In this document: positions 1 to 64,000 of the stretch, piece by piece | Numbering within the stretch: position 1 is the stretch's first letter | Layout of the letters: every line of letters starts with the position of its first letter | DNA from: Paenibacillus lutimineralis | Lineage (GTDB): Bacteria > Bacillota > Bacilli > Paenibacillales > Paenibacillaceae | Length of the DNA stretch: 64,000 bases | Reading direction: 5' to 3' | Assembly: GCF_003991425.1 (NCBI RefSeq) | Contig: NZ_CP034346.1 | Span: forward strand, 3,261,501-3,325,500 | The notes under the pieces: model-generated | Databases searched by the model: none | What the model saw: the letters and a program-made list of their open reading frames with translations, nothing else | Told to the model about the DNA's origin: nothing | Position numbers and translations under genes: made by a program

Positions 1-294
1 GAGATATTTAATGTACATGATGAAGAGATAATCAGTGCTATAGCATGCCATACAACGCTAAAATCCAATGCATCGAAGATTGATAAGGTTTTATTTGTAG
101 CAGATAAAATCGAGTGGGATCAAAACGGATCTCCACCATATATAAGCAAAATCAAAGAAGCTTTAAAAGAATCATTAGAGTTGGCTTCGTATAGTTATAT
201 TAAATACTTGTTTGACAACAAAGATAATCTTAAAGTCGTACATCCCTTTTTAGAGTCAGCTTATAAAGAACTCAAAATAGAATTAAACTTATAA
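1..294 (+). CDS. YqeK-like HD-domain hydrolase, C-terminal part (5' end outside window)
   Basis: The frame is open from base 1 to a TAA at 292-294 and gives about 97 residues. The stretch reading ACHTTLKSNASKIDKVLFVADKIEWD, seen here as VLFVADKIEWD followed by a PPY motif, is typical of the distal half of YqeK-type HD proteins. That family hydrolyses symmetrical dinucleoside tetraphosphates such as Ap4A, with the metal-binding His/Asp residues shared between the missing N-terminal part and the ADK segment seen here. The last 60 residues are the charged helical tail usual in the family. The start and the HD signature lie upstream of the window, so the protein cannot be judged complete. No neighbouring nadD is visible. 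Confidence 0.7.
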   Translation, partial: EIFNVHDEEIISAIACHTTLKSNASKIDKVLFVADKIEWDQNGSPPYISKIKEALKESLELASYSYIKYLFDNKDNLKVVHPFLESAYKELKIELNL

Positions 295-691
295 TCAATG
301 AATAGCTAATTATTGTCCGACGCAAGAACATGGATACTTGACCGATTAGATTAATTCTTGAATGGAGGGCCCCGCTTCACTGCTGTTCTACAACGAGGTG
401 GTGCAGAAACAAGAAAAGTTTGCGACTTCGGAAATTCGGTATCACCATCGAATAAATACTCTTTAAAGCGTGTCATTTGTGAATGGGTTGCATATAACTG
501 ATCTAAATGATCCCCTAAGAAGGTGCTAATCATTAATGATTAGCACTATTTTATTGAATTAACATATGGCCATAGTAAGAGGAGGGATAAATTTTCGTTT
601 AGTTTGTGCTCAATAAAACTTTTAATTACGACTAGCAACTCTTCAGATATGTCTGATAATTTTACTAAATTACGATATTCTTAGGAAAGGG
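295..691. other. intergenic stretch, no convincing gene
   Basis: A 60-codon reading frame on the minus strand (351-533) matches no family I recognise and lacks a convincing ribosome binding site. The rest is AT-rich non-coding sequence. Confidence 0.4.
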
Positions 692-782
692 GGCTAACGA
701 TATAAGTTCTTGTCCCGAGCTGAGGACAAGAACTTATATCGTTAGCCGAAATGGACAAGAACTTGTATTCATAAGATTAGAT
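692..782 (+). repeat. transposon-end-like element, subfamily A, lacking its terminal site
   Basis: Positions 692-715 and 724-747 are perfect 24-base inverted arms around an 8-base loop, each arm holding the core GTTCTTGTCC or its complement. A further direct core (GGACAAGAACTTGTATTC) and the tail GATTAGAT follow. Compared with the copy at 1108-1256, the terminal TGTCGG site and the hairpin are missing. Downstream bases to about 830 (ending near CCCTGTACGG) recur after the copies at 21919 and 27792, so the inner region of the element was once longer. Confidence 0.75.
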
Positions 783-1107
783 AATTGGATCTTGGATCCC
801 AATAGGGACCCTGTACGGAATTACATGATTTCTTTAGGATGTGAGGCACAGTGCAAACTCGAAACAACGCAACAGGAGAGAGAAGTGATCTCCAATTTAT
901 TACCTCGAGCATTCTGATCTTCTCCAGAATAAGTCTGATCTTGTACGAAAGGTCCTGCAGGAGGCCAGCTCATCTACATACGGCTTTGCATTCCTTTGAG
1001 AATGAAACGGCAGGAGAGGTCGGCTCATTAGAATCTGCTAATTGTAAAGTAATACTGACATTGATTTTGATTATTTTATTAACTGCTTTCAAAGAAAGTA
1101 GATATCA
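783..1107. other. inner remnant of subfamily A element and unassigned sequence
   Basis: The first about 45 bases repeat sequence found after other subfamily A copies. An open frame at 851-1195 runs into the next repeat copy, has no recognisable domain and no good ribosome binding site, so it is not called. Confidence 0.35.
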
Positions 1108-1256
1108 TGTCGGAGGACAAGAACATATACGCTTAAGGAGTCGCGGAAATCGCGGCTTTTTTGTTTTAACGATACAAGTTCTTGTCCCAAGCTGAGGACA
1201 AGAACTTGTATCGTTAGCCGAAATGGACAAGAACATAGTCCTATTACCGATTAGAT
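1108..1256 (+). repeat. transposon-end-like element, subfamily A, complete
   Basis: The element starts TGTCGGAGGACAAGAACATA. A hairpin with a T-rich 3' side (AGTCGCGG/CGCGGCTTTTTTG) follows, then two long inverted arms each carrying GGACAAGAACTTGTATCG or its complement, then a direct core GGACAAGAACATAGTCC and the tail CCGATTAGAT. The order terminal site, hairpin, inverted pair, inner site is the same in every complete copy of subfamilies A and B. Confidence 0.8.
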
Positions 1257-1438
1257 AAGAATTAAACTACATTTCACTGCATTAGTTCATTAAGCTAACG
1301 GGCAGGATAGATGAATTTTGTGAATATACTTCAGGTATGCGAACGATAAAAAAATAAGTTTAACTTTTAAGATTAAAGACGTGCTACAGTCTTCAGAGTT
1401 CACTGAATTCGTTAAAGGAAGTACGATCGCAGAAAAAA

Positions 1439-1468
1439 GAGGTCGAACCAGTAAGTTCTGGTGACCTC
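1439..1468 (-). terminator. stem-loop, probable terminator for the minus-strand metX-like gene
   Basis: GAGGTC and GACCTC pair, with an inner ACCAG/CTGGT stem. The A-run just before it becomes a T-run on the minus strand, as expected for termination of transcription from the gene at 1568-2587. Confidence 0.5.
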
Positions 1469-1567
1469 AAATCCGATCGGTTAGGTTATGAATTCATGAG
1501 AGATATAACCGGGCTAAAGAACAGGGAATCTTGCTAGGCCTGACAGACATCCAATGCAAGTGACGAT

Positions 1568-2587
1568 CTATTCTTTAGTGCTAAGTGACAACAAGTGTTT
1601 TAGATTGTCATCAATAAATTGATTATCGGCACTGTTGATTCCACGACCGGCAAAATGGCCCCAGATCGATTGGATTGGTTTCAAGACAGCATTAGGTATA
1701 CGCTTAGCTTCGTATTCATTATCGTCCGCTGTGCAGAAGAGATCCGTGCTTCCCGGCATGATACAGGCAAGAGCTTTTATACTCTGAAGTGCTTTATCAA
1801 AGTCTCCGTTATAGGAGGGGTTTGCACTGATATTTGCATGTTGGCCTGTCCATAACATTGCCAGAACATTATGAGGATCCATATTCATAAAGCTATCTTC
1901 CCAGACACCAGCTACAAAATCCTCCAATGTGTCAAATCCCATCTCACGGTAAAGCTCTTCTCTATAAAACGCATGTGATAGTCCCCATCCTGCATACACC
2001 CGACCAACGGCACGCATGTCTGTAGAACTTAGTTGGTTTAATTTACTTGAGTCGAAGCCGACTGCAGATAGCAGTGAAGCTTTTACACCTTCCAGCACTA
2101 CATATGTGTGAGGCCAAGTTTTGGCGATGCCTCCGAAAGGTGCGATTCGTTCGACCATCTCCGGGTAACTTGCCCCCCATTGAAATGCCTGAATGCCGCC
2201 CATCGACCACCCGACGACGAGAGCAATCTTTTGAATACCGAATTTTTCGGTCAGCAGTTGGTGCTGGAATCGAACGTTATCATAGATGGTTACCTGTGGA
2301 AAGTTAGCCCGATCAAATGGAGGAGGCGTGTTACTGGGAGAGGAAGATAGCCCATTGCCCAGCAAATTGGGAACGATAATAAAATATTTCTCTGGATCGA
2401 GTGCCATCCCGCTGCCAATGAGCCATTCATTCTGAACATGCTGATCCCCAAAAGCCGTTGGATAGACAATAACATTATCCTTCTGTTCATTTAATTTTCC
2501 GTATGTTTTATAAGCAAGAAAAGCAATTGGTAACGTCACTCCTGATTGTAAGAGTACATCACCCAAATTAAAAATTTCATAGTCCAT
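1568..2587 (-). CDS. MetX-like alpha/beta hydrolase (homoserine O-acetyltransferase family)
   Basis: The predicted 339-residue cytoplasmic protein has the MetX-type fold. It shows an N-terminal region with YPTAFGDQHVQNEW, the nucleophile elbow GWSMGG, and a C-terminal GHFAGRG that supplies the catalytic His. The length is slightly short for MetX (360-380). Members of this family transfer acetyl or succinyl groups to homoserine, but many paralogues of this shorter type act as general hydrolases, so the substrate is not assigned. The start MDYEIFNLG is preferred over one 33 bases upstream because GAAGGGAG lies about nine bases before it. The gene is divergent from a LysR-type regulator, the usual arrangement for a regulator and its target. 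No other methionine genes are adjacent. Confidence 0.75.
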   Translation of the reverse strand: MDYEIFNLGDVLLQSGVTLPIAFLAYKTYGKLNEQKDNVIVYPTAFGDQHVQNEWLIGSGMALDPEKYFIIVPNLLGNGLSSSPSNTPPPFDRANFPQVTIYDNVRFQHQLLTEKFGIQKIALVVGWSMGGIQAFQWGASYPEMVERIAPFGGIAKTWPHTYVVLEGVKASLLSAVGFDSSKLNQLSSTDMRAVGRVYAGWGLSHAFYREELYREMGFDTLEDFVAGVWEDSFMNMDPHNVLAMLWTGQHANISANPSYNGDFDKALQSIKALACIMPGSTDLFCTADDNEYEAKRIPNAVLKPIQSIWGHFAGRGINSADNQFIDDNLKHLLSLSTKE

Positions 2588-2672
2588 CGTATAGTCGCTC
2601 CCTTCAAAATGAAAAACCACATGTTCACTGTGATCTCTTGTGCTCAGTATAGAGCTGTGATACTCTCAATAA

Positions 2673-2711
2673 AAGTGAATAGAATTCAAGATAGCATTCA
2701 ATAAAATTGAA
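2673..2711 (+). promoter_or_regulatory. two AT-rich dyads between metX-like gene and LysR gene
   Basis: TTCAATAAAATTGAA at 2697-2711 is a perfect dyad. A similar block, TCAATAAAAGTGAAT, lies about 24 bases upstream. Their place in the divergent gap makes them candidates for the LysR operator. Binding is inferred. Confidence 0.4.
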
Positions 2712-2731
2712 AGATGAAGGGGGAGCATCGG

Positions 2732-3666
2732 ATGGAATTGCGTCAACTGAATACGTTTTGTACGGTTGCAACAACATTGAATTTCACGCGGGCAGCAGAA
2801 GTGCTGAGCTACGTTCCTTCCAACGTCACGATGCAAATTAAGCATTGGAAGATGAGCTAGGTGTTCGCCTCTTTGATCGGTTGGGCAAGCAACTCGCGCT
2901 CACAACTGCGGGTAAACGCTTTTTAACACACGCCCAAGGCGTTCTTGAAAAAATGGACGAAGCTCGTAGTGCTGTCCATGATAATGAAAAACTAAGTGGT
3001 ACCTTAACGATAAGTGCGAATGAGGTTATTTGCTCCTACCGGCTTCCACCTGTCTTCCAACGGTTTCGTTCGCAGCATCCGGGAGTTCGTCTAATCTTCC
3101 GCTCAGTTCCGAATCAAGAGCTCAAGCAAACGCTCTTTGAGGGAACCACGGATATTGTTTATATGTTGGATGAACCCATTCGCTCGAGTGGACTTTCCGT
3201 GGAACCTTTGCTGGAAGAACATTTCCGATTGTTAGCTGCTCCAGATCACCCACTCGCCAAACGAACTGTGCTTCAGTTGGAAGATTTTCACGGAGAAGTA
3301 TTCCTGACGAATGAAAAGGGTTGTCCTTATCGAACTATGTTTGATCGATCATTTGAGAAAGAGGGCATTGATAGCATTACATATTTAGAGTTTCAAAGTG
3401 CTGAAGCCATTAAACAATGTGCAATTTCAGGAATCGGTATTGCCTTTCTTCCTGAGATCGTCGCGGAATCCGAAGTTGAACGCGGAGAACTTGTTGTCCT
3501 CCCATGGCAAATTCCGGACTTGCAGGTATATACACAGATGTTGTGGCATAAAGACAAGTGGCTTTCACCAATCATGTTATCTTTCATAGAAGCAACCAGC
3601 GCAGTTTTTGGTTCACAGTATGAGAAACTAGTTTTTCCGACCAAGGGCAAGAACTTAACTCCATAG
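2732..3666 (+). pseudogene. LysR-family transcriptional regulator, frameshifted in the helix-turn-helix
   Basis: Translation from ATG 2732 (preceded by GAAGGGGGA) reads MELRQLNTFCTVATTLNFTRAAEVL, a clear LysR helix-turn-helix. The frame stops at 2858-2860. One missing base near 2842 would restore the family sequence QIKALEDELGVRLFDR, and the rest continues in the -1 frame to 3666 with an intact substrate-binding domain. The full product would be about 311 residues, close to family size. The gene is therefore either a recent pseudogene or carries a sequencing error. The last codons (PTKGKNLTP) are derived from a degenerate repeat element overlapping the 3' end. It is divergent from the metX-like gene and probably regulated it. 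Confidence 0.75.
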
Positions 3667-3707
3667 CTGAAAAGGTTAAGAACATGGACCAATGTCGATT
3701 AGAATGT
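3639..3707 (+). repeat. degenerate subfamily A transposon-end-like element
   Basis: GGGCAAGAAC followed by TAAGAACATGGACC and GTCGATTAGA aligns with the compact copy at 16799-16866, which has cores at the same spacing and the tail GATTAGAT. The element forms the 3' end of the LysR gene. Divergence suggests an old insertion. Confidence 0.45.
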
Positions 3708-3867
3708 TAATCTGTTTCGTTAAGCTAACGGGTAACGATAGTTCAATAACATCGTGGAGGCTGCCGAGGCGTTGAACTAACGGACAGATATGGAAAATTT
3801 GGACTAAAAATAACGTGATTGTTATGCTAAGATAAAGCAAGTGTGTTTTGAGAAGGGAATACAATAA

Positions 3868-4491
3868 ATGAAAACGAAAAAAGTTGGAATATTACTGTAT
3901 GATTTTGTAGATGCTTTAGATTTTACTGGTCCAGCTGAAGTGTTATCACTAACTGCAAACAATAAAGTTGAACAAGCCATGATCCTTTACAGAAAGCATT
4001 TGTTACCTACACAACCTTTTGATGTATGTACTATTACAGAAACAGGAAAACAAATAAAAACACATACAGGAATAAAAGTAGAACCTGATTTTAGCATTAT
4101 GAATTGTCCTAAATTAGATATTCTAATAATTCCAGGTGGTCCTTTAAGGGCGGTACAATCTGTTATTAAAAATAAAAAGATACAAGATTGGATTATTAAA
4201 CATAAAAGTATTGAATTTATATGCTCCGTTTGTACTGGAGCACTTATATTAGGTGAGACTGGGTTGTTAGATGGAAAGCAGGCAACGACACATCATTTAG
4301 CATTGAAAATATTAAAAGAAAAGTATCCTAATATTCAAGTAGTATCAGACAGCAAAGTTATACATGATAGTAACCTCATAACTTCAGGTGGGGTTTCTTC
4401 AGGAATTAACTTGGCACTATATCTTGTTGAGAAAATCATGGGGAAATCAACAGCGGAACGAACAGCTACAACTATTGAATTTATACTATGA
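3868..4491 (+). CDS. DJ-1/PfpI family protein
   Basis: The 207-residue protein has the class I glutamine-amidotransferase-like fold of the DJ-1/ThiJ/PfpI superfamily. It begins VGILLYDFVDALDFTGPAEV, has LIIPGGP in the middle, and carries the nucleophile-elbow Cys in CSVCTGA followed by TTHH. This is the layout of the stand-alone versions of the N-terminal domain found in GlxA-type AraC regulators. Such proteins act in isocyanide hydration, glyoxal detoxification or remain uncharacterised. GAAGGGAA precedes ATG 3868 at a suitable distance. The gene stands alone between repeat-rich gaps. Its base composition is AT-richer than the metX-like gene before it. Confidence 0.8.
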   Translation: MKTKKVGILLYDFVDALDFTGPAEVLSLTANNKVEQAMILYRKHLLPTQPFDVCTITETGKQIKTHTGIKVEPDFSIMNCPKLDILIIPGGPLRAVQSVIKNKKIQDWIIKHKSIEFICSVCTGALILGETGLLDGKQATTHHLALKILKEKYPNIQVVSDSKVIHDSNLITSGGVSSGINLALYLVEKIMGKSTAERTATTIEFIL

Positions 4492-4545
4492 ACCTAACAG
4501 CTCATGTTCAACTAACGGGACACGTTAGGTCAGCAAAGACAAGAA

Positions 4546-4577
4546 GGCAGCCGACCAGAAAACGATCGGTTGCCTTT
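4546..4577 (+). terminator. rho-independent-type terminator after the DJ-1/PfpI gene
   Basis: GGCAGCCGA pairs with TCGGTTGCC and is followed by TTTATT. The same GGCAGCC/GGTTGCC hairpin next to a CTAACGGG motif recurs at 16923. Confidence 0.6.
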
Positions 4578-4602
4578 ATTCAGCTAACGGGCTACCTTAA
4601 AC

Positions 4603-4896
4603 GGGAAGGATGTAAAACTTATTCAAACTCCTGCACTTGCTGGTGATGGTTATCCATGACTACCACTGTCTAAGGGACCATTACTTTGGACGAATCAAGA
4701 CAGCATACCGTCATCTGTCATGACCTATCTAATGTCTGTACAACCTAAATATGAAAAATCACCGACAGAAGGTCCATATAATCACGCTTGGCTGACCGGG
4801 TCAGTTCAATCTATTTCTCTTAAGGTTCAAGGTGAAATTGACTCGATGCTTGAGATCATCTCTAAAACCGGTATGAATCATGGCGGAATGCATTGA
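4603..4896 (+). pseudogene. C-terminal remnant of an unidentified protein
   Basis: One frame reads through about 97 codons, with a single internal TGA near 4660, and ends at 4894-4896. The tail contains VMTYLMSVQPKYEKSPTEG, NHAWLTGSVQSISLKVQGEI and ends GMNHGGMH. There is no start codon or ribosome binding site in a sensible place. The length and composition look like real protein, but I do not recognise the family. The Met/His-rich end and the position just upstream of the copper island hint at a metal-related secreted protein. This is a guess. Confidence 0.35.
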
Positions 4897-5003
4897 ATGA
4901 ATCATTAGAGTACCTTAAGATCTACACAGTTTACGTCAGATCTAAATGCCAATAATAAACCGGAGTAATGAAGTAACTTATTAAACAAAATAGCATGATA
5001 AAA

Positions 5004-5036
5004 AACAGCCTTTAACATATTGCAGGCTGTTTTTTA
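5004..5036 (+). terminator. rho-independent-type terminator
   Basis: AACAGCCT pairs with AGGCTGTT, followed by a T-run. It closes the remnant before it and insulates the copper island. Confidence 0.7.
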
Positions 5037-5137
5037 ATATTCATAGAAACCGAAACCTTTCCACAAGAATTCTACATAAAATCTATCTACAATGAAATCG
5101 AAAAGGACGTTGTTCCTAAATGAAGGAGGAAAGACTT

Positions 5138-5347
5138 ATGGATTGGACATGGTTATTGTTACTTGCTTGTCCACTAATGATGGTATTTATGATGTTTGGG
5201 ATGGGTGGGATGTATAAACATGGTTCCCAAAATGAAGATAAGTATCATCAGCACGAGGATCATGTCATTCATCGTGAACTGAGTGAATTAAGAGCTCAAA
5301 ATGAACAAATGAGACAGGAAATTCAGAATCTTAAACAATCTCATTAA
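5138..5347 (+). CDS. small membrane protein with cytoplasmic coiled-coil tail
   Basis: The 69-residue product starts MDWTWLLLLACPLMMVFMMF, a single Met-rich transmembrane helix, then a His-containing linker (HQHEDHVIHRE) and a short coiled coil (LSELRAQNEQMRQEIQNL). AAGGAGG at 5122-5128 fits the ATG at 5138 better than an upstream in-frame start. Small proteins of this shape are common in Gram-positive copper and silver clusters next to DUF2933 genes. The gene is 27 bases from the next one and probably in the same transcript. The role is not known. The Met and His residues make Cu(I) binding plausible. Confidence 0.65.
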   Translation: MDWTWLLLLACPLMMVFMMFGMGGMYKHGSQNEDKYHQHEDHVIHRELSELRAQNEQMRQEIQNLKQSH

Positions 5348-5374
5348 ATTATGAAAACAGGAGGGTTCGACACT

Positions 5375-5650
5375 ATGAACTGCTGTGGAAATCATAATCA
5401 CGACAATAACCCCGGTTCGGGGGATCACACTGCTTCGACCAAAAAACATAATTGGATAATGATATTAGGCTGTGTACTACCAATCGTTATATTTGCAGCT
5501 GTTGTACTTTATAATGCATTTATAACTGGATCAGCTGGATCAGGTTCTACGAATAGTTTGCTATTCTTATTATTATTGTTATGCCCGCTTTCACATTTCA
5601 TTATGATGCCGTTAATGAACAAAAAAAAACAAAAAAATCATCATCATTAA
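5375..5650 (+). CDS. DUF2933-like small membrane protein
   Basis: The 91-residue product begins MNCCGNHNHDNN, a Cys/His-rich N terminus, followed by two hydrophobic helices and a C-terminal segment LLLLLCPLSHFIMMP and a His tail (KNHHH). The CPLxHxxMMP pattern is that of DUF2933 proteins of metal-resistance loci. GGAGGG at about 5361 supports the ATG at 5375 over an in-frame ATG at 5351. It is likely an inner-membrane metal-handling accessory protein. Function is inferred from residues and neighbours only. Confidence 0.65.
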   Translation: MNCCGNHNHDNNPGSGDHTASTKKHNWIMILGCVLPIVIFAAVVLYNAFITGSAGSGSTNSLLFLLLLLCPLSHFIMMPLMNKKKQKNHHH

Positions 5651-5685
5651 TTTTAATGTAATCAAATATTTTTGAGGTGAAAAAG

Positions 5686-5757
5686 ATGGAAAAAAGTATA
5701 GCTCTGGGCATAACATTGATTGTCCTCCTTTGTGATCTTACTTGGCATACGCTTTAA
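5686..5757 (+). CDS. possible 23-residue membrane peptide
   Basis: A reading frame with a GAGGTGAAAAAG ribosome-binding region encodes one hydrophobic helix (MEKSIALGITLIVLLCDLTW). It could be a real small protein, a leader for the downstream lgt gene, or the start of a deleted gene. There is no family match. Confidence 0.3.
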   Translation: MEKSIALGITLIVLLCDLTWHTL

Positions 5758-5775
5758 TTTGGAGGGGATATTAAA

Positions 5776-6564
5776 TTGAGAGTGGTATTATTTGAAATTG
5801 GTGACTTTTCAATAAGATCCTATGGTCTTATTGTAGGGTTAGCTATTTTACTTGCGATTGGAGTAGCATATTATCTTGCTAAAGGGACTATTTACCAGAA
5901 ACATATAATTGATTTAGTTTTTTATATCATAATCGGGGGCATTATTGGGGCTAGAATATGGCATGTATTCTTTTTCCAGTGGGCCTATTATTCAAAAAAT
6001 CTATCAGAAATTTTCTCTATTTGGAATGGTGGGATCGCCATACAAGGGGGATTGATCGGTGGCTTTGCGGGAGCATTTATCTATACACGAATCAAGAAGA
6101 TATCCTTTTGGGAACTAGCTGATATCCTAGCCCCAGCTATTATTTTGGGCCAAGCAGTCGGACGAATTGCCTGTTTCTTGAACGGAGATGCTTTTGGAGC
6201 ACCTACCAATTCTGGATTTGGAATTGTCTATCCTGCAGGGACGATAGCTTATGAACGTTATGGCTCAGAGCCACTTTGGCCGGCAGAAGTTTGGGAAGGA
6301 CAACTGGATCTCATTGGATTTGGAATTCTTATGGGTATGAAAAACTTAAAACTTCCAAAAGGTGTCTTATTTTTATCGTATAATCTGATATATGCAGTTA
6401 TTCGTTTTTCAATGGAATTTATGCGCGGGGATTCACCGCGTTATGCTTTACAATGGACGGCTGGGCAGTGGACAAGTGCCTCGATTTTCGCGATTGCTTT
6501 TGTATTGATGGTATATTTTGTTGTACGAAAAAATGATGATACGGAACTCTTGATAAGATCGTGA
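5776..6564 (+). CDS. lgt: prolipoprotein diacylglyceryl transferase paralogue (Lgt)
   Basis: The 262-residue multi-pass membrane enzyme transfers a diacylglyceryl group from phosphatidylglycerol to the lipobox Cys of prolipoproteins. The family pattern is clear: an N-terminal SIRSYGLIVG, GGIIGARIWHVFF, GIAIQGGLIGG, the Lgt signature region GRIACFLNGDAFG, and a C-terminal ALQWTAGQW. Start is TTG 5776 with TGGAGGGGA nine bases upstream. Its place inside a copper island suggests an accessory copy. Copper-associated lipoprotein-modifying enzymes are known from mobile copper islands of other Firmicutes (Lit2, and Lgt paralogues). It may modify metal-related lipoproteins or change lipoprotein form under copper stress. 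This role is inferred. Confidence 0.85.
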   Translation: MRVVLFEIGDFSIRSYGLIVGLAILLAIGVAYYLAKGTIYQKHIIDLVFYIIIGGIIGARIWHVFFFQWAYYSKNLSEIFSIWNGGIAIQGGLIGGFAGAFIYTRIKKISFWELADILAPAIILGQAVGRIACFLNGDAFGAPTNSGFGIVYPAGTIAYERYGSEPLWPAEVWEGQLDLIGFGILMGMKNLKLPKGVLFLSYNLIYAVIRFSMEFMRGDSPRYALQWTAGQWTSASIFAIAFVLMVYFVVRKNDDTELLIRS

Positions 6565-6600
6565 TCCAAAAGGAGAGAAATCAACGTTAACTTAAGTAAA

Positions 6601-6720
6601 CACGCTGTCTTTGTCTATCTAGCAGTAAAAGACACTGGGATAGGAATTCCGGAAGATTAGTGCCTTATATATTTGATCGATTTTACAGAGTGGAAACCTA
6701 AGCGTGATCAGCAAAGTCGG
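6601..6720 (+). pseudogene. fragment of a sensor histidine kinase ATPase domain
   Basis: Two adjoining frames give VFVYLAVKDTGIGIPED and then LVPYIFDRFYRVET, the G1 box (DTGIGI) and F box (FDRFYR) of a HATPase_c domain. A frameshift separates them, and no upstream kinase region remains. The fragment directly follows lgt, so an older two-component system was lost here. Confidence 0.6.
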
Positions 6721-6772
6721 TATAGGAACTCGATTTAAAATAAAGAATATAACAGAGTAGGGGAGGAGCAAG

Positions 6773-6958
6773 ATGAAGAAGTGTGAATGGTTTCTTGCGA
6801 TATTCATTATGATAATGGGAATCATGTGCTTAATCGTCTCTTCATCCTCTTTCCAAGGTATCTCTTATTCAACTAGGTCGATTATTAATGACATTTTGCT
6901 CTTGGATAGCTATAGTGCTGGCTATGATCGGGCTTATTTACTTTCTTATATAGCGTAA
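6773..6958 (+). CDS. small membrane protein, probably frameshifted near its C terminus
   Basis: AGGGGAGGAG before ATG 6773 is a strong ribosome binding site. The first 30 residues form one hydrophobic helix (FLAIFIMIMGIMCLIV), then a soluble loop. The annotated frame ends with a non-hydrophobic tail. In the +1 frame from about 6907, however, the sequence reads IAIVLAMIGLIYFLI, a perfect second membrane helix, before a stop. A one-base change near 6900-6910 would give a normal two-helix protein. Family unknown. It lies between the kinase fragment and the methyltransferase. Confidence 0.45.
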   Translation: MKKCEWFLAIFIMIMGIMCLIVSSSSFQGISYSTRSIINDILLLDSYSAGYDRAYLLSYIA

Positions 6959-7071
6959 GCGTTAAAGTCTTCAAAATATAAATCTAAAGATTTTCGGGAA
7001 CAAGTTCAAGCTAAACTCGAAACATAGAATATAGTACGAATTGATATAAGAAGTGGATGGGAGGTAATCCA

Positions 7072-7713
7072 ATGAAAGATGATTTAACGAGCAAGATTCG
7101 AAATAGATACAACAGAGTAGCCCCCATATTTCATAAAATGGATAGTAAAATGATGAGAAGTTGGAGGCGCGAGCTTCTGTCTACTTTAAAAGGCAACGTC
7201 TTAGAGGTGGGCATCGGAACAGGAGCCAATTTACCTTACTATCCAACTTCAGTAACGTTGACTGGCATAGACTTCAGTCCTAACATGTTGCAATATGCCC
7301 GGGAACGTGCGAGCGAGTTGAGGTTGAAGGTAGATTTAAAGGAAATGGACGCGCAGAACATGGATTTCCAGGATAATACCTTTGACTATGTGGTAGCTAC
7401 CTGTGTTTACTGCTCTGTACCTGATCCTGTTCAGGGAATGAAAGAAATGCTTAGGGTATGTAAACCGGACGGCAGAGTCATTTTATTGGAGCATATGCGA
7501 AGTGAAAATCCTGTGATTGGTAAGGTTATGGATATCCTAAATCCCATCACTGTAAGGGTATCTGGAGCGAATATTAACCGAAGAACACTAGATAATATAG
7601 GAAACGCGGGATTCACTTTTGAAAAAAATGAGTGCTTATTTTCAACTATATTTCGCAGACTGGTTCTTAACCCTAATAAAGAGCCTAATAATAACGAAGG
7701 TCAGAAAAAATAG
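7072..7713 (+). CDS. class I SAM-dependent methyltransferase
   Basis: The 213-residue cytoplasmic enzyme shows motif I EVGIGTGANLPYY, an acidic motif II (LTGIDFSPNML), and motif post-II DAQNMDFQDNTFD, as in UbiE/COQ5-like and phospholipid-type methyltransferases. Substrate cannot be told from sequence. GGGAGGT before ATG 7072 sets the start, and an in-frame start 15 bases upstream is less likely. Members of this group are often carried in metal or metalloid resistance clusters. A strong bidirectional terminator overlaps the stop, so it is the last gene of the rightward unit that began at 5138. Confidence 0.75.
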   Translation: MKDDLTSKIRNRYNRVAPIFHKMDSKMMRSWRRELLSTLKGNVLEVGIGTGANLPYYPTSVTLTGIDFSPNMLQYARERASELRLKVDLKEMDAQNMDFQDNTFDYVVATCVYCSVPDPVQGMKEMLRVCKPDGRVILLEHMRSENPVIGKVMDILNPITVRVSGANINRRTLDNIGNAGFTFEKNECLFSTIFRRLVLNPNKEPNNNEGQKK

Positions 7714-7739
7714 AACCAGGTTCTATTTTTTCTGACCTT
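7697..7739. terminator. bidirectional rho-independent-type terminator
   Basis: Perfect 21-base arms at 7697-7717 and 7719-7739 include A- and T-runs on both sides, serving the converging genes at 7072-7713 and 7770-8174. The stem begins inside the methyltransferase coding end. Confidence 0.85.
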
Positions 7740-7769
7740 ATGAATTTTTACGGATCCAGAGAGTGCTAT

Positions 7770-8174
7770 TTAACTTACTACTGCATCTATTTCATTATCT
7801 GATGGAGCAGGCTCTCCATTAACTTCAACAATCATTCGCATAGGTATACAAATAATTACTTCACTCGGATTCTTAATTAATCCAAAGGTGAAGCATATTT
7901 TTTCTGGACAGTCTGATTCTACGACTTCAATTCCTTTATCATGGATCTTTAGTATGTCATATCCTCTCTCGGTTCTTATTTCGACGTATTGTGTTTCTTT
8001 GGTTAATTCAACTGTTTTATGTACCTTACCGTCTACGTTGATTGTGGCGATGGGGTTCCCCCTTATCCTGTCTTGATTACGATCCTGTAATGATCTGACG
8101 CCTAATAAACTCATGGCTAACAAAAAGATTGAAACGATTAGGACAATATCACCCTTTTTAAATTTATCTGACAT
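7770..8174 (-). CDS. NusG domain II-containing membrane-anchored protein
   Basis: The 134-residue product has an N-terminal membrane anchor (IVLIVSIFLLAMSLLGV) and an extracytoplasmic domain with VDGKVHKTVEL, GYDILKIHDKGIEVVESDCPEKIC. This pattern is typical of the stand-alone NusG domain II (DUF1312-like) family of Bacillota. The two Cys in DCPEKIC are conserved in the group and may be redox or metal ligands. GGGGATGG lies before the ATG. These proteins often neighbour membrane cofactor or FMN-transfer genes. None is visible here, so the role in this metal island is open. Confidence 0.75.
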   Translation of the reverse strand: MSDKFKKGDIVLIVSIFLLAMSLLGVRSLQDRNQDRIRGNPIATINVDGKVHKTVELTKETQYVEIRTERGYDILKIHDKGIEVVESDCPEKICFTFGLIKNPSEVIICIPMRMIVEVNGEPAPSDNEIDAVVS

Positions 8175-8383
8175 AATGCCATCCCCATATTCATCACTAC
8201 GTTATAATCAGATTTTAGAATAATACATAATTGTGTGTTTTCCTTGTGAAAATGAGGTTGTTTCTTGATTCTAGGCGAGGGAACAAAAGTCATTTCTCTA
8301 ATTTCCTTCATAACTTCTTCATAAGTTGCAAATTCGTTCTTCATAACTCTGTTTTATAGTGTAGCTATAAGGAGGAGATAAAA

Positions 8384-8644
8384 ATGAAGAAATTCTGGAT
8401 TGGATTTGGGGTACTACTACTGGTTATGGGAATTGGATCAGCTGGTGCTTATGCTGCTTCGGCAAACAATGGTAACAACAGTGGCTTCTTCGAAAATATG
8501 CTGCCCTTTGCTAAACAAATACATCCCGACCTGTCAAATGAACAAATTGAACAAATGTACAACAATTGTAATAAGTCAAATGGGGTAGGAATGTCAGGAA
8601 TCAAGAGAAATTCTCAATTCAGAACAGGCATGATGAACTTCTAA
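8384..8644 (+). CDS. small secreted protein of unknown function
   Basis: The 86-residue product starts with a clear signal peptide, MKKFWIGFGVLLLVMGIGSA followed by GAYAASA, predicting cleavage after the AYA box. The mature part has HPDLSNEQIEQMYNNC, a pattern seen in small secreted proteins of Paenibacillus and Bacillus metal clusters, with one Cys and several Met. AAGGAGGAG lies seven bases upstream of ATG 8384. The gene is directly upstream of a two-component system but is separated from it by a terminator. It may be a target of that system. Confidence 0.65.
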   Translation: MKKFWIGFGVLLLVMGIGSAGAYAASANNGNNSGFFENMLPFAKQIHPDLSNEQIEQMYNNCNKSNGVGMSGIKRNSQFRTGMMNF

Positions 8645-8678
8645 TCCGGTCATGATAAGAAAAGACTTTCATAAGATG

Positions 8679-8706
8679 AGACCTTCAATGAAGAAGGTCT
8701 GTCTTT
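8679..8706 (+). terminator. rho-independent-type terminator
   Basis: AGACCTTC pairs with GAAGGTCT and is followed by GTCTTTG. It ends the small secreted-protein gene. Confidence 0.6.
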
Positions 8707-8736
8707 GTAAACAAAAAGAGATAGGTGAGGAAGTTT

Positions 8737-9438
8737 GTGAAGATACTATTGGTGGATGATGAAGAAAATATCCTGCACGTCATCAAGGCTTACTTGGAGA
8801 AAAACAATTATATAGTGTATGAGGCCGATACGGGAAAGGGCGCTCTTCATCTTTTTGAGACATTACATCCTGATCTTATAGTATTGGATTTAATGCTTCC
8901 GGATATAACCGGAGAGGAAGTGTGCAGAATAGTACGGAAGACTTCGAACATTCCGATTCTCATGCTGACGGCGAAAAGTAGTGAAGACGATATGATAAAT
9001 GGACTTATGATTGGAGCAGACGATTATATTACCAAACCTTTCAGCCCAAGAGAGCTCCTCGCTCGCGTAATTAGCTTATTGAGAAGATCTAATCATTCTG
9101 AACAGGAGAATAATACGTCATTTATGTCCTTTGCCCAAGGCGGTTTAACCGTGGATTTGGAACGATATGAAGTGAAATTTCAAGATGAGCCCGTTCCTCT
9201 TACACCGATGGAGTTCAAACTGCTGGAAATTTTGGCAAAGCATCCGAAGAGAGTGTTCTCGCGGCTTGAACTGGTTAACCTTAGCCAAGGCGATACTTTT
9301 GAAGGCTTTGAGCGTACCATTGATGTTCATATCAAGAATATTAGACAAAAAATTGACGATGATCCTAAGCACCCTGAATTTATAGGTACTGTTTTTGGGG
9401 TAGGCTATAAATTTTTGGTGAATCCTGATGAAAAATAG
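8737..9438 (+). CDS. OmpR-family response regulator
   Basis: The 233-residue regulator has an N-terminal receiver (KILLVDDEENI, phospho-Asp in VLDLMLPD, and K in ITKPFSPREL) and a C-terminal winged helix (TPMEFKLLEIL, RTIDVHIKNIRQKI, GVGYKF). The GTG at 8737 is chosen because GGTGAGGA sits five bases before it and because the protein then begins MKILLVDD as usual. It overlaps the kinase gene by 11 bases, so the two are translationally coupled. Its place beside copper genes suggests CusR-like control of metal resistance, though the ligand is not shown. Confidence 0.85.
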   Translation: MKILLVDDEENILHVIKAYLEKNNYIVYEADTGKGALHLFETLHPDLIVLDLMLPDITGEEVCRIVRKTSNIPILMLTAKSSEDDMINGLMIGADDYITKPFSPRELLARVISLLRRSNHSEQENNTSFMSFAQGGLTVDLERYEVKFQDEPVPLTPMEFKLLEILAKHPKRVFSRLELVNLSQGDTFEGFERTIDVHIKNIRQKIDDDPKHPEFIGTVFGVGYKFLVNPDEK

Positions 9439-10780
9439 AGGTGGATTAAGTAGAAAACTCCTTGTATCCCATACCGGTGTGGCGCTTAGTGCGCTACTGT
9501 CTATTGTCTTGCTTGTTAATCTGGTCATGGGCCTTTCGTTCAATCAGTACCAGAAAAATCAACAGGAGGCGGAAATACAAAGTATTCTTGACGATCTAGA
9601 AGCCTCTTATAATGAATCTTCTGGTACATGGAATACCGATGTTTGGATGGTTCTTTCTCACCAGGCGATGGCTGGTGATTATGTCGTTCGTGTTTATGAC
9701 AACGACCACCGCTTGATTTGGGATACCAGCTTAATGGGAATGCAGGGAGAAGCGAAATCCAAGCCCTTTTTAACCTCTATTAAAAAAACAATAGTAAAAG
9801 GCAATCAGCAGGTGGGAATATTGGAATTCCAGTCGTTCAACGAAACGTCCCAGAGTCTGAATAAGCAGTTCCTCCACATGTTTAACACGCTATTATGGGC
9901 TGCTCTAGGTATCGTTATAATCGGAACGTATCTATTTAGCAGATATATGGCTAAAAGTATAAGCCAACCCCTTTTAGAGATAAAGGATATTGCTTTAAGA
10001 ATGAAAGAGGGAGACCTTACCTCCCGTGTAGAAGGGAATAATCAAAATACGGAGATTTATGAGGTGGGCCAGGCTCTTAATCACTTAGCTGATGGGTTGG
10101 AGAAACAAGATCAGTTAAGGAAAACGTTGACCGCTGATGTAGCTCATGAACTGCGCACGCCTTTAACGACTATCCAAAGCCATTTGGAAGCATTCCAAGA
10201 TGGCATCTGGGAACCATCACCCGATAAGCTTCAAGTGTGTCATGACCAAGTAATGCGCCTGATTCAACTTATAAGTGATTTGGAAAATCTGGCTGCTGTA
10301 GAGAATCCCATGGCTCAGCTTAAGACGGAAATGGTATCTCTTAACGAAATTGTACGTGAGTCGATGAATACTATATCAAGCCAGTATTGGCATAAAGGTC
10401 TTTCAGCTGATCTGGTAAACAAGAGTGATGTATGGATTACCGGGGATCGCTCACGGCTGGGGCAGGTATTCTTGAATCTAATAAAAAATGCATATAAATA
10501 TACGAATTCAGGAAATATTCATATTGAGGTGTTCAGAGATAAAGGTGAAGGTGTCGTCATTATATCTGATACAGGAATGGGAATCACAGAAGAGGAATTG
10601 CCTTATATTTTTGAACGTTTTTACCGCGGGGAAAAATCAAGAAACAGGAAGACAGGTGGAGCCGGAATAGGACTTGCTGTTGTAAAAGCAATTGTGGATG
10701 CTCATTCCGGATCCATAAATGTGATAAGCAAAATCAATAAGGGGACAACCGTTTGTGTTCGGCTTCCTATAATTCGATGA
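9428..10780 (+). CDS. membrane sensor histidine kinase
   Basis: The 450-residue kinase has a first transmembrane helix at about 15-37, an extracellular sensor of about 115 residues, a second helix at about 152-172, and a HAMP linker to about 225. The dimerisation box ADVAHELRTPL carries phospho-acceptor His240. The ATPase domain has LIKNAYKYT, DTGMGI, FERFYRGEK and GAGIGLAVVK boxes. It is the partner of the response regulator it overlaps. The sensor domain has no obvious Met- or His-rich metal site, so a copper signal is only suggested by the neighbours. Confidence 0.85.
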   Translation: MKNRGGLSRKLLVSHTGVALSALLSIVLLVNLVMGLSFNQYQKNQQEAEIQSILDDLEASYNESSGTWNTDVWMVLSHQAMAGDYVVRVYDNDHRLIWDTSLMGMQGEAKSKPFLTSIKKTIVKGNQQVGILEFQSFNETSQSLNKQFLHMFNTLLWAALGIVIIGTYLFSRYMAKSISQPLLEIKDIALRMKEGDLTSRVEGNNQNTEIYEVGQALNHLADGLEKQDQLRKTLTADVAHELRTPLTTIQSHLEAFQDGIWEPSPDKLQVCHDQVMRLIQLISDLENLAAVENPMAQLKTEMVSLNEIVRESMNTISSQYWHKGLSADLVNKSDVWITGDRSRLGQVFLNLIKNAYKYTNSGNIHIEVFRDKGEGVVIISDTGMGITEEELPYIFERFYRGEKSRNRKTGGAGIGLAVVKAIVDAHSGSINVISKINKGTTVCVRLPIIR

Positions 10781-10794
10781 AAGGATGAGACAAA

Positions 10795-11013
10795 GTGATG
10801 ATGGGTTATGGTTTTGGGTTCGGAATGTTTGGCATGATCATCAATTTTCTTTTAATTGTAGGCGTAATTTATTTGGTTATAAGATGGGTAAGGGGAGAAG
10901 GAACCAACCGTCACATTGAAAGCACACCAGAGAGAATCTTGGATGAGCGATTTGCAAGAGGGGAAATCTCTGAAGATGAGTATTTTCGAATGAGAAGTAT
11001 TTTGCGTGACTAA
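10795..11013 (+). CDS. SHOCT-domain small membrane protein
   Basis: The 72-residue product has a glycine- and phenylalanine-rich start (MMMGYGFGFGMFG), one membrane helix (LLIVGVIYLVI), and a C-terminal SHOCT motif (ILDERFARGEISEDEYFRMR). SHOCT is a short helical oligomerisation module. Such proteins are common beside copper and multidrug two-component systems. Start is GTG 10795 with AAGGATGAG upstream, 14 bases after the kinase stop, so it completes a three-gene operon. Confidence 0.75.
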   Translation: MMMGYGFGFGMFGMIINFLLIVGVIYLVIRWVRGEGTNRHIESTPERILDERFARGEISEDEYFRMRSILRD

Positions 11014-11196
11014 TCACGATATAAAATGGAGCCAGGGATTACTTAATGTGGCATTGGGGATTTGATGAACTAGTTAAGGCAACAGGAACAGAGGAGAACA
11101 TTATAAACAAATTCGGTTCTGTTCTTGATACCATATAAAGAAAGAATAGAGCGTTGGATATGCTTAATAATTTTGGTATTACAATATGCACTAATA

Positions 11197-11230
11197 AACA
11201 CGGGACCTTGAGAAGGGTCCCGTGTTCCTT
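11197..11230 (+). terminator. rho-independent-type terminator
   Basis: ACACGGGACC pairs with GGTCCCGTGT and is followed by TCCTTT. It closes the RR-HK-SHOCT operon after a 180-base stretch without a gene. Confidence 0.65.
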
Positions 11231-11297
11231 TATAAGAAATCCTTTAGTATTGTCTTTACTTATAAATGCAAAAATGTTAAAGGCTTAAATCGATAAA

Positions 11298-11332
11298 ACA
11301 AGCAGCCCCTACAGGATGCTTGTTTTTTTGTT
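11298..11332 (+). terminator. rho-independent-type terminator
   Basis: ACAAGCA pairs with TGCTTGT, followed by TTTTTTTG. It is a second barrier before the copper operon. Confidence 0.6.
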
Positions 11333-11384
11333 CTCCTTATTTTCGACATTTTTTTAATTACCAAAGGCTAGCTAACAAAGTAAC

Positions 11385-11670
11385 CACTGCGAAGAATGAG
11401 TACTACGACGATCACATTGGTAAGTGGGTCTGCCCATCCTCAGCCGAAGAGCATCATCAGCAGAGCGGCAAAATTGCTCCAACAAACCCCAACATATCGC
11501 TGAGGGCGTGCAGATAAGCACCACGCATATTCAGGTTGTGCCCTGTAAGCTACCGCGCATCATATTCAAAGCAACGAGTATATTAGTGAACATGCCGATA
11601 ATGCTGATAACCAGTTTCCTACTGTAGCCACTTCTGGCGGATTTATAAATCTATCGGTCGGACAAGTCAT
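11385..11670 (-). pseudogene. CDF-family metal exporter (CzcD-like), decayed fragment
   Basis: Reading the minus strand with frame changes gives DRFINPPEVATVG, then KLVISIIGMFTNILVALNMM, then NLNMRGAYLHALSDMLGFVG and GWADPLTNVIVVVLILRSG. These match, in order, the TM4-TM6 region of cation diffusion facilitators (typically RFxxPPEV, then a helix, then ExLNxRGAYLHVLGDxLGSVG). The HxxxD zinc-site pattern is preserved in HALSD. At least three frame changes and one in-frame stop show it is dead. The window thus once also carried a zinc or cobalt exporter. The N-terminal half is not identifiable. Confidence 0.7.
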
Positions 11671-11935
11671 GGAACAGACTGCATCTGCCGCACGTATCCT
11701 ACTGATCCCAAGTAGCATCACGATTTTCTTATTCATACTGATCGAGTTGTTCCTTTTGCGACTGATTGTCTGGCCACTGAGCTGGATACATGCAATTCCC
11801 ACGGATAGAGCATGGAGACTTGATCGAGGTACGAACTCATATCCGCAGCTGCGATAAAGAATCGTTATGCGATCGTTCGATGGATAAATATCATTTTGAA
11901 ATAACTAATAGAATCTTCTGCATTAATGTCCCGTT

Positions 11936-12009
11936 GTATAGGGGGTGGGAGTATATAGGTGGTGAGGGTATAAAAAAACTTGACTCAATATAGGGTAGGG
12001 GGGTATAGT
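11936..12009 (+). promoter_or_regulatory. copper operon promoter with two CsoR-type operator candidates
   Basis: A promoter with -35 TTGACT (11980-11985), an 18-bp spacer and -10 TATAGT (12004-12009) lies about 95 bases before the first copZ. The spacer carries ATAGGGTAGGGGGGTATA, a G-run flanked by TATA ends as in CsoR operators. A second copy of the same type, TATAGGGGGTGGGAGTATA, lies at 11937-11955. Repression by the CsoR encoded at 16469 is inferred. Confidence 0.7.
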
Positions 12010-12104
12010 ATATATGCAAGCGGCGATGAGCCAAATCACTATTACAATTCCTTGAATTAGGAAAATCTAAACACACAATTCATTCGCAGAAGGGGCGATA
12101 ATAA

Positions 12105-12305
12105 ATGAAAAGCGTAAAATTAAAAGTTCAAGGTATGAGCTGTCAGCATTGTGTAAATTCCATTGAAGGTGCGCTTAAAGAGATTGGTGCAATTGGGAAA
12201 GTCGATCTTAATAGCGAGTCGGTTGATGTAACGTTTGAAGAAAGCCAAGTATCCATGGAGCAGATTAAAGAGGCTATCGAAGAACTGGGATACGTAGTGT
12301 TGTAA
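12105..12305 (+). CDS. copZ: copper chaperone CopZ (first copy)
   Basis: The 66-residue protein has the ferredoxin-like HMA fold with the metal-binding motif GMSCQHC near residue 10. It carries Cu(I) in the cytoplasm and delivers it to CopA. AGAAGGGGCGA precedes ATG 12105. It is nearly identical to the second copy at 12453; between them they differ only at a few start and end residues. The operator-bearing promoter lies just upstream, so this is the first gene of the copper operon. A short stem-loop of about 20 bases follows it. Confidence 0.9.
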   Translation: MKSVKLKVQGMSCQHCVNSIEGALKEIGAIGKVDLNSESVDVTFEESQVSMEQIKEAIEELGYVVL

Positions 12306-12452
12306 GTCAATCAAAATAAAAAAGCGAGTTGCTTTTCTTTAAGTAATGATAAAAATTTTTTTGTATTTTAAGGATGTTAAGTTTTAAAAAATTAAATCAT
12401 GTTCTAAAAATACAAAAAAAAAGTCTAGCGAAAACGAAAGGACGATTAAAAA

Positions 12453-12653
12453 ATGAAAAACATCACATTGAAAGTTCAAGGTATGAGTTGTCAACATTGT
12501 GTAAATTCCATTGAAGGTGCGCTTAAAGAGATCGGTGCAATTGGGAAAGTCGATCTTAATAGCGAGTCGGTTGATGTAACGTTTGAAGAAAGCCAAGTAT
12601 CCATGGAGCTAATTAAAGAAACTATTGAAGATCAGGGATACCATGTTTTGTAA
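12453..12653 (+). CDS. copZ: copper chaperone CopZ (second copy)
   Basis: This 66-residue HMA-domain chaperone with GMSCQHC differs from the first copy mainly at KNIT/KSVK near the start and at the last dozen residues (LIKETIEDQGYHVL versus QIKEAIEELGYVVL). The central 120 bases are almost identical at the nucleotide level, and the copies are 348 bases apart. This points to a recent tandem duplication. GAAAGGACG lies before the ATG. copA follows 32 bases later, so the pair copZ-copA is a normal chaperone and pump unit. Confidence 0.9.
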   Translation: MKNITLKVQGMSCQHCVNSIEGALKEIGAIGKVDLNSESVDVTFEESQVSMELIKETIEDQGYHVL

Positions 12654-12685
12654 ATCACCATTAGATGTTGGAGGAGTGAGTAATA

Positions 12686-15121
12686 ATGGTAGCAACAGCG
12701 GCTCAAACTAAGCAATCCAGTTTGCAAATTACGGGTATGACATGTGCTGCTTGTGCAAACAGAATTGAGAAAGGCCTCAGTAAAATGGATGGGGTGACTT
12801 CGGCTAATGTAAATTTTGCTCTTGAAAAAGCGAACGTAACGTATGATCCCACTAAGGTGGATCGTAAAAACCTAGAGGTAACAATCCAAAAGCTTGGATA
12901 CGGCACAGTTTCAGAGGTTGCTCAATTTAACCTTGAAGGCATGACTTGTGCTGCGTGTGCAAACAAAATTGAGAAGGGGCTAAGCAAGCTGCCAGGGGTT
13001 ACAAGCGCTTCAGTCAACTTTGCTATGGAGACAGCCCGAGTTGAATTTTCGCCAAGCGAAGTATCCATTGAAGATATGCAAAACAAGGTCAAAAAGCTGG
13101 GCTATAGTGCGGTTGTCAAACAAGAGTCGAAAAACACAGGTGACCACCGCAGTAAAGAAATCAGCAATCTAAAACGAAAATTGTTGATTTCGGCGATTCT
13201 CTCATTGCCGCTGCTGTGGACGATGGTTGCTCACTTTTCATTTACCTCGTGGATTTATGTACCCGACTTCTTGATGAATCCTTGGATTCAACTTATTTTA
13301 GCTACCCCGGTGCAATTTTATATTGGCAAACAGTTTTATGTAGGCGCCTATAAAGCCCTTCGCAATGGGAGCGCAAATATGGATGTTCTCGTCTCACTAG
13401 GGACATCGGCTGCTTACTTTTATAGTCTGTACCTGACAATTGACTGGTCAACAATGAGTAGCAGTATGCATCACGGGCCATCCCTCTACTTTGAGACCAG
13501 TGCAATCCTCATTACCTTGGTGATTATGGGGAAATTGTTCGAAGGGCTCGCAAAAGGCCGGACTTCAGAAGCCATCAAGTCTTTGATGGGACTGCAGGCT
13601 AAAACTGCTTTGGTTGTTCGAGATGGCAAAGAGCTCTCGATTCCAGTTGATGAAGTAATCGTAGAGGACATTGTTCTGATCCGTCCAGGAGACAAAGTAC
13701 CGGTTGATGGAGAAGTACTGGAAGGCGTATCGTCGGTAGATGAGTCGATGCTTACGGGAGAAAGTCTTCCTGTAGAGAAGAAGGTCGGTGATGCAGTAAT
13801 TGGAGCTACGATCAACAAAAACGGTGTTCTTCGTATTAAGGCCACAAAAGTCGGTAAGGAAACAGCTCTTGCGCAGATTATTAAAGTAGTGGAAGAAGCG
13901 CAGGGTTCCAAAGCGCCGATTCAGCGAGTAGCGGATGTCATTTCCGGCATATTTGTTCCTATTGTTGTGGGCATTGCCGTGGTTGCCTTCCTGGTGTGGT
14001 ATTTCTTCATTGCTCCTGGTGATTTCTCCGGTGCTTTGGAAAAAGCGATTGCTATTCTGGTTATTGCATGCCCATGTGCACTCGGATTGGCCACCCCAAC
14101 CTCGATTATGGCAGGATCGGGTCGTGCTGCAGAAATAGGCGTATTGTTCAAGGGTGGAGAGCATCTGGAACAAACGCACAAGATCGACGCGATTATTCTG
14201 GACAAAACTGGCACGGTAACAAAAGGAAAACCGGAATTAACGGATGTTTTGGCTCAAGGCAGCGAATCGGAATTTCTCAGACTCGTTGGCGCGGCGGAGA
14301 AGAATTCGGAGCATCCACTTGCGGAAGCCATTGTTGCCGGTATTCAGTCCCGGAATATTGAAATGCCGGGAACGGAGTCTTTTGAAGCTATTCCGGGATT
14401 TGGAATTAGAGCAATTGTAGAAGGAAAACAACTGCTTGTGGGGACTCGAAGACTTATGGAAAAGTACGGAATCGACGCTAAAGCAGCAGCCTACGATTCG
14501 ATGTCCCATTTGGAAGAGGAAGGTAAAACCGCTATGCTGGTTTCGATTGATGATCGGTATGCAGGAATGGTAGCCGTGGCGGATACGATTAAAGAGACGT
14601 CGAAGGCTGCTGTAAGCCGCCTGAAAGATATGGGGATCCAGGTAATTATGATTACTGGTGACAATGAACGGACGGCCAAAGCCATAGCAGCACAGGTAGG
14701 GATTGACCATGTTCGAGCTGAAGTTCTCCCTGAAGGAAAAGCAGAAGAAGTGAAAAAATTGCAAAATCAAGGCAAAAAAGTGGCCATGGTCGGTGACGGA
14801 ATCAATGATGCCCCTGCTCTCGCGACTGCCGACATTGGTATGGCAATCGGTACGGGAACGGATGTTGCCATGGAGGCAGCGGATGTAAGTCTTATGCGTG
14901 GGGACCTGTCCAGCATTCCTGATGCGATTTATATGAGCCGTAAGACAATGAGTAATATTAAGCAAAACTTGTTCTGGGCACTCGGTTATAACACGCTGGG
15001 CATTCCTATTGCTGCAATAGGTCTGCTGGCGCCTTGGGTAGCGGGTGCTGCAATGGCGATGAGTTCCGTATCCGTGGTTCTCAATGCACTTCGATTGCAG
15101 CGAGTGAAAGTAAAACATTAA
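12686..15121 (+). CDS. copA: Cu(I)-exporting P1B-type ATPase CopA
   Basis: The 811-residue pump has two N-terminal HMA domains, each with GMTCAAC (Cys20/Cys23 and Cys88/Cys91). The usual P1B core follows: eight membrane segments, the actuator motif LTGES, the transport-site CPC in [14 protein letters not shown], the phosphorylation site DKTGTVT, the SEHPLAEAI His-Pro pair of P1B ATPases and the hinge [11 protein letters not shown]. It exports Cu(I) across the cytoplasmic membrane using ATP. TTGGAGGAGTG precedes ATG 12686. The product is complete and family-sized. It is in the CsoR-type operon with both copZ genes. Confidence 0.95.
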
Positions 15122-15149
15122 TAAGAGGAAACCACGAATTCAGAAGAAC

Positions 15150-15311
15150 ACAGTGGGTCACATCCATCATCATCATGCGGGTCAACAGGGAACTGGCCCG
15201 AAGGCTGAATTTATGACTTCCTTTCCGAAAGCTGGTATCTATAAAGTTTGGGGTCAATTCCAACATCAAGGAAAAGTCTTTACTGTTCCTTTTGTAGTCG
15301 ATATTAAATGA
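15150..15311 (+). pseudogene. C-terminal remnant of a YtkA/FixH-like secreted protein
   Basis: About 53 codons follow copA: a His run (GHIHHHHAGQQ) and then EFMTSFPKAGIYKVWGQFQ followed by KVFTVPFVVDIK. This beta-strand pattern ends many secreted YtkA- or cupredoxin-like proteins. There is no start codon or ribosome binding site and the frame begins inside what should be the protein. The 5' part was deleted, probably when copA and its neighbour came together. Confidence 0.5.
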
Positions 15312-15334
15312 ATTTAGTAAAGGGGCTCTAAAAT

Positions 15335-15964
15335 ATGGAGGAAACAGTCAAAATCGCCATTAGCCCAGCTATTCAACTAGGAGGGAGTCTGTTCACTCCT
15401 AAACAGCTTATAAAAATTGGTGATATTATTGGGCCGGATGCAAAGGTCGAAATGACAGGCTTCAAACAGCTCTATGCAGAAGTAACGATCGACCGTCGGG
15501 ATTCGATAAAGCAAGAACTTGAGCAAAGCGGTTTAGAAGTGAATCCGGCCGGTTTTGTGACAAAAAGCCTAATTGTGTGCAATTTTTGTAGAGGCTCTAA
15601 AGATGCTGGCCTTGAAACCGCAAAAAATTTAAACAAAGCAATATCTGGTATAGAAACACCAACTCCACTAAAGATTGGATACGCCGGATGTGCGTTAGGT
15701 ACAAGTGAGCCGTTAATTAAAGATATTGGTGTTGTCAAAATGCGAGATAAATTTGATATCTATGTGGGCGGAGAAGCGAAGGGGCTTAAAACCTCCTTCG
15801 CCAAGCTGCTCCTGTCCGGAATAACGGAAGATCAACTTATTACCGTCATCACTGCTATCATTGATTTTTATAAAGAGCATGCAAAAGGCAAAGAAAAGTT
15901 CAGTAAATTCATTAATCGAATTTCGCTAGAGCAGTTACAAAGCTTTGCGGATATTCACTTTTAA
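15335..15964 (+). CDS. small nitrite/sulfite reductase-like domain protein
   Basis: The 209-residue protein resembles the siroheme/4Fe-4S half of nitrite and sulfite reductases: a ferredoxin-like half-domain (QLIKIGDIIGPDAKVEMTG) and the cluster region LIVCNFCRGSKDAGLETA with GYAGCALGTSEP. Only three Cys are seen (CxxC plus one) where full sulfite reductases have four as Cx5C and Cx3C, so binding of a 4Fe-4S-siroheme centre is uncertain. It lies between copA and a glutaredoxin in the same direction with short gaps, probably the same operon. A role in redox or sulfur stress caused by copper is plausible. Confidence 0.65.
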   Translation: MEETVKIAISPAIQLGGSLFTPKQLIKIGDIIGPDAKVEMTGFKQLYAEVTIDRRDSIKQELEQSGLEVNPAGFVTKSLIVCNFCRGSKDAGLETAKNLNKAISGIETPTPLKIGYAGCALGTSEPLIKDIGVVKMRDKFDIYVGGEAKGLKTSFAKLLLSGITEDQLITVITAIIDFYKEHAKGKEKFSKFINRISLEQLQSFADIHF

Positions 15965-15988
15965 CAAAGAGGATGGGGTGTAGAGAAA

Positions 15989-16231
15989 ATGAATAAGTCG
16001 ATAAAAATTTATACAATTCCGACTTGTAGCGATTGCAGTTACGCAAAACGCTTTTTTAAAGAAAACGATATCCCCTTTAAAGATTTCAATTGTGAAGAAG
16101 ACATCAAGTATGCAGAGGAAGTTTGGAACTTGACTGGAAAACAAATTGTTCCAACGATTTTGATCGATGATAAGGTTTTTATTGGTTTCGCGGAAAATCT
16201 GGGTGAAATCAGAGATTTATTATCAACATAA
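15989..16231 (+). CDS. glutaredoxin-family protein
   Basis: The 80-residue thioredoxin-fold protein has the active site TCSDCSYAK near residue 12 and the cis-Pro motif IVPTILIDD, with GFAEN near the end, as in NrdH/glutaredoxin-like proteins of Bacillota. It probably reduces protein disulfides or copper-thiol adducts. It is 24 bases downstream of the siroheme-reductase-like gene, with AAGAGGATGGGG before the ATG. A terminator follows, so it is likely the last gene of the copZ-copA transcript. Confidence 0.8.
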   Translation: MNKSIKIYTIPTCSDCSYAKRFFKENDIPFKDFNCEEDIKYAEEVWNLTGKQIVPTILIDDKVFIGFAENLGEIRDLLST

Positions 16232-16261
16232 ATAATAGGTAACTCTTTACATGACTATTCA

Positions 16262-16290
16262 AAGCAGCTCGCCTAGAGCTGCTCTTTTAT
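16262..16290 (+). terminator. rho-independent-type terminator of the copper operon
   Basis: AGCAGCTC pairs with GAGCTGCT, followed by CTTTTAT. Confidence 0.7.
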
Positions 16291-16468
16291 ATTAAGTCGG
16301 TACTTTTTCTTGATTAAATTAACTTGAATTAGATTTCATAAGTTAATGATGCATAGAACTAATTTCTTCTTTATTCCGAAATATGTTAAGTGTTATTTTT
16401 ATATTCATCAATACTTTGCTCACTGTTTAGAAAGGTGGGAAAGGTGATTGACCAAAGGAGATGAGATT

Positions 16469-16798
16469 ATGATCAAAACAACACAAGAGACTGACTCATG
16501 TAACCATACATCTTCAACAGAGCGAAAAAGTCATCATTCAGAAAAAACAAAGCTAAGCTTAATTCATCGGTTAAATCGCATTGAAGGGCAAGTACGTGGA
16601 GTAAAGGGATTGATTGAACGGGATACCTACTGTGACGATGTGCTAAATCAAATTGCTTCGATTCAATCCGCTTTGAATGGATTGGGAAAACAACTGCTCG
16701 AACATCATTTAAAAAGCTGTGTCATTGAACGGATTGAGGAAGGCGATCATGATGTAATAGATGAATTGCTTACCACAGTAAATAAGTTAATGAAATGA
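16469..16798 (+). CDS. csoR: copper-sensing repressor CsoR
   Basis: The 109-residue four-helix regulator has the CsoR/RcnR fold (LIHRLNRIEGQVRGVKGLIE) and the three Cu(I) ligands of CsoR: Cys in DTYCDDV and the His-x3-Cys pair in HHLKSCV. The His sets it apart from the persulfide sensor CstR. Start is ATG 16469 with AAAGGAG eight bases before. A longer N-terminal, His-rich tail precedes the core. Cu(I) binding should release it from the operators at 11936-12009. The stop codon TGA is directly followed by the TGTC terminus of a repeat element. Confidence 0.9.
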   Translation: MIKTTQETDSCNHTSSTERKSHHSEKTKLSLIHRLNRIEGQVRGVKGLIERDTYCDDVLNQIASIQSALNGLGKQLLEHHLKSCVIERIEEGDHDVIDELLTTVNKLMK

Positions 16799-16866
16799 TG
16801 TCGAGGGACAAGAACATGTACCGATTACCGTAATGGACAAGAACATAGTCCGATTACCGATTAGAT
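16799..16866 (+). repeat. compact subfamily A transposon-end-like element abutting csoR
   Basis: TGTCGAGGGACAAGAACATG starts at the first base after the csoR stop. A second direct core, GGACAAGAACATAGTCC, and the tail CCGATTAGAT follow. The hairpin and inverted pair found in longer copies are absent. The degenerate copy at 3639-3707 has the same compact layout and also sits at a gene 3' end. Confidence 0.75.
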
Positions 16867-16922
16867 GAATAATCCCAATGCTACTTCATTAAGCTAACGG
16901 GAAGGATGACGTAACTAACGAA

Positions 16923-16953
16923 GGCAGCCGGCTTTTTATGCGGTTGCCTTTTT
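16923..16953 (+). terminator. rho-independent-type terminator
   Basis: GGCAGCCG pairs with CGGTTGCC, followed by TTTTTCTT. A CTAACGGG motif lies about 30 bases upstream, as at 4508-4577. Confidence 0.6.
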
Positions 16954-17135
16954 CTTAACTAGCGGGGAGGTTAGCGGAACGGTTTAACAATTTATCAAGA
17001 TCTAATGTTCTTAGGAAAGCGGAGATTAGGAGGTGATGGTATCGCAGTTTCGAAGGAACCAATTGGAGCAGCTAGTCAGCAATAAAAGATGCTACGCAAA
17101 TAACAACAATTCGAAGTAATTATTATTTGAAATAC

Positions 17136-17162
17136 AAAAAAAGAGCCGCAACCGCGGCTCAA
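17136..17162 (-). terminator. stem-loop with minus-strand T-run
   Basis: GAGCCG pairs with CGGCTC. The preceding A-run becomes a T-run on the minus strand. No minus-strand gene lies close by, so it may be left over. The stretch 16954-17355 otherwise shows no gene. Confidence 0.45.
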
Positions 17163-17355
17163 ATAAATTAGAAATTAAGATGTAGTAAACGGTGCCCTAA
17201 TAGGTGCCTACATTCCACGAGGCCCTATAAAAAGCAGCGGGGGCTGGACGATTTGAACATCCTTATGAAATCCATCTAAACCATGAGCACCCTAACAGGC
17301 GCGGGGGCGGACCTCGCACCTGCTATTTTTTTCACCGGAAAGGAGGGCTGGCTTT

Positions 17356-17565
17356 ATGGCGACAACCCGGCTGATGCCCCGGCACATCGACGCTGGGCGC
17401 AGTATCCTCGCCACCATCGCGGAAAGCATAGACTATGGCAAGAACCCGAACAAGACGCGGGACGGTAAGCTGATTTCCTTCCACGAGTGTGGCACCAGCA
17501 CAGTGGCAGTGGAGTTCACGCTTATCAGGAGTAATGGACTCAGAGGGAGGTTCTGTTCAAACTGA
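17356..17565 (+). pseudogene. relaxase N-terminal fragment
   Basis: GGAAAGGAGGGC precedes ATG 17356. The product begins MATTRLMPRHIDAGRSILAT and has SIDYGKNPNKTRDGKLIS and HECG, the start of the relaxase/mobilisation nuclease family carried by Tn1549- and CTn-type conjugative elements of Clostridia. A normal protein has 400 or more residues, and this one breaks off after about 55 with an unrelated tail. Its base composition is much GC-richer than the flanks. It marks the edge of an imported mobile element, now deleted. Confidence 0.7.
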
Positions 17566-17692
17566 TTTCCCTCGGGTCCCTGGAATATGTACAAACGCAC
17601 ACCACAACTCTCAATATGCCTTGGTTCCGTCAGGAGTTGAACGCTGGCGCCTTATACCGTAGCCCTCTTCCTTATAAATTCCTTAAAAATGG

Positions 17693-17713
17693 TTGTTACC
17701 ATAGTAGTAACAA
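17693..17713 (+). promoter_or_regulatory. palindrome upstream of the LanFEG operon
   Basis: TTGTTAC and GTAACAA form a seven-base inverted repeat with a 7-base spacer, 19 bases before the ABC ATPase start. It lies where the response regulator or another repressor could act. Confidence 0.45.
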
Positions 17714-17731
17714 ATCAAAAGGAGTGAAGTT

Positions 17732-18436
17732 ATGATGTATGAGTATATAATAAAAACCAATGATGTTTCTAAAAAATTTAAAAAGACATATGCAATAAAA
17801 GATTTATCTATGTCTGTAAGAAAAAATTCTGTCTACGGTTTATTAGGACCTAATGGTGCTGGCAAATCAACATTATTGAAGATGATTACAGGAATTATCA
17901 GACCAACCTCAGGTGAAATATTATTCAACAATCAGCCTTGGATGCGAAAAGATTTATTGAATATTGGTTCATTAATCGAATCACCACCACTGTATGAGAA
18001 TTTAACGGCATTTGAAAATTTAAAAGTGCGAGCGACTCTTATGGGGATTTCAACAAATAAATGCAATGAGGTTTTACAAAAAATGGACTTAATGGATGCT
18101 AAAAATAAAAAGACATCCGATTTTTCGTTGGGAATGAAACAGAGGTTGGGTATCGCATTGGCGCTGTTGAATAACCCCAAATTATTAGTCTTAGATGAAC
18201 CTACAAACGGGTTAGACCCTTTTGGTATTGAAGAATTAAGGAAAATGATTCGGAATTTTGCGGAGTCCGGGATATCTGTGATTATATCCAGTCATATTTT
18301 AAGCGAAGTAGAGCAAGTTGCCGATGACATAGGGATCATATACAATGGATCACTGTTGTATCAAGATAAAATTGATGCAAATGGAAACCTGGAACAACTG
18401 TTTATGGATATCATTAGACAGAAACGTGTTTCCTGA
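17732..18436 (+). CDS. lantibiotic-immunity ABC transporter ATPase (LanF/BcrA type)
   Basis: The 234-residue ATPase shows Walker A GPNGAGKST, signature FSLGMKQR, Walker B LLVLDEPTNGLD and the switch His in ISSHIL. Instead of the usual Q-loop Gln it has Glu83 in SLIESPPLYENL, the E-loop typical of LanF proteins. LanFEG complexes remove lantibiotics from the membrane and protect producer or bystander cells. AAAGGAGTGAAG lies before the start. It overlaps the next gene by one base. No lantibiotic precursor is seen nearby, so it is likely an orphan resistance system. Confidence 0.85.
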   Translation: MMYEYIIKTNDVSKKFKKTYAIKDLSMSVRKNSVYGLLGPNGAGKSTLLKMITGIIRPTSGEILFNNQPWMRKDLLNIGSLIESPPLYENLTAFENLKVRATLMGISTNKCNEVLQKMDLMDAKNKKTSDFSLGMKQRLGIALALLNNPKLLVLDEPTNGLDPFGIEELRKMIRNFAESGISVIISSHILSEVEQVADDIGIIYNGSLLYQDKIDANGNLEQLFMDIIRQKRVS

Positions 18437-19197
18437 TGTTGCAAACTTATTTGAAAGCAGAAAACCTAAAATATAAACGCTCCCTATTCAGAAAACTTAT
18501 TATATTGATTCCGACAGCTTTAATTATGATATCTATGGGGTTCATATTTATTGGTATTGGTTTAGGCGGTTTTTCAAGTGCTATGGTCAGCAATTGGAGT
18601 ATGCCGATTGCATCTTTGTCCATAGTGATTTTATGTCATTTAGTAAATAACAAGGATCAAAAACACAAATACCGAACTATTTATAGTTTGCCCATCGACT
18701 TGAAGAAGATGTTTATTTCTAAAACAATTTTGATAGCACTTAATCTTTTGATCATATCATTATTCCTATCGCTTATCACTATTATCTCCGAAGGCATATC
18801 GTCAGGTGTTTCAGTTGCAATTGGTCATACCGGATATTTTATTTTAGGATACTGCTTATTGTGGATCTCTTTATTATGGCAGATTCTTTTCTGTTTATTT
18901 TTGGATCAAAAAATCGGATTTGTTGGTTCTGTGATCATTAATTTGTTTGCTAGTGCGTTAGGTGGTTTGTTTTTTTCCTTGACGCCTTTGTTTTGGTTCT
19001 TCCCATATAGCTGGCCTGCAAGGTTTATGGTTACATGTTTTGGAGTCTTGCCAAACGGATTATTGGTCGAAGCCGATTCAAGATACATTTTGAATTTAGG
19101 AGAAAGCTCGTTGCTGGTATTGATTTCTGTGCTTGTTATGCTGATTCTTTCCGCCTTGTTTTCGCGCTGGTATAGAAGGCAGGTATGTCGCAATTGA
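18436..19197 (+). CDS. lantibiotic-immunity ABC permease (LanE type)
   Basis: The 253-residue membrane protein has six hydrophobic segments and the LanE/MutE pattern: an N-terminal LKAENLKYKRSLFRKLI motif, then VNNKDQKHKYRTIYSLPIDL after the second segment, and a C-terminal FSRWYRRQ. The start ATG overlaps the ATPase stop (TGATG), showing tight coupling. It forms the membrane channel with the next gene product. Confidence 0.8.
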   Translation: MLQTYLKAENLKYKRSLFRKLIILIPTALIMISMGFIFIGIGLGGFSSAMVSNWSMPIASLSIVILCHLVNNKDQKHKYRTIYSLPIDLKKMFISKTILIALNLLIISLFLSLITIISEGISSGVSVAIGHTGYFILGYCLLWISLLWQILFCLFLDQKIGFVGSVIINLFASALGGLFFSLTPLFWFFPYSWPARFMVTCFGVLPNGLLVEADSRYILNLGESSLLVLISVLVMLILSALFSRWYRRQVCRN

Positions 19198-19925
19198 CGA
19201 TGATAAGGGAGTTTTGTTCTAACTTTACCAAAATCAAACGAACTCCAATAATTTTATTGCACTTGTTACTGCCTATAGTCGTTACAACATTATTTTTAAT
19301 TTATTACGCTTTTGCTGGATACCATATTATTTCTGATGTGAGGTTATTTTTCGTTATATTACAAATAGGCTATCCGATTTTTGTTGGTATTGTTGTGCCA
19401 ATTTTAATTCAATTAGATCGGAATATAAACAATATTCAAAATGCTCTAGGTTTAGTGGAGTCTCGAAGAAGTGTATATCTGGGGAAATTGTTCTTTCTAC
19501 TATTTCTTTCAAGCATAAGTATCATAATATATGAGCTTTGTTTCTATATTGGAGTCAATTTGTTTTTAGATATCAGCGTAATGCACTTTGATTCATATCT
19601 TGACCTATTTTATATATTTTTATTTAGCAACTTATTTTTATATTTTTTACACTTACCAATTGCTTTTAGGTTTGGTTCAAGTATTTCTGTTTTGTTAGGG
19701 ATATCTGGTACAATTTTAGCGGGTTTCTTCGAAAATGCGATTGGTGATGAAATTTGGCCGATCATTCCTTGGGAATGGGGTGTTCGGTTTTTAAAAAATG
19801 CTTTTGACTTTTCAAGTGCCCCTATTTTTTGGGGGATTATTTCTCTGATTATGATTACTTCGATGATTCTAGTTTTATCAATACTATGGTTCAGTAGGTG
19901 GGAAGGTAAAGTTATACAAGAGTAA
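19185..19925 (+). CDS. lantibiotic-immunity ABC permease (LanG type)
   Basis: The 246-residue, six-segment membrane protein has the LanG/MutG pattern: REFCSNFTKIKRTPIILLHL at the start, LGLVESRRSVYLGKLFF in the middle and SILWFSRWEGK near the end. It overlaps the previous permease by 13 bases. Both permeases and the ATPase are AT-rich, unlike the two-component system that follows after 17 bases. Confidence 0.8.
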   Translation: MSQLTMIREFCSNFTKIKRTPIILLHLLLPIVVTTLFLIYYAFAGYHIISDVRLFFVILQIGYPIFVGIVVPILIQLDRNINNIQNALGLVESRRSVYLGKLFFLLFLSSISIIIYELCFYIGVNLFLDISVMHFDSYLDLFYIFLFSNLFLYFLHLPIAFRFGSSISVLLGISGTILAGFFENAIGDEIWPIIPWEWGVRFLKNAFDFSSAPIFWGIISLIMITSMILVLSILWFSRWEGKVIQE

Positions 19926-19942
19926 AACATGGGGGATAGACT

Positions 19943-20617
19943 ATGCCGAAACTGTTAGTGGTCGATGATGACCTTGATATGCTGGCCCTGGTGCGTGCTG
20001 CTCTGGTAAAGGACGGACACCAGGTAGACACCGAGGCGGATTCCACTACCGTGCAGCCCGCACGATGCCATCTGTATGACCTGCTGCTGCTCGATGTGAT
20101 GATGCCCGTCGAGGATGGTTTTTCACTTTGCAGCCGTATTCGTGCCGAGGTGGACTGCCCCATACTGTTCCTGACCGCCAAGGCGGAAGACGCAGCCCTT
20201 GTACAGGGCTTTGGCTTGGGCGCCGATGATTACATAAAAAAGCCCTTCAGTATTGCGGAGCTGCGCGCACGGGTAAACGCCCATCTGCGGCGGGAGGCGC
20301 GGCAACCGACCCACACCCTGAGTCAAGGCGGTGTGCGCTTTGATCTGCAGGCAAAAGTGGCTATCGCGGGCGAACACACACTGCCCTTTACCAAGGGCGA
20401 ATACGCCATCTGTGAGCATCTGGTCCTGCACGCCGGGCAGGTGTTTACCAAAGAACAATTATACGTAGCGGTTTTCGGCTTTGACGCCGAGGGCGATTCG
20501 TCGGCCGTTGCGGAGCACATCAAAAATATCCGCGCCAAGCTGAAAGAGGGCGGACACAGCCCCATAGAAACCGTTTGGGGGGTAGGCTACAAATGGCGAA
20601 AAGACAGCGTTCGGTAA
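19943..20617 (+). CDS. OmpR-family response regulator of the LanFEG locus
   Basis: The 224-residue protein has a receiver (KLLVVDDDLDML, phospho-Asp in LLLDVMMPVEDG, Lys in IKKPFSIAEL) and a winged-helix DNA-binding domain ending VWGVGYKW. It is far richer in G and C than the ABC genes before it, with Clostridia-like codon use. So the operon is a mosaic, or the two parts have different donors. It probably activates the LanFEG genes when the kinase senses peptide or cell-wall stress. Confidence 0.85.
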   Translation: MPKLLVVDDDLDMLALVRAALVKDGHQVDTEADSTTVQPARCHLYDLLLLDVMMPVEDGFSLCSRIRAEVDCPILFLTAKAEDAALVQGFGLGADDYIKKPFSIAELRARVNAHLRREARQPTHTLSQGGVRFDLQAKVAIAGEHTLPFTKGEYAICEHLVLHAGQVFTKEQLYVAVFGFDAEGDSSAVAEHIKNIRAKLKEGGHSPIETVWGVGYKWRKDSVR

Positions 20618-21933
20618 GCCTTTCTTTTGTGCTTTTACGCTTTGCCATCGTTATGCTTTGCTGTATGCTGTTATGTTGCCTGGTATGGTATTTCGTCATG
20701 GTGCGGTTTCAAAATACTGGCGTTACTTACCAGGGAGCCGTCTCCAACCAACAGGTGGAGCAAATGCTGGCCGGAGAGCCAACAACCTTCGTTTCTCCTG
20801 GTGATGATTTTCTGGCTGAATACGCTTTGTTTGGCCGGAACGGCGAAGTGTTGGAAAGCAACGTAGAGGGAAAGAAGCTGGAAGCCCTGGCCGGGTGTTT
20901 ACAGGAGGACGCCAGCAGCATAGATGTATTGCGGCACACCTACGCGGATGGAAGCACCGTAATCCTTCGCTGGCATTTCAGGGCGGAGTTTGTCAATCCT
21001 GTGCTGCGCGACATGCTTCCCCCCGCAGAATACCTGGGGCTGGCTATGCTTGTTGTGGCATTGTTGCTTTGTCTACTGTTCAACACCCTGTGGCTTCGTC
21101 GGCGCCTCGCCGCCAAGCTGAAGCTGTTCAGCGAGGTGAGCAAGAAGGTAGGCGCGCAGGAGCTGGATTTCACAATTCCCCACGCCGGCATACGGGAGTA
21201 CGATCAGGCGCTCGATGCTATGGAGCATATGCGGGAGGCATTGTACAGATCCCTGTCATCCCAATGGGAGGCACAGCAAGAACGCGAAGCAGAAATGGCA
21301 GCACTCGCGCATGATTTAAAAACCCCACTCACCCTGGTGGGAGGCAACGCCGAGCTTCTGCTGGATGAAGAACTGCCTGAGAGCAGCCGCAAAATGGTGG
21401 AAACCATTGTGGTAAGCAACGACCGGGCCAAGCAGTATGTTGCCGGCCTGTTAGAAACCTCCACCGGTGCGAATGAGGCATTTGAAAACACCTGCCTGAC
21501 CACCATGTTTGATGAGCTTTGCCAGAGCACAATAGCTATTGCAGAAGCCAAGAGAGTTTGCCTGCAAACCCAAAACGGCCTGAAGGGTGCTGCGAGCATT
21601 CAGAAAGATCATTTACTTCGCGCCCTCGGTAATGTGGTGCAGAATGCCATCGAGCATACACCGGCGGGGGGAAACGTGTATTTGGAAAGCAGCATGATAG
21701 ATGGCGGCTGGCAAGTTACTGTATGTGATGAAGGCCCCGGTTTTAGCAAGGCGGCGTTACACCATGCGACAGAGCGTCTATGGCGCGGAGATGCAGCGCG
21801 TGGCGCCGATGGACACAATGGCCTTGGCCTTTGGTTTGCAGCACAAGTAGCTAAAACGCACGGAGGACAACTAGAACTGCGCAACTGCGATTCTGGTGGG
21901 GTGGTTATAATGAAGTTCTGCAAGAACTTGTAA
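20593..21933 (+). CDS. sensor histidine kinase of the LanFEG locus, 3' end replaced by a repeat
   Basis: The 446-residue kinase has an N-terminal helix, an extracytoplasmic loop, a second helix near 145-165, and the dimerisation box MAALAHDLKTPLTLV. The ATPase domain has NVVQNAIEHT, DEGPGF and NGLGLWFAAQ. The ATG at 20593 (MAKRQRSVS) overlaps the regulator gene by 25 bases. An upstream start at 20575 is possible. The last residues, CKNL, are encoded by a transposon-end-like repeat that joins the coding sequence at about 21919. Only a few C-terminal residues are likely lost, so the kinase may still work. Confidence 0.8.
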   Translation: MAKRQRSVSLSFVLLRFAIVMLCCMLLCCLVWYFVMVRFQNTGVTYQGAVSNQQVEQMLAGEPTTFVSPGDDFLAEYALFGRNGEVLESNVEGKKLEALAGCLQEDASSIDVLRHTYADGSTVILRWHFRAEFVNPVLRDMLPPAEYLGLAMLVVALLLCLLFNTLWLRRRLAAKLKLFSEVSKKVGAQELDFTIPHAGIREYDQALDAMEHMREALYRSLSSQWEAQQEREAEMAALAHDLKTPLTLVGGNAELLLDEELPESSRKMVETIVVSNDRAKQYVAGLLETSTGANEAFENTCLTTMFDELCQSTIAIAEAKRVCLQTQNGLKGAASIQKDHLLRALGNVVQNAIEHTPAGGNVYLESSMIDGGWQVTVCDEGPGFSKAALHHATERLWRGDAARGADGHNGLGLWFAAQVAKTHGGQLELRNCDSGGVVIMKFCKNL

Positions 21934-21978
21934 CGTTAGCCGAAATGGACAAGAACTTGTATTCATAGCCGATTAGAT
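21919..21978 (+). repeat. subfamily A transposon-end-like element, 5' truncated
   Basis: It begins inside the third site (CAAGAACTTG) and continues with GTTAGCCGAAATGG, a direct core ACAAGAACTTGTATTCA and the tail GCCGATTAGAT. The following about 40 bases also match the sequence after the 27792 copy. The terminal part has been replaced by the kinase gene. Confidence 0.7.
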
Positions 21979-22119
21979 TATTGTATCACAATATAAGAAG
22001 CCAAAACCTGTACGGGAATTAGATGATTGCGTTCTTTTTGGTTTTTTACTGTCTCAGCCAACATTGGAATTTTAACTCATGGATAGCTAAGGGGAACAGC
22101 CTATCGACCAGGGAAGAAT

Positions 22120-22140
22120 TGTCACAGGACAAGAACTTAG
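22120..22140 (+). repeat. type C terminal site
   Basis: TGTCACAGGACAAGAACTTA has the TGTC start and GACAAGAAC core but a different first variable part from subfamilies A and B. No hairpin or inverted pair follows. The region 22141-22432 shows no gene. Confidence 0.45.
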
Positions 22141-22432
22141 ACAATTATTTAGATTGATTGGCTCAATTATAGGGCTACAATAATCCCTTCCTTGCTTGCT
22201 ATTCTCATTTATAAACTCTCCAATCATAATTAAACTCCAATTTATTGGAGCAAGGTCCCTATTGTCCATGTTACAAGTTAATAGACTTACCATCAATGTG
22301 AAATATCATTATGGGAATTCAGATGTGATGCTGAATGAGAGGTGCTAAATGATCCTCGTTATTCAATGTCGAATCTTTTTATAGTAAAATGGTAACTACT
22401 ATATAGGATGGAAAACAGGAAAGAGGGAACGA

Positions 22433-23107
22433 ATGCCTACTATACTAGTTGCTGATGACGATGCGAACATTCGCGAACTCGTCTGTTTATTTCTACGCAA
22501 CGACGGATTCGCAACAGTCGAAGCCGCGGACGGCAAGGAAGCAATGGCCGTCTACGCCGCAACGCATGTCGATCTTGTTGTGCTTGATATTATGATGCCG
22601 ATTATGGACGGCTGGACGTTATGCAAGGAGCTCCGAAGAGCTAATCCTGATCTTCCCTTACTTATACTGACTGCGAGAGGCGAAACATGGGAGAAAGTGA
22701 AAGGTTTCGAACTTGGGACGGACGATTATTTGACGAAACCATTCGATCCGTTGGAGTTGACGGTCCGTGTTCGGGCATTGCTGAAACGATACCGGATTGG
22801 CTCCACGCAGACGATTCAGTTCGGCAACGTCACTCTTGATCGACAGACCTATAAGGTGATGAGAGGGAATGAGTCGATCACGTTGCCGCTTAAGGAGTTC
22901 GAATTACTGTACAGGCTCGCTGGAACACCCGGACAAGTCTATACGCGCGAGCAGTTGATCGATCAAATTTGGGGGATCGATTACGCTGGAGATGATCGAA
23001 CGGTAGATGTACATATTAAACGCCTGCGTGAACGGTTCGCAACTACACCCGATTTTCGGATCGAGACGGTGCGTGGGCTTGGGTATCGGCTTGAGGTTTA
23101 CGAATGA
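22433..23107 (+). CDS. OmpR-family response regulator
   Basis: The 224-residue protein has a receiver (TILVADDDANI, phospho-Asp in VVLDIMMPIMDGW, Lys in LTKPFDPLEL) and a winged helix ending RGLGYRLEVYE. It overlaps the kinase start by four bases. The closest downstream targets are the two alpha/beta hydrolase genes, which share a 20-bp direct repeat of OmpR-box type upstream of each. AGAGGGAACG precedes ATG 22433. Confidence 0.85.
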   Translation: MPTILVADDDANIRELVCLFLRNDGFATVEAADGKEAMAVYAATHVDLVVLDIMMPIMDGWTLCKELRRANPDLPLLILTARGETWEKVKGFELGTDDYLTKPFDPLELTVRVRALLKRYRIGSTQTIQFGNVTLDRQTYKVMRGNESITLPLKEFELLYRLAGTPGQVYTREQLIDQIWGIDYAGDDRTVDVHIKRLRERFATTPDFRIETVRGLGYRLEVYE

Positions 23108-24480
23108 TACGAATGATCAGATCCTTATATACACGGGTTGTCCTGATCTATCTAGTCTCCGTGATCGTGGGTACGGTCATTGCTTTTTTTGTATCCGTGT
23201 GGGTATTTGAGGAGAAATTGAACGAAAATATGCGAATGCTCTCACTTCACTTCGCCCAGGACGTCATCCGGATTTACGAGACCATTCCGTTACCTGAAGC
23301 GGACTCATTCGTAAGTGGGATGAAGCAGCTCGATTCGCATCATATTCGAATTTATGATGAGACGGGTCAATTCAAGTCTTATGGAAATCTTAACGGACAA
23401 CAACCTGCTACAGTGACGATGGAACAAGTGAATCAGGTACTTGATGGAGAAGAGGTCCAAGTTAATCCGAATGGTGTTGCTTCGGTTCTCATAGGGCTGC
23501 CTTTAATAACGGAAATGGGGACGAAGGCCATGTTTGTGGAGCCGCTCACGCCCCCATCAACCTCTTTTAGTAAGAATTGGTTATATTCTTTTTTGATCTA
23601 TTCGCTGATCACGGGAAGTCTGTTCATTCTAGTTGCCTCCATGTTCCTGGTCCGACCGATCAAAAAGCTGACCAAAGCGACTAGGCGTATTGCAGCTGGT
23701 GATTTCAACGTCAAGCTGAATATTAAGCAAACAGGTGAACTCGGTACTCTGGCTCGCAGCTTCGAAGAAATGACGCGTGATCTGCAGCAACTTGAGCAAA
23801 TGCGCAGGGAATTCGTATCGAACGTGTCGCATGAGGTTCAGTCACCGCTTACCTCCATATCGGGCTATGCTCTAGCACTCAAGCAAGTTGATATTCCAGA
23901 CCGTGAGCGAAGCCGTTATCTCGACATTATCATCACGGAAGCAGATCGGATGTCCAAGATGAGCGATAGTCTGCTCAAGCTGAGTATGCTTGAATCTCAG
24001 TCACAACAACTGCGGCTCGCCACGCTCAGCCTTGATGAACAGATCAGACGGGTCATCGTAGCGCTTCAGCCGCAATGGTCTGCCCGCCACATCCGTTTCG
24101 AACTCAAATTGAAGGCTGTTCGCCTAACGGCTGATCATGATCTATTAAACCAGGTATGGACGAACATCATCGGCAATAGCATCAAATTTTCCATGGACGG
24201 CGGCATTATTAACGTCAGCATCAAACAAGATATCAAAAACGTGACAGTCCGAATATCCGACACGGGCATTGGTATTTCCTTAGAGGACCAGAAGCGTATA
24301 TTCGAGCGGTTTTTTAAGGCAGATCGTTCCCACAGTCGTAAGTATGGCGGTAGCGGTATGGGACTTGCCATCGTTAAACAGATCGTATCGCTTCATCAAG
24401 GCGACATCGTAGTGGAAAGCGAACCCGGTCAAGGAACGACCTTCATTGTCACCTTGCCAATCACAACGCCAACAGATTAG
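23104..24480 (+). CDS. membrane sensor histidine kinase
   Basis: The 458-residue kinase has helix 1 at about 12-34, an extracellular sensor of roughly 120 residues, helix 2 at about 160-183, and a HAMP domain. The dimerisation box VSHEVQSPLTS carries His243. The ATPase boxes are IIGNSIKFS, DTGIGI, FERFFKADRSH and GSGMGLAIVKQ. It is translationally coupled to the regulator. The EVQSP variant of the H-box is common in Paenibacillus kinases. The signal is unknown. Confidence 0.85.
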   Translation: MIRMIRSLYTRVVLIYLVSVIVGTVIAFFVSVWVFEEKLNENMRMLSLHFAQDVIRIYETIPLPEADSFVSGMKQLDSHHIRIYDETGQFKSYGNLNGQQPATVTMEQVNQVLDGEEVQVNPNGVASVLIGLPLITEMGTKAMFVEPLTPPSTSFSKNWLYSFLIYSLITGSLFILVASMFLVRPIKKLTKATRRIAAGDFNVKLNIKQTGELGTLARSFEEMTRDLQQLEQMRREFVSNVSHEVQSPLTSISGYALALKQVDIPDRERSRYLDIIITEADRMSKMSDSLLKLSMLESQSQQLRLATLSLDEQIRRVIVALQPQWSARHIRFELKLKAVRLTADHDLLNQVWTNIIGNSIKFSMDGGIINVSIKQDIKNVTVRISDTGIGISLEDQKRIFERFFKADRSHSRKYGGSGMGLAIVKQIVSLHQGDIVVESEPGQGTTFIVTLPITTPTD

Positions 24481-24529
24481 TTAGATTCACACAGGGTATC
24501 ATTCAGATTGTCTAAACCGCATTCTCCAT

Positions 24530-24578
24530 GCTACGACTCATGTGCAAGTTTCTTTGCATGTGACGCCGTAGCTTTTTT
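24530..24578 (+). terminator. rho-independent-type terminator of the two-component operon
   Basis: An outer stem GCTACG/CGTAGC encloses an inner CATGTGCAA/TTGCATGTG stem and is followed by TTTTTT. Confidence 0.75.
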
Positions 24579-24584
24579 GTGCTT

Positions 24585-24604
24585 GTTCATATTCAGTTCA
24601 TATT
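24585..24604 (+). promoter_or_regulatory. direct-repeat box upstream of first hydrolase gene
   Basis: GTTCATATTCAGTTCATATT contains TTCATATT twice at 11-base spacing, the geometry of OmpR-family binding sites. The block and the following GTCATG..GAGTACATCTTC are conserved at 25730, upstream of the paralogous gene. Confidence 0.6.
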
Positions 24605-24696
24605 GTCGTCATGAAGAGTACATCTTCGTCATATAAGCTGTCATTAACGGTTGGCATAGGTGCCATATAAACAGATAACGACAGGGGAAGATAAGT

Positions 24697-25677
24697 GTGA
24701 CACAACAAGAGGACAAGAAACTGAGGAATGGAACGAAACTAAAAAAAGTACGAAACATTTTTCTTAAAACCATTGGAGCAATCGTTCTAGCCATTATTCT
24801 TTTTCTAGGTATTGTTTATATCGTTAACGTGATGAGTAGCCATTCGGAGCAACAAAGATTAGAGCCCTACGGTCAGCATGTATCCGTAGACGGGAAGAAT
24901 ATGAATGTTCTGATCCAAGGAACAGGCGAAGAAACCGTCGTACTCCTGCCTGGTCTTGCAACAGCAGCACCCGCACTGGATTTCAAACCGTTAATCGAAG
25001 AGCTATCACCCTTCTACAAAGTCGTCGTTGTTGAGCCTTTTGGATATGGATTAAGTGATGTAACCGAAAAGGAACGGACCACAGAGAATATTGTCCGTGA
25101 AATTCACGATGCCTTACAAGGTCTTAACATTGAACGTTATATTCTCATGGGACACTCCATTTCAGGCGTGTATGGACTCGATTATGTGAATAAATACGAA
25201 AACGAGGTTATAGCATTTGTCGGGCTCGATAGCAGTGTTCCGACGATAACGGAGAAGGTTGAATCGTCTCAACTCGAAATGATGAAGTGGCTCAAAAAAT
25301 CAGGTCTCTCCAGATTGGCCTTGAAATTGGGTACGGACCCATTAGCTGCACTGCCGTATGATGATGGAACGAAAGAACAAATGAGAATTCTTATGCACAA
25401 AAACCTGTTTAATTCGAACATAATAAATGAAGTTCAACATATGTATTCTAATTTTAAAGCAGCTGAAAGTGTATCATTTCCCAAAAATCTTCCTATTATT
25501 TTCTTTATCCAAGCGAATCATCCCGTAACGGATCAATGGGTACCTGAGCATGAAGCACAAATAAAAAATTCTGTACATGGAAAAGTAATGCGGTTTGAAG
25601 CAGATCATTACATCCATCGTACCAAAGCCAAAGAAATTGTAGACAACTTTAGAGCATTCATGGAAGAAATCAGATAA
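24697..25677 (+). CDS. membrane-anchored alpha/beta hydrolase, first of a tandem pair
   Basis: The 326-residue protein has a positively charged N terminus, one transmembrane helix (about 24-46), and an extracytoplasmic alpha/beta hydrolase domain. The domain has the oxyanion motif VVLLPGLATAAP, nucleophile Ser154 in MGHSISG, and the catalytic His near the end (ADHYIHR). Start is GTG 24697, where the ribosome binding region CAGGGGA matches the paralogue. The substrate is unknown. Members of this group are often controlled by two-component systems that sense envelope stress. About 60% of residues appear shared with the next gene. Confidence 0.75.
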   Translation: MTQQEDKKLRNGTKLKKVRNIFLKTIGAIVLAIILFLGIVYIVNVMSSHSEQQRLEPYGQHVSVDGKNMNVLIQGTGEETVVLLPGLATAAPALDFKPLIEELSPFYKVVVVEPFGYGLSDVTEKERTTENIVREIHDALQGLNIERYILMGHSISGVYGLDYVNKYENEVIAFVGLDSSVPTITEKVESSQLEMMKWLKKSGLSRLALKLGTDPLAALPYDDGTKEQMRILMHKNLFNSNIINEVQHMYSNFKAAESVSFPKNLPIIFFIQANHPVTDQWVPEHEAQIKNSVHGKVMRFEADHYIHRTKAKEIVDNFRAFMEEIR

Positions 25678-25729
25678 ATTCAGCATCTGCCAGCTCCTAC
25701 GCCTATGACGTTTTAGAACTTTTGCTGGT

Positions 25730-25749
25730 GTTCATATTCAGTTCATATT
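25730..25749 (+). promoter_or_regulatory. direct-repeat box upstream of second hydrolase gene
   Basis: The same 20 bases as at 24585-24604, again followed by GTCATG..GAGTACATCTTC. The conservation of this block, while most other intergenic sequence has diverged, argues for shared regulation. Confidence 0.6.
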
Positions 25750-25842
25750 GGGGTCATGGGGAGTACATCTTCATAAGTTAACATCTCATTAATGGCACAT
25801 GAAGGCAGCTTAATAAACAGAGAAGGACAGGAGTAGATGAGA

Positions 25843-26826
25843 ATGACACAAACAGAGGAAATAAAGCCAAAGAATAGAACGAGGGCAAGTAAAATAGGGC
25901 GCCTATTGCTTAAAATATTCGGAGCCATCTTGATACTCATCGTGCTGTTCCTAGCCACCACGTATACAGTGAATATTTTCAAGAACAAATCGGATCTGAA
26001 AAAGATGGAGTCCTATGGCCAGTCTGCAACCGTCGACGGGAAGAAGCTCAATGTCTTGATTCGAGGACAAGGCGAAGAAACCATCGTGCTCTTACCGGGA
26101 TATGGAACAGCAGCACCAGCCCTTGACTTTAAGCCGCTAGTGGATGAGCTGGCTCCATATTACAGAGTCGCCGTGGTTGAGCCTTTGGGTTATGGATTAA
26201 GCGACGATACCAAAAAGGAAAGAACCTCAGAGAATATAGTAAGTGAAATTCATGAAGCGCTGCAGCAGCTTAATATTGATCGTTATATCCTCATGGGCCA
26301 TTCCATTGCAGGTATTTACGGATTGGAGTATGTGAGCAAATTTGAGAACGAGGTAACCGCATTTGTTGGGATCGATAGCAGTGTTCCAACGCAAGGCGGC
26401 ATGGATACGGAATTCCCAATCAATTTGTTTAAATTCCTCAGACAATCAGGACTAGGCAGACTGGCACTGAATTTATCCGCTGATCCGTATGCAGAAATTG
26501 CAGCATATGACGCTGAGACAAAAGAACAATTGGGATTGATTTCGCGCAAAAACATGTATAATTCCAGCATGATGAATGAAATGGAACATTTTAATGATAA
26601 TTTTATAGCCGCTCGAAGACTGAAATTCCCGGAAAATCTTCCGCTTCTTCTTTTTGTGCAAGCGAATAATGCAGGAGTGGAAGGATGGATACCGTTGCAT
26701 GAAGCGCAAGCCAACGATTCTGTTCTTGGCAAAATGATACCCTTAGAAGGAGATCATTATTTACACCATACCAGATCCAAAGAAATCGTGCAGGGCTTCA
26801 GAGAATATATGAAAGAAGTAAAGTAG
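25843..26826 (+). CDS. membrane-anchored alpha/beta hydrolase, second of a tandem pair
   Basis: This product of about 327 residues is the paralogue of the preceding gene: N-terminal helix, VLLPGYGTAAPALDFKPL, nucleophile in MGHSIAGIYG, and terminal GDHYLHH. ATG 25843 is chosen over 25837 because AGGAG is then nine bases away and the protein starts MTQ like its paralogue. Each gene has its own promoter box and the first lacks a terminator, so they may be transcribed separately or together. Function unknown. Confidence 0.75.
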   Translation: MTQTEEIKPKNRTRASKIGRLLLKIFGAILILIVLFLATTYTVNIFKNKSDLKKMESYGQSATVDGKKLNVLIRGQGEETIVLLPGYGTAAPALDFKPLVDELAPYYRVAVVEPLGYGLSDDTKKERTSENIVSEIHEALQQLNIDRYILMGHSIAGIYGLEYVSKFENEVTAFVGIDSSVPTQGGMDTEFPINLFKFLRQSGLGRLALNLSADPYAEIAAYDAETKEQLGLISRKNMYNSSMMNEMEHFNDNFIAARRLKFPENLPLLLFVQANNAGVEGWIPLHEAQANDSVLGKMIPLEGDHYLHHTRSKEIVQGFREYMKEVK

Positions 26827-26877
26827 TGTACAGAGTAAGCTTCATTCACGATTTTTCAGATATCAATTAGTGATAGG

Positions 26878-26905
26878 AAAACCGTCCTTTGGGACGGTTT
26901 TCCAC
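26878..26905 (+). terminator. rho-independent-type terminator
   Basis: AAAACCGTCC pairs with GGACGGTTTT with a three-base loop. It closes the hydrolase pair. Confidence 0.8.
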
Positions 26906-26953
26906 ATTTTGTCCAATTCGTCCGGTTTTTATTGATGAAAGAGAGGGATACAA

Positions 26954-27670
26954 ATGAGATTATTTGAAATACTTTTAGTTCTATCCTGTTTTGCTTTACT
27001 ACTAGATTTATTGTTTATTAAAAGAAGCGCACAGAAAACAGGAGTGGTATTGAGTATAGGAAGTAGCGTTATATTCACAGTTCAATTGTTGGTTGAGGGA
27101 TACAGATGGCAGTTGCTTTTGGTATATATAATGACGGCGCTATTCATACTCATCGTTGCATTCAGGCATTCAAGCAAGATGGTGAATATAAAAATAGGGA
27201 AGCTGTTGAAATATAGTTTATCTTCCATCATCATCATTCTCATGGTTGTATCTACCGCCTTATCTATATACTTGCCTGTCTTTCATTTGCCGAAGCCTGA
27301 TGGTCCAGAGAAAGTGGGTACTCAAACATTTCATTTCACGGATCCTAACCGAGATGAAGCCTTAACTGAAGATCAAGGCGATAAGCGGGAGCTAATGGTT
27401 CAAGTTTGGTATCCTACTGAAAATAAGAATAACAACAAGCGTGAACCGCTTTTTCCAAAAGACAAAGAAATGTTTAAAAAATATGTGCAGACCTACGCTG
27501 ATTCTTTAAGCCTTCCCGATTTTGTATTCGATTACTGGAAGTATAGTAGAACCAATTCTTATGAAAATGTAGAAATATTGCCTTCTACAGGTCCTTATCC
27601 TTTGGTACTGCTATCTCATGGCCTATGGGACAGCATTTTTTATGTGAAAATATTTGGTTCTTCGTGTTGA
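26954..27670 (+). pseudogene. PAF-acetylhydrolase-like alpha/beta hydrolase, C-terminally truncated
   Basis: The 238-residue product starts like the hydrolases at 44519 and 61864: MRLFEILLVLSCFALLLDLL, four membrane helices, then VGTQTFHFTDPNRDEA and ELMVQVWYPT. It breaks off at YPLVLLSHGLWDS, just before the region that holds the nucleophile and catalytic acid (paralogues are 490-500 residues). The following sequence is unrelated, and a repeat element begins 120 bases later. AGAGAGGGATA precedes ATG 26954. With no catalytic residues it is surely inactive. Confidence 0.8.
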
Positions 27671-27791
27671 AATCACTAAGGAACTTAAGGCGATATTAGG
27701 TAGTTTATACATTTACATGCGTTCTCTTATATAAAACGGGTATTGCCGCCGCTATAAGGATCATGCCCATAACAGCGGGTACGGCATATGC

Positions 27792-27940
27792 TGTCGGAGG
27801 ACAAGAACATATACGCTTAAGTAGTCGCGGAAATCGCGGCTTTTTTGTTTTAACGATATAAGTTCTTGTCCCAAGCTGAAGACAAGAACTTATATCGTTA
27901 GCCGAAATGGACAAGAACTTGTATTCATAGCCGATTAGAT
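27792..27940 (+). repeat. transposon-end-like element, subfamily A, complete, left of an inverted pair
   Basis: TGTCGGAGGACAAGAACATA begins it. A CGCGG/CGCGGC hairpin with T-run follows, then the long inverted arms with AAGTTCTTGTC and GACAAGAACTT, the inner direct core and the tail CCGATTAGAT. It faces the reverse-oriented copy at 36102-36250 across 8.4 kb. Five bases outside each terminus (TATGC, TCTTG) do not match, so no target duplication is seen. Confidence 0.8.
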
Positions 27941-28251
27941 AATTGGATCCCAATACAAGAAGCCAGGACCCTGTACGGAATTTTGTAATTTTAAATCTAT
28001 ACTCTGTATGGGCTTACTGGATTGCTATAACGTATCCCTCTGACTCTCTGTGTGTTGACATTAGATATGGAATATTAAATAGAACTTGGCGAAATGTATG
28101 AATTGGTCTGTATTCACAACAAAAAATGTTGGATATCGAATATTCGTTGCACTTAGCTCCCTACCTTCTAGCGCTTGCTCTATCGCCCCCTTTTCTATGC
28201 ACCTCTATAGACTTTATGAAATGGATCATCGGTATGGGCTATAAGAAATGA
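27941..28251. other. no gene recognised
   Basis: The first about 45 bases repeat the inner sequence seen after the copies at 692 and 21919. The rest is low-complexity sequence without a credible frame. Confidence 0.4.
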
Positions 28252-28410
28252 AGAGAAAATAGTGCCTTACCTGCAACGTTTGTGGATGGAGAATTACTTT
28301 GTAAAGGGAAATATCCAACAAATGAGCAATTTTCACATTGGTCAGGACTTTCAGAGGAAGAACTATTACAAAAGCCGAAAGTACGCTTGTCACTAAAAGG
28401 AGATGCCTAA
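28252..28410 (+). pseudogene. arsD: ArsD C-terminal remnant
   Basis: The frame ending at TAA 28408-28410 reads ALPATFVDGELLCKGKYPTN and then EQFSHWSGLSEEEL. This is the C-terminal part of ArsD, the metallochaperone that hands As(III) to ArsA. The N-terminal half with the CysCys sites is missing, with an in-frame stop at 28249. It lies two bases before the arsA fragment, the normal order arsD-arsA. Confidence 0.75.
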
Positions 28411-28411
28411 A

Positions 28412-28522
28412 ATGGAACGCTTTACAAGAAGTCATTTCCCTGACACCCCGTTCCTGTTTTTTACGGGGAAGGGGGGCGTAGGAAAAACATCTGTTGCTTG
28501 TAGCCTATCAATAGCCATCTAA
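28412..28522 (+). pseudogene. arsA: ArsA N-terminal remnant
   Basis: ATG 28412 starts MERFTRSHFPDTPFLFFTGK, continuing GGVGKTSVACSLSIAI and stopping at 28520-28522. This is the deviant Walker A of the arsenite-pump ATPase ArsA. Only 36 of about 580 residues remain. Sequence after the stop is AT-rich and non-coding to the next promoter at 28756. Confidence 0.8.
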
Positions 28523-28755
28523 ACAATTTAGTGACTACAAAAATAAATTCGTATGTATCTTCCAAAAAAACATATTTGTTTTCTTTTTAAAAATATATGA
28601 ACCTAGCGTTAAAACACAAGTGAAAAATTGCAAGCCATCCAAAACAGTTTTGGGGTTCAGTTCAACTTTGTTCAAAATGAGATTAATTTTTAGCAGTAAA
28701 ATCAATTAAAGTATAGCTTTTTTGATCAATTTTTTTATTAAACTAAAAAAAATAC

Positions 28756-28788
28756 TTGCAACACCTTTTATAGTACTGTACAGTACTA
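28756..28788 (+). promoter_or_regulatory. tetR promoter with palindromic operator
   Basis: -35 TTGCAA (28756-28761), 17-bp spacer and -10 TACAGT (28779-28784). The perfect 18-base palindrome TAGTACTGTACAGTACTA (28771-28788) covers the -10. A related palindrome precedes the next gene, so the TetR protein probably represses both. Confidence 0.75.
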
Positions 28789-28809
28789 ATTATGACAAGG
28801 GGAAAATTA

Positions 28810-29376
28810 ATGAATCAAAAACGTGTGATTGAAGTAGCTGCAACATTATTTTTAGAAAAAGGGTTTGCTTATACAACCATGGATGAATTAGTTCGTGTAA
28901 GCAAAGTTTCAAAGTCTAATGTGTATTATCACTTCTCTAATAAGGAAGAATTGTTGGAAGGGGTCGTTGATTATTGGATTGAAATGTATCAATCTGCAAT
29001 TGATGGCTTACTATCTCAAAACCAATTATTAGTTGAAGATCGTATCCAACTGTTTTTAAAGCAATTATCACAAGGAGTTCAGACGAGAGAATATAAGGGG
29101 AGCTGTCCATTTATTACGCTTTATATTCAAAGCCCTACAAATGCCACAAAAGTAAAAGAAAAAATAGGTCTTTTTTTTGCAGGATTAAAAACGAAAGTTT
29201 CTCTATTACTTAAACAAGGGGTAGAGAATGGTGAATTTAGAAAGACAATTAATATTGACGAGGTTGCATCTCTTTTTATTACAAATCTTGAAGGGGCGCT
29301 ATTTATTTCAGAAACACTGAAGGATGCAACTGTAATCATGAAAACAGCAGATCATTTTTTTAACTTGCTTCGATAA
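28810..29376 (+). CDS. TetR-family transcriptional regulator
   Basis: The 188-residue repressor has an N-terminal helix-turn-helix (AATLFLEKGFAYTTMDELVR followed by SKSNVYYHFSNKEELL) and a C-terminal ligand domain that contains CPFITLYIQS. The start ATG 28810 has AAGGGG seven bases upstream. A start at 28792 would put it on the operator edge. The gene is followed after 57 bases by the SDR-hydrolase fusion, with the palindrome TTAGTACTGAATAGTACTAA between them. The ligand is probably a substrate of that enzyme. Confidence 0.85.
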   Translation: MNQKRVIEVAATLFLEKGFAYTTMDELVRVSKVSKSNVYYHFSNKEELLEGVVDYWIEMYQSAIDGLLSQNQLLVEDRIQLFLKQLSQGVQTREYKGSCPFITLYIQSPTNATKVKEKIGLFFAGLKTKVSLLLKQGVENGEFRKTINIDEVASLFITNLEGALFISETLKDATVIMKTADHFFNLLR

Positions 29377-29400
29377 AAGAAGCATTTTTTTTACATTAAA

Positions 29401-29420
29401 TTAGTACTGAATAGTACTAA
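29401..29420 (+). promoter_or_regulatory. second TetR operator candidate
   Basis: TTAGTACT and AGTACTAA arms with a four-base centre share the half-site AGTACT with the operator at 28771. It sits directly before the AAGGAGG of the fusion gene. Confidence 0.65.
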
Positions 29421-29433
29421 AAGGAGGATTTAT

Positions 29434-31290
29434 ATGAGAACAGTATTTTTAACTGGTGGAACAGGTTTTATTGGAAAGCAATTAGTGAAGGAATTAGCCA
29501 AAGAACATGTTACAATTCTTCTATTAGTGAGATCGAAAAGTAAAGCAAGACGCATTTATCAAGAAAGAGGCATCTTAAAAGAGGCAGTTATGCACTTTAT
29601 TGAAGGTGATTTGACGAAAATAGACTTAGGTCTAAGTGCTGAAGATAAGGAGTGGGTATTGAAAACGGATGTGATTATTCACGCAGGAGGCCCCATGGAT
29701 ATTCAAGCGACAAGCAAAGAGGCAGCTTCCGTATTTTTGAATGGTGCCCAACATATTAGTGAATTCGCTAAAAATATTCATCAATTGAAGGGATTGCAAC
29801 AATTTATTCATGTTGTAGGCTATATGAGTCCCTTTGATGATAAAAATAGCAAGATTGCGATAGATGTGTTTAAAGAAGGAAACAATTTTTTGAAAATAAA
29901 AAATCCATATGAGAGAACAAAGTTTTTAGCAGATCTTTATATCCGTCAGCAGGCATCAACAGTAGGTTATCCGCTTTCAGTAATTAATCCACCAACTGTA
30001 GTTGGTAGTAGTAAAACAGGGAGTACGGAGCAAACAGGAGGCTTAGGCTTGCTTGTGATGAGTATGCGAAAAGGGCTCATGCCAGTGATTCCTGGAGGTA
30101 AGGAATATAGATTACCACTTATTGCAAACGATGAACTAGCAAAGTTTATTGTGCAGGTTTTCAGATTGGAGCAACCAACTATACAAACATATACACTTGT
30201 TGAAGATAAACAACATGATCAGAATATTTCAGAATTATTAGATGCTATGTCAGAAAGTATGAATATGACTGCACCTAAAATCTCTGCCCCACTGCCATTT
30301 ATGAAAGCACTTATGAATAGTGGCGTAAGCAAAATAACCCAAATTCCTGCTGATGGGCTGAACTTTATTACAAATCGAACATTTTCAAATGGTTCAGCGA
30401 AAAAGATTATGGGAGAAGATTGGTTTAAGGAGACAAATGTAATGAAATTTTTCCCAGCCGTAATAGCTGATCTGGATTATCGCATGATGTATCAAAATGG
30501 CCAGCACAGTCATTTATTTAAACGAACATTATGTAATAATACTACCATTTACCAATCACAAGGAGAGGGTAAACCGTTTATTTTATTACATGGTTTATTA
30601 AGTGATGGAGAGGATTTATTTCCTTTAGGAAAAGAGCTTCATGAAAAAACGGGTCGACCTATTTGGATCATGGACCTTCCAGGTTTGGGACGTTCTCCTT
30701 TTAAACGAGAGAAAAACCTTTTAAATATCTATTTGAATGTAGTGAAAAAGTTATTGGAGAAAGCTACTAATGGTGCCCATCTAATTGGCCATTCATTTGG
30801 TGCGTATATTCTTTTGGAAGCATTAGTACAAAAGTACATAGATAAGAAGTATACAATTACTTTACTTCAGCCACCTGTTGCTAAAAAAAATGCTAAATCG
30901 ATAAATGTTCCTCAATTTATGAACAAATGGACATTGAAATTGGCAACTACTAATTTGATAGAGCGCTATTTATTAAGTAATGGTTTATTTGAAAGTACGG
31001 AGAACATCCCTGAACATTATATTGAAAAAATAAGTAACAGTTTTACTTCTCCTAGAATTTTAAATACTACGGTTCAGCTTAACAGTTTACTATTGAAAAA
31101 CGATCAAGGTGATTTCAATGAAGTAACAAAGTATAATCTTCGCATTATTTGGGGGGATTATGACAGAGGCTATTCTGCTCCTTCGCATCTTGGTAAGGTT
31201 GATTTTGTTCCATATGGTCATCATTTTCCTCTTAATCATCCGAGTGAAACGGCTAATTTGGTAATAAAAAATAGTAGTACTAGCAGATGA
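29434..31290 (+). CDS. SDR-family oxidoreductase fused to an alpha/beta hydrolase
   Basis: The 618-residue protein joins two enzymes. Residues 1-350 are an extended short-chain dehydrogenase (NAD(P)-binding TGGTGFIG at 7-14, catalytic Tyr159/Lys163 in PYERTK) of the thioester-reductase/male-sterility type. Residues about 365-618 are an alpha/beta hydrolase with ILLHGLLSDGED, LPGLGRSPF and nucleophile Ser454 in IGHSFGAY, plus a C-terminal His (YGHHFPLNHP). AAGGAGG is eight bases before ATG 29434. The fusion implies sequential action on one substrate, such as an ester or lactone and an alcohol or aldehyde. Control by the adjacent TetR is supported by paired operators. Confidence 0.85.
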   Translation: MRTVFLTGGTGFIGKQLVKELAKEHVTILLLVRSKSKARRIYQERGILKEAVMHFIEGDLTKIDLGLSAEDKEWVLKTDVIIHAGGPMDIQATSKEAASVFLNGAQHISEFAKNIHQLKGLQQFIHVVGYMSPFDDKNSKIAIDVFKEGNNFLKIKNPYERTKFLADLYIRQQASTVGYPLSVINPPTVVGSSKTGSTEQTGGLGLLVMSMRKGLMPVIPGGKEYRLPLIANDELAKFIVQVFRLEQPTIQTYTLVEDKQHDQNISELLDAMSESMNMTAPKISAPLPFMKALMNSGVSKITQIPADGLNFITNRTFSNGSAKKIMGEDWFKETNVMKFFPAVIADLDYRMMYQNGQHSHLFKRTLCNNTTIYQSQGEGKPFILLHGLLSDGEDLFPLGKELHEKTGRPIWIMDLPGLGRSPFKREKNLLNIYLNVVKKLLEKATNGAHLIGHSFGAYILLEALVQKYIDKKYTITLLQPPVAKKNAKSINVPQFMNKWTLKLATTNLIERYLLSNGLFESTENIPEHYIEKISNSFTSPRILNTTVQLNSLLLKNDQGDFNEVTKYNLRIIWGDYDRGYSAPSHLGKVDFVPYGHHFPLNHPSETANLVIKNSSTSR

Positions 31291-31371
31291 GTGTGTGGGA
31301 TAAATAAAAAGTGGGTAGTAAGATCGTTGTGTCTTTGAAATAAAGTCGTACTGTTTGAAAAAAAAGATTGG

Positions 31372-31517
31372 TGTCGGGTGACAAGAACATAGTAACATTA
31401 GAAGCCGCTAATTATGCGGCTTTTTATTTTTATGATATCAAGTTCTTGTCAAAACACAATGACAAGAACTTGATATCATTCCCGACTGATGACAAGAACT
31501 TTGTTACATTCCCGATA
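31372..31517 (+). repeat. transposon-end-like element, subfamily B, complete
   Basis: It starts TGTCGGGTGACAAGAACATA. A hairpin with T-run follows (AGCCGC/GCGGCTTTTTA), then perfect 20-base arms ATGATATCAAGTTCTTGTCA and its complement around AAACACAA, an inner direct core GATGACAAGAACTTTG and the tail CATTCCCGATA. The architecture equals subfamily A, but the bases around each GACAAGAAC core differ. The hairpin at about 31404-31425 could terminate the fusion-gene transcript. Confidence 0.8.
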
Positions 31518-31643
31518 GGTGAATTTCTGTGTAGTTAATACGGTAGCTGTAATGGTTCTAGAATACAAACACATTAGAGACTATGAGCTGCTTCCAAACT
31601 GGCAAGACATTCTTCACTCAGATATATAGTGTTAAGAAACCAA

Positions 31644-32390
31644 TCATTCATTTTCTTTATTCAGCAATTGCTCTGCATAGATAATACAACGTTCTGCAAA
31701 TTCCAGTGATTGATCTGTTATAGGATACAGTCCAGTTGTCTCTGACGGCATTTTTCTTACTTCCCAAAACTTATTCATTAACTCTTCATTTCCATCAAAT
31801 GTATCATTGGAAACTGCAATCAACTCACAACCAATCTGATAGCCAGCTTCAGATTCAGGTAATATGCTATGCTGCTGACACCATTCAATTCTCCGTAATA
31901 GTGAAATATATTGTTGGGTGATTCGGTCGCTTTTACTAAGACTAGGAAGCACTTGTTCTAAAAAATCCTTCTCGTCATCTTCAAAATACTCAATCCATTT
32001 TTTCGAATTATGTTTGGCTGTCTGTACTAAATGTGAAATTCGTTTCCACGATAATTCTCCCTCAAGATCAAACATGTTGATGAGCGAGGTCGTATTGGAG
32101 ATGCTAGTTTGGAGCGAAGAAAGTTGTTCTTGAAGATGATTATAGTGAGCTTTTAGTATTTCTCGGTAGGATAGCTTATCCAATAAATTCTGAATCTCTT
32201 CGAGTGGAAGCATGAGAGATTTTAGAAGTGTGATCTTTTCCAAAGTAAACAAGTTTTCTTCGGAATAGCAACGGCGTCCGCTTTCGTCCTTAAAGCTAGG
32301 TGTAAGGAGCCCAATTTGATCATAATAGCGAAGTGTTCTTAAAGAAACATTGCTTTGTTTGGATACTTGTCCTGTTGTCCAATGACTCAT
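31644..32390 (-). CDS. MerR-family transcriptional activator (TipA-like C-terminal domain)
   Basis: The 248-residue regulator has the MerR winged helix (TTGQVSKQSNVSLRTLRYYD followed by QIGLLTPSF) and a coiled-coil dimer helix. Its helical C-terminal domain of about 130 residues resembles the TipAS drug-binding type (NKFWEVRKMPSETTGLYP). GGAGG lies six bases before ATG 32390. It is divergent from a CPBP protease gene, and the gap holds a typical MerR promoter with a 19-bp spacer. It probably activates that gene in response to a small hydrophobic ligand. Confidence 0.85.
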   Translation of the reverse strand: MSHWTTGQVSKQSNVSLRTLRYYDQIGLLTPSFKDESGRRCYSEENLFTLEKITLLKSLMLPLEEIQNLLDKLSYREILKAHYNHLQEQLSSLQTSISNTTSLINMFDLEGELSWKRISHLVQTAKHNSKKWIEYFEDDEKDFLEQVLPSLSKSDRITQQYISLLRRIEWCQQHSILPESEAGYQIGCELIAVSNDTFDGNEELMNKFWEVRKMPSETTGLYPITDQSLEFAERCIIYAEQLLNKENE

Positions 32391-32412
32391 GATATTCCTC
32401 CAAAAAAAATGC

Positions 32413-32443
32413 TTGCAGGTGACGTAGCGTCACCCAATATATT
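32413..32443 (+). promoter_or_regulatory. MerR-type promoter with 19-bp spacer
   Basis: -35 TTGCAG (32413-32418) and -10 TATATT (32438-32443) are 19 bp apart. Between them lies the palindrome GGTGACGTAGCGTCACC (32418-32434). MerR activators untwist such over-long spacers. It drives the CPBP gene, and the operator could also repress merR. Confidence 0.8.
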
Positions 32444-32476
32444 TGAATTATATCACAGAGACAAAGGGGTAAGGGA

Positions 32477-33181
32477 ATGACTGATCACTTAACGCATTGG
32501 AAACAAAGGGATAATTGGACATGGAAAGAGTTTGTAGCTTTGCTGTTGCTAGAGTTTGTATTTGTTATCGGAATTATTAAATTTGTAGTAAAACCCGTAT
32601 ATGCGCAATGGCTTGGAGATGAGCTGTATTCAGGAACATTGACAGGGCTTACAATAGCAATAGTATTAATGCTGGGAGTGTATTTCATAGGGCTACGTCC
32701 TAAAAAGCTTTCTTGGAGTGAAGTGGGTTTAAGATCCTTTCCTGCGAAGGATTGGTGGCGAATTCTGTTATGGACGTTCTTGCTGATTATAGGCAGCACC
32801 ATCGTAATGATCCTTACCAGCTATATCGGCAATACATTTGAAAATTCTAAGACGGAATCAATTCAGCAGAATGTTACGGTCTTCAGTGTATTCATTGCGT
32901 TTGCATCAGCAGTGATCATCTCGCCTATATACGAAGAGATATTCTATCGCGGTTTTATCTATCGCTGGCTGCGAACCCGATTAGGCAGTGGTTGGGCAAT
33001 GTTTTTGAGTGCGAGTCTCTTTACGATAGTCCATATTCCTACCTATAACGCGATGCCTGCGAATTTTCTTGGGGGGATCATATTTGCATGGGCGTATGAA
33101 CGAACAAATTCTGTTTGGCCTGCAGTATGGGTACATGGCTTAACAAATGGACTATTTTTATTATTGACTCTGGTAATGTAA
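32477..33181 (+). CDS. CPBP-family intramembrane metalloprotease
   Basis: The 234-residue membrane protein has six to seven hydrophobic segments and the glutamic CAAX-protease (Abi/CPBP) motifs: YEEIFYRGFIYR (motif 1, EExxxR), FTIVHIPTY (motif 2 His) and the last helix WVHGLTNGLF (motif 3). Members cleave membrane substrates and include bacteriocin self-immunity proteins. CAAAGGGGTAAGGG precedes ATG 32477. It is probably under the divergent MerR regulator. The substrate is unknown. Confidence 0.85.
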   Translation: MTDHLTHWKQRDNWTWKEFVALLLLEFVFVIGIIKFVVKPVYAQWLGDELYSGTLTGLTIAIVLMLGVYFIGLRPKKLSWSEVGLRSFPAKDWWRILLWTFLLIIGSTIVMILTSYIGNTFENSKTESIQQNVTVFSVFIAFASAVIISPIYEEIFYRGFIYRWLRTRLGSGWAMFLSASLFTIVHIPTYNAMPANFLGGIIFAWAYERTNSVWPAVWVHGLTNGLFLLLTLVM

Positions 33182-33302
33182 CGGGAGAAAGAAAAAGAGT
33201 TACCTAATTCGTAAACAAGCACTTTGAGGCAATGACGACAAATGAGACGGGACTCATCACATGGCTAGTAGAGTTTAGGATTAGAAGAGATGAATTATAA
33301 GT

Positions 33303-33327
33303 GGGGCTGCCATTTGGTAGCCCTTTT
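33303..33327 (+). terminator. rho-independent-type terminator
   Basis: GGGCTGCC pairs with GGTAGCCC and is followed by TTTTT. It ends the CPBP transcript. Confidence 0.7.
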
Positions 33328-33352
33328 TGCTCGGTTTTGAACTTGGATTAAA

Positions 33353-33855
33353 ATGAGTAAGGCAGGATTTCCTTCATTAAAAAAAGCGTTTTATAATCAC
33401 AAACTTTGTATTTTTATGGAAAAACCTAATATAACTGATAAATATATAAAAGGAGTATTAATTGAACCGGGAGACCAAGGATATTTAAAGGGTAAAAACG
33501 AACAAAATACTTTTATAGTTGATTTTTCTAACGATTTGAATTGCATTATAGGGGGGAGAGGTACAGGAAAAAGTACTATATTAAATATATTAGAAGTTAT
33601 CTTCACATTAGAATCTCATTCCTATGATAATTTGAGATTTTTATGTAAAAATGAATATATTATAGTGAATTTTGTTTGTATAGAATATTTGTTGAAATTT
33701 ATACCACAAGTAAAAAACATGGTAATTATGAGCGTGAGGATTTTTTTGAAGATAGAGCATTTAAAGAGGTAAACCATAATACAGGTCATTATGTTTTACA
33801 AACGCATTGGAATATTATTTATAGAATAGCTCTTTCGGTAAATTATATAGAATAG
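33353..33855 (+). pseudogene. fragment of a PHP/AAA ATPase (TrlF-like)
   Basis: The frame gives SKAGFPSLKKAFYNHKLCIF, then KNEQNTFIVDFSNDLNCIIG and the Walker A GGRGTGKSTILNILE. This resembles the junction between a PHP domain and the AAA ATPase of TrlF-like proteins, which would normally run to about 900 residues. After about residue 122 the frame is lost. In the next frame, HGNYEREDFFEDRAFKEVNH continues to a TAG at 33853-33855. No start with a good ribosome binding site is seen. Some members of this ATPase group occur in defence islands. Confidence 0.5.
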
Positions 33856-34022
33856 ACTACCGGCGAGTACGAAACTATCTGGATGGATGCCCTTTATACA
33901 TATGTACAAAATACGAGTTTTGTGAATATGTCTAAAGTAAAGAGGTCCTGAAATTACTAAATCACCAAATGGCTCTTTTTTTACTCCTCTTTGTTTTTTT
34001 TGAGTAAACGTCCATCCTTGGA

Positions 34023-34268
34023 TTATAAGATTTCATTTTTTCGAATTTCATTCTTCATTCTCTTAGAACTATTATTACATACCAGACCGATTGGTAGCTC
34101 ACTTCTGGTATTCTTATAGTAGACTTGAGCTATATCAATCTTCTTTCCTAGATCAGCATCTAACTTGAAGATTATCGATGGCAAACTCAACTCAATCATT
34201 TCATCAATCTGTTTCCATTTTGGTGCAACAGCAAGTCTTACCCCTTCTTCTATTATATTTCTTAGAAT
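34023..34268 (-). pseudogene. C-terminal remnant of an unidentified protein
   Basis: The minus-strand frame reads LRNIIEEGVRLAVAPKWKQI, then DEMIELSLPSIIFKLDADLG and VYYKNTRSELPIGLVCNN, and stops at 34023-34025. An in-frame stop lies just before it and there is no start codon. The coding quality is good but the family is not recognised. Confidence 0.35.
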
Positions 34269-34319
34269 TTAAGGTGATACCTTTATTTACCAATTTATTA
34301 GATGATTTTTTAGAAATGC

Positions 34320-34356
34320 AAAAATAACCTCTTAAGGGCAAGACCCAAAGAGGTTA
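34320..34356 (-). terminator. rho-independent-type terminator of the XRE-DUF2975 operon
   Basis: AACCTCTT pairs with AAGAGGTT. On the minus strand the stem is followed by ATTTTTGC. Confidence 0.7.
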
Positions 34357-34376
34357 AATAAATTTGTTGTCTGTTT

Positions 34377-34595
34377 TTATTGAGTGTCTTCGTCACCTTC
34401 GTACTCCAAAATATCACCTGGCTGACAATCCAAAGTCTTACATATCGCTTCTAATGTTGAAAAACGAACCGCTTTTGCTTTCCCATTTTTCAGAATAGAA
34501 AGATTCGCCATAGTAATTCCAACCCTTTCCGAAAGCTCCGTTACGCTCATTTTTCGTTTTGCTAACATCACATCAATATTAATAATAATTGCCAT
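34377..34595 (-). CDS. YozG-like XRE-family helix-turn-helix regulator
   Basis: The 72-residue protein is almost only a helix-turn-helix: VMLAKRKMSVTELSERVGIT, then NLSILKNGKAKAVRFSTLEA and CQPGDILEYEG. This is the YozG/YvaO-like small Xre type that usually pairs with a DUF2975 membrane protein, as here. ATG 34595 is chosen because GAGGTG is six bases before it. An ATG nine bases upstream is too close. It is 10 bases after the DUF2975 stop, so both form one operon. Confidence 0.85.
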   Translation of the reverse strand: MAIIINIDVMLAKRKMSVTELSERVGITMANLSILKNGKAKAVRFSTLEAICKTLDCQPGDILEYEGDEDTQ

Positions 34596-34605
34596 ATCAT
34601 ACACC

Positions 34606-35091
34606 TCAGACCGTCAAATCATTTTCTGATTTTATATTAATCGCTTCTTGTAGAAGTCGTTGGAGGATAGCAGTAAAAACGGCGATAATCAACGAAGCAA
34701 AAATGATGATGAGTCCCATTATTCCAAGAGGAGGGTCAACTTTATTTGCTATAAAATGGAAGAGGGGCAAACCTAATACATACAAACCACTGATTATAAT
34801 CGCACAGTACTTTATGTTCTTTAACCCCTTTACAGATAATTCCGAGAACGCTGTGTTCTCGTCAATGTACCGTAAAAGATTAAAAGCCTGATAGAGAGCA
34901 AAGTAAAAAGGCACAGCCGATCCATACATCACGATGAAAATGAGATATTTCATTGGGGAAATATTTGGATACAATTTTGATGCGAAATTCGCCATATGGG
35001 GTACTAAAAATATACATAAAGCAAGAACTGCAATTCCAGCCAGAAAAATAATTACCTTTAAGAAAGTTGTTGAACCTCGTTTAACATTCAT
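34606..35091 (-). CDS. DUF2975 four-helix membrane protein
   Basis: The 161-residue protein has four hydrophobic segments (FLKVIIFLAGIAVLALCIFL, LIFIVMYGSAVPFYFALYQ, AIIISGLYVLGLPLFHFIA and GLIIIFASLIIAVFTAIL) and the DUF2975 motif LLRYIDENTAFSELSVKGLK. The C-terminal tail contains LQEAIN(I)KSENDLTV as usual. GAGGTG is six bases before ATG 35091. Pairing with an Xre regulator suggests that the membrane protein modulates the regulator, though its role is unknown. Confidence 0.85.
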   Translation of the reverse strand: MNVKRGSTTFLKVIIFLAGIAVLALCIFLVPHMANFASKLYPNISPMKYLIFIVMYGSAVPFYFALYQAFNLLRYIDENTAFSELSVKGLKNIKYCAIIISGLYVLGLPLFHFIANKVDPPLGIMGLIIIFASLIIAVFTAILQRLLQEAINIKSENDLTV

Positions 35092-35349
35092 ATGAAGCAC
35101 CTCACTTATTTAATAACATTATAAATTTAACACGTTATTTATCGTTTTGCAATAAATCTGTATTGTTTTTAATTATATTATTATTGTTATTTATATATCC
35201 TTTTAATTTTGACATTCATTAGAATATTCACAATAAAAACTCGACCTATAACTAATGGATCGAGTTATAAATTTGTTTTTATTTATTCGACTTTCATTCA
35301 TTTATATAGTTGAATTTCAGTACCCGACTTTGTTATCATTCGACAGATT

Positions 35350-35391
35350 ATCTAATCGGCTATGAATACAAGTTCTTGTCCATTTCGGCTA
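35350..35391 (-). repeat. subfamily A transposon-end-like element, inner site only
   Basis: The reverse orientation tail ATCTAATCGGC and the core ATACAAGTTCTTGTCCATTT are present, up to TTCGGCT. The terminal side has been replaced by the tetR coding sequence that follows. Confidence 0.65.
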
Positions 35392-35870
35392 GAGAAACCC
35401 TATAACAAAATTTCTATCAGGGACATTTGTAAAAGAGCCGATTTATCTCGTCAGACCTTTTATAATTGTTTCAATGAAAAAGATGATATTCTTCGATTCT
35501 GCCTGAAACAGGGTTTTAATGCCCTGTCACAGGAACTGGCTGCTAAAAAAAGCCTCCAAATGAGGGATATCACTGATAGCTTTTCTGCAATTTTTTTGGA
35601 AAATGAAGTTTTACTACAACTTATGTTAGAGCATCACCTTGAAAATATCATAGCTGATGAGCTATCTGCTTCTTTATCTACCTTTGCTTCTAAATGCACA
35701 ACCGACACAAAAAATACATATATACGATTGCTTTTTTTTCTGGTGCTCTAACACACATACTATTTTGCTGGCTTAAAGATCCTCAACGAATTTCCTCAGA
35801 AGAATTATCAGAGTTACTACTAGAAATTTTTTCTGGGAATTACTATAAGCTAGACTTAACTTATTCATAA
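35362..35870 (+). pseudogene. TetR/AcrR-family regulator, 5' replaced by a repeat and 3' frameshifted
   Basis: The open frame starts inside the repeat; its first about 10 residues (MNTSSCPFRL) are repeat-derived. From about residue 11 it is a TetR-family protein, with PYNKISIRDICKRADLSRQT and FYNCFNEKDDILRF. The first helix is lost. Near 35740 a run of eight T shifts the frame: the annotated frame ends LLFFLVL, while the next frame continues SGALTHILFCWLKDPQRISS and ends LDLTYS at 35870. Seven T would restore a normal C terminus. The gene is dead. Confidence 0.8.
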
Positions 35871-35874
35871 AAAG

Positions 35875-35922
35875 AAAAATCAAGTGGATACTCGCTTGAG
35901 ATAAATTCCGCTTGATTTCTTT
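35875..35922 (+). terminator. rho-independent-type terminator
   Basis: AAATCAAG and CTTGATTT pair around a 25-base loop, with T-rich flanks. It follows the tetR remnant. Confidence 0.6.
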
Positions 35923-36101
35923 ACCTAAATTTTAATCTCTATTTATTATTGTTTTTCAGTGCTATTATTTGCTATTCGCTTCAATAGTCCCTCAAGCCTC
36001 AATACTTTTCTTTATAGAGTATGATTTTCTTTATTGCACCAGGCAACCCAGCAATATTTATATGGTAAGAATAATTTATCGAGATTAATTTTCTACTTTC
36101 T

Positions 36102-36250
36102 ATATAATCGTCTTTGGATACAAGTTCTTGTCCATTTCGGCTAACGATATAAGTTCTTGTCCTCAGCCCGGGACAAGAACTTATATCGTTAAAACAAAAA
36201 AGCCGCGATTTTCGCGACTCCTTAAGCGTATATGTTCTTGTCCTCCGACA
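36102..36250 (-). repeat. transposon-end-like element, subfamily A, complete, right of an inverted pair
   Basis: On the minus strand it starts TGTCGGAGGACAAGAACATA at 36250 and shows the hairpin, the inverted arms and the inner site like the copy at 27792, with about 95% similarity by eye. Its inner tail (ATATAATCG) has diverged. Confidence 0.8.
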
Positions 36251-36463
36251 TCTTGGCGATAACTCCCGGAAAAAATAGGCTTCAAAAATACCTCGCTCCT
36301 TCTCGGTCAAGCAGCGCAGCATTTCGCGGAAGGTTTCAAAAACTTCACTTCTAGCGATAACCTCCGCGGGATCGAGACCGATGTTTCGATGCTTGTAGTC
36401 AACCTTTTGACTCAGTCTCGCTAGCAGTTCGTCTACCTGTCCACCCGGCTCCCTCTCTCCCAC
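36251..36463 (-). pseudogene. truncated sigma-factor-like or regulator fragment
   Basis: From GTG 36463 the minus strand reads GEREPGGQVDELLARLSQKV and EVFETFREMLRCLTEKERGI followed by FEAYFFRELSP, which looks like the region before a sigma-70 region 4 helix-turn-helix. It is cut exactly at the TGTCGG terminus of the neighbouring element, and the frame then runs on through repeat sequence. Identification is tentative. Confidence 0.4.
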
Positions 36464-36482
36464 TATGTTCTTGTCCTGTGAT
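36464..36482 (-). repeat. type C terminal site
   Basis: On the minus strand TATCACAGGACAAGAACAT, close to the type C sites at 22120 and 42555, with the first bases degraded. Confidence 0.4.
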
Positions 36483-36603
36483 AAGAATAGTGGTCAAAAC
36501 ACAATGGGGTGTGCGCTGCGTAAACTTCTGTTCTAATGGATGCTGGAAGAGGGCTTCACAAAAATAAATATAGTAACAGATGCTTTTGCAGACTGGAATG
36601 AAA

Positions 36604-36678
36604 TAGAACTTTATATCATAAAAATAAAAGCTGCATAATACGTGGCCTTAAATGATACTATGTTACTGTCTCCCGACA
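36604..36678 (-). repeat. degenerate subfamily B element
   Basis: The minus strand starts TGTCGGGAGACAGTAACATA and shows a decayed hairpin and TATGATATAAAGTTC. The inner half is missing. Confidence 0.5.
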
Positions 36679-36681
36679 TCG

Positions 36682-36720
36682 ATGCCGGCAGCCGCGTCTT
36701 AGTTGTTTATTAAACTATAG
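36682..36720. repeat. 39-bp repeat, copy 1
   Basis: ATGCCGGCAGCCGCGTCTTA plus the following AGTTGTTTATTAAACTATAG recur at 40957-40995 with five differences. Each copy lies at the 3' side of a minus-strand gene. The inner part TTAGTTGTTTATTAAACTA is a dyad. Confidence 0.55.
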
Positions 36721-36764
36721 TTCTCCGTTAGTTTATTATCCTACACCAGTCATAGATATTAATA

Positions 36765-37163
36765 TTACTTAATTCGTTCTTCTGTTTCTCTAGCTAACAT
36801 CCATTTTCTATTAATTAATTGCCAATTTTCAATAGTAAATAATCTTGCTATTATTTTTTCATCTTTTTCAATGATTAGTTCATAAAATACGACAGCATTT
36901 TGAGTATCCTTTAAGCGAATAACCCTATTTTCGAATTTCTTTTTGGCCCCTAAAAGCTGTGTAACGGATTGTTGCATTCCGGTTACTGCATCATTTTGGT
37001 TAAATATCATCGGCTTTTCTTTTATACCATTAAAAAACGCTACATAGTAATCTTCAGTCATTCTTTCTAATGAAGAGGTGTCTCCTGAAATCATCGCCTC
37101 ATTCCAATCCGTGATGAAATCATCGTGCATTTTTGTAAAATTAATTAATTGATCATCCAACAT
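36765..37163 (-). CDS. NTF2-like (DUF4440/SnoaL-type) protein
   Basis: The 132-residue cytoplasmic protein has the cone-like NTF2 pattern: an N-terminal helix pair (FTKMHDDFITDWNEAMISGD, TSSLERMTEDYYVAFFNG), and strands ending FYELIIEKDEKIIARLFTIE and NWQLINRKWMLARE. Such proteins are small enzymes or ligand-binding domains. AAAGGGGG lies before ATG 37163. It is a single gene between repeat elements. No catalytic residues stand out. Confidence 0.65.
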   Translation of the reverse strand: MLDDQLINFTKMHDDFITDWNEAMISGDTSSLERMTEDYYVAFFNGIKEKPMIFNQNDAVTGMQQSVTQLLGAKKKFENRVIRLKDTQNAVVFYELIIEKDEKIIARLFTIENWQLINRKWMLARETEERIK

Positions 37164-37435
37164 TTTAATTTTACCCCCTTTATATTAACTCTCAGTGTCC
37201 AATTTATTATTCTACATTTTCTTGACTCTTTCCTTCCTGTTGTTGTACATAGCCATTAATTATATTTTCGGAAATTTTATAAGCAATTTAGCAAGACATT
37301 TCGAATTAGTCAAATTAATTATATGAGCACTCCTGCCCTTTTAATGGAGTCGATATCCATTTAAATTTAAACTAACCTACCCGTTAGTTTAACAAAAATG
37401 GCATCTTTTCAACTTTCCTGCTGCCGATGAGATCA

Positions 37436-37580
37436 TATCGGGAATGTAACAAAGTTCTTGTCATCAGTCGGGAATGATATCAAGTTGTTGTCATCGTGTT
37501 TTGACAAGAACTTGATATCATAAAAATAAAAACCGCATAATCAGCGGCTTCTAATGTTACTATGTTTTTGTCACCCGACA
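37436..37580 (-). repeat. transposon-end-like element, subfamily B, complete
   Basis: The minus strand begins TGTCGGGTGACAAAAACATA at 37580 and has the hairpin, the inverted arms and the inner site of subfamily B. About 65 bases beyond the inner tail (from 37373, containing TACCCGTTAGTTTAAC) are shared with the copy at 56826. It abuts a truncated phosphotransferase gene. Confidence 0.8.
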
Positions 37581-37616
37581 ACCATAGAACTTTTATTACT
37601 ATGAAGTTTTCTTATA

Positions 37617-37934
37617 TTACCCTTGAACTAATGCATATTCAAAAGAGAAGTTAGTTTTACTTAGATCCATATGATATAGCTTAGGTACACTGATATTATA
37701 AGAAGTCAACAAATCATAATTTTTCTTAAACAAATATGCACTGTTTGATGTAAAAACTTCTTTTGTATGTAAGTTTTTAAAATAACTTAAGGAATCATCC
37801 CATATGTATAATACGCATGTGAATTGGTCTGAACACTCTACTCTATAAGTTCCCTTCTGTGCTCCTCCTAGAATCCTTGTAAGAGAATTTATCTGATATT
37901 CCTTCTTAAATACCATTTTTAATATCTTTTGCAT
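37617..37934 (-). pseudogene. aminoglycoside phosphotransferase-like protein, N-terminal fragment
   Basis: The 105-residue frame contains ILGGAQKGTYRVECSDQFTC and LYIWDDSLSYF, followed by LLTSYNISVPKLYHMD and EYALVQG. This is the N lobe of an APH/choline-kinase-like phosphotransferase. The C lobe with HGD and DxD motifs is missing. The subfamily B element starts 36 bases after the stop. The 5' end also looks damaged: a better start (MEQCLMSKKRYAKD) lies in another frame upstream. Confidence 0.65.
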
Positions 37935-38063
37935 ATCTTTTTTTACTCATTAAACATTGTTCCATAACATATCTCCCATCATCATAATTCTACAGCAATT
38001 AAATTATACTTTATCCCCAAAAAAAATATAGACTTTTAATACAGACTGTAGTTTCATGTAGAT

Positions 38064-38104
38064 GAAAGTTTTGGTATGGCCCGAATGCCTTACCAAGACT
38101 TTTT
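38064..38104. terminator. stem-loop, probable terminator
   Basis: TTTTGGTA pairs with TACCAAGA through a GGC/GCC inner stem, followed by TTTTTAT. Confidence 0.5.
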
Positions 38105-38116
38105 ATATTTATAGGT

Positions 38117-38161
38117 AACTTAAAAGTGCCTGTCTGTATGGATTACAGGCACTTTTAAGTT
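38117..38161. repeat. perfect 17-bp inverted repeat
   Basis: AACTTAAAAGTGCCTGT and its complement are separated by 11 bases. It could be a bidirectional terminator or a small mobile-element end. The region 38162-38445 has no gene. Confidence 0.6.
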
Positions 38162-38445
38162 CCATTCTGATGAATTTATCATCTACAACTCGATTGATTT
38201 AATACTTTGATATATGCATGCGTAACTCTTGAAGAAATACACATTCTGACAATAAATACTCTGTTGCATCTTGTAATCCTGAGACTCTGCATTTTGCGCG
38301 GCATGTTATGTCTCAATGCTCTTGTCAATCGAAACTTATTCTTTACACTTAAAGTAATTCAATGTCTATTCACTTTTTTAAACTACTTTGGCCAATATCA
38401 TAATACTTGTCTAATTAGGTTTCTGTAGATAAAAAAACTAGCAAC

Positions 38446-40002
38446 CTATACAGATTCAAATTTGTGTATCAACGCCAATGCTTCTTCATGATCAGGTTCA
38501 AGTTTTAATAATTCTCGGATGTAATTCAGGGCATCTTCTTCTAATTCTAACTCGAAACAACATATAGCTAGACAATAATATACGGTTGATACGATCTCCT
38601 CTTCGTCTTCATGTATCGATATTTCTAAAAACCGTTTGGACTCCTCGTACATTTCCATCTCGAAAAGGACCAATCCAGCATCAAGAGCTAGATCATAACG
38701 CTGCTCCATAACGTAGTACGATGACCACATCAAATGTATACCTCTCAAAATATCCTGCAGTTCATCATCGCTTGCATCTGGCAACAGCCTTACGATCTGC
38801 TTCGCACTCTGAATAAAAAATTCCGCATCATATCCACCCAAACGCCAAAAGCTTAAAATCTGCTGCAGACCCATACTATCGATCTTATTGTCCATCCATT
38901 CCTTAATACTAAAGAATTCGTCTGGACCAAAACGCTCAATAAATCGACGATAGGCTAATCTTGTATTGGAATAGTTGATCGGCGTATCCATATAGAGGAT
39001 ACAACCTACATTAATATTTTTATAATGATGCGGGGGAAATAACGCGATGGCTCCTCTATTTTCAAAAACATGCTGGATGGCATGGTAGTTAGCCGTAAAA
39101 GAAAAACTTCCATGTAAAATCAACTCTGGTGGTCCTGAAAACTTCCAGTTATCCAGCAAGTGATCGCCCTTGTCTGCTGTGATTAATAGGAATCCTGCCT
39201 GGGACAACTGATTCAAACGCTCTAAACAAGACAATCCCGCAACGGGGAATAAAATATGCGAGTCCTCTAATTGCTCCTGATACATGGTTATGACATTACG
39301 GTAAGGATACGCTTCTTGTTCATACTCGGGTGCCTGTCGATACTCATAATTCAATGAAATTTGATGTAATACTTCGGATGGTTGAAGTGAATCCATATGT
39401 TCAGGATATTCCACCAACACATCCGCTTCACAAATATGACCATCGCCAACATAAAGTAACTCTTGCGGGATACCATCAAAAAAGTAATTTGCAACAATAA
39501 TAACAGGTTGTGCCAAATCACCTTCACTAATCGTTGTTCCTGATACGATTAAGTTCAGAACGGTATCATGAACAGCATCAAATTGTGCAAAATCGAGTAG
39601 CCCTCCAGCGATAAAGGATTGTAGCGCAGGATGCTCCCTCCAAGCTAGAACATTATTCATCGCCAAATCTGTCATCACATAACGAAACGACGGCAACGGT
39701 ATCCCAGCATAATCTCTTAACTGACACAACTCATGGATTACATGAGAAGCAAGACGTCCCGCTCCTGCTCCAAGTTCCACAATCAAGACGGGCTCTGAAC
39801 TATGTCCCTGACTAGCACGATCTTGAAGGAAACCAAATATCATTTCCGCATAGGAAGTAGCAATCATTGGATTACTCGTTATGTATTGAGGAACTTGGTC
39901 ATTATTCCAAGCCTTCATACCCTTTTGTTCATAGTACGCCCGCTGCAAATCCCATATAGGCGCCTCGCTAAAGCGATAACGTTGTTGTTTAAGATCTGTC
40001 AT
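38446..40002 (-). CDS. MidA-like SAM-dependent methyltransferase with C-terminal TPR region
   Basis: The 518-residue protein begins with FSEAPIWDLQRAYYEQKGMK and ITSNPMIATSYAEMIFGFL. A methyltransferase motif I, VELGAGAGRLASHV, follows, then MTDLAMNNVLAW and VANYFFDGIPQELL, as in COG1565/MidA-type enzymes. The last 100 residues form two TPR-like units (YYCLAICCFELELEEDALNY, IRELLKLEPDHEEALALI). Length is larger than the usual 350-400 because of the TPR extension. The substrate may be a protein, as for MidA. The gene stands alone on the minus strand. Confidence 0.7.
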   Translation of the reverse strand: MTDLKQQRYRFSEAPIWDLQRAYYEQKGMKAWNNDQVPQYITSNPMIATSYAEMIFGFLQDRASQGHSSEPVLIVELGAGAGRLASHVIHELCQLRDYAGIPLPSFRYVMTDLAMNNVLAWREHPALQSFIAGGLLDFAQFDAVHDTVLNLIVSGTTISEGDLAQPVIIVANYFFDGIPQELLYVGDGHICEADVLVEYPEHMDSLQPSEVLHQISLNYEYRQAPEYEQEAYPYRNVITMYQEQLEDSHILFPVAGLSCLERLNQLSQAGFLLITADKGDHLLDNWKFSGPPELILHGSFSFTANYHAIQHVFENRGAIALFPPHHYKNINVGCILYMDTPINYSNTRLAYRRFIERFGPDEFFSIKEWMDNKIDSMGLQQILSFWRLGGYDAEFFIQSAKQIVRLLPDASDDELQDILRGIHLMWSSYYVMEQRYDLALDAGLVLFEMEMYEESKRFLEISIHEDEEEIVSTVYYCLAICCFELELEEDALNYIRELLKLEPDHEEALALIHKFESV

Positions 40003-40276
40003 TCCATCTTAGCCTGCTCTCTGTTAGTTACTTACTACATGATTATTACATAAATCAGCTTTGCTTTAAAAATAATCTTATTTGGGTTTAATCTCTAATT
40101 AGATTAGGCTCAACTTTTTACTCCTTATATTCCCCACAATAGATTGACCGGATTCCACTCGTATAAGGAACTTGGACCTTCTAGTAAGCGATCCCCGTTA
40201 CTTATAATACGGTTCACCGCACTGTAAAGGCAAGTTTTTAGAAAAATAGGCTACCCTGACGGATAGCCCCAAATAA

Positions 40277-40645
40277 TTAGGATGCGTTTGCTCGAATTAA
40301 ATAGTAGAATCCTGTCGTCTTTATTCCCTTTTCACTTGAGTGTTTCTCAAATTGTGAAACGATCCGATTGTAACATTCGTCCCTAACATATTTTCTAAAT
40401 CCGTCACTTTGCCCAAAGCAAACCATTTCAACCACATCTTCAGGAGTTGGGATCCAAATGATTTCTTTCAAGGCAGACATTTCAATGTTAGTTAGACCAC
40501 TCGTTTCTAATCTCTCTTGAATCTTATCAAGTATCGGGGTACCCACTGAAGGCGGACCGAATAGCCCCGGAAAGTATGTCCCAAGCTCTCCTCCATCACC
40601 GTTGCCGTCACCGGGATGAAACAATAGAATCGTCCCACCTGGCAA
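40277..40645 (-). pseudogene. SAM-methyltransferase C-terminal fragment
   Basis: The frame starts at a TTG just after an in-frame TGA and reads PGGTILLFHPGDGNGDGG, then GLTNIEMSALKEIIWIPTPE and GFYYLIRANAS. The PGGxxLLFHP motif is motif III-like of class I methyltransferases, so the SAM-binding N-terminal half (about 130 residues) is absent. Intergenic sequence from 40003 to 40276 shows no gene. Confidence 0.55.
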
Positions 40646-40771
40646 TCAGATGGGGGCTATTTTACGCTTACGACCAGGGCAGTGTGTGCAATCAGTAGCA
40701 GGAATCTTTAGAAAAGCTGATATTCCCTACCTCTCCCTCGGGAATGGGACAGTATTTCTGACCCTTCAAAG

Positions 40772-40808
40772 TGCTCCTATTAATTACCGAAGGAGATTAA
40801 TAGGAGCA
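40772..40808. repeat. perfect 13-bp inverted repeat
   Basis: TGCTCCTATTAAT and its complement flank an 11-base loop. It has no T-run and could be an operator or a remnant end. Confidence 0.45.
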
Positions 40809-40855
40809 GCCTATTCTTGATTTCACAACGATGATTTAAGCCTGTACCAAGAAGA

Positions 40856-40891
40856 AAGCCCGGCAATCCACATCTCGGGTTTGCTGGGCTT
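40856..40891 (-). terminator. stem-loop, probable terminator of the secreted-protein gene
   Basis: AAGCCCGGCAA and TTGCTGGGCTT form an 11-bp stem with one G-T pair. It lies 110 bases after the stop of the minus-strand gene at 41001-41831. Confidence 0.5.
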
Positions 40892-40956
40892 CAATCTTAG
40901 ATTAAGTAGTCAAATTTCGATCATTTCATTCCTTATTATAGGAATGCTCTCGATCC

Positions 40957-40995
40957 ATGCCGGCAGCTGCGTTTTAGTTATTTATTAAGCTATAG
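40957..40995. repeat. 39-bp repeat, copy 2
   Basis: ATGCCGGCAGCTGCGTTTTA and AGTTATTTATTAAGCTATAG match the copy at 36682-36720. It directly precedes the stop of the secreted-protein gene. Confidence 0.55.
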
Positions 40996-41000
40996 TGACT

Positions 41001-41831
41001 TTAAACGGGATACGTATACCGTGCGCCATCAGCCACCAATTGGAAGGTGCGGTCCTTTTGCTGCAAGATCATGGTGTATGTCCCTTCAGAGCCCCAATTT
41101 TCAATGGCAAGGGAATAGCCGCTTTTCGACTTGGTGACGAACAATACGTTGAACCATTCCGGCTTAATCTCGCCACCATCTTCAACCCGCCAGGTCGAAT
41201 TCGGATCATCATTTCCGACCATGTCCTGGAAGACTAACCCTTTTGGTGTCGACAACACGATGCTTGCAAGCGGCAGCTGGCCTTTGCCTCGTTGGAATTC
41301 CACAAGGCCGATCTGTATCTCTTTTGATACCTCGCCAATGAGTCCTTGCTTTTTAATTTTCCGTTTCTTGATGCTCTCAACGGAGCGGAGGGTCGTCTTG
41401 GTAAACCCGCCTTTGGTGAGCGCTTTGTACTTCAGAAACGTATGGCCTTGGAAGGCGTCTTTCGTCGTGAGAATAACCGTTTCATTCTCTGTCAGCTTTC
41501 CTTTAGCGACCTTAAAGAGTTCGCCTTCGTCGTGGTCAAAATTCCAGGCTGTCTGCCGGCCGTTACTCTTCTCGGACTGCCTCTGATGCTTCACATAGGT
41601 GATTGCGGTCTGTAGCCCGGGCGCATAGATGGCTTGAATGAAGCGTTTGGGACGGTCGCTATTGTCACTGAGAAGGCGTGTTCCGGATAGATCGGAATAG
41701 GCGAAAGCGAAACTTTCCTCAGATAGCAGATCTGTTGGTTTGCTTTTGACCTCTGCTGCAGTTGCGGAGGCGCTCAGCCCTAAGCTAAGCGAGAGCAGAA
41801 GACATAAGAAGGGAAAGATTCCTTTTTTCAT
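41001..41831 (-). CDS. secreted protein of unknown function
   Basis: The 276-residue product has a signal peptide (MKKGIFPFLCLLLSLSLGLS, then ASATAAEV with cleavage after ATA-A). The mature protein is beta-rich, with DAFQGHTFLKYKALTKGGFT, LASIVLSTPKGLVFQDMVGN and a C-terminal YTMILQQKDRTFQLVADGA. No enzyme motif is seen and the family is not recognised. AAAGGAGCTC lies before ATG 41831. It is GC-richer than the neighbouring AT-rich remnants. The upstream gap 41832-42149 shows no gene. Confidence 0.7.
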   Translation of the reverse strand: MKKGIFPFLCLLLSLSLGLSASATAAEVKSKPTDLLSEESFAFAYSDLSGTRLLSDNSDRPKRFIQAIYAPGLQTAITYVKHQRQSEKSNGRQTAWNFDHDEGELFKVAKGKLTENETVILTTKDAFQGHTFLKYKALTKGGFTKTTLRSVESIKKRKIKKQGLIGEVSKEIQIGLVEFQRGKGQLPLASIVLSTPKGLVFQDMVGNDDPNSTWRVEDGGEIKPEWFNVLFVTKSKSGYSLAIENWGSEGTYTMILQQKDRTFQLVADGARYTYPV

Positions 41832-42149
41832 GAAATGAGCTCCTTTGTTTAAAAGTTAATAATAACCATATTTTAGCAACGTTTAACTCGAAAGCCAATA
41901 TTGGAAGAGGTTCTATTTTCTTATGTAAAACATGAGTTAAATCAACTGAGCTAAAGACATAGGCAACAACACATATGACAAATAATTTCGCATATCACGG
42001 AGTGCGGTTATCATTATATGCAAAATAAAGTACAAAGACCTTTCTTTTTAACTGACGCAACCTAGAGTTGATGGATATTCATGATGAATTGCACAACTGG
42101 CTTCTTCCTCCAACATTCCTAACGCTATTCCGACAGAATGTAGGCACTT

Positions 42150-42203
42150 AAAAAGCCGCATAATTGGCGGCTTCTAATGTAACTATGTTTTTGTCACCCG
42201 ACA
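42150..42203 (-). repeat. subfamily B element, terminal site and hairpin only
   Basis: The minus strand begins TGTCGGGTGACAAAAACATA at 42203 and ends after the GCCGCC/GGCGGC hairpin. The inverted pair and the inner site have been lost. Confidence 0.7.
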
Positions 42204-42248
42204 GTATATGGCACTAGTAAAATAGAAGCTTTGCATAAAGAAATTAAT

Positions 42249-42512
42249 TCAGTTAAGCCATAACATATTCATTTCTTCCGATAAGGGAGATAGTTCGCCT
42301 TGAACCAACGCAATGTTATTTTCAAGATCAAAATGAGACAGGACGGAAAAATCGTCAAGGCCGATTCCGTCGTAAAAAGAGCTTATTTCAACTTTATAGC
42401 CAAAGTTTTTAGAGCATGGCCATTTAGCGGACATGTTGATCGCAACAGAGCTTGCTCCCCATCTCAACGGCTCTACTTTTTTTATCAAATCCGACATTTC
42501 ATATTCCATCAA
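42249..42512 (-). CDS. possible small protein between two repeat elements
   Basis: An 87-codon frame (with an internal start at 42497) reads KKVEPLRWGASSVAINMSAK and ISSFYDGIGLDDFSVLSHFD. The composition is protein-like, but there is no ribosome binding site and no recognised family. It could be a fragment brought in with the elements around it. Confidence 0.3.
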   Translation of the reverse strand: MMEYEMSDLIKKVEPLRWGASSVAINMSAKWPCSKNFGYKVEISSFYDGIGLDDFSVLSHFDLENNIALVQGELSPLSEEMNMLWLN

Positions 42513-42554
42513 AAACCTTATCGTAACTATTGAGCTTTGTTAACCCTACTTTTA

Positions 42555-42592
42555 ATCAATCGGCAATGAGACTATGTTCTTGTCCTATGACA
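42555..42592 (-). repeat. type C terminal site
   Basis: On the minus strand TGTCATAGGACAAGAACATA begins at 42592, followed by GTCTCATTGCCGATTGAT. The tail CCGATT recalls the inner tail of subfamily A, so this may be a compact form like that at 16799. Confidence 0.55.
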
Positions 42593-42781
42593 TATTCCTT
42601 TTAATGCTTGTCCCCGCATACGAACCCTCATAGATGAACGCCCTTCTTCTTGGATTTCAGAACGTTTGAACAAAATAGGCTATAAACATCTTTTCCATGC
42701 GTAAAGTGCGATACTTTGTTCAATTCGCATTTTACTACGATCAGGATACTGATATGTACGATGCCCCGACAAACCATTTAT

Positions 42782-43201
42782 TTACAACGCGGTATACGAA
42801 GCTGACAGATGAGCCGTTTTTCTGCGATAATCGGCCGCGATTCCTGCCTGCACATTCAGCAGTTGAATCATGTCCTTCGTGTTTTGGCCCATGGAGTCTT
42901 CCTGCTGGCCATGAACCGCCTTATTACCTTCTTGCATCTGAGGAGTTCCATCACTCTGAGGCTCCTTCATCTCGCTGAGCAAAATACGGCTTCCGTCCGC
43001 ACGGACAATGTATTGCCTGATATAACCGCCCTCCCGGCATGTAACCAGTTTGCCGCTGCTTTCTTTCGATTTCTTCGACTGATCGTCATCCTGTTCTTTG
43101 CCAAGCTCAAACGTATATTCCGCTGGACGGCGGATATTCTGTTTAGGCTCCGAAAATTTCAAACTTGCCGTGGTGCCTGATTCAAGCCGCAAGTTACTCA
43201 A
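42782..43201 (-). CDS. conserved-looking hypothetical protein
   Basis: The protein of about 136-139 residues is highly charged in its N-terminal half (FELGKEQDDDQSKKSKESSG), has GYIRQYIVRADGSRILLSEM in the middle and IQLLNVQAGIAADYRRKTA near the end. It is soluble, with no signal peptide. TTG 43192 fits the AAAGGAG better than TTG 43201, which lies directly after it. No family is recognised. It is divergent from the MerR gene across a 360-base gap in which I see no gene. Confidence 0.45.
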   Translation of the reverse strand: MSNLRLESGTTASLKFSEPKQNIRRPAEYTFELGKEQDDDQSKKSKESSGKLVTCREGGYIRQYIVRADGSRILLSEMKEPQSDGTPQMQEGNKAVHGQQEDSMGQNTKDMIQLLNVQAGIAADYRRKTAHLSASYTAL

Positions 43202-43562
43202 CTCCTTTTCTTTCCATAGGTTCTCATTTATGTATCGGCTTTCAATTGAAATTTGTTTAATATTTCGGCCTCAAGCGCTCGCATTCTGTTACACTCATGC
43301 TGTGCCAAAAACGCCACAAGGGGGCCGAGTACCGCCATGCCAGCATTCGGGCACCATGTGGCATGAAGATTTGCAACGTGCATCATTTGTTATGATCCAA
43401 AAGACGCTCAAGCTCCACTGTATTATATCGGGCCGGCCCACCGTTTGAGGAGCCGGTAATTCGGATATTCATATCTGGTAAACCAAACAAATTGAAAATC
43501 GTCATTCCTTTCGATACAATTAATTTCAAACATCGTATGATTCCAACCGAAGGGGCGATCAC

Positions 43563-44537
43563 TTGCGTAAAGATACCAAAACCATCGGTGAGGTGGCCAA
43601 GCTGCTGGGCACAACCGTTAAAACCGTCCGTTATTATGACGACATCGCTCTATTGAAACCATCGAGCCACAGCGAAGGCGGACACCGGTTATATACTCCT
43701 GAAGATATTTCCCGTCTGCGGCTGATCACAACGCTTCGCTATCTGGACTTCGGCATTGACGAGATCCGCCAAGTAATGGCCGGAGAGATTCAGCTCACTA
43801 CAGCACTCGACTGGCAGATTGAAGCGCTGGAGACCCAGGTCAGTACTCTGACCAATATGATATCGATTCTGCGTCAAGCCAAAGAGCATTATTCAGCAGG
43901 CACTTCCCTGCATTACATGAATGAGCTGGTCGACTCTTTGTCGATGAATGCCGATAAGCGAAACCGGTTCATATCCAGCAAAATAGAAGAAATACAGGCG
44001 CTTGGTCAATTGCCGGCCGAATGGCAGGATACCTTTTTATATTTGTTCAATAAATATATTATCAATGAAGTCAAAGTGACGGCTGGGCAGACCGTAGCTT
44101 GGAACGAACTGCAAGCGCTTATGAACGACACGCATTATCTGGAGGATCTTGTCCGTTACGAACTGGCCTTTTTCAATATGGTCAGGCACCCCCGCGTTCC
44201 TGCTGCGGCCTGGATCAGAACGCTGGAGAACATCCGGGTCCGGGTGGAAGCGGCTCTGCAACAAAGATTATCGGCAGACAGTGCTGTTGTACAGACTATT
44301 GTTGAAGATTTTGTGATGATGTATGCGAATCAGGAACAGTTCCATGATAAAGCCGCCTTTTTCCAACAATATGCTCAATCCATGCCTCATGCTCCTACCG
44401 AGCGGATGGAACGCTTCAATAAACTGTGCCTACTCCTCAATCCTAAATGGGACGTCATTGTAAGAGGCAACGCCTTGCTGATGCAAGGATTGCAATGGAA
44501 ACTCAGGCAGGAGGATCCTCACTCGGCTCCTTGTTGA
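43563..44537 (+). CDS. MerR-family transcriptional regulator
   Basis: The 324-residue regulator starts at TTG 43563 (GAAGGGG upstream) with a MerR winged helix (TIGEVAKLLGTTVKTVRYYD followed by ALLKPSSHSEGGHRLY) and a coiled coil (LDWQIEALETQVSTLTNMIS). It continues into a 220-residue helical C-terminal domain with no Cys metal site, so it likely senses an organic ligand. It converges on, and overlaps by 19 bases, the membrane hydrolase gene at 44519. The pair may be functionally linked, or antisense transcription may matter. Confidence 0.8.
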   Translation: MRKDTKTIGEVAKLLGTTVKTVRYYDDIALLKPSSHSEGGHRLYTPEDISRLRLITTLRYLDFGIDEIRQVMAGEIQLTTALDWQIEALETQVSTLTNMISILRQAKEHYSAGTSLHYMNELVDSLSMNADKRNRFISSKIEEIQALGQLPAEWQDTFLYLFNKYIINEVKVTAGQTVAWNELQALMNDTHYLEDLVRYELAFFNMVRHPRVPAAAWIRTLENIRVRVEAALQQRLSADSAVVQTIVEDFVMMYANQEQFHDKAAFFQQYAQSMPHAPTERMERFNKLCLLLNPKWDVIVRGNALLMQGLQWKLRQEDPHSAPC

Positions 44538-45997
44538 AGTGTATATTCTGGATGGTCTCCAAGGTTACGGTCCAAATATTGCAAGGGCTGCCCTTTTAGA
44601 AAATGGTCAAAAAAATCAAGCGTGTACTCATTAATGAGCTCATGCGTTCCGCGCACGTCTACCCCCTCCATCCATTCAAACAAGGGAGTGAGCAGATACA
44701 GGTCCGAGAAACTCATATGTTTGCTGTGCTTAAAAGTCATCCAATAATTCCCTCCGGCGGTTACCGGCTCATACCGTGCAAACAGCTCATCATAGTAGGC
44801 TGCGATCTCTTCCCGGTCTGTCCCCAGCGCGGCAATCTCTACATCGCCGGTGTGGTCCACCCCTTTTATCGTGTCATCGGCACTCATGAGCAGAAAAGGC
44901 TTCTTCAAGCCGTCTGCAGGAATCCGCTTTTCACCGTAAAGCACACCATCCATATCAATGCCCGCTTGTATTCTGGAATCGTCCAGCAGCATTTGTACCG
45001 TCGTAGCTCCCCCAAAGGAATGGCCGAACATGCCCATATGTTCAAGATCGATTCGGCCGGTAAACAGATCGTCAGGGTCATTCGCAGACAATGCTTCGAT
45101 TTGGTCAAGCACAAACTTTGCATCTTCCACCCAGACTTGATTGCGCCCGTCCATAAAAGAATACTTCATTTGTTCATAGCCCGTCTTGCCTTCCGAATCA
45201 AACTTCACCACATGCTGGTCCGGGAATACGGAAACCACGCTGCTATAGGCATGTTCAATTCCTACGACAATATAGCCGTGGCTTGCCAATTGTTCCACTT
45301 GAAACGTGTTCTGATTCTTGTAGCCCATAAATCCATGCGAGAACAAAAGCACAGGATATTTAGATTCCGTATCCGCCAGCCTGGCATTCGCAATAGCATG
45401 GGTATTGACCTGTTTCAACCCTGAGAATAAAAACTTCGGCAGCTGTAATAATTCATGCAGTCCTTCTACATACGGAGCAGGATCAGATAAATATGGCGCC
45501 GCTTTCCCTGTAGCCTTCGGACTTGCCGGATACCAGATTTGAACCATTAATTCGCGGGAATCACCAGACGCTTCAGTAAACTTTTCTTCTCGTGCAGAAT
45601 CGGTCCAATGGTAGGTCGCTGTTCCTATCGCGTAGGGACCTGTGAGTTCCGCAAAAGAAAATACAGGGAACAGGAGCGGCAGAGCAATGGTCACGGCAGC
45701 ATAAACCGCCGCAACTCCCCCAAGTAGTACTGTCTTCCACCTCCGCCGTGGCTTGCTTGATGGCCTTGCTGCGGATCGTAAGAAAAGTCTAGCTCCTCCC
45801 GCAATCGCCCATAGTGTGATCAGATACACCGGAATCATCGGCCACCGCAACCCTTCCACGAATGCATGGACAAGCAGCAAAACAGCAGAAATGCCGCTGC
45901 TTATCAGCCATCCACGCTGTGATTTGGGTCGCCCTAGGGTTAACAGCCCCATTAATAATACATTAAATAAGACAAGCCCGATTTCAATTAATCTCAT
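44519..45997 (-). CDS. membrane-anchored PAF-acetylhydrolase-like alpha/beta hydrolase
   Basis: The 492-residue protein has four N-terminal transmembrane helices (within 1-115) and an extracellular alpha/beta hydrolase domain. The domain has IGTATYHWTDSAREEKFTEA, ELMVQIWYPA, VLLFSHGFMGYKNQ, nucleophile in MFGHSFGGATT and acid region DMDGVLYGEKR, with the late His in FKHSKHMSFSD. This is the layout of PAF-acetylhydrolase/plasma-lipase-like proteins. ATG 45997 (MRLIEIGLV) matches the start of its paralogues and has AAGGAGG upstream. The genes at 26954 (truncated) and 61864 are paralogues. Confidence 0.8.
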   Translation of the reverse strand: MRLIEIGLVLFNVLLMGLLTLGRPKSQRGWLISSGISAVLLLVHAFVEGLRWPMIPVYLITLWAIAGGARLFLRSAARPSSKPRRRWKTVLLGGVAAVYAAVTIALPLLFPVFSFAELTGPYAIGTATYHWTDSAREEKFTEASGDSRELMVQIWYPASPKATGKAAPYLSDPAPYVEGLHELLQLPKFLFSGLKQVNTHAIANARLADTESKYPVLLFSHGFMGYKNQNTFQVEQLASHGYIVVGIEHAYSSVVSVFPDQHVVKFDSEGKTGYEQMKYSFMDGRNQVWVEDAKFVLDQIEALSANDPDDLFTGRIDLEHMGMFGHSFGGATTVQMLLDDSRIQAGIDMDGVLYGEKRIPADGLKKPFLLMSADDTIKGVDHTGDVEIAALGTDREEIAAYYDELFARYEPVTAGGNYWMTFKHSKHMSFSDLYLLTPLFEWMEGVDVRGTHELINEYTLDFFDHFLKGQPLQYLDRNLGDHPEYTLQQGAE

Positions 45998-46151
45998 GAT
46001 TCTATAATCCTCCTTAAATTTCTCTTCTGGCTGCCGACCTGATTCCAAGTATAAAACCTCCTGTTAGAGGAGAATCAACAGTTATTTATTCGATGAATGA
46101 GGAATCAGCAAAGCAGCGGAAGAGAAATTATTTAACTACACAAAACTTCAT

Positions 46152-46298
46152 CTATCGGGAATGTAACAAAGTTCTTGTCATCAGTCGGGAATGATATCAA
46201 TTTCTTGTCATTGTGTTTTGACAAGAAATTGATATCATAAAAATAAAAAGCCGCTTAATTAGCGGCTTCTAATGTTACTATGTTTTTGTCACCTGACA
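46152..46298 (-). repeat. transposon-end-like element, subfamily B, complete
   Basis: The minus strand starts TGTCAGGTGACAAAAACATA at 46298 with the hairpin, the inverted arms (here with AAATTTCTTGTC-type changes made symmetrically on both arms) and the inner core. The matched changes in both arms suggest that the pairing of the arms is under selection. No gene lies in 46299-46519. Confidence 0.75.
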
Positions 46299-46519
46299 TT
46301 TGTTCACAAACGAACGTTTATATTTAGCTCTACTCTTTTTATAATCCTCATTACGGCCCTCTAACCTATTTAAAGTGTCTCTGTGCTTTGTATACACATA
46401 TACCGCTTAGGCTATCTTATCCCTCGCAACGAGATGTCATCACTGGCTTTAAAGACTCTGTAATCCTCCCTATTGGAAACGGATGCTTCGACGATTATCT
46501 TAATAAAAATTCTATATAT

Positions 46520-47092
46520 TTATAGTTTAGTAGGTAAGGAATTTAAAAATTTCACCCGGTTTTCATTCTTACCTGTAGATACATATCCACAGTGTAACCA
46601 TTGAATGTTTTTCATTCCTACGGCTTTCAATGTCGCTTTAATAAAAGTCTTTTTTATACCATTACCTCCCAAAAATTGAATATACCATTTAGGAGCTTGG
46701 CCAGTTGTGATAACTTTTACTGACTGAATATTATTTAGTAACCCCTTCATTGTTCCACTCTTATTTTCAATATAAGCAAAATCTTTAAGAAGTACTTTAT
46801 CAAGAAATCCCTTTAGAATAGCTGGGATATTATACCACCAGACTGGAAAAATAAATATTACCTCAGTACTCGATTCTAACATTGACTGATATTTACCAAC
46901 TAATTCATTGCCATACTTCCCCTTTGAATATAGTTTCAATTCATTTGCGTGATAAGTTGGGTCAAAATCATCTTGATATAAATCAATAATTTGAAACAGC
47001 TGATTTCTTTCTTTAAATGTATCTACTACTTTAGATAATATTGCATGATTAAAACTTCCATCCCATGGGTGAACATATACTATGGTTTTCAT
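46520..47092 (-). CDS. NAD(P)H-dependent flavin oxidoreductase (NQO1/KefF-like)
   Basis: The 190-residue flavodoxin-like protein has TIVYVHPWDGSFNHAIL, IIDLYQDDFDPTYH and the FMN-binding IFIFPVWWYNIPAILKGFLD. These are typical of quinone/NAD(P)H oxidoreductases of the NQO family. The late motif KVITTGQAPKWY is also usual. It probably reduces quinones or electrophiles. AAAGGAG precedes ATG 47092. The upstream gap holds TGCA-type motifs like the ArsR operator, so it is likely regulated by the adjacent ArsR gene. Confidence 0.8.
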   Translation of the reverse strand: MKTIVYVHPWDGSFNHAILSKVVDTFKERNQLFQIIDLYQDDFDPTYHANELKLYSKGKYGNELVGKYQSMLESSTEVIFIFPVWWYNIPAILKGFLDKVLLKDFAYIENKSGTMKGLLNNIQSVKVITTGQAPKWYIQFLGGNGIKKTFIKATLKAVGMKNIQWLHCGYVSTGKNENRVKFLNSLPTKL

Positions 47093-47132
47093 ACTTTTTA
47101 TTCTCCTTTAATAGTTAATTAAGGTGGTGTAT

Positions 47133-47163
47133 TAATATGCAACAGTGCACACACATGCACATA
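47133..47163 (-). promoter_or_regulatory. candidate ArsR operator upstream of the oxidoreductase
   Basis: TATGCAACAGTGCACACACA and TGCACATA contain repeated TGCA half-sites like TGCATAGGTATGCA at 47541. Confidence 0.45.
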
Positions 47164-47186
47164 ATAACTTAAAAAAATTTAGATCA

Positions 47187-47510
47187 TCAACTATTTAAAA
47201 GCTTTTCTAATTGATCAGTTGTTAATTTAAACTTTTCAAATATCGTTTGGCTATTTACTTCGTAATAAGTATTTCTTCCTTTTTTTGTTTTTGAAACAAT
47301 TTCAAGACTATACATTAAATCTAAATGCCTTGAGATAACTGACCTATCCTGTGGAAGATTTCCAGCAATATCTGTTATGTTTTTCGCCCCATAAACTGCC
47401 AAATATCTAATAATTTCAATTCTAACAGGATCAAATAGTGCTTTATAAAAGTCAAAATCAATAGCATTATTAATTTCGTTTGAACATTTAAGCTCTTCTT
47501 CTCTATTCAT
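47187..47510 (-). CDS. ArsR-like winged-helix regulator
   Basis: The 107-residue protein has the ArsR winged helix: FYKALFDPVRIEIIRYLAVY, NITDIAGNLPQDRSVISRHL and the wing KTKKGRNTYYEVNS. There is no metal-binding Cys pair, so the inducer is probably organic or redox. ATG 47510 has GGTGGTGAG six bases upstream; an in-frame start 45 bases earlier would lie on the promoter. It is upstream of the oxidoreductase in the same direction. Confidence 0.8.
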   Translation of the reverse strand: MNREEELKCSNEINNAIDFDFYKALFDPVRIEIIRYLAVYGAKNITDIAGNLPQDRSVISRHLDLMYSLEIVSKTKKGRNTYYEVNSQTIFEKFKLTTDQLEKLLNS

Positions 47511-47533
47511 ATTTGTCTCACCACCTGTAAGTA

Positions 47534-47562
47534 TGATATATGCATAGGTATGCACATGTCAA
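47534..47562 (-). promoter_or_regulatory. arsR-like promoter with spacer palindrome
   Basis: On the minus strand -35 TTGACA (47557-47562), a 17-bp spacer and -10 ATATCA (47534-47539). The palindrome TGCATAGGTATGCA (47541-47554) fills the spacer, a good place for autorepression. Confidence 0.65.
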
Positions 47563-47639
47563 GTCTAAAAGATTAAGAAACGCCCTTGAAGAATAACTGC
47601 ACCTTTAACCTCAATGGTATATCTTTTTATGGCATAACG

Positions 47640-47690
47640 AACCCGCCGAACAACGTTTTTTCTTTTTCCGCTTGCGCGGCGGGTTTTTTT
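47640..47690 (+). terminator. rho-independent-type terminator
   Basis: AACCCGCCG pairs with CGGCGGGTT and is followed by TTTTTT. It marks the edge of the imported cassette. Confidence 0.6.
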
Positions 47691-47710
47691 GCCGTATTTT
47701 ATTGTGGTAT

Positions 47711-47737
47711 AACTTCGGGCCAACTTGGTCCGAAGTT
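47711..47737. repeat. boundary hairpin of the imported cassette, left copy
   Basis: AACTTCGGGCC and GGTCCGAAGTT pair around AACTT. The same hairpin, with one change, lies at 53428-53452 on the other side of the FtsX/HK/RR/BlaI cassette. Confidence 0.7.
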
Positions 47738-47828
47738 AATTAAATCGTCTTTGGAACGATTGCGAATCACTTGAACCCGCTCACACAGATGTTTTCTGAT
47801 TTTCTATCAAGTTAATATCGTTTTAGAA

Positions 47829-50420
47829 TCAAGTCATGTCATCCCGAAGCGCGTCAATAATATTTTCTCTTTTTATCTTGCTAATGGCATACAGCATTGT
47901 AACGAACACGACAAAGAGCACGCTGAACACGCTGATTCCGATACTGACCCACGGGAACACAAAACCGATATTGTCCGCCCCGCCGACAACCATCCCTTTG
48001 TAAATCAGCCAAGAAGAGATTACCGCTATAGGAAGCCCGAAGAGCAACGTCCTCATGCCATAAAAGGCACACTCGAAATTCATCATCTTTTGGAAATCGC
48101 GTTCAGACATCCCTACAGAGCGGAGCATGGCAAGCTCCCGCCGGCGCAGCTTGATATTCGTGGAAATCGTGTTGAACACATTGGCAACCGCGATCAGCGA
48201 AATCATAATGATAAAAGTATAAGCGAACACGTTGATGATGAATATGGTATTGCGGTTCTCATCAAGAAATTTATTGAAATTGTACAGGTTGTACTCGGCT
48301 GTTGTAATTCCCGCCCCCTGAATCATCGCTTCCATTTTAGCCACCGATTGCGAGGGGGTTTTTGACCGAAAGGTCAAGCCCTTAATATCCAGATGGGTAT
48401 CGGGGGTTTCAAACTTCTCTTTGAGCGAATAGGGGACCATCATCCTAAAAAAGATCGGATTCTTCGACCCGGAGTCTCCTAGGACCGGGAGTGTATCAGG
48501 CGGCACGGTCTCAACAAACGTAACGCTTACGTTTTGCCCCTGTTCCATCTTCGGCATACCATTTGTTTCGGGAGCGATGGTAAAATTCATGGAAGAACTC
48601 TTGAACATATCAATAAACTCGTCAACCTCATGCTCCCGATTGGCTTTCATGTGGCTTGTCAGTTTGGCAACGGCGATCATTTTCGCATTTTGCCCGGTAT
48701 ATTCCTCTGCGGGCAAGCCCAAGCCTTTGATAATATTCAGATAGGCGCTGTCCTCAAGAAACTGGATTTCCATTGGCAGATTAACCGTTTCGTCTGGCGA
48801 ATGTGAACCCGCGTATTCCCAGTAATCGTCTGAAAGATCGCTTGCTTTGGCAGCGAATGAATACTTCATAAGCGCTTGATACGAGCTTTCGTAAACACCG
48901 TCGGCAGTTTTTAGTTTGTCGTAAAGCGGCAACATTTCGCTATCGTCCATGTCCTGCGTGGCAAAACCGATGTCATAGGTAGTATACACTGCTGCCCGCT
49001 CCGAAAACTGTTGCAAATACGTTACAAAAGCACTAGCCGATATAAATAGCACTACGCTTAAAACAAGGGATAGCACAATGCTGCGATAGCGTCTCTTGTT
49101 TCTCTTAAAGTTCTTTAACGCAAGAGTACCTTCCAATCCGTAAATGCGTTCCGCGAACTTTGAAGTTTTCACGGCTTTGGATTCGATTTTGACCTCGTTC
49201 GTCTGGCGAATACTCTCCATCACTGGAGTACTTGCGGCTTTCCTGGCCGGGATATAGGCCGAAATCAGAATCGTAACCATGCTGACCGCGGCCGCAACGA
49301 CAATCGCGGGGGAGGACACCGTCAAGGTTAAAGGTACAGCGCTGTAGGCAATGCTCCCGAAATTCCTGGCGACAACGGAAATCACAAGCCCGGTGCCGCC
49401 TATGCCAACGATAATGCCAATCGGTATGCCGACCGCACCGATACAAAGCCCCTCAAACAGCACTGAATTTCGCAGTTGCCTCGCCGTAGCTCCCACCGAT
49501 GAGAGAATCCCGAACTGGCGTGTGCGCTCGTTCAGCGAGATGGTGAATGCGTTATAAATCAGAAAAATCGAGCCTATCATGATGATGGCGACCACAATGC
49601 CGCCAACCGCGTACAGAAGCGTGTTGAACACGTTATTGTCGGAAAGGCCCATGAAGCGCAACACATTATCGTTAAAGACGTAAGCCCCGGTTCCCGCTGT
49701 GCTGCTTGCGTAAGCGTGAACCCCACGCGGGTTTTTAAGCGTAACAAATATGCTGAAGTTGTCCGCTTTGTCTTGTGCATCTGCTTTCGTTATTAAGGTA
49801 TATCCCGGCGCAGAAGATTCCTCAAAGCTGGGGCTTCGGCAGATACCGACAATCGTGTAGGTTCTCTCGGCTTTTGGCACAAGAGTTTCTTTCCCGGAAA
49901 TGTAAGGGTCGTGTTGACCGAGATTTTTATTTCCGTCCATGCGGCTTCCGACAGCAAGTGTAAGCTTGTCGCCCACCGCGAATTTAACGCCGCCGTTTGT
50001 AGCGACGCGTCCCGGAAGAACAATCTCTCCACTATTTTTCGGCAATCTGCCTGCAGCCAGGGCTATGGGCAAGGTATCAAAGGCTTCCTCGCTGTATCCG
50101 GCTATAAATAGATACGGCTTTTTTGGGTTTTTCCCGCCGTCAAGTTTTGCGTAGCCGATATTTTCAAATGTTGCGGTGTTAGCGACTCCCTCGTCGTGGG
50201 TTCGCTCCTGTACAAAAGAGGAATCAACGTCCAAAAACTCAACGTGCCAATCGCCGTATTTCTGGGCCGCGCCGTTTGCCATATAGTTCAGCAGGGAAAC
50301 GCCAAAGGTAGCGACTGCCGTAATCATGGCGGCGGACAGGACAACTCCGATAATCGTGACAATCGTTCGGGTACGGCTTTTTTTCATGCTTTGCAGGGTG
50401 ACTTTGTTAAAAATATTCAT
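47829..50420 (-). CDS. FtsX-like ABC transporter permease (antimicrobial-peptide or MacB type)
   Basis: The 863-residue membrane protein has an N-terminal helix (TIVTIIGVVLSAAMITAVAT), a large extracytoplasmic domain, a first FtsX three-helix unit (about 270-410), a fourth helix near 450, a second extracytoplasmic domain and a last FtsX unit (LRRRELAMLRSVGMSERDFQ). This double-FtsX layout is that of MacB/BceB-related permeases. ATG 50420 overlaps the ATPase stop as ATGA, showing coupling. With the ATPase interrupted, export of peptide or drug may be lost. Its GC content is higher than that of the surroundings. Confidence 0.8.
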   Translation of the reverse strand: MNIFNKVTLQSMKKSRTRTIVTIIGVVLSAAMITAVATFGVSLLNYMANGAAQKYGDWHVEFLDVDSSFVQERTHDEGVANTATFENIGYAKLDGGKNPKKPYLFIAGYSEEAFDTLPIALAAGRLPKNSGEIVLPGRVATNGGVKFAVGDKLTLAVGSRMDGNKNLGQHDPYISGKETLVPKAERTYTIVGICRSPSFEESSAPGYTLITKADAQDKADNFSIFVTLKNPRGVHAYASSTAGTGAYVFNDNVLRFMGLSDNNVFNTLLYAVGGIVVAIIMIGSIFLIYNAFTISLNERTRQFGILSSVGATARQLRNSVLFEGLCIGAVGIPIGIIVGIGGTGLVISVVARNFGSIAYSAVPLTLTVSSPAIVVAAAVSMVTILISAYIPARKAASTPVMESIRQTNEVKIESKAVKTSKFAERIYGLEGTLALKNFKRNKRRYRSIVLSLVLSVVLFISASAFVTYLQQFSERAAVYTTYDIGFATQDMDDSEMLPLYDKLKTADGVYESSYQALMKYSFAAKASDLSDDYWEYAGSHSPDETVNLPMEIQFLEDSAYLNIIKGLGLPAEEYTGQNAKMIAVAKLTSHMKANREHEVDEFIDMFKSSSMNFTIAPETNGMPKMEQGQNVSVTFVETVPPDTLPVLGDSGSKNPIFFRMMVPYSLKEKFETPDTHLDIKGLTFRSKTPSQSVAKMEAMIQGAGITTAEYNLYNFNKFLDENRNTIFIINVFAYTFIIMISLIAVANVFNTISTNIKLRRRELAMLRSVGMSERDFQKMMNFECAFYGMRTLLFGLPIAVISSWLIYKGMVVGGADNIGFVFPWVSIGISVFSVLFVVFVTMLYAISKIKRENIIDALRDDMT

Positions 50421-51100
50421 AGCCGCACCCTCTCGTCTCTCACTACTTTGCCGTCTGATATGCCGATAATACGGTCTGCTTGCAGGGCGATATTTTCGTC
50501 ATGGGTGACGAGGAGCAGGGTCTGCCCATATTTTTTATTGCTTTCTTTCAGCAGTTTGATGATTTCATGCCCATTTCGGCTGTCCAAACTGCCCGTGGGT
50601 TCGTCGGCAAGCATGACCGCTGGGGCGTTCATCAAAGCGCGTCCAATGGAAACGCGCTATTGCTGACCACCCGAAAGCTGATTGGGTAAATGCGTTTTGC
50701 GGTCTTGCAACCCAAGCATTTCGAGCAGGTCATTCAGCCGTTCCTCGTTGACCTTGCGCTTGTCCATCAGGATAGGCAAGGTAATGTTCTCCACCACATT
50801 CAGGGTGGGAATGAGGTTGTGAAACTGGTAAATCAGTCCGACCTGCCGCCTGCGGAAAATGGCGAGTTTTTCATTGCTTTGGGCATATATATCCTGCCCC
50901 TCCAAATACACTTTTCCGCTTGTCGATACGTCCACGCCGCCGATGATGTGAAGCAATGTGGACTTGCCGGAGCCGGAGGAACCGATGATTGCGGTAAACT
51001 CCCCCTTTTCGATTGTAAGCGAAACATGGTCAAGCGCGGCAACTTGGTTTTCGCCCCTGCCGTAGACCTTGCATAGATTTTCAATTTTTAAGAACTCCAT
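50417..51100 (-). pseudogene. ABC transporter ATPase with an amber stop in the signature motif
   Basis: The 227-codon gene is in frame from ATG 51100 (AAGGAG upstream) to 50417. It shows Walker A GSSGSGKST, a Q-loop FHN region, the signature LSGGQQ, Walker B VMLADEPTGSLD and switch VTHDEN. Codon TAG at 50657-50659 follows LSGGQQ, where the family has QRVSIGRA or RVSIGRA preceded by Gln; a CAG-to-TAG change explains it. Upstream and downstream halves remain intact, so the mutation is recent. The full protein would be the partner of the FtsX permease. Confidence 0.85.
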
Positions 51101-51182
51101 TATGTGAGTCTCCTTTTTCATGGTTTACCCATATAATAGAACCTTCAACTTACATCTCTGTGACTTTCAGGTGAGAGATTCG

Positions 51183-52172
51183 TCACTTTGGGAAACGAAT
51201 GGCAAATATCGCGCCGCCCTGCAGGTGGTTTTTTGCGGTAATCGTCCCTCCCTGCCGAGTTACTATCATCTTGCAGAGAGCCAATCCAATCCCGTATCCT
51301 GTTGCGTTTTCGCTTTTCCCGCGATAAAATCTGTCAAATAGGCGGGATAAATCTTCTTTTTCAAAGCCCGCGCCGCTGTCGTGAATGGCAATCTCGGTAA
51401 ACAATGGGTTGTCCGTGCAGACAATCTCAATCTTCCCGTTATCGCCTGCGCTTTCCATGCTATTTTTGAGGATGTTTTGAATTGCTTCCGAAAGCCAACC
51501 AGAATCGCCCTGAATAATCATCCCTTTCGGCGCGTCTATCCGCACATCAATGTCGTGCAGTTCCATCGGGATTAGGAGCGGGCGAAGCGCGGCGCATACA
51601 AGAACGTTTACATCTATCTGCTCGCTTTGGAACACCACAACGCCCGCGTCCAAGCGGGATAATTTTAATAGAGAAGTAATGAGCCAATCCATCCGCACAA
51701 GCAATTCCTCTGTTTCCCGTACAAATGCTTTTCGCTCGTTTTCATCAGGGTTATTCGCTAACAATGATAGAATGAGGTTTGCGGATGTGAGAGGGGTCCG
51801 GAGTTGGTGGGCTATGTCGGCCAGCGAATCGGCAAGATGTTTTTTTTCTTTTTTCAGCGCGTCGTTTTGCTCCCTAATACGCAGCGTCATTTTGGTTATC
51901 TCGCTTTGCAGAATGGAAAGTTCGCCCTCGTCCGATTCACCAATATACAGATGGTCAGCATTATGAAGCACAAGATCGATTTGATTTGAAATCCGCGCAA
52001 TGCTTTTGTATCGGGCTTTGGTAAACGCGAAAAACGCCGTTCCAAAGGCGGCGGCAGAAGCAATGGCAAGGATTCCCGCCTCCGTATTGATTGCAAATCC
52101 TAGCATTACAGCGGCGGCAGTCATTAAGGAGAACAAAATGGAAAACTGCCGAAACTCTCTATTTCGAAGCAT
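51183..52172 (-). CDS. sensor histidine kinase of the FtsX cassette
   Basis: The 329-residue kinase has two N-terminal helices with almost no loop (FSILFSLMTAAAVMLGFAIN, AGILAIASAAAFGTAFFAF), like intramembrane-sensing BceS kinases. The H-box is DIAHQLRTPLTSANL. The ATPase boxes are IQNILKNSME, DSGAGF, FDRFYRGKS and TGYGIGLALCK. Such kinases usually sense peptide antibiotics through their FtsX transporter. It overlaps the regulator gene by 14 bases. Confidence 0.85.
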   Translation of the reverse strand: MLRNREFRQFSILFSLMTAAAVMLGFAINTEAGILAIASAAAFGTAFFAFTKARYKSIARISNQIDLVLHNADHLYIGESDEGELSILQSEITKMTLRIREQNDALKKEKKHLADSLADIAHQLRTPLTSANLILSLLANNPDENERKAFVRETEELLVRMDWLITSLLKLSRLDAGVVVFQSEQIDVNVLVCAALRPLLIPMELHDIDVRIDAPKGMIIQGDSGWLSEAIQNILKNSMESAGDNGKIEIVCTDNPLFTEIAIHDSGAGFEKEDLSRLFDRFYRGKSENATGYGIGLALCKMIVTRQGGTITAKNHLQGGAIFAIRFPK

Positions 52173-52845
52173 ACTCGCCCCCCAATCTATACCCCGTCCC
52201 GCGAACGGTCAGAATGATTTGCGGGCTTGCTGGGTCGTTCTCGATCTTCTCCCGCAAGCGCTTGATGTACACGGTCAATGTATTATCATTGACAAACTCA
52301 CCCGCCGCGTCCCACAATTCATCAAGTAGCCTGCCCCTCGTGATAATACTTTTGGGGTTGCTAATAAACACTAGCAACAAGCGGTATTCTAATGCTGAAA
52401 GGAAAACCTCGTTGCCGTTTTTTTTCACAACGCCGCTTGCCGTATCGACATAAAGCCCACGGATTTCAAAAGCCGACCCGGAACGCCCGCTTTTTCGTAG
52501 GGCGGTTCCAATTCGCGCAATCAATTCACGCGGACGAAAAGGCTTGGTGATATAGTCGTCCGCGCCCATGTTCAGCCCGGTAACAACACTTGCCTCATCG
52601 CCAGAAGCCGTCAGAAAAATAACAGGAACATCTTGCGTTTCTTTGATTTCCGTGCAAACCGTAAAGCCATTTCCATCAGGCAAAGAAATATCAATCAACG
52701 CCAAGTCAAATTTATTCCCGGCAAGCGCGGCAAGGGCTTCATCCCGCGTAGGGGCGTGGGTGACTGTAAATCCCTCTGAGCGAAGCAAAAGCATAAGGTT
52801 TTTAGCGATTGCCTTATCGTCCTCAACCAAAAATATTCGTGGCAT
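52159..52845 (-). CDS. OmpR-family response regulator of the FtsX cassette
   Basis: The 228-residue protein has a receiver (RIFLVEDDKAIA, Asp in LALIDISLPDGNG, Lys in ITKPFRPREL) and a winged helix ending VRGTGYRLGGEYASK. The ATG 52845 overlaps the BlaI stop (TAATG). The order BlaI-RR-HK-ABC on one strand suggests a single transcript of about 5.4 kb. Confidence 0.85.
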   Translation of the reverse strand: MPRIFLVEDDKAIAKNLMLLLRSEGFTVTHAPTRDEALAALAGNKFDLALIDISLPDGNGFTVCTEIKETQDVPVIFLTASGDEASVVTGLNMGADDYITKPFRPRELIARIGTALRKSGRSGSAFEIRGLYVDTASGVVKKNGNEVFLSALEYRLLLVFISNPKSIITRGRLLDELWDAAGEFVNDNTLTVYIKRLREKIENDPASPQIILTVRGTGYRLGGEYASK

Positions 52846-53216
52846 TAGTCAGACCTCCGTTTCCTTATCCATTCTTGCAAGTCGTCTAAATCTTCGTCAG
52901 TCAATTTCTTGTCTTGATGAAGCGTTGATAGCAGACTGATAAATGAATTTTCATGGTATTGCTTAACAAAATTTCTAGTTTCAAATTGGAGATAATCTTC
53001 CTTTGAAACGAGTGGATAATACCGTCTTTCCTTGCCTTTTTTTTCTGAGCGTAAGAACCCCTTTTCTACCAACCTGCTAAGTAATGTGACAATCGACTGT
53101 ATAGGCCAGCTTTTTTCTCCCGACAAATGCCCCATTACCATAGATGAGGTTACTGGCGGCTCGTAGGCCCAGATAGCTTTCATCACTCGAAACTCTGCTT
53201 CGGGAAGCCTTTTCAT
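52845..53216 (-). CDS. BlaI/MecI/CopY-family repressor
   Basis: The 123-residue protein has the winged helix LPEAEFRVMKAIWAYEPPVT and SIVTLLSRLVEKGFLRSEKK with the wing RYYPLVSKEDY. Its C-terminal helices DDLQEWIRK are for dimerisation. No BlaR/MecR sensor protease is present, so release must occur another way. AGAAAGGTGATT precedes ATG 53216. It is the first gene of the cassette and probably represses the promoter just upstream. Confidence 0.85.
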   Translation of the reverse strand: MKRLPEAEFRVMKAIWAYEPPVTSSMVMGHLSGEKSWPIQSIVTLLSRLVEKGFLRSEKKGKERRYYPLVSKEDYLQFETRNFVKQYHENSFISLLSTLHQDKKLTDEDLDDLQEWIRKRRSD

Positions 53217-53231
53217 ATAATCACCTTTCTA

Positions 53232-53287
53232 CTAACACAAGCGTGTTAGATTGACTGCATAATACATCTGTATTAAACGGTTGTCAA
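53232..53287 (-). promoter_or_regulatory. cassette promoter with two palindromic operators
   Basis: On the minus strand -35 TTGACA (53282-53287), 17-bp spacer and -10 TATTAT (53259-53264). AATACATCTGTATT (53261-53274) covers the spacer and -10, and CTAACACAAGCGTGTTAG (53232-53249) lies downstream. BlaI-type proteins bind dyads of this kind. Confidence 0.75.
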
Positions 53288-53427
53288 TAGTGTAAACAGT
53301 GCATTTTTCGCCTTTCTGCTAAACGGCAAGCAGGGTAACTGTGGCCACAGTTGCACATTTTATAGGTTTTCCCTGGCGGTCAAACCCATAAAACTGCTTG
53401 TTGGGGCCAGCCGCCCCAAACCCTGCG

Positions 53428-53452
53428 ACTTCGGGCCAACTTGGCCCGAAGT
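53428..53452. repeat. boundary hairpin of the imported cassette, right copy
   Basis: ACTTCGGGCC and GGCCCGAAGT pair around AACTT, as at 47711-47737. A 77-codon frame around it (53360-53593) shows no recognised domain. The rest of 53290-53600 has no gene. Confidence 0.65.
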
Positions 53453-53617
53453 GACCGCTACCATATAAAAACACCGCCCATATAGTTCATTTGGGCGGTG
53501 CCTTGTGTAATGTGATAGCTCTAATATTTTATCCTTCAAATTGACATGCTTCTCGAATATCATCAGTCCGCTTTTTCCCTTCAGATAACCCATAAAAGGT
53601 GCTTCGGAATTTCACAG

Positions 53618-55018
53618 TCATCGGAGCGTAACAGCTTGATCAAGCACCGCTTGCGCTTCGGACCGTACTGTTCCTATTGCTTCATCAAGGGATTTTTGTC
53701 CTTTTTCCACAAGTTCTAGTTCTCGACTTAATATCGTGGCAAAATCGTTGAAGAATTGATCAGGCAGCTTGTACCAATCGTCACTACGCCTTAGCCATTT
53801 TGATCTTAATTGATAGAACGGCTCTAAACTTGTTCCTTCATAGTCAGTCATAAATCCTGATCGACTTAATAACAGTTGCTGACCTAACAACAATTCATTA
53901 GATTTAGAGCTAACACGAGCATAATCTTCACCGCACACATACTTAATAAATTCCCATGCTGCATCTTGATTGACTGATACTATATTAATGGCGAATATAT
54001 CACCTGGAGTTACATAAGTTGATGTAGGATCAAGGGGATCAACGGGTCCAGCGGCAATACCAAGTTCAAAGGGTACATAATCGTTCATATCATTCTTGAA
54101 ATGATCCATAAGTGCTAGCGACGTTACAGATCCAATATGCATAGCAGAACGCCCCATGAGAAATTATTGGCTATCATAGAACTCCTCATTCGTTCCACTA
54201 GTGAATAATTCATCCATAGAATTAAAAATAGCTCCCGATTGGTCTGCCTTGATAGCGGTCTGAATCACTTTCTTCCACGCATCTGTATCTATGGTCACCT
54301 GCATCTTATCTGTATTCACGATCGCCAATCCTTCAGCCTGACTCATCTTATCAATCAGTGTAACTAGATCCATAGGGGCTTCATACACTTCTCCACCGCT
54401 ATATCCGTAAACGCGTGTCTGTTTATCCCCTTCAGTAGGAAAACGATGGGCAAGATCAATGATGTCGTACCAACTCATTCCATCAGATGGTAACTCTATG
54501 TCATTTTTCTTGAACAGGTCTTTGTTATAAAATATCGCCTTGCTTGAGAATGACGGAGTAAGTCCATACAATCCACCACCGCCTAGTTCACGAAACTGAT
54601 CAACTAAACCAGGAACGAACTCATCCAGATTATAGTTATCTCTAGTACTCAGCGAATCAAGTTCAGTCAGTATTCCATCGTTAATTTGATTTTTAAACTG
54701 ATGAGCATCCAGAATCAAGATATCCGGCTGTTCTTCACGGATAAACTCTGCATACACCTCTTCCTTCGTCTTGTCCCCCATATCCTTATAAATGTCTGCA
54801 TCACTTATTAATTCAAATTGAATTTGATTATTGAGCGTGGTGAACAAATCACCATATTGCTTGTAGAATAATTCCGAATCATGATAGATGACCTTAAGCG
54901 TAGTCGTCTCTTGATTCTCTTTTGGTTCAATCGGACCCTTAGATTCACTTGTACAACCTACTACTAACAGGCAACTAATAACAAGCATCGTAACTACTTG
55001 CAACCATGTTCTGTTCAT
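53618..55018 (-). pseudogene. extracellular solute-binding lipoprotein with an ochre stop
   Basis: The gene is one frame from ATG 55018 to 53618 (about 466 codons) with a single TAA at 54164-54166. The start is a lipoprotein signal (LVISCLLVVGC). The body has FYNKDLFKKNDIELPSDGMS and WYDIIDLAHRFP of family 1 solute-binding proteins. At the stop the paralogue downstream has Leu (QQLFAKGRQAML versus SQ-stop-FLMGRSAMH), so a TTA-to-TAA change is likely. The part after the stop is intact (DAAWEFIKYVCGEDYA). Ligand unknown. Confidence 0.8.
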
Positions 55019-55048
55019 CATCGTCTCCGATCTCTGCTCAAACATTTA

Positions 55049-56521
55049 TCATTTAAAAGGTACTGTCTTAAAATCATCCCAATGGATTGTCATCTCTGTT
55101 GTCATGCCATTGTCCGGCTCTAATCCCCCATTTTCTCCATTAACTTTCTTAGCAAGGGATGCTTCATCAAGGGCAGCTTGTGCATCTCGTTGAATCGTCT
55201 GTAGCGCTTCATCAAGGGATTTTCGAGACTCCTCTACTTGGGTCAATTCACGATACATAATCTCCTCATATTTATCTTTGAATTTATCCGGAACAATATT
55301 ATTATCAGAATCATCATAGTAATTACTTGGCTGTACGGAGGTTAAGTGATAGAATCCATCTAGGTCAATTCCGTAATAACCGCTTGTTTGACCCATGCGT
55401 GTAGGTATTCCATTATCAGGTCTTCTCGCCAATTTGCTTGCAACCTCATCACCCTGCATAAACTTCAACAATTCCCATGCAGCATCTACATTGGAGGAAT
55501 TGGCACGAATCGCATATACATAGTCATTATTCAAGTTCAGATCTCTGGTTATTTCTCGGTTAGACGGATCCACTGGACCAACCACCATACCCACCCTAAA
55601 TGGCTTAACCCCTGACTTACCACTTTTTATATAGTCAAGCACACTATATGCCCAGCTAGGTTCATCAGCGATCAACATCGCTTGCCTCCCCTTAGCAAAA
55701 AGTTGCTGTTCATTGAAGTCTTCATTCGTGTTAAATCCTCCCTTGTGGAGGGCATTCGTTGATAGTGCCGCTTGAGCTTGTTCGTACGCTTGCTTCCAGT
55801 TTTCTGTATCCATTGTAACTTGCATTGTATCAAGGTTAACTGCCTTCAATCCCATAGATAAACCGATCCTCACACCTAACTCTCGCAGAGGGCTTTCTTT
55901 GTCTAACCCGAAACACGTGAATCCGCCGTATATCCTGGATTGCTCATCTCCATCGGTAGGAAATCGTCCTGCTAAGTCGATAAGTTCTTGCCAAGTCATC
56001 CCATCGTGTGGCGGCTCAATTCCATATTGATCGAACAGGTCCATATTGTAATAGATTACTTGTCGCTGGAATGTAGGCGCAATACCATATAACTTTCCAC
56101 CGCCTTGCTCCCTAAGAAAGCTGGTGATTGAAGGATAAATCGTGTCGATATTGTAGTGATCCCGCACCACTAGCGGTTCAAGATCTAACAAGAACCCTGC
56201 TGCGGACAACCGATTATACTCATAAATTCTTAGGTAAAGAACATCGAGTTGTTCTTGTTCGATAGATTGTTGAAGAGCTTCCACATAGTTCGAAGCAGTC
56301 TTATCAAGTTTCATACTTTTGGGTCTAACAAGCTCAATCTTAATCGAACCGTTCTGGGCATGGAACATATCACCGTATTTATCATTAAAGTATCTTTTTT
56401 CTTTGTCGTAATTCATCACCTTCAATTTTGAAGTGTTAGCTGCTGGCAAGCTCGTACAGCCTGCCAATCCAATCATAAGTAAACCTATAAGCAGCATAGA
56501 TGTTAACTTGAACTTGCTCAA
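55049..56521 (-). CDS. extracellular solute-binding lipoprotein
   Basis: The 490-residue protein starts at TTG 56521 with AAGGGGGGG upstream. The lipobox is LMIGLAGC. Family 1 solute-binding features are GIAPTFQRQVIYYNMDLFDQ, GIEPPHDGMTWQELIDLA and VDAAWELLKFMQGDEV. The C-terminal helix has EESRKSLDEALQTIQRDAQA. It is 31 bases before the paralogous gene, so both are in one operon. No sugar-type permease lies nearby. Just upstream is the end of an ABC-2 permease, so these lipoproteins may have worked with an exporter or had other roles. Confidence 0.8.
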   Translation of the reverse strand: MSKFKLTSMLLIGLLMIGLAGCTSLPAANTSKLKVMNYDKEKRYFNDKYGDMFHAQNGSIKIELVRPKSMKLDKTASNYVEALQQSIEQEQLDVLYLRIYEYNRLSAAGFLLDLEPLVVRDHYNIDTIYPSITSFLREQGGGKLYGIAPTFQRQVIYYNMDLFDQYGIEPPHDGMTWQELIDLAGRFPTDGDEQSRIYGGFTCFGLDKESPLRELGVRIGLSMGLKAVNLDTMQVTMDTENWKQAYEQAQAALSTNALHKGGFNTNEDFNEQQLFAKGRQAMLIADEPSWAYSVLDYIKSGKSGVKPFRVGMVVGPVDPSNREITRDLNLNNDYVYAIRANSSNVDAAWELLKFMQGDEVASKLARRPDNGIPTRMGQTSGYYGIDLDGFYHLTSVQPSNYYDDSDNNIVPDKFKDKYEEIMYRELTQVEESRKSLDEALQTIQRDAQAALDEASLAKKVNGENGGLEPDNGMTTEMTIHWDDFKTVPFK

Positions 56522-56580
56522 ACTGATTCCCCCCCTTTTTGAAAAAATGATTCAACTTTCCCATAAGGCCAGGCAGCTGT

Positions 56581-56709
56581 TTATATCATCATTTTCTGTA
56601 AAGCTTTCACATCACGCGATCTCGCAATGACAAAGTAGACGGTCTGGGCGACCAGATAAGCCAGTGCTACTGTTAATGTAATTGCATCGGTCTCTGATAC
56701 GTCTCTTAT
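56581..56709 (-). pseudogene. ABC-2-type permease C-terminal remnant
   Basis: The minus-strand frame reads ITLTVALAYLVAQTVYFVIA and then RSRDVKALQKMMI before TAA at 56581-56583. This hydrophobic last helix with a basic tail resembles the end of ABC-2 permeases. An in-frame stop lies just before it. Confidence 0.5.
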
Positions 56710-56825
56710 TCACGAACTTCGTAAATAATTCCATATGTAGGGTATTCGTGAAACTTTTGAACTATCCTACCCGTTAGTTTAACAAAAATGGCATTTTTTC
56801 AACTTGCCTGCTGCCTATGAGATCC

Positions 56826-56941
56826 TATCGGGAATGTTACAAAGTTCTTGTCATCGTGTTTTGACAAGAACTTGATATCATAAAAATAAAAAAGCCGCAT
56901 AATTAGCGGCTTCTAATGTTACTATGTTTATGTCACCCGAC
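56826..56941 (-). repeat. transposon-end-like element, subfamily B, one site deleted
   Basis: On the minus strand it starts at 56941 with GTCGGGTGACATAAACATAG (the first T mutated), has the hairpin and the inverted arms, but the inner arm is merged with the inner site. Flanking bases 56758-56825 match those at 37373-37435. Confidence 0.75.
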
Positions 56942-57069
56942 CTCATATCATGACGTCAACTGGTTTCCTAGATATCTGTTACTCCCGTTCTGGCCGCTCG
57001 ACACTGAATGTAATAAGCCAAGAAACTAAACAAGAACAGTCTGCCTAGATCCTTGGTTCTGTTGAATAG

Positions 57070-57306
57070 TTATTTCGCTGCTTTTCCCTCGTGTCTTTGA
57101 ATAATGCCGCTAATAATTCCCAACCCACCGAATACAGCACACCACTTGTTCGTGAATATTACGCTGGCAACTACGAACCCTGCCCCCACAACAAAATTAA
57201 CAGTGGAAGCAGCTTTTAATGTATTCTTTTTTGGTTCCGGCAATTTGATTGAAACGCCAAGTATATCATTGACTTTTCGGAACATCCGATTAAGTTCATT
57301 AACCAT
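57070..57306 (-). CDS. small membrane protein
   Basis: The 78-residue product has an amphipathic start (NELNRMFRKVNDILGVSIKL) and two hydrophobic segments (TVNFVVGAGFVVASVIF, CAVFGGLGIISGII). AGGAGG is eight bases before ATG 57306. It follows the next gene by 12 bases in one operon. No family is recognised. Confidence 0.6.
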   Translation of the reverse strand: MVNELNRMFRKVNDILGVSIKLPEPKKNTLKAASTVNFVVGAGFVVASVIFTNKWCAVFGGLGIISGIIQRHEGKAAK

Positions 57307-57318
57307 TATTCATGCCTC

Positions 57319-57543
57319 CTAAAGATTGAATAGTAATTTAATTCCGTGATTGGCCATGAGCAATATGCCGACACAAATACTAATCCACGGAATTGTAGTT
57401 TTCATTCCCTTTCGTTTACGTAAGAAATGAAAGGTAGCCCCCAAGCAAACAAGGCAGATTCCAACAATCAATAACATAATGGATATTGTCATCATGGTTT
57501 CGGTACTCGGAACAGGGACAAAATTCGGGACAGGTAAATTCAT
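57319..57543 (-). CDS. small membrane protein
   Basis: The 74-residue product begins MNLPVPNFVPVPSTETM and has two hydrophobic segments (MTISIMLLIVGICLVCLGAT, IPWISICVGILLMANHGI) joined by a basic loop (RKRKGMKTT). GGAGG before ATG 57543 sets the start. It lies between the broken ABC-2 permease and another small membrane protein, probably one operon. Confidence 0.6.
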   Translation of the reverse strand: MNLPVPNFVPVPSTETMMTISIMLLIVGICLVCLGATFHFLRKRKGMKTTIPWISICVGILLMANHGIKLLFNL

Positions 57544-57564
57544 GATTATCGCCTCCAATTCTTG

Positions 57565-58242
57565 CTAATTATATAAATCAGATGTAATCATTTTTCTGAT
57601 TGCAATCGTTGAAAATATCACACCGATCATGCCAAAGATAACGGCAAGCATCGGTACAGATAGTAACCCCGCCGTACTCCCTTGAGAATTCGAAGCAATG
57701 GTAATAATGATGAGGGATGATATAACCGTCGCAATAGTTGATTTCTTCACCATTCCTACGAACAGTGGGAAAAGTCCTAAAAGAATTGTGGATAGGGGCG
57801 TAATTATATGAATAAACAGGTTTTCAAAGCTATAAGTGATAAATTCAAATTGTCTACTCAAAAGGAATATACTGAAGTGCTGGAAAATGCTTGAACCCAT
57901 ATGGAAGATCAGCATAATTCCGCATATCAAAAGCAATTTAGCTATAATTAATCGAGTCCGACTAACAGGATATGTAAACAGCAAGTTGATTGTTTTGCTG
58001 CGGTATTCCTCTATAATAAACGAGGATATAAAGACAGCCTCCCAAACAATAAGCGCAGCTCTTACAAGCATAGATGCCATAGTTATGGTATCTAATTGCA
58101 TTAGCGGTAATCCCACCGCCATAGATCCACCAGTCTCGGAAAATAAAAGGGAAGTAGTAAAACCCGCCTCCTGTAACAAATCTTAGAGCCTCTACCAATA
58201 ACACCTATGGTGTATCCGTTAGAAGATAGTTTTTGGAGTCAT
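57565..58242 (-). pseudogene. ABC-2-type permease with a deleted 5' part
   Basis: The intact part, about 200 residues to 57565, has five hydrophobic segments and the ABC-2 pattern FIIEEYRSKTINLLFTYPVS RTRLI, seen as EYRSKTINLLFTYPVSRTR. It opens with LLQEAGFTTSLLFSETGGS, which should lie well inside the protein. Upstream, AAAGGAG and ATG 58242 start MTPKTIF and stop at once. So the original start region is fused to an internal piece. An ATPase gene, normally beside such permeases, may have been lost in the same deletion. Confidence 0.65.
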
Positions 58243-58256
58243 TGAAGATGTCTCCT

Positions 58257-58844
58257 TTACTCAAATAGTCTGTCTACAACACTATCTAACAGGAAATCAA
58301 ATATTTCAAAATGGTCGTAGTTTAACCGTTCTTTTATAGTCACCGTATACATTAAGGTGCTTGTTAATGCGTATACTTTTTCCTTGTCAACCTTTAGCTT
58401 GAGATTAGCAAGTTCAATTACTTCATAAAAAAATGATGTGCTATCAAATTTCAGTTTTTCTAAGCGGTCTTTTGGCAATTTGTTTAGAAAAGACAGAAAG
58501 TCAGGTGTGCCCATATCGTATAAAAACGGGGAACTGACATATTGTTCAAATTGCCATTTCATAGTTTTGATAAACCCCGTTTTGCCGCCCTCATGGCAAA
58601 TAATATCCCGCACTCCATTTATCAATCTGTTTTGCACCCGTTCTAAAGTGTCACAAAACAAATCTTCTTTAGACGCATACAACAAATAAAACGACCCCGT
58701 GGATATTCCAATTTTTGCAGTCAATTCACCAATGCTTGTTTTCTTGTAGCCATGCAAAACCCAACTACGTTCACATTCCAAACACAGCTTAGTCCGTAAT
58801 TCGTCCTTTTCTGTTTCTGAAAAACCTTTCGGCCCCTTTGCCAT
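58257..58844 (-). CDS. TetR-family transcriptional regulator
   Basis: The 195-residue repressor has the helix-turn-helix HGYKKTSIGELTAKIGISTG and SFYLLYASKEDLF, and a helical C-terminal domain. AAGGGGGGG precedes ATG 58844. The permease remnant follows after 14 bases, so it originally regulated an ABC-2 transporter operon that included itself. With the transporter broken it may now control only the two small membrane proteins. Confidence 0.85.
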   Translation of the reverse strand: MAKGPKGFSETEKDELRTKLCLECERSWVLHGYKKTSIGELTAKIGISTGSFYLLYASKEDLFCDTLERVQNRLINGVRDIICHEGGKTGFIKTMKWQFEQYVSSPFLYDMGTPDFLSFLNKLPKDRLEKLKFDSTSFFYEVIELANLKLKVDKEKVYALTSTLMYTVTIKERLNYDHFEIFDFLLDSVVDRLFE

Positions 58845-58900
58845 TTACTGTTGCCCCCCCTTGATTATATTATGAATATTTAAATGTTTTGGTTCATGGT

Positions 58901-58931
58901 ATAATAATGCTGTTTATTATTGATTTGTCAA
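58901..58931 (-). promoter_or_regulatory. promoter for the tetR operon
   Basis: On the minus strand -35 TTGACA (58926-58931) and -10 TATTAT (58901-58906) with a long 19-bp spacer. An AT-rich stretch with TGAACC and GGTTCA half-sites follows. Confidence 0.45.
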
Positions 58932-59075
58932 GAGGACAAAAAGTATTTTTCTGCGGTGAACTGCGTATTAGTATGGTGAGTCATTGCATAGAATCCATTC
59001 GATCGAATCAACCATGAAAAATAAGCCCGCCGCTCTTTGCAAGCGGCGGGCTTCCTGCTCTTCTAAAGTCTATGT

Positions 59076-60425
59076 TTACGGCTGTAGCTGCCAGAGGGCA
59101 GGCACGTTGGCTGGCTCCCAACCCGGCAAGGATGTATGGGCCTGGATGCATTTGTACACCTTGCCGTTATAGGATACGAGCGTATTGACCGCATAGGCGG
59201 TATTTGACACCCATGGCGTTGCACTCGGACCTTTAGGCGTTGACACCGTCACGGCATTGCTGTCACCAGATTCGTTGTTCGACGGGTCGTAAGCGCGGAC
59301 CGTAATCGTATATTGCGAATCCGGAGACAATCCGGTAACCTCCTTCTCGGTTGCCGTTCCAGTGACGGTAGCGATCACCGTGTTGCCGTTGTAAATCCGG
59401 TAGCCAGCGATGCCGGAAGCATCTGTGGATGCATTCCACATCAACGTGACAGACGTCGACGTCGGGGTGCCCATCACATGCAGGCCGGTCGGATTGGTTG
59501 GCGGCGTCACGTCAACCGGAAGCTGCGTAGTCGTAAACTGGACACTATTGCTGAGCGGCGATCGATTGCCGGAACCATCGAACGCCTTCACAGCTAGGTT
59601 ATAAGTCGTGCCTGCCAATAGATTGGTGAGATTGGCGCTCGTCTGATTGGCAGGTACAGTTGCGATGACATTGACGCCGTTGTACACCTCATAACCCATG
59701 ACGGCCTTGTTGTCCGTCGAGGCCCCCCAAGTCAGCGTGGCTGTCGTTGTGCCAACATTGCTGACGGACAAATTAGTCGGCGCCGTAGGTGCAATGTTGT
59801 CGCCAGGACCGAATTGGGCATCAATGACGATGTACCAGGCATTTTGGGTATCCGCGATATCCCACACGCCGAGGATGACATGGTAACCCTCTCTTTGCGG
59901 CACGTTGCAGGTTTGGGTTAACGTGGCCGGCGGCTGCTGGCCATTTCCGTTAATCGTGCAGAACGGAGTCAGATCAAACTGGTCGCGGGTCAACGGTGCA
60001 TTGGGATTCCAATCCGGCTTGGTGATGAAATAACGGTAGCTTGTCGTGGCATGACGAGCGGTAAAAATCCAAGTAAAGTTGTTGGTGCCGCTCGTCATGT
60101 TCACCTTGTTCCAGCGCGTAGCTGATTGCTGGTCAAGCGGAGCGAAGCTGGCAAGGCCGGCGCTAGCGATTTTGCCGTCAGGTGGTCCCGCATTAGGGAA
60201 ACCTTTCGGCCCCTCCAGGCTCTGAGGCTCATAGACGATCGAGCCGCAGTTGGTATTCAATCCGTTTTTACACTGGATCGCGCGGCTGGCCGGATCATTA
60301 ATATATCCGTGGGCTGATACGGTCTTCGAGATCGCGAACATACAAGCGAATATGAGCAGCAATCCGCCGCCAATCAGCATTAATCGCAGGATAAAGCGGG
60401 AATCTAAACGGGTTTGAAACATCAT
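59076..60425 (-). CDS. AA10 lytic polysaccharide monooxygenase with two FnIII and a chitin-binding domain
   Basis: The 449-residue secreted enzyme cleaves crystalline chitin by copper-dependent oxidation. A signal peptide ends at TVSA, leaving the mature N-terminal His ([10 protein letters not shown]), the first ligand of the copper histidine brace. The second His is in [13 protein letters not shown]. The AA10 domain runs to about residue 205 ([18 protein letters not shown]). Two fibronectin type III domains (about 210-300 and 310-395) and a C-terminal CBM5/12 ([20 protein letters not shown], ending [14 protein letters not shown]) follow. ATG 60425 fits GGGAGGT. A cre-like site lies upstream. 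Confidence 0.9.
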
Positions 60426-60679
60426 CACATTACCTCCCATGATTTGGTTTGGTCATGATATGCCTTTTGTTTTTCGACAACATCTTTAACGCGATCTTTT
60501 AAGCTGCCTCCTCTCTTGAATATGATACTTCCAACGTTAACGTGCGGGCATCGCTCCTTTTTAAGCCGATTTATACAAACTCCTTAGAGCTTATATACTC
60601 GTACAAACTCATGAAAAACAATACCTAATCACATTGTGAGAAGTGTCAACAAGTAGGTTGGAAATATCCATGGGAAGGG

Positions 60680-60695
60680 GGGTAAGCGCTTTCAA
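60680..60695 (-). promoter_or_regulatory. cre-like catabolite control site
   Basis: GGTAAGCGCTTTCA is close to the CcpA consensus TGWAAGCGNTNNCA. It lies about 255 bases upstream of the LPMO start. Repression by preferred sugars would be usual for chitin genes. Confidence 0.4.
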
Positions 60696-61087
60696 ATCTG
60701 CTATCCTATATAGAATCAGCTTTGTAATCTGCTGATGAATGCTGACATTCATAGCTCGCATCTATTATGTTGGGAACAAAACCAAGTAAGTAGCCTAAGG
60801 GTAAAGCGTAGGGGGGATTGGAATCATGTCTCAATATGAGGGATCTATATAGATAGGCATAATAGAGTTGTGTCACAATTGGAGTCTGTTAGCGAAGTGT
60901 CATGAAGCTAAGAGAAGTTGATGTACGGGTCAGAAAGAACAAAAAATATATATAGTAAGTGGATGTATATATTATTAAATAACAACCATTTCTTGTCAAG
61001 TTTTATTATAAACTGGCACTCACCTTTAAACGATTTTCCCTCTGAACAATAAGACTTTAATAGTACCATTTTATTTGTTATGCAGGT
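60696..61087. other. no gene recognised
   Basis: The stretch has many stops in all frames and no repeat copy, apart from the short element that follows. Confidence 0.4.
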
Positions 61088-61126
61088 ATCTAATCGGATA
61101 TAAATACAAGTTCTTGTCCTCCGACA
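61088..61126 (-). repeat. minimal subfamily A element
   Basis: The minus strand reads TGTCGGAGGACAAGAACTTG and then directly the inner tail TATCCGATTAGAT. The terminal site is fused to the inner tail, consistent with deletion between two cores. Confidence 0.65.
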
Positions 61127-61190
61127 AAAACGGTCGCGCAAGAGCTGAATAATGCGCCGTTTTAATGCCCATCTACTTAAAATCATAAAT

Positions 61191-61236
61191 AAAACCTTTC
61201 AGAAGAGCATCTAGTTTTGCTCTTCTGAAAGGTTTT
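61191..61236. terminator. bidirectional rho-independent-type terminator
   Basis: Perfect 19-base arms at 61191-61209 and 61218-61236 with T-rich ends. It lies after the DinB gene. Confidence 0.8.
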
Positions 61237-61308
61237 AATCTATTTAACTAACGTCTCCCGTAAGGTTCAATGCAATCCCATTCCGAGAAATGGGATTATT
61301 AGGCCCTG

Positions 61309-61764
61309 TTAGAGCCTCGCGAACGTGATGTAATCGACTTGGACAGGCTCTGCCGATTCTGTCCGAAGGGCCCGGTTGATCTGTCCCCGGTGATATTGCC
61401 CATGTAAGAGAACCTGCGACAGGATGTCCCGGACGGACGTTCGGAACGGAACCCCGCTCTGGTTAGAATAGTCGATCATCTCGTCCAACTCGGATTCCTC
61501 GAGCCCTTCGATATAGACGCGATATTCCTCGGCGTTTTCTTCGAACATCGTCCGGATCGCCGTCAGGTCTTCCGCTTCCTCCCACAACGAATATTGCGCG
61601 CTGCCCTTACCCTGCAATCGGGATAGCCAGACTCGTTCCGCGATCGCGACGTGCCGAACCAGCTTAAGAAGGTCCTTGTTCTTCGTCTTACTCTCCTCGA
61701 GCGCATCCAAGATGCGTCCGTCCGCCCAGTACAGGTGGTCCATCATGCACTTGATTGTCTTCAT
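61309..61764 (-). CDS. DinB-family metal-dependent protein
   Basis: The 151-residue four-helix protein starts MKTIKCMMDHLYWADGRIL and has LVRHVAIAERVWLSRLQG and LLHGQYHRGQINRAL. The three metal-ligand His of the DinB/YfiT fold are in DHLYW, HVAIAE and HGQYHRGQ. Members act as thiol (bacillithiol) transferases or have unknown roles. ATG 61764 fits GAGAGGGGG. A start 27 bases upstream is less likely. Confidence 0.8.
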   Translation of the reverse strand: MKTIKCMMDHLYWADGRILDALEESKTKNKDLLKLVRHVAIAERVWLSRLQGKGSAQYSLWEEAEDLTAIRTMFEENAEEYRVYIEGLEESELDEMIDYSNQSGVPFRTSVRDILSQVLLHGQYHRGQINRALRTESAEPVQVDYITFARL

Positions 61765-61863
61765 TTCGGTTTCCCCCTCTCCTATTTCCATTTTATCACA
61801 ACAGCTTATTGAACATAATAACTGCCCGTTAGCTTAATCGAGCGGCGACGGCATTCTATTAGC

Positions 61864-63363
61864 TTATCCCTGTTCCAGAATATAATCATCGTGCGTGCCA
61901 ACAGCGCTGTTCATGATCTGCAAAGGCTGCCCTTTTAGATAATGATTGAAGAAATCAAGCGTAAACTCGTTGACGAGCCGATGAGTACCACGTGCGTTGA
62001 TCCCTTGCACCCACTCTATAATTGGAGTGACCAAAAAGAAATCGGAGAAGCTCATATGAGACGTGTTGGGCAGCTTCAGCCAGTAATTCCCACCAGCCTT
62101 TACCGGTACTAGCCGAGCATGCAATTCTTGTTCCTGCAGTTCTTGATTGTATTGTTCAACTTTGCCTAGGGTCATGTCCAAGTTGGCTTGATGATTATCA
62201 CTTACGGCACCGGATGCCGCCAAATCGTCCTCCTCATCCGCACTGATCATCAGGAACGGCTTGTTTATGCCTGGCGTCGGAATGCGGCGTTCACCGTATA
62301 AGGATCCATCCATATTAATGCCAGCCAGAACTCGAGGATCGCTTAGCAGAATCTGAACTGTTGTCGCCCCGCCGAACGAGTGACCGAACATCCCAACCCG
62401 TGACATGTCTATTCGTCCCTTAAACCGCTGATCCGGATCATCAGTAGCTAGCTGTTCAAGTTGATCCAGAACAAACCGCGCATCGTTCACCCAAACCTCA
62501 TTTGTCCTATCCATTTTTTCCAGTGGCTCTATCTCCGATTCTGGATTCTTTACCGAATCGAACAACGCAACCCGGCCATCCGGAAATATGGATGCCATGC
62601 TGTCGTAAGTATGATTGATTCCCGCAACAATGTAGCCATGGCTGACCAACTGCTCGACCTGGAACATATTCTGGCCCTCGAATCCACGGAACCCGTGTGA
62701 AAAAATAATTACCGGATACGATGCTTCTGCATTGGATAGCGCTGCATGTTGAACCGCATGTGTACGGGCTTGTCCGAGGCTTGTCAAAAATAACTGCGGC
62801 AAACCAGACTCCTGCTGAAATGCCTTGGTGTACACTTCGGAATCGGGCACATACGGCGCCCGGGTTCCCTTAGCGTCCTTGCTGGCCGGATACCAGATCC
62901 GCACGTTTAGTTCCCGCTTGGCCCCGGCTGCCACCAAAGTGGACGTTTCCTCACGGGTGTTGTCAATCCAGTGATAAGCGACTGTTCCAATTCCATATGG
63001 GCCTGTCGGTTCATCAAATGCAAACACCGGGAAGAGCAGCGGCGCAGCAACGGTTACCGTCCCGTAGAAAAAGGCGGATAACAACGCTGCAATTCTGCGT
63101 GCGCCGCATCTTTTAACGCCACCTTGATCGGTTCGGACACATCTCCGATGATGCGTGATCAGCGCCAATAAAGGAGCCAGAGCCAATGCATAGGCTGGGA
63201 TTAGGGGCCAGCGCCATCCCTCAACCCATCCCTGTACAACGAGAAGAACTGCCGAGACGGCCAGTCCTCCCCACAATAACTGTCGCGACTTTTGTTGACC
63301 GACAACCAGCCACAGCAACATAACCACATTAAATGTCACCAGTACAACTTCCATGATTCTCAA
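61864..63363 (-). CDS. membrane-anchored PAF-acetylhydrolase-like alpha/beta hydrolase
   Basis: The 499-residue protein starts at TTG 63363 (GAGGAGG ten bases upstream) with MRIMEVVLVTFNVVMLLWLV, has four N-terminal membrane helices and the extracellular domain: IGTVAYHWIDNTREETSTLV, ELNVRIWYPAS, VIIFSHGFRGFEGQ, nucleophile in MFGHSFGGATT, NMDGSLYGERR and the late His in LPNTSHMSFSD. It is closely related to the protein at 44519 and to the truncated one at 26954. It probably acts on lipid-like esters at the cell surface. Confidence 0.8.
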   Translation of the reverse strand: MRIMEVVLVTFNVVMLLWLVVGQQKSRQLLWGGLAVSAVLLVVQGWVEGWRWPLIPAYALALAPLLALITHHRRCVRTDQGGVKRCGARRIAALLSAFFYGTVTVAAPLLFPVFAFDEPTGPYGIGTVAYHWIDNTREETSTLVAAGAKRELNVRIWYPASKDAKGTRAPYVPDSEVYTKAFQQESGLPQLFLTSLGQARTHAVQHAALSNAEASYPVIIFSHGFRGFEGQNMFQVEQLVSHGYIVAGINHTYDSMASIFPDGRVALFDSVKNPESEIEPLEKMDRTNEVWVNDARFVLDQLEQLATDDPDQRFKGRIDMSRVGMFGHSFGGATTVQILLSDPRVLAGINMDGSLYGERRIPTPGINKPFLMISADEEDDLAASGAVSDNHQANLDMTLGKVEQYNQELQEQELHARLVPVKAGGNYWLKLPNTSHMSFSDFFLVTPIIEWVQGINARGTHRLVNEFTLDFFNHYLKGQPLQIMNSAVGTHDDYILEQG

Positions 63364-63405
63364 TTGATGATGACCTCCTCAAATAAGTCCGGAGAACGGT
63401 ACAGA

Positions 63406-64000
63406 TTATTTCATTTCTGTTATGAATTCCGAGTCCGGCGTGCCTGCAAATACGATCGTACCGTTTGTGGGCAACGTCGCTTTGTTGTTACCGCTGACGA
63501 CGGAATGGTTGAGGCATACTCCTTCCTCATCATACACGGCGAAAGCACCGTTCGCGGGCAGCTTGACTGTCATCGTTTTGCCTGCTGCCGCTGTCGGAAT
63601 AGTATACCATTTAGCATCCCCGTTCGCTGACACCGTGACCTTGGACTGATATCCAGCAAAGATCGGTTTTACGTTCGCCTCGCCTACAAGTGAGTAGCCG
63701 TTTACGTTCAAATATTCGATACCGTCTTTTTTGTAGAACCGAGCTTCCGTCGTATCCCGGCCTGCTATTCCTGGGATTTGGACCTGACTCGTCGCCGTGT
63801 CCGGACCTATAATCTTCCTGTCCCCCCAATAACCTTGCATACCGCCCACAAGGCTAATTTCGATTGCCGGATACTCAAAGAAATACTCATCGGAGCTAAA
63901 TTTCTGGTTTACGACATAGAACTTAGCACCTTCCCGTTTCGCCCAAGCTTCGGCAGTTTCCTTTGGCAGCACGTTGTCTTCCAGCTTCTCGGCCGCATAT
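63406..64000 (-). CDS. serine hydrolase (beta-lactamase-related), C-terminal part
   Basis: The frame is open to the window edge, so the start is missing; 197 codons are present. The sequence YAAEKLEDNVLPKETAEAWA and KREGAKFYVVNQKFSSDEYF is the linker after the penicillin-binding domain. The rest is a beta-rich C-terminal domain (GMQGYWGDRKIIGPDTATSQ, KWYTIPTAAAGKTMTVKLPA) found in secreted serine hydrolases of Paenibacillus. The catalytic SxxK and YxN motifs would lie outside the window. It ends 42 bases before the hydrolase gene at 61864 begins, in the same direction. Confidence 0.6.
   Translation of the reverse strand, partial: YAAEKLEDNVLPKETAEAWAKREGAKFYVVNQKFSSDEYFFEYPAIEISLVGGMQGYWGDRKIIGPDTATSQVQIPGIAGRDTTEARFYKKDGIEYLNVNGYSLVGEANVKPIFAGYQSKVTVSANGDAKWYTIPTAAAGKTMTVKLPANGAFAVYDEEGVCLNHSVVSGNNKATLPTNGTIVFAGTPDSEFITEMK

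Follow-up and report, generated by a model that had tools for sequence, protein, structure and literature searches.

The locus analysed here raises the question of what kind of element has spread a short repeated sequence over it in many copies. The window, i.e. the whole stretch of DNA under analysis, covers 64,000 nt of Paenibacillus lutimineralis (NZ_CP034346.1, positions 3,261,501–3,325,500, forward strand), and contains 32 exact occurrences of the core GACAAGAAC versus 0.38 expected, a number reached in none of the shuffled sequences. The element layout described in the initial annotation, consisting of a terminal TGTC site, a hairpin with T-run, two sites forming a perfect inverted repeat and an inner direct site, is real as judged from the site positions; within the element the GACAAGAAC sites start at 9 (+), 71 (-), 90 (+) and 119/120 (+). 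A profile search of the window gave 31 matches, representing 16 distinct copies and 15 opposite-strand overlaps of those same copies. The earlier count of at least fourteen copies with one layout therefore holds for family membership (16 copies), but not for the complete layout, as all four sites are present at no more than one mismatch in only six of the 16 copies, the remainder being truncated.

The complete copies belong to family A (1108..1305 and 27792..27950 on the + strand, 36091..36250 on the - strand) or family B (31372..31538 on the + strand, 37377..37580 and 46142..46298 on the - strand). The other profile matches on the + strand are a truncated element with sites 2–4 that lacks the terminal site (695..783, also supported by its sites), a degenerate element (3572..3708), a two-site variant with terminal TGTC (16799..16873) and a truncated element with sites 3–4 (21921..21992); a lone terminal site (TGTC plus GACAAGAAC) at 22120..22136 (+) has no profile match. 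On the - strand we find a truncated element (35342..35398), three further family B elements, of which one is truncated and diverged (36603..36678), one is reduced to site 1 and the terminator (42148..42203) and one lacks site 4 (56767..56941), and two single-site variants (42547..42613, and 61090..61131 with terminal TGTCGG). A conserved hairpin, termed H (TTAA[AG]CTAACGGGCAG), comes after many copies, with cores at 1290–1305, 16889, 37377–37392 and 56767–56782. This hairpin had escaped the initial annotation, as had the terminus clustering and the strand switch described below.

All seven copies to the left of 31.5 kb lie on the + strand and all nine to the right of 35.3 kb on the - strand, the last + copy being the family B element at 31372..31538 and the first - copy the truncated element at 35342..35398. 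This single strand switch coincides with a sign change of the GC skew, from +0.128 at 30001–34000 to -0.147 at 34001–38000. Since the skew flips between the + and the - copies, the interval 31539..35341 is the probable replication terminus; the best match to the Bacillus-type dif consensus within 400 kb had six mismatches. The same polarity was found in other genomes: among 77 copies in six complete Paenibacillaceae genomes whose skew flips were measured, 76 are oriented with their replichore, which for five of the 77, far from the skew flip, was assigned from coordinates. It was also seen in 15/15 copies on two plasmid stretches, and there is one clear exception (G182, position 2032260).

Evidence for mobility comes from comparison with relatives. 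One 20-kb terminus stretch of G025 is not collinear in five relatives, and element-free sites were therefore sought element by element. For 14 copies an element-free relative was identified, and in eight of these the homology of the relative ends 0–1 bp from the TGTC. Both junctions could be resolved for two GACAAGAAC insertions with an empty site in relatives, of 10.6 and 20.8 kb, which carry cargo with peptide-synthetase genes and are flanked by the 5-bp target duplications CAACC (G025) and GAAAC (G285). Such duplications had been predicted, and the possibility that copies are always syntenic between species is contradicted by the element-free relatives and the non-collinear G025 stretch. 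Pairwise comparison of the upstream flanks of 138 elements gave 30 matching pairs, several of which are ends of other elements. Genomes G060 and G038 did not align at the cut-off used, and a search of 50,697 phage records with a family B element gave no matches.

A complete element was found in another species (G182). It is 10,672 bp long, has TGTC ends enclosing tnsA-tnsB-tnsC-tniQ and a 5-bp duplication (AATGA), and lies some 20 kb away from where the skew of that species flips, in the same polarity as the copies. Its end sites are at 9, 73 (inverted) and 91, with the inverted pair 10 bp apart, versus 9, 71 (inverted) and 90 in the window, but its core differs, being GACACAAA. The same end adjoins tnsA in G066, and a GACACAAA-type end is present in the genome of the window at 3,164,230. 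The G182 TnsB matches solved TnsB chains, e.g. 7svw, at E 1e-7, albeit unseen by Pfam and NCBIfam, and no TnsE was found among the Pfam matches of the eight genes of the element. As a candidate sliding-clamp motif the G182 Tns proteins offered a single QLDLL, in TnsB, of which by eye the Q is lost in the TnsB of G001; this candidate was rejected.

The expectation that full elements with TnsB, TnsC and TniQ exist is thus borne out in architecture, by the GACACAAA family of G182, but not for GACAAGAAC ends. No intact transposase was enclosed by or abutted a GACAAGAAC element in 120 element loci or in 400 kb of the genome of the window, and, apart from degenerate genes, 22 of the 23 tns loci inspected likewise yielded none with GACAAGAAC ends. 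The tns genes seen beside GACAAGAAC elements are degenerate (G001 and plasmid pY5S7-1); the tnsB of G001 had no match in the genome of the window at E 1e-12, and the tnsB stretch of a P. rhizovicinus plasmid had no such ends. As no GACAAGAAC element was found with its own intact transposase, the cognate TnsB is one that we infer.

We consider it likely that the repeats represent 'L' ends, i.e. those proximal to tnsA, from a Paenibacillaceae family of Tn7-like (TnsABC + TniQ) transposons that is terminus-targeted, replication-oriented and mobilised in trans. The initial proposal of solo or non-autonomous ends of a TnsB-type transposon is in line with this, and is supported by the geometry of the G182 element, the 5-bp duplications and the empty sites. 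A TnsB-type transposase would bind the four GACAAGAAC sites and cleave at the terminal TGT, and insertion would produce the 5-bp duplication, preferentially in the region where forks meet and in a single orientation, with the terminal TGTC on the origin side and the interior toward the terminus. Co-directional transcription may be kept out of the end complex by the terminator hairpin that follows site 1. Most copies would then be cargo-bearing or bare remnants without transposase, presumably mobilised in trans at present or in the past.

The clustering at the skew flip and the near-absolute polarity, converging on the terminus as in Ter sites, could also be explained by polar fork traps, in which a terminator protein admits forks to the terminus and blocks their exit, while the hairpin keeps transcription away from this protein when bound; in a mixed form, the host would later have put transposon ends to this use. 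As in the Tus-Ter and RTP systems, polar sites flank the terminus on both sides, but here they are insertions in variable number, and the terminator protein is only putative. We regard fork traps as unlikely, in view of the sharp boundaries of these insertions, two of which also show 5-bp duplications, copy numbers of 1 to 27 per genome in the genus (mirror hits removed for the genome of the window), the non-collinear terminus stretches of close relatives, and some copies located hundreds of kb off the terminus.

IS200/IS605 elements are not known to make a target duplication, and the duplications in G025 and G285 argue against single-stranded elements of this or the REP-like kind, entering the lagging-strand template with the hairpins as their ends. 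Such elements would account for the hairpins inside the element and H on its 3' side, and the class is also described to favour termination sites in one orientation (PMC5371812), but the upstream bases listed show no visible common word, and the repeated TnsB-like sites have the geometry of the tnsABC element, making this origin improbable. Least probable of all is that the copies are repeats fixed at gene ends, serving as transcription terminators or for protein binding, with a polarity that follows the gene strand. Several copies do directly follow a co-directional gene, and the hairpin inside is terminator-like; however, 145 of 156 copies agree with the local skew versus 1045 of 1376 (76%) long ORFs (binomial tail 2e-8), an outlying copy at 2285632 of the genome of the window lies between divergent genes, one copy interrupts the end of xerS, and element-free sites and duplications contradict this reading. 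An integron/attC array, suggested by oriented repeats that lie between genes, was rejected on the ground that these elements are insertions flanked by 5-bp duplications.

Returning to the Tn7-like family, right-type ends are scarce: about six of nine candidates are convincing, versus 191 left-type ends. In the two fully resolved inserts (G025 and G285) a second, inverted end was not found, and a large gene cluster has travelled with at least one copy in the absence of the usual second end. In Tn3-family one-ended transposition, one end is precise, the other is variable and a 5-bp duplication is made, as seen here, but the ends are unrelated and a one-ended process here would be deduced from two insertions. 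Tentatively, and with somewhat less than even confidence, we propose that Tn7-like machinery in Paenibacillaceae may move one-ended segments, i.e. an L element with 10–20 kb of adjacent DNA, whose right end is either arbitrary or given by the next L. Such segments would enter the replication terminus with a 5-bp duplication and along the direction of fork movement, so that captured gene clusters would accumulate there as an oriented array.

Tn7 has TGT ends with several transposase sites and makes a 5-bp duplication, as do the elements described here. Tn7 with TnsE and IS200/IS608 are described to target the terminus with strict replication polarity (PMC5371812), and the preference for the termination region in a single orientation is shared by the present family. 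Unlike in Tn7, numerous ends, bare or with cargo, are clustered at the terminus here, with a long two-site palindrome and mostly absent right ends, and TnsE is missing from the Pfam matches of the G182 element. The gene set and order of that element and its TnsB match resemble TnsABC-TniQ Tn7-like elements and CRISPR-associated transposons, from which it differs in a TnsB outside Pfam and NCBIfam detection, a location at the terminus rather than at a fixed gene, and a tnsA end in which two sites form a palindrome.

In many Paenibacillaceae the terminus is thus marked by oriented copies, up to dozens of them, of a probable TnsABC-TniQ family, with no TnsE among the Pfam matches of the G182 element. 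Such copies provide insertion maps made by nature, from which one can ask how meeting forks are sensed by a transposon, and point to a way in which cargo, including peptide-synthetase clusters, could build up in the variable region around the terminus. In unfinished genomes, the terminus may also be recognisable by the sequence of these ends. If one-ended capture is indeed at work, the terminus of these bacteria would be built by transposition, much as integrons build cassette arrays.

The repeated element starts with TGTC, followed by four bases, a first GACAAGAAC site, a hairpin with a T-run, a second and third site, 10 bp apart, that together make up a perfect inverted repeat, and a fourth, direct site, the four sites starting at positions 9 (+), 71 (-), 90 (+) and 119/120 (+) of the element. 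The 64-kb window contains 32 copies of GACAAGAAC, versus 0.38 expected. A profile derived from 46 full elements, taken from this genome and from other contigs (chiefly Paenibacillus), gave 31 matches in the window, i.e. 16 copies and 15 opposite-strand hits overlapping these same copies; a lone terminal site at 22120 has no profile match. The full set of four sites, with at most one mismatch, is present in six of the window's copies, and two subfamilies (A and B) are distinguished by the bases adjoining the core. In pairwise comparisons of the genome's own copies, homology usually starts at TGTC or a few bases from it, among the matches listed. The palindrome was found in at least 120 stretches of public genomes, and nearly all of the 80 matches listed are from Paenibacillus or relatives. 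Downstream of the element at 27792, positions 28250-28530 read as arsD- and arsA-like fragments of an arsenic operon.

The genome consists of one contig of 6.50 Mb, in which the profile had 36 matches at E <=0.001, sorted by reading into 27 distinct elements, eight mirror hits and one right end. The region 3,163,940-3,350,090 contains 25 of these 27 elements, on the + strand for the 17 up to 3,293,027 and on the - strand for the eight from 3,296,843, and this strand switch coincides with the sign change of the GC skew (the inferred replication terminus). For five additional complete genomes, picked for having several copies (G186, G182, G139, G115 and G185), profile matches at E <=1e-9 were compared with the skew measured on fetched stretches; the strand switch falls at the skew flip, or every copy is found to one side of it, with the strand expected there. 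In all six genomes together, 76 of 77 copies agree with their replichore, which for five copies far from the flip was assigned from coordinates; the sole exception is the copy at 2032260 of G182. In a wider set, local skew agreed for 145 of 156 elements versus 1045 of 1376 long ORFs, with 39 more elements left out for their short flanks; at least one of the 11 misses (G283, 29048) is the mirror of another element. GACAAGAAC elements also occur at 32 places in seven records of large Paenibacillus plasmids, including NZ_CP043762.1 and NZ_CP145893.1, and in two related plasmid stretches all 15 copies lie on the positive-skew strand. Matches are scarce in the six other genomes of the genus that were searched (1-6 each).

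The upstream 1.2 kb of 179 elements with a terminator was compared with other fetched stretches. For 14 elements the homology of a relative ends within 12 bp of TGTC with no element continuing there, and in eight of these it ends 0-1 bp from TGTC, including one (G090) where the relative's homology runs into another element within 20 bp. In P. xylanexedens (L078:1870) the element interrupts a xerS-like recombinase gene at its end; the homologue in locus L133 is classified as XerS by NCBIfam, and homologues are present in five of 120 element loci. The right junction could also be located for two insertions. The insert of G025 (10,624 bp) has CAACC at either side, an empty site in G283, G210 and G264, and three long ORFs, for one peptide synthetase and two ABC transporters. 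The insert of G285 (about 20.8 kb) has GAAAC at either side, with similarity reaching 12-13 bp imperfectly, an empty site in G038, and one extra direct terminal site close to its right end. The two inserts have 9.4 kb in common at 96% identity, at different locations and with different end points, and neither has a recognisable inverted end.

Right-end candidates with two inverted tandem sites number nine, of which about six are convincing by eye, versus 191 left-type (tnsA-side) ends; the candidate in the window's genome, at 3,249,713, is separated from the next element by 4 bp. This shortage, together with the two insertions without a right end, suggests, without proving, one-ended transposition of these elements. 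Captured segments delimited by the next left end would fit one case, that of G283, since a segment there with homology to the right tail of the insert in G025 directly precedes another element; a short ORF of about 14 codons that adjoins an element, at G283:C7:42697-42782, resembles this tail.

Next to the elements, the search for a cognate transposase gave only degenerate tns genes. A degenerate tnsB-tnsC-tniQ set in G001 terminates at an element, and plasmid pY5S7-1 has a degenerate tnsC in the midst of elements. Relatives of the G001 tnsB were found in 36 of 295 genomes; the window's genome gave no match at E 1e-12. Homologues of the Tns proteins of G077 and G182 were absent from 120 element loci (at most 8 kb each), those of G182 also from 400 kb of the window's genome. 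No GACAAGAAC-type ends were seen at the Tns operons of G077, G107 and G025 in the stretches read, and G077 has an element cluster about 5 kb beyond its operon; the GACAAGAAC palindrome was likewise absent from the upstream regions of 20 other tnsA genes, which extended some 1.3 kb past tnsA. PF09299 and PF06527 had no match in the window's genome, a weak answer as the PF09299 control matched nowhere.

One of the G001 tnsB relatives belongs to a complete element in G182, a genome of another species. This element of 10,672 bp has inverted TGTCCAATGACACAAA ends, AATGA on both flanks, and tnsA, tnsB, tnsC and tniQ plus cargo; no TnsE was seen among the Pfam matches of its eight genes. The skew flip of G182 is about 20 kb away, and the element has the same orientation as the others. 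At its end, sites are located at 9, 73 (inverted) and 91, with the inverted pair 10 bp apart. Its TnsB matches solved TnsB chains by sequence, and neither Pfam (E 0.01) nor NCBIfam (E 0.001) recognises it, so that family-negative results mean little. An end of the G182 type was also found in G066, in one of the 20 upstream regions mentioned above. A GACACAAA-type end of similar architecture is present in the window's genome at 3,164,230 (G000:C1:3164230-3164400, or L011:4230-4400), making this a second family in the same terminus cluster, and in other species such ends abut GACAAGAAC elements.

Many copies are followed 3' by a conserved hairpin, H (TTAA[AG]CTAACGGGCAG). Among 57 element-H pairs in the sequences compared, the distance from TGTC to H is 158-191 bp in 26 and 48-412 bp in the remainder. 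H is also polar by itself, in 28 of the 29 places where it matches within 400 kb of the window's genome. IS110-family elements, as identified by Pfam, are located within the hairpin core GCCCGTTAG in G087 (L253:940-2760) and G066 (L261:1165-2955), and H therefore seems to serve as an IS110 target.

In open-licence PMC no paper was found on Tn7-like elements and the terminus in Paenibacillus, and a search on Paenibacillus transposons, replication terminus and orientation returned only a genome-editing paper; titles and abstract beginnings on one-ended Tn7 transposition, Tn7-like elements with nonribosomal peptides, and broader topics did not describe this system. The word terminus is absent from the text of a survey that treats the target selectors of Tn7 (PMC10293859) and from the main text of a survey of Tn7-like cargo (PMC8649781). 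Tn7 itself enters the terminus region in replication orientation via TnsE, according to a review (PMC5371812), and the target-selector survey presents TnsE as a fork selector (PMC10293859). Our best reading is that these are Tn7-like transposon ends, from transposons that insert into the terminus region and are oriented with replication.
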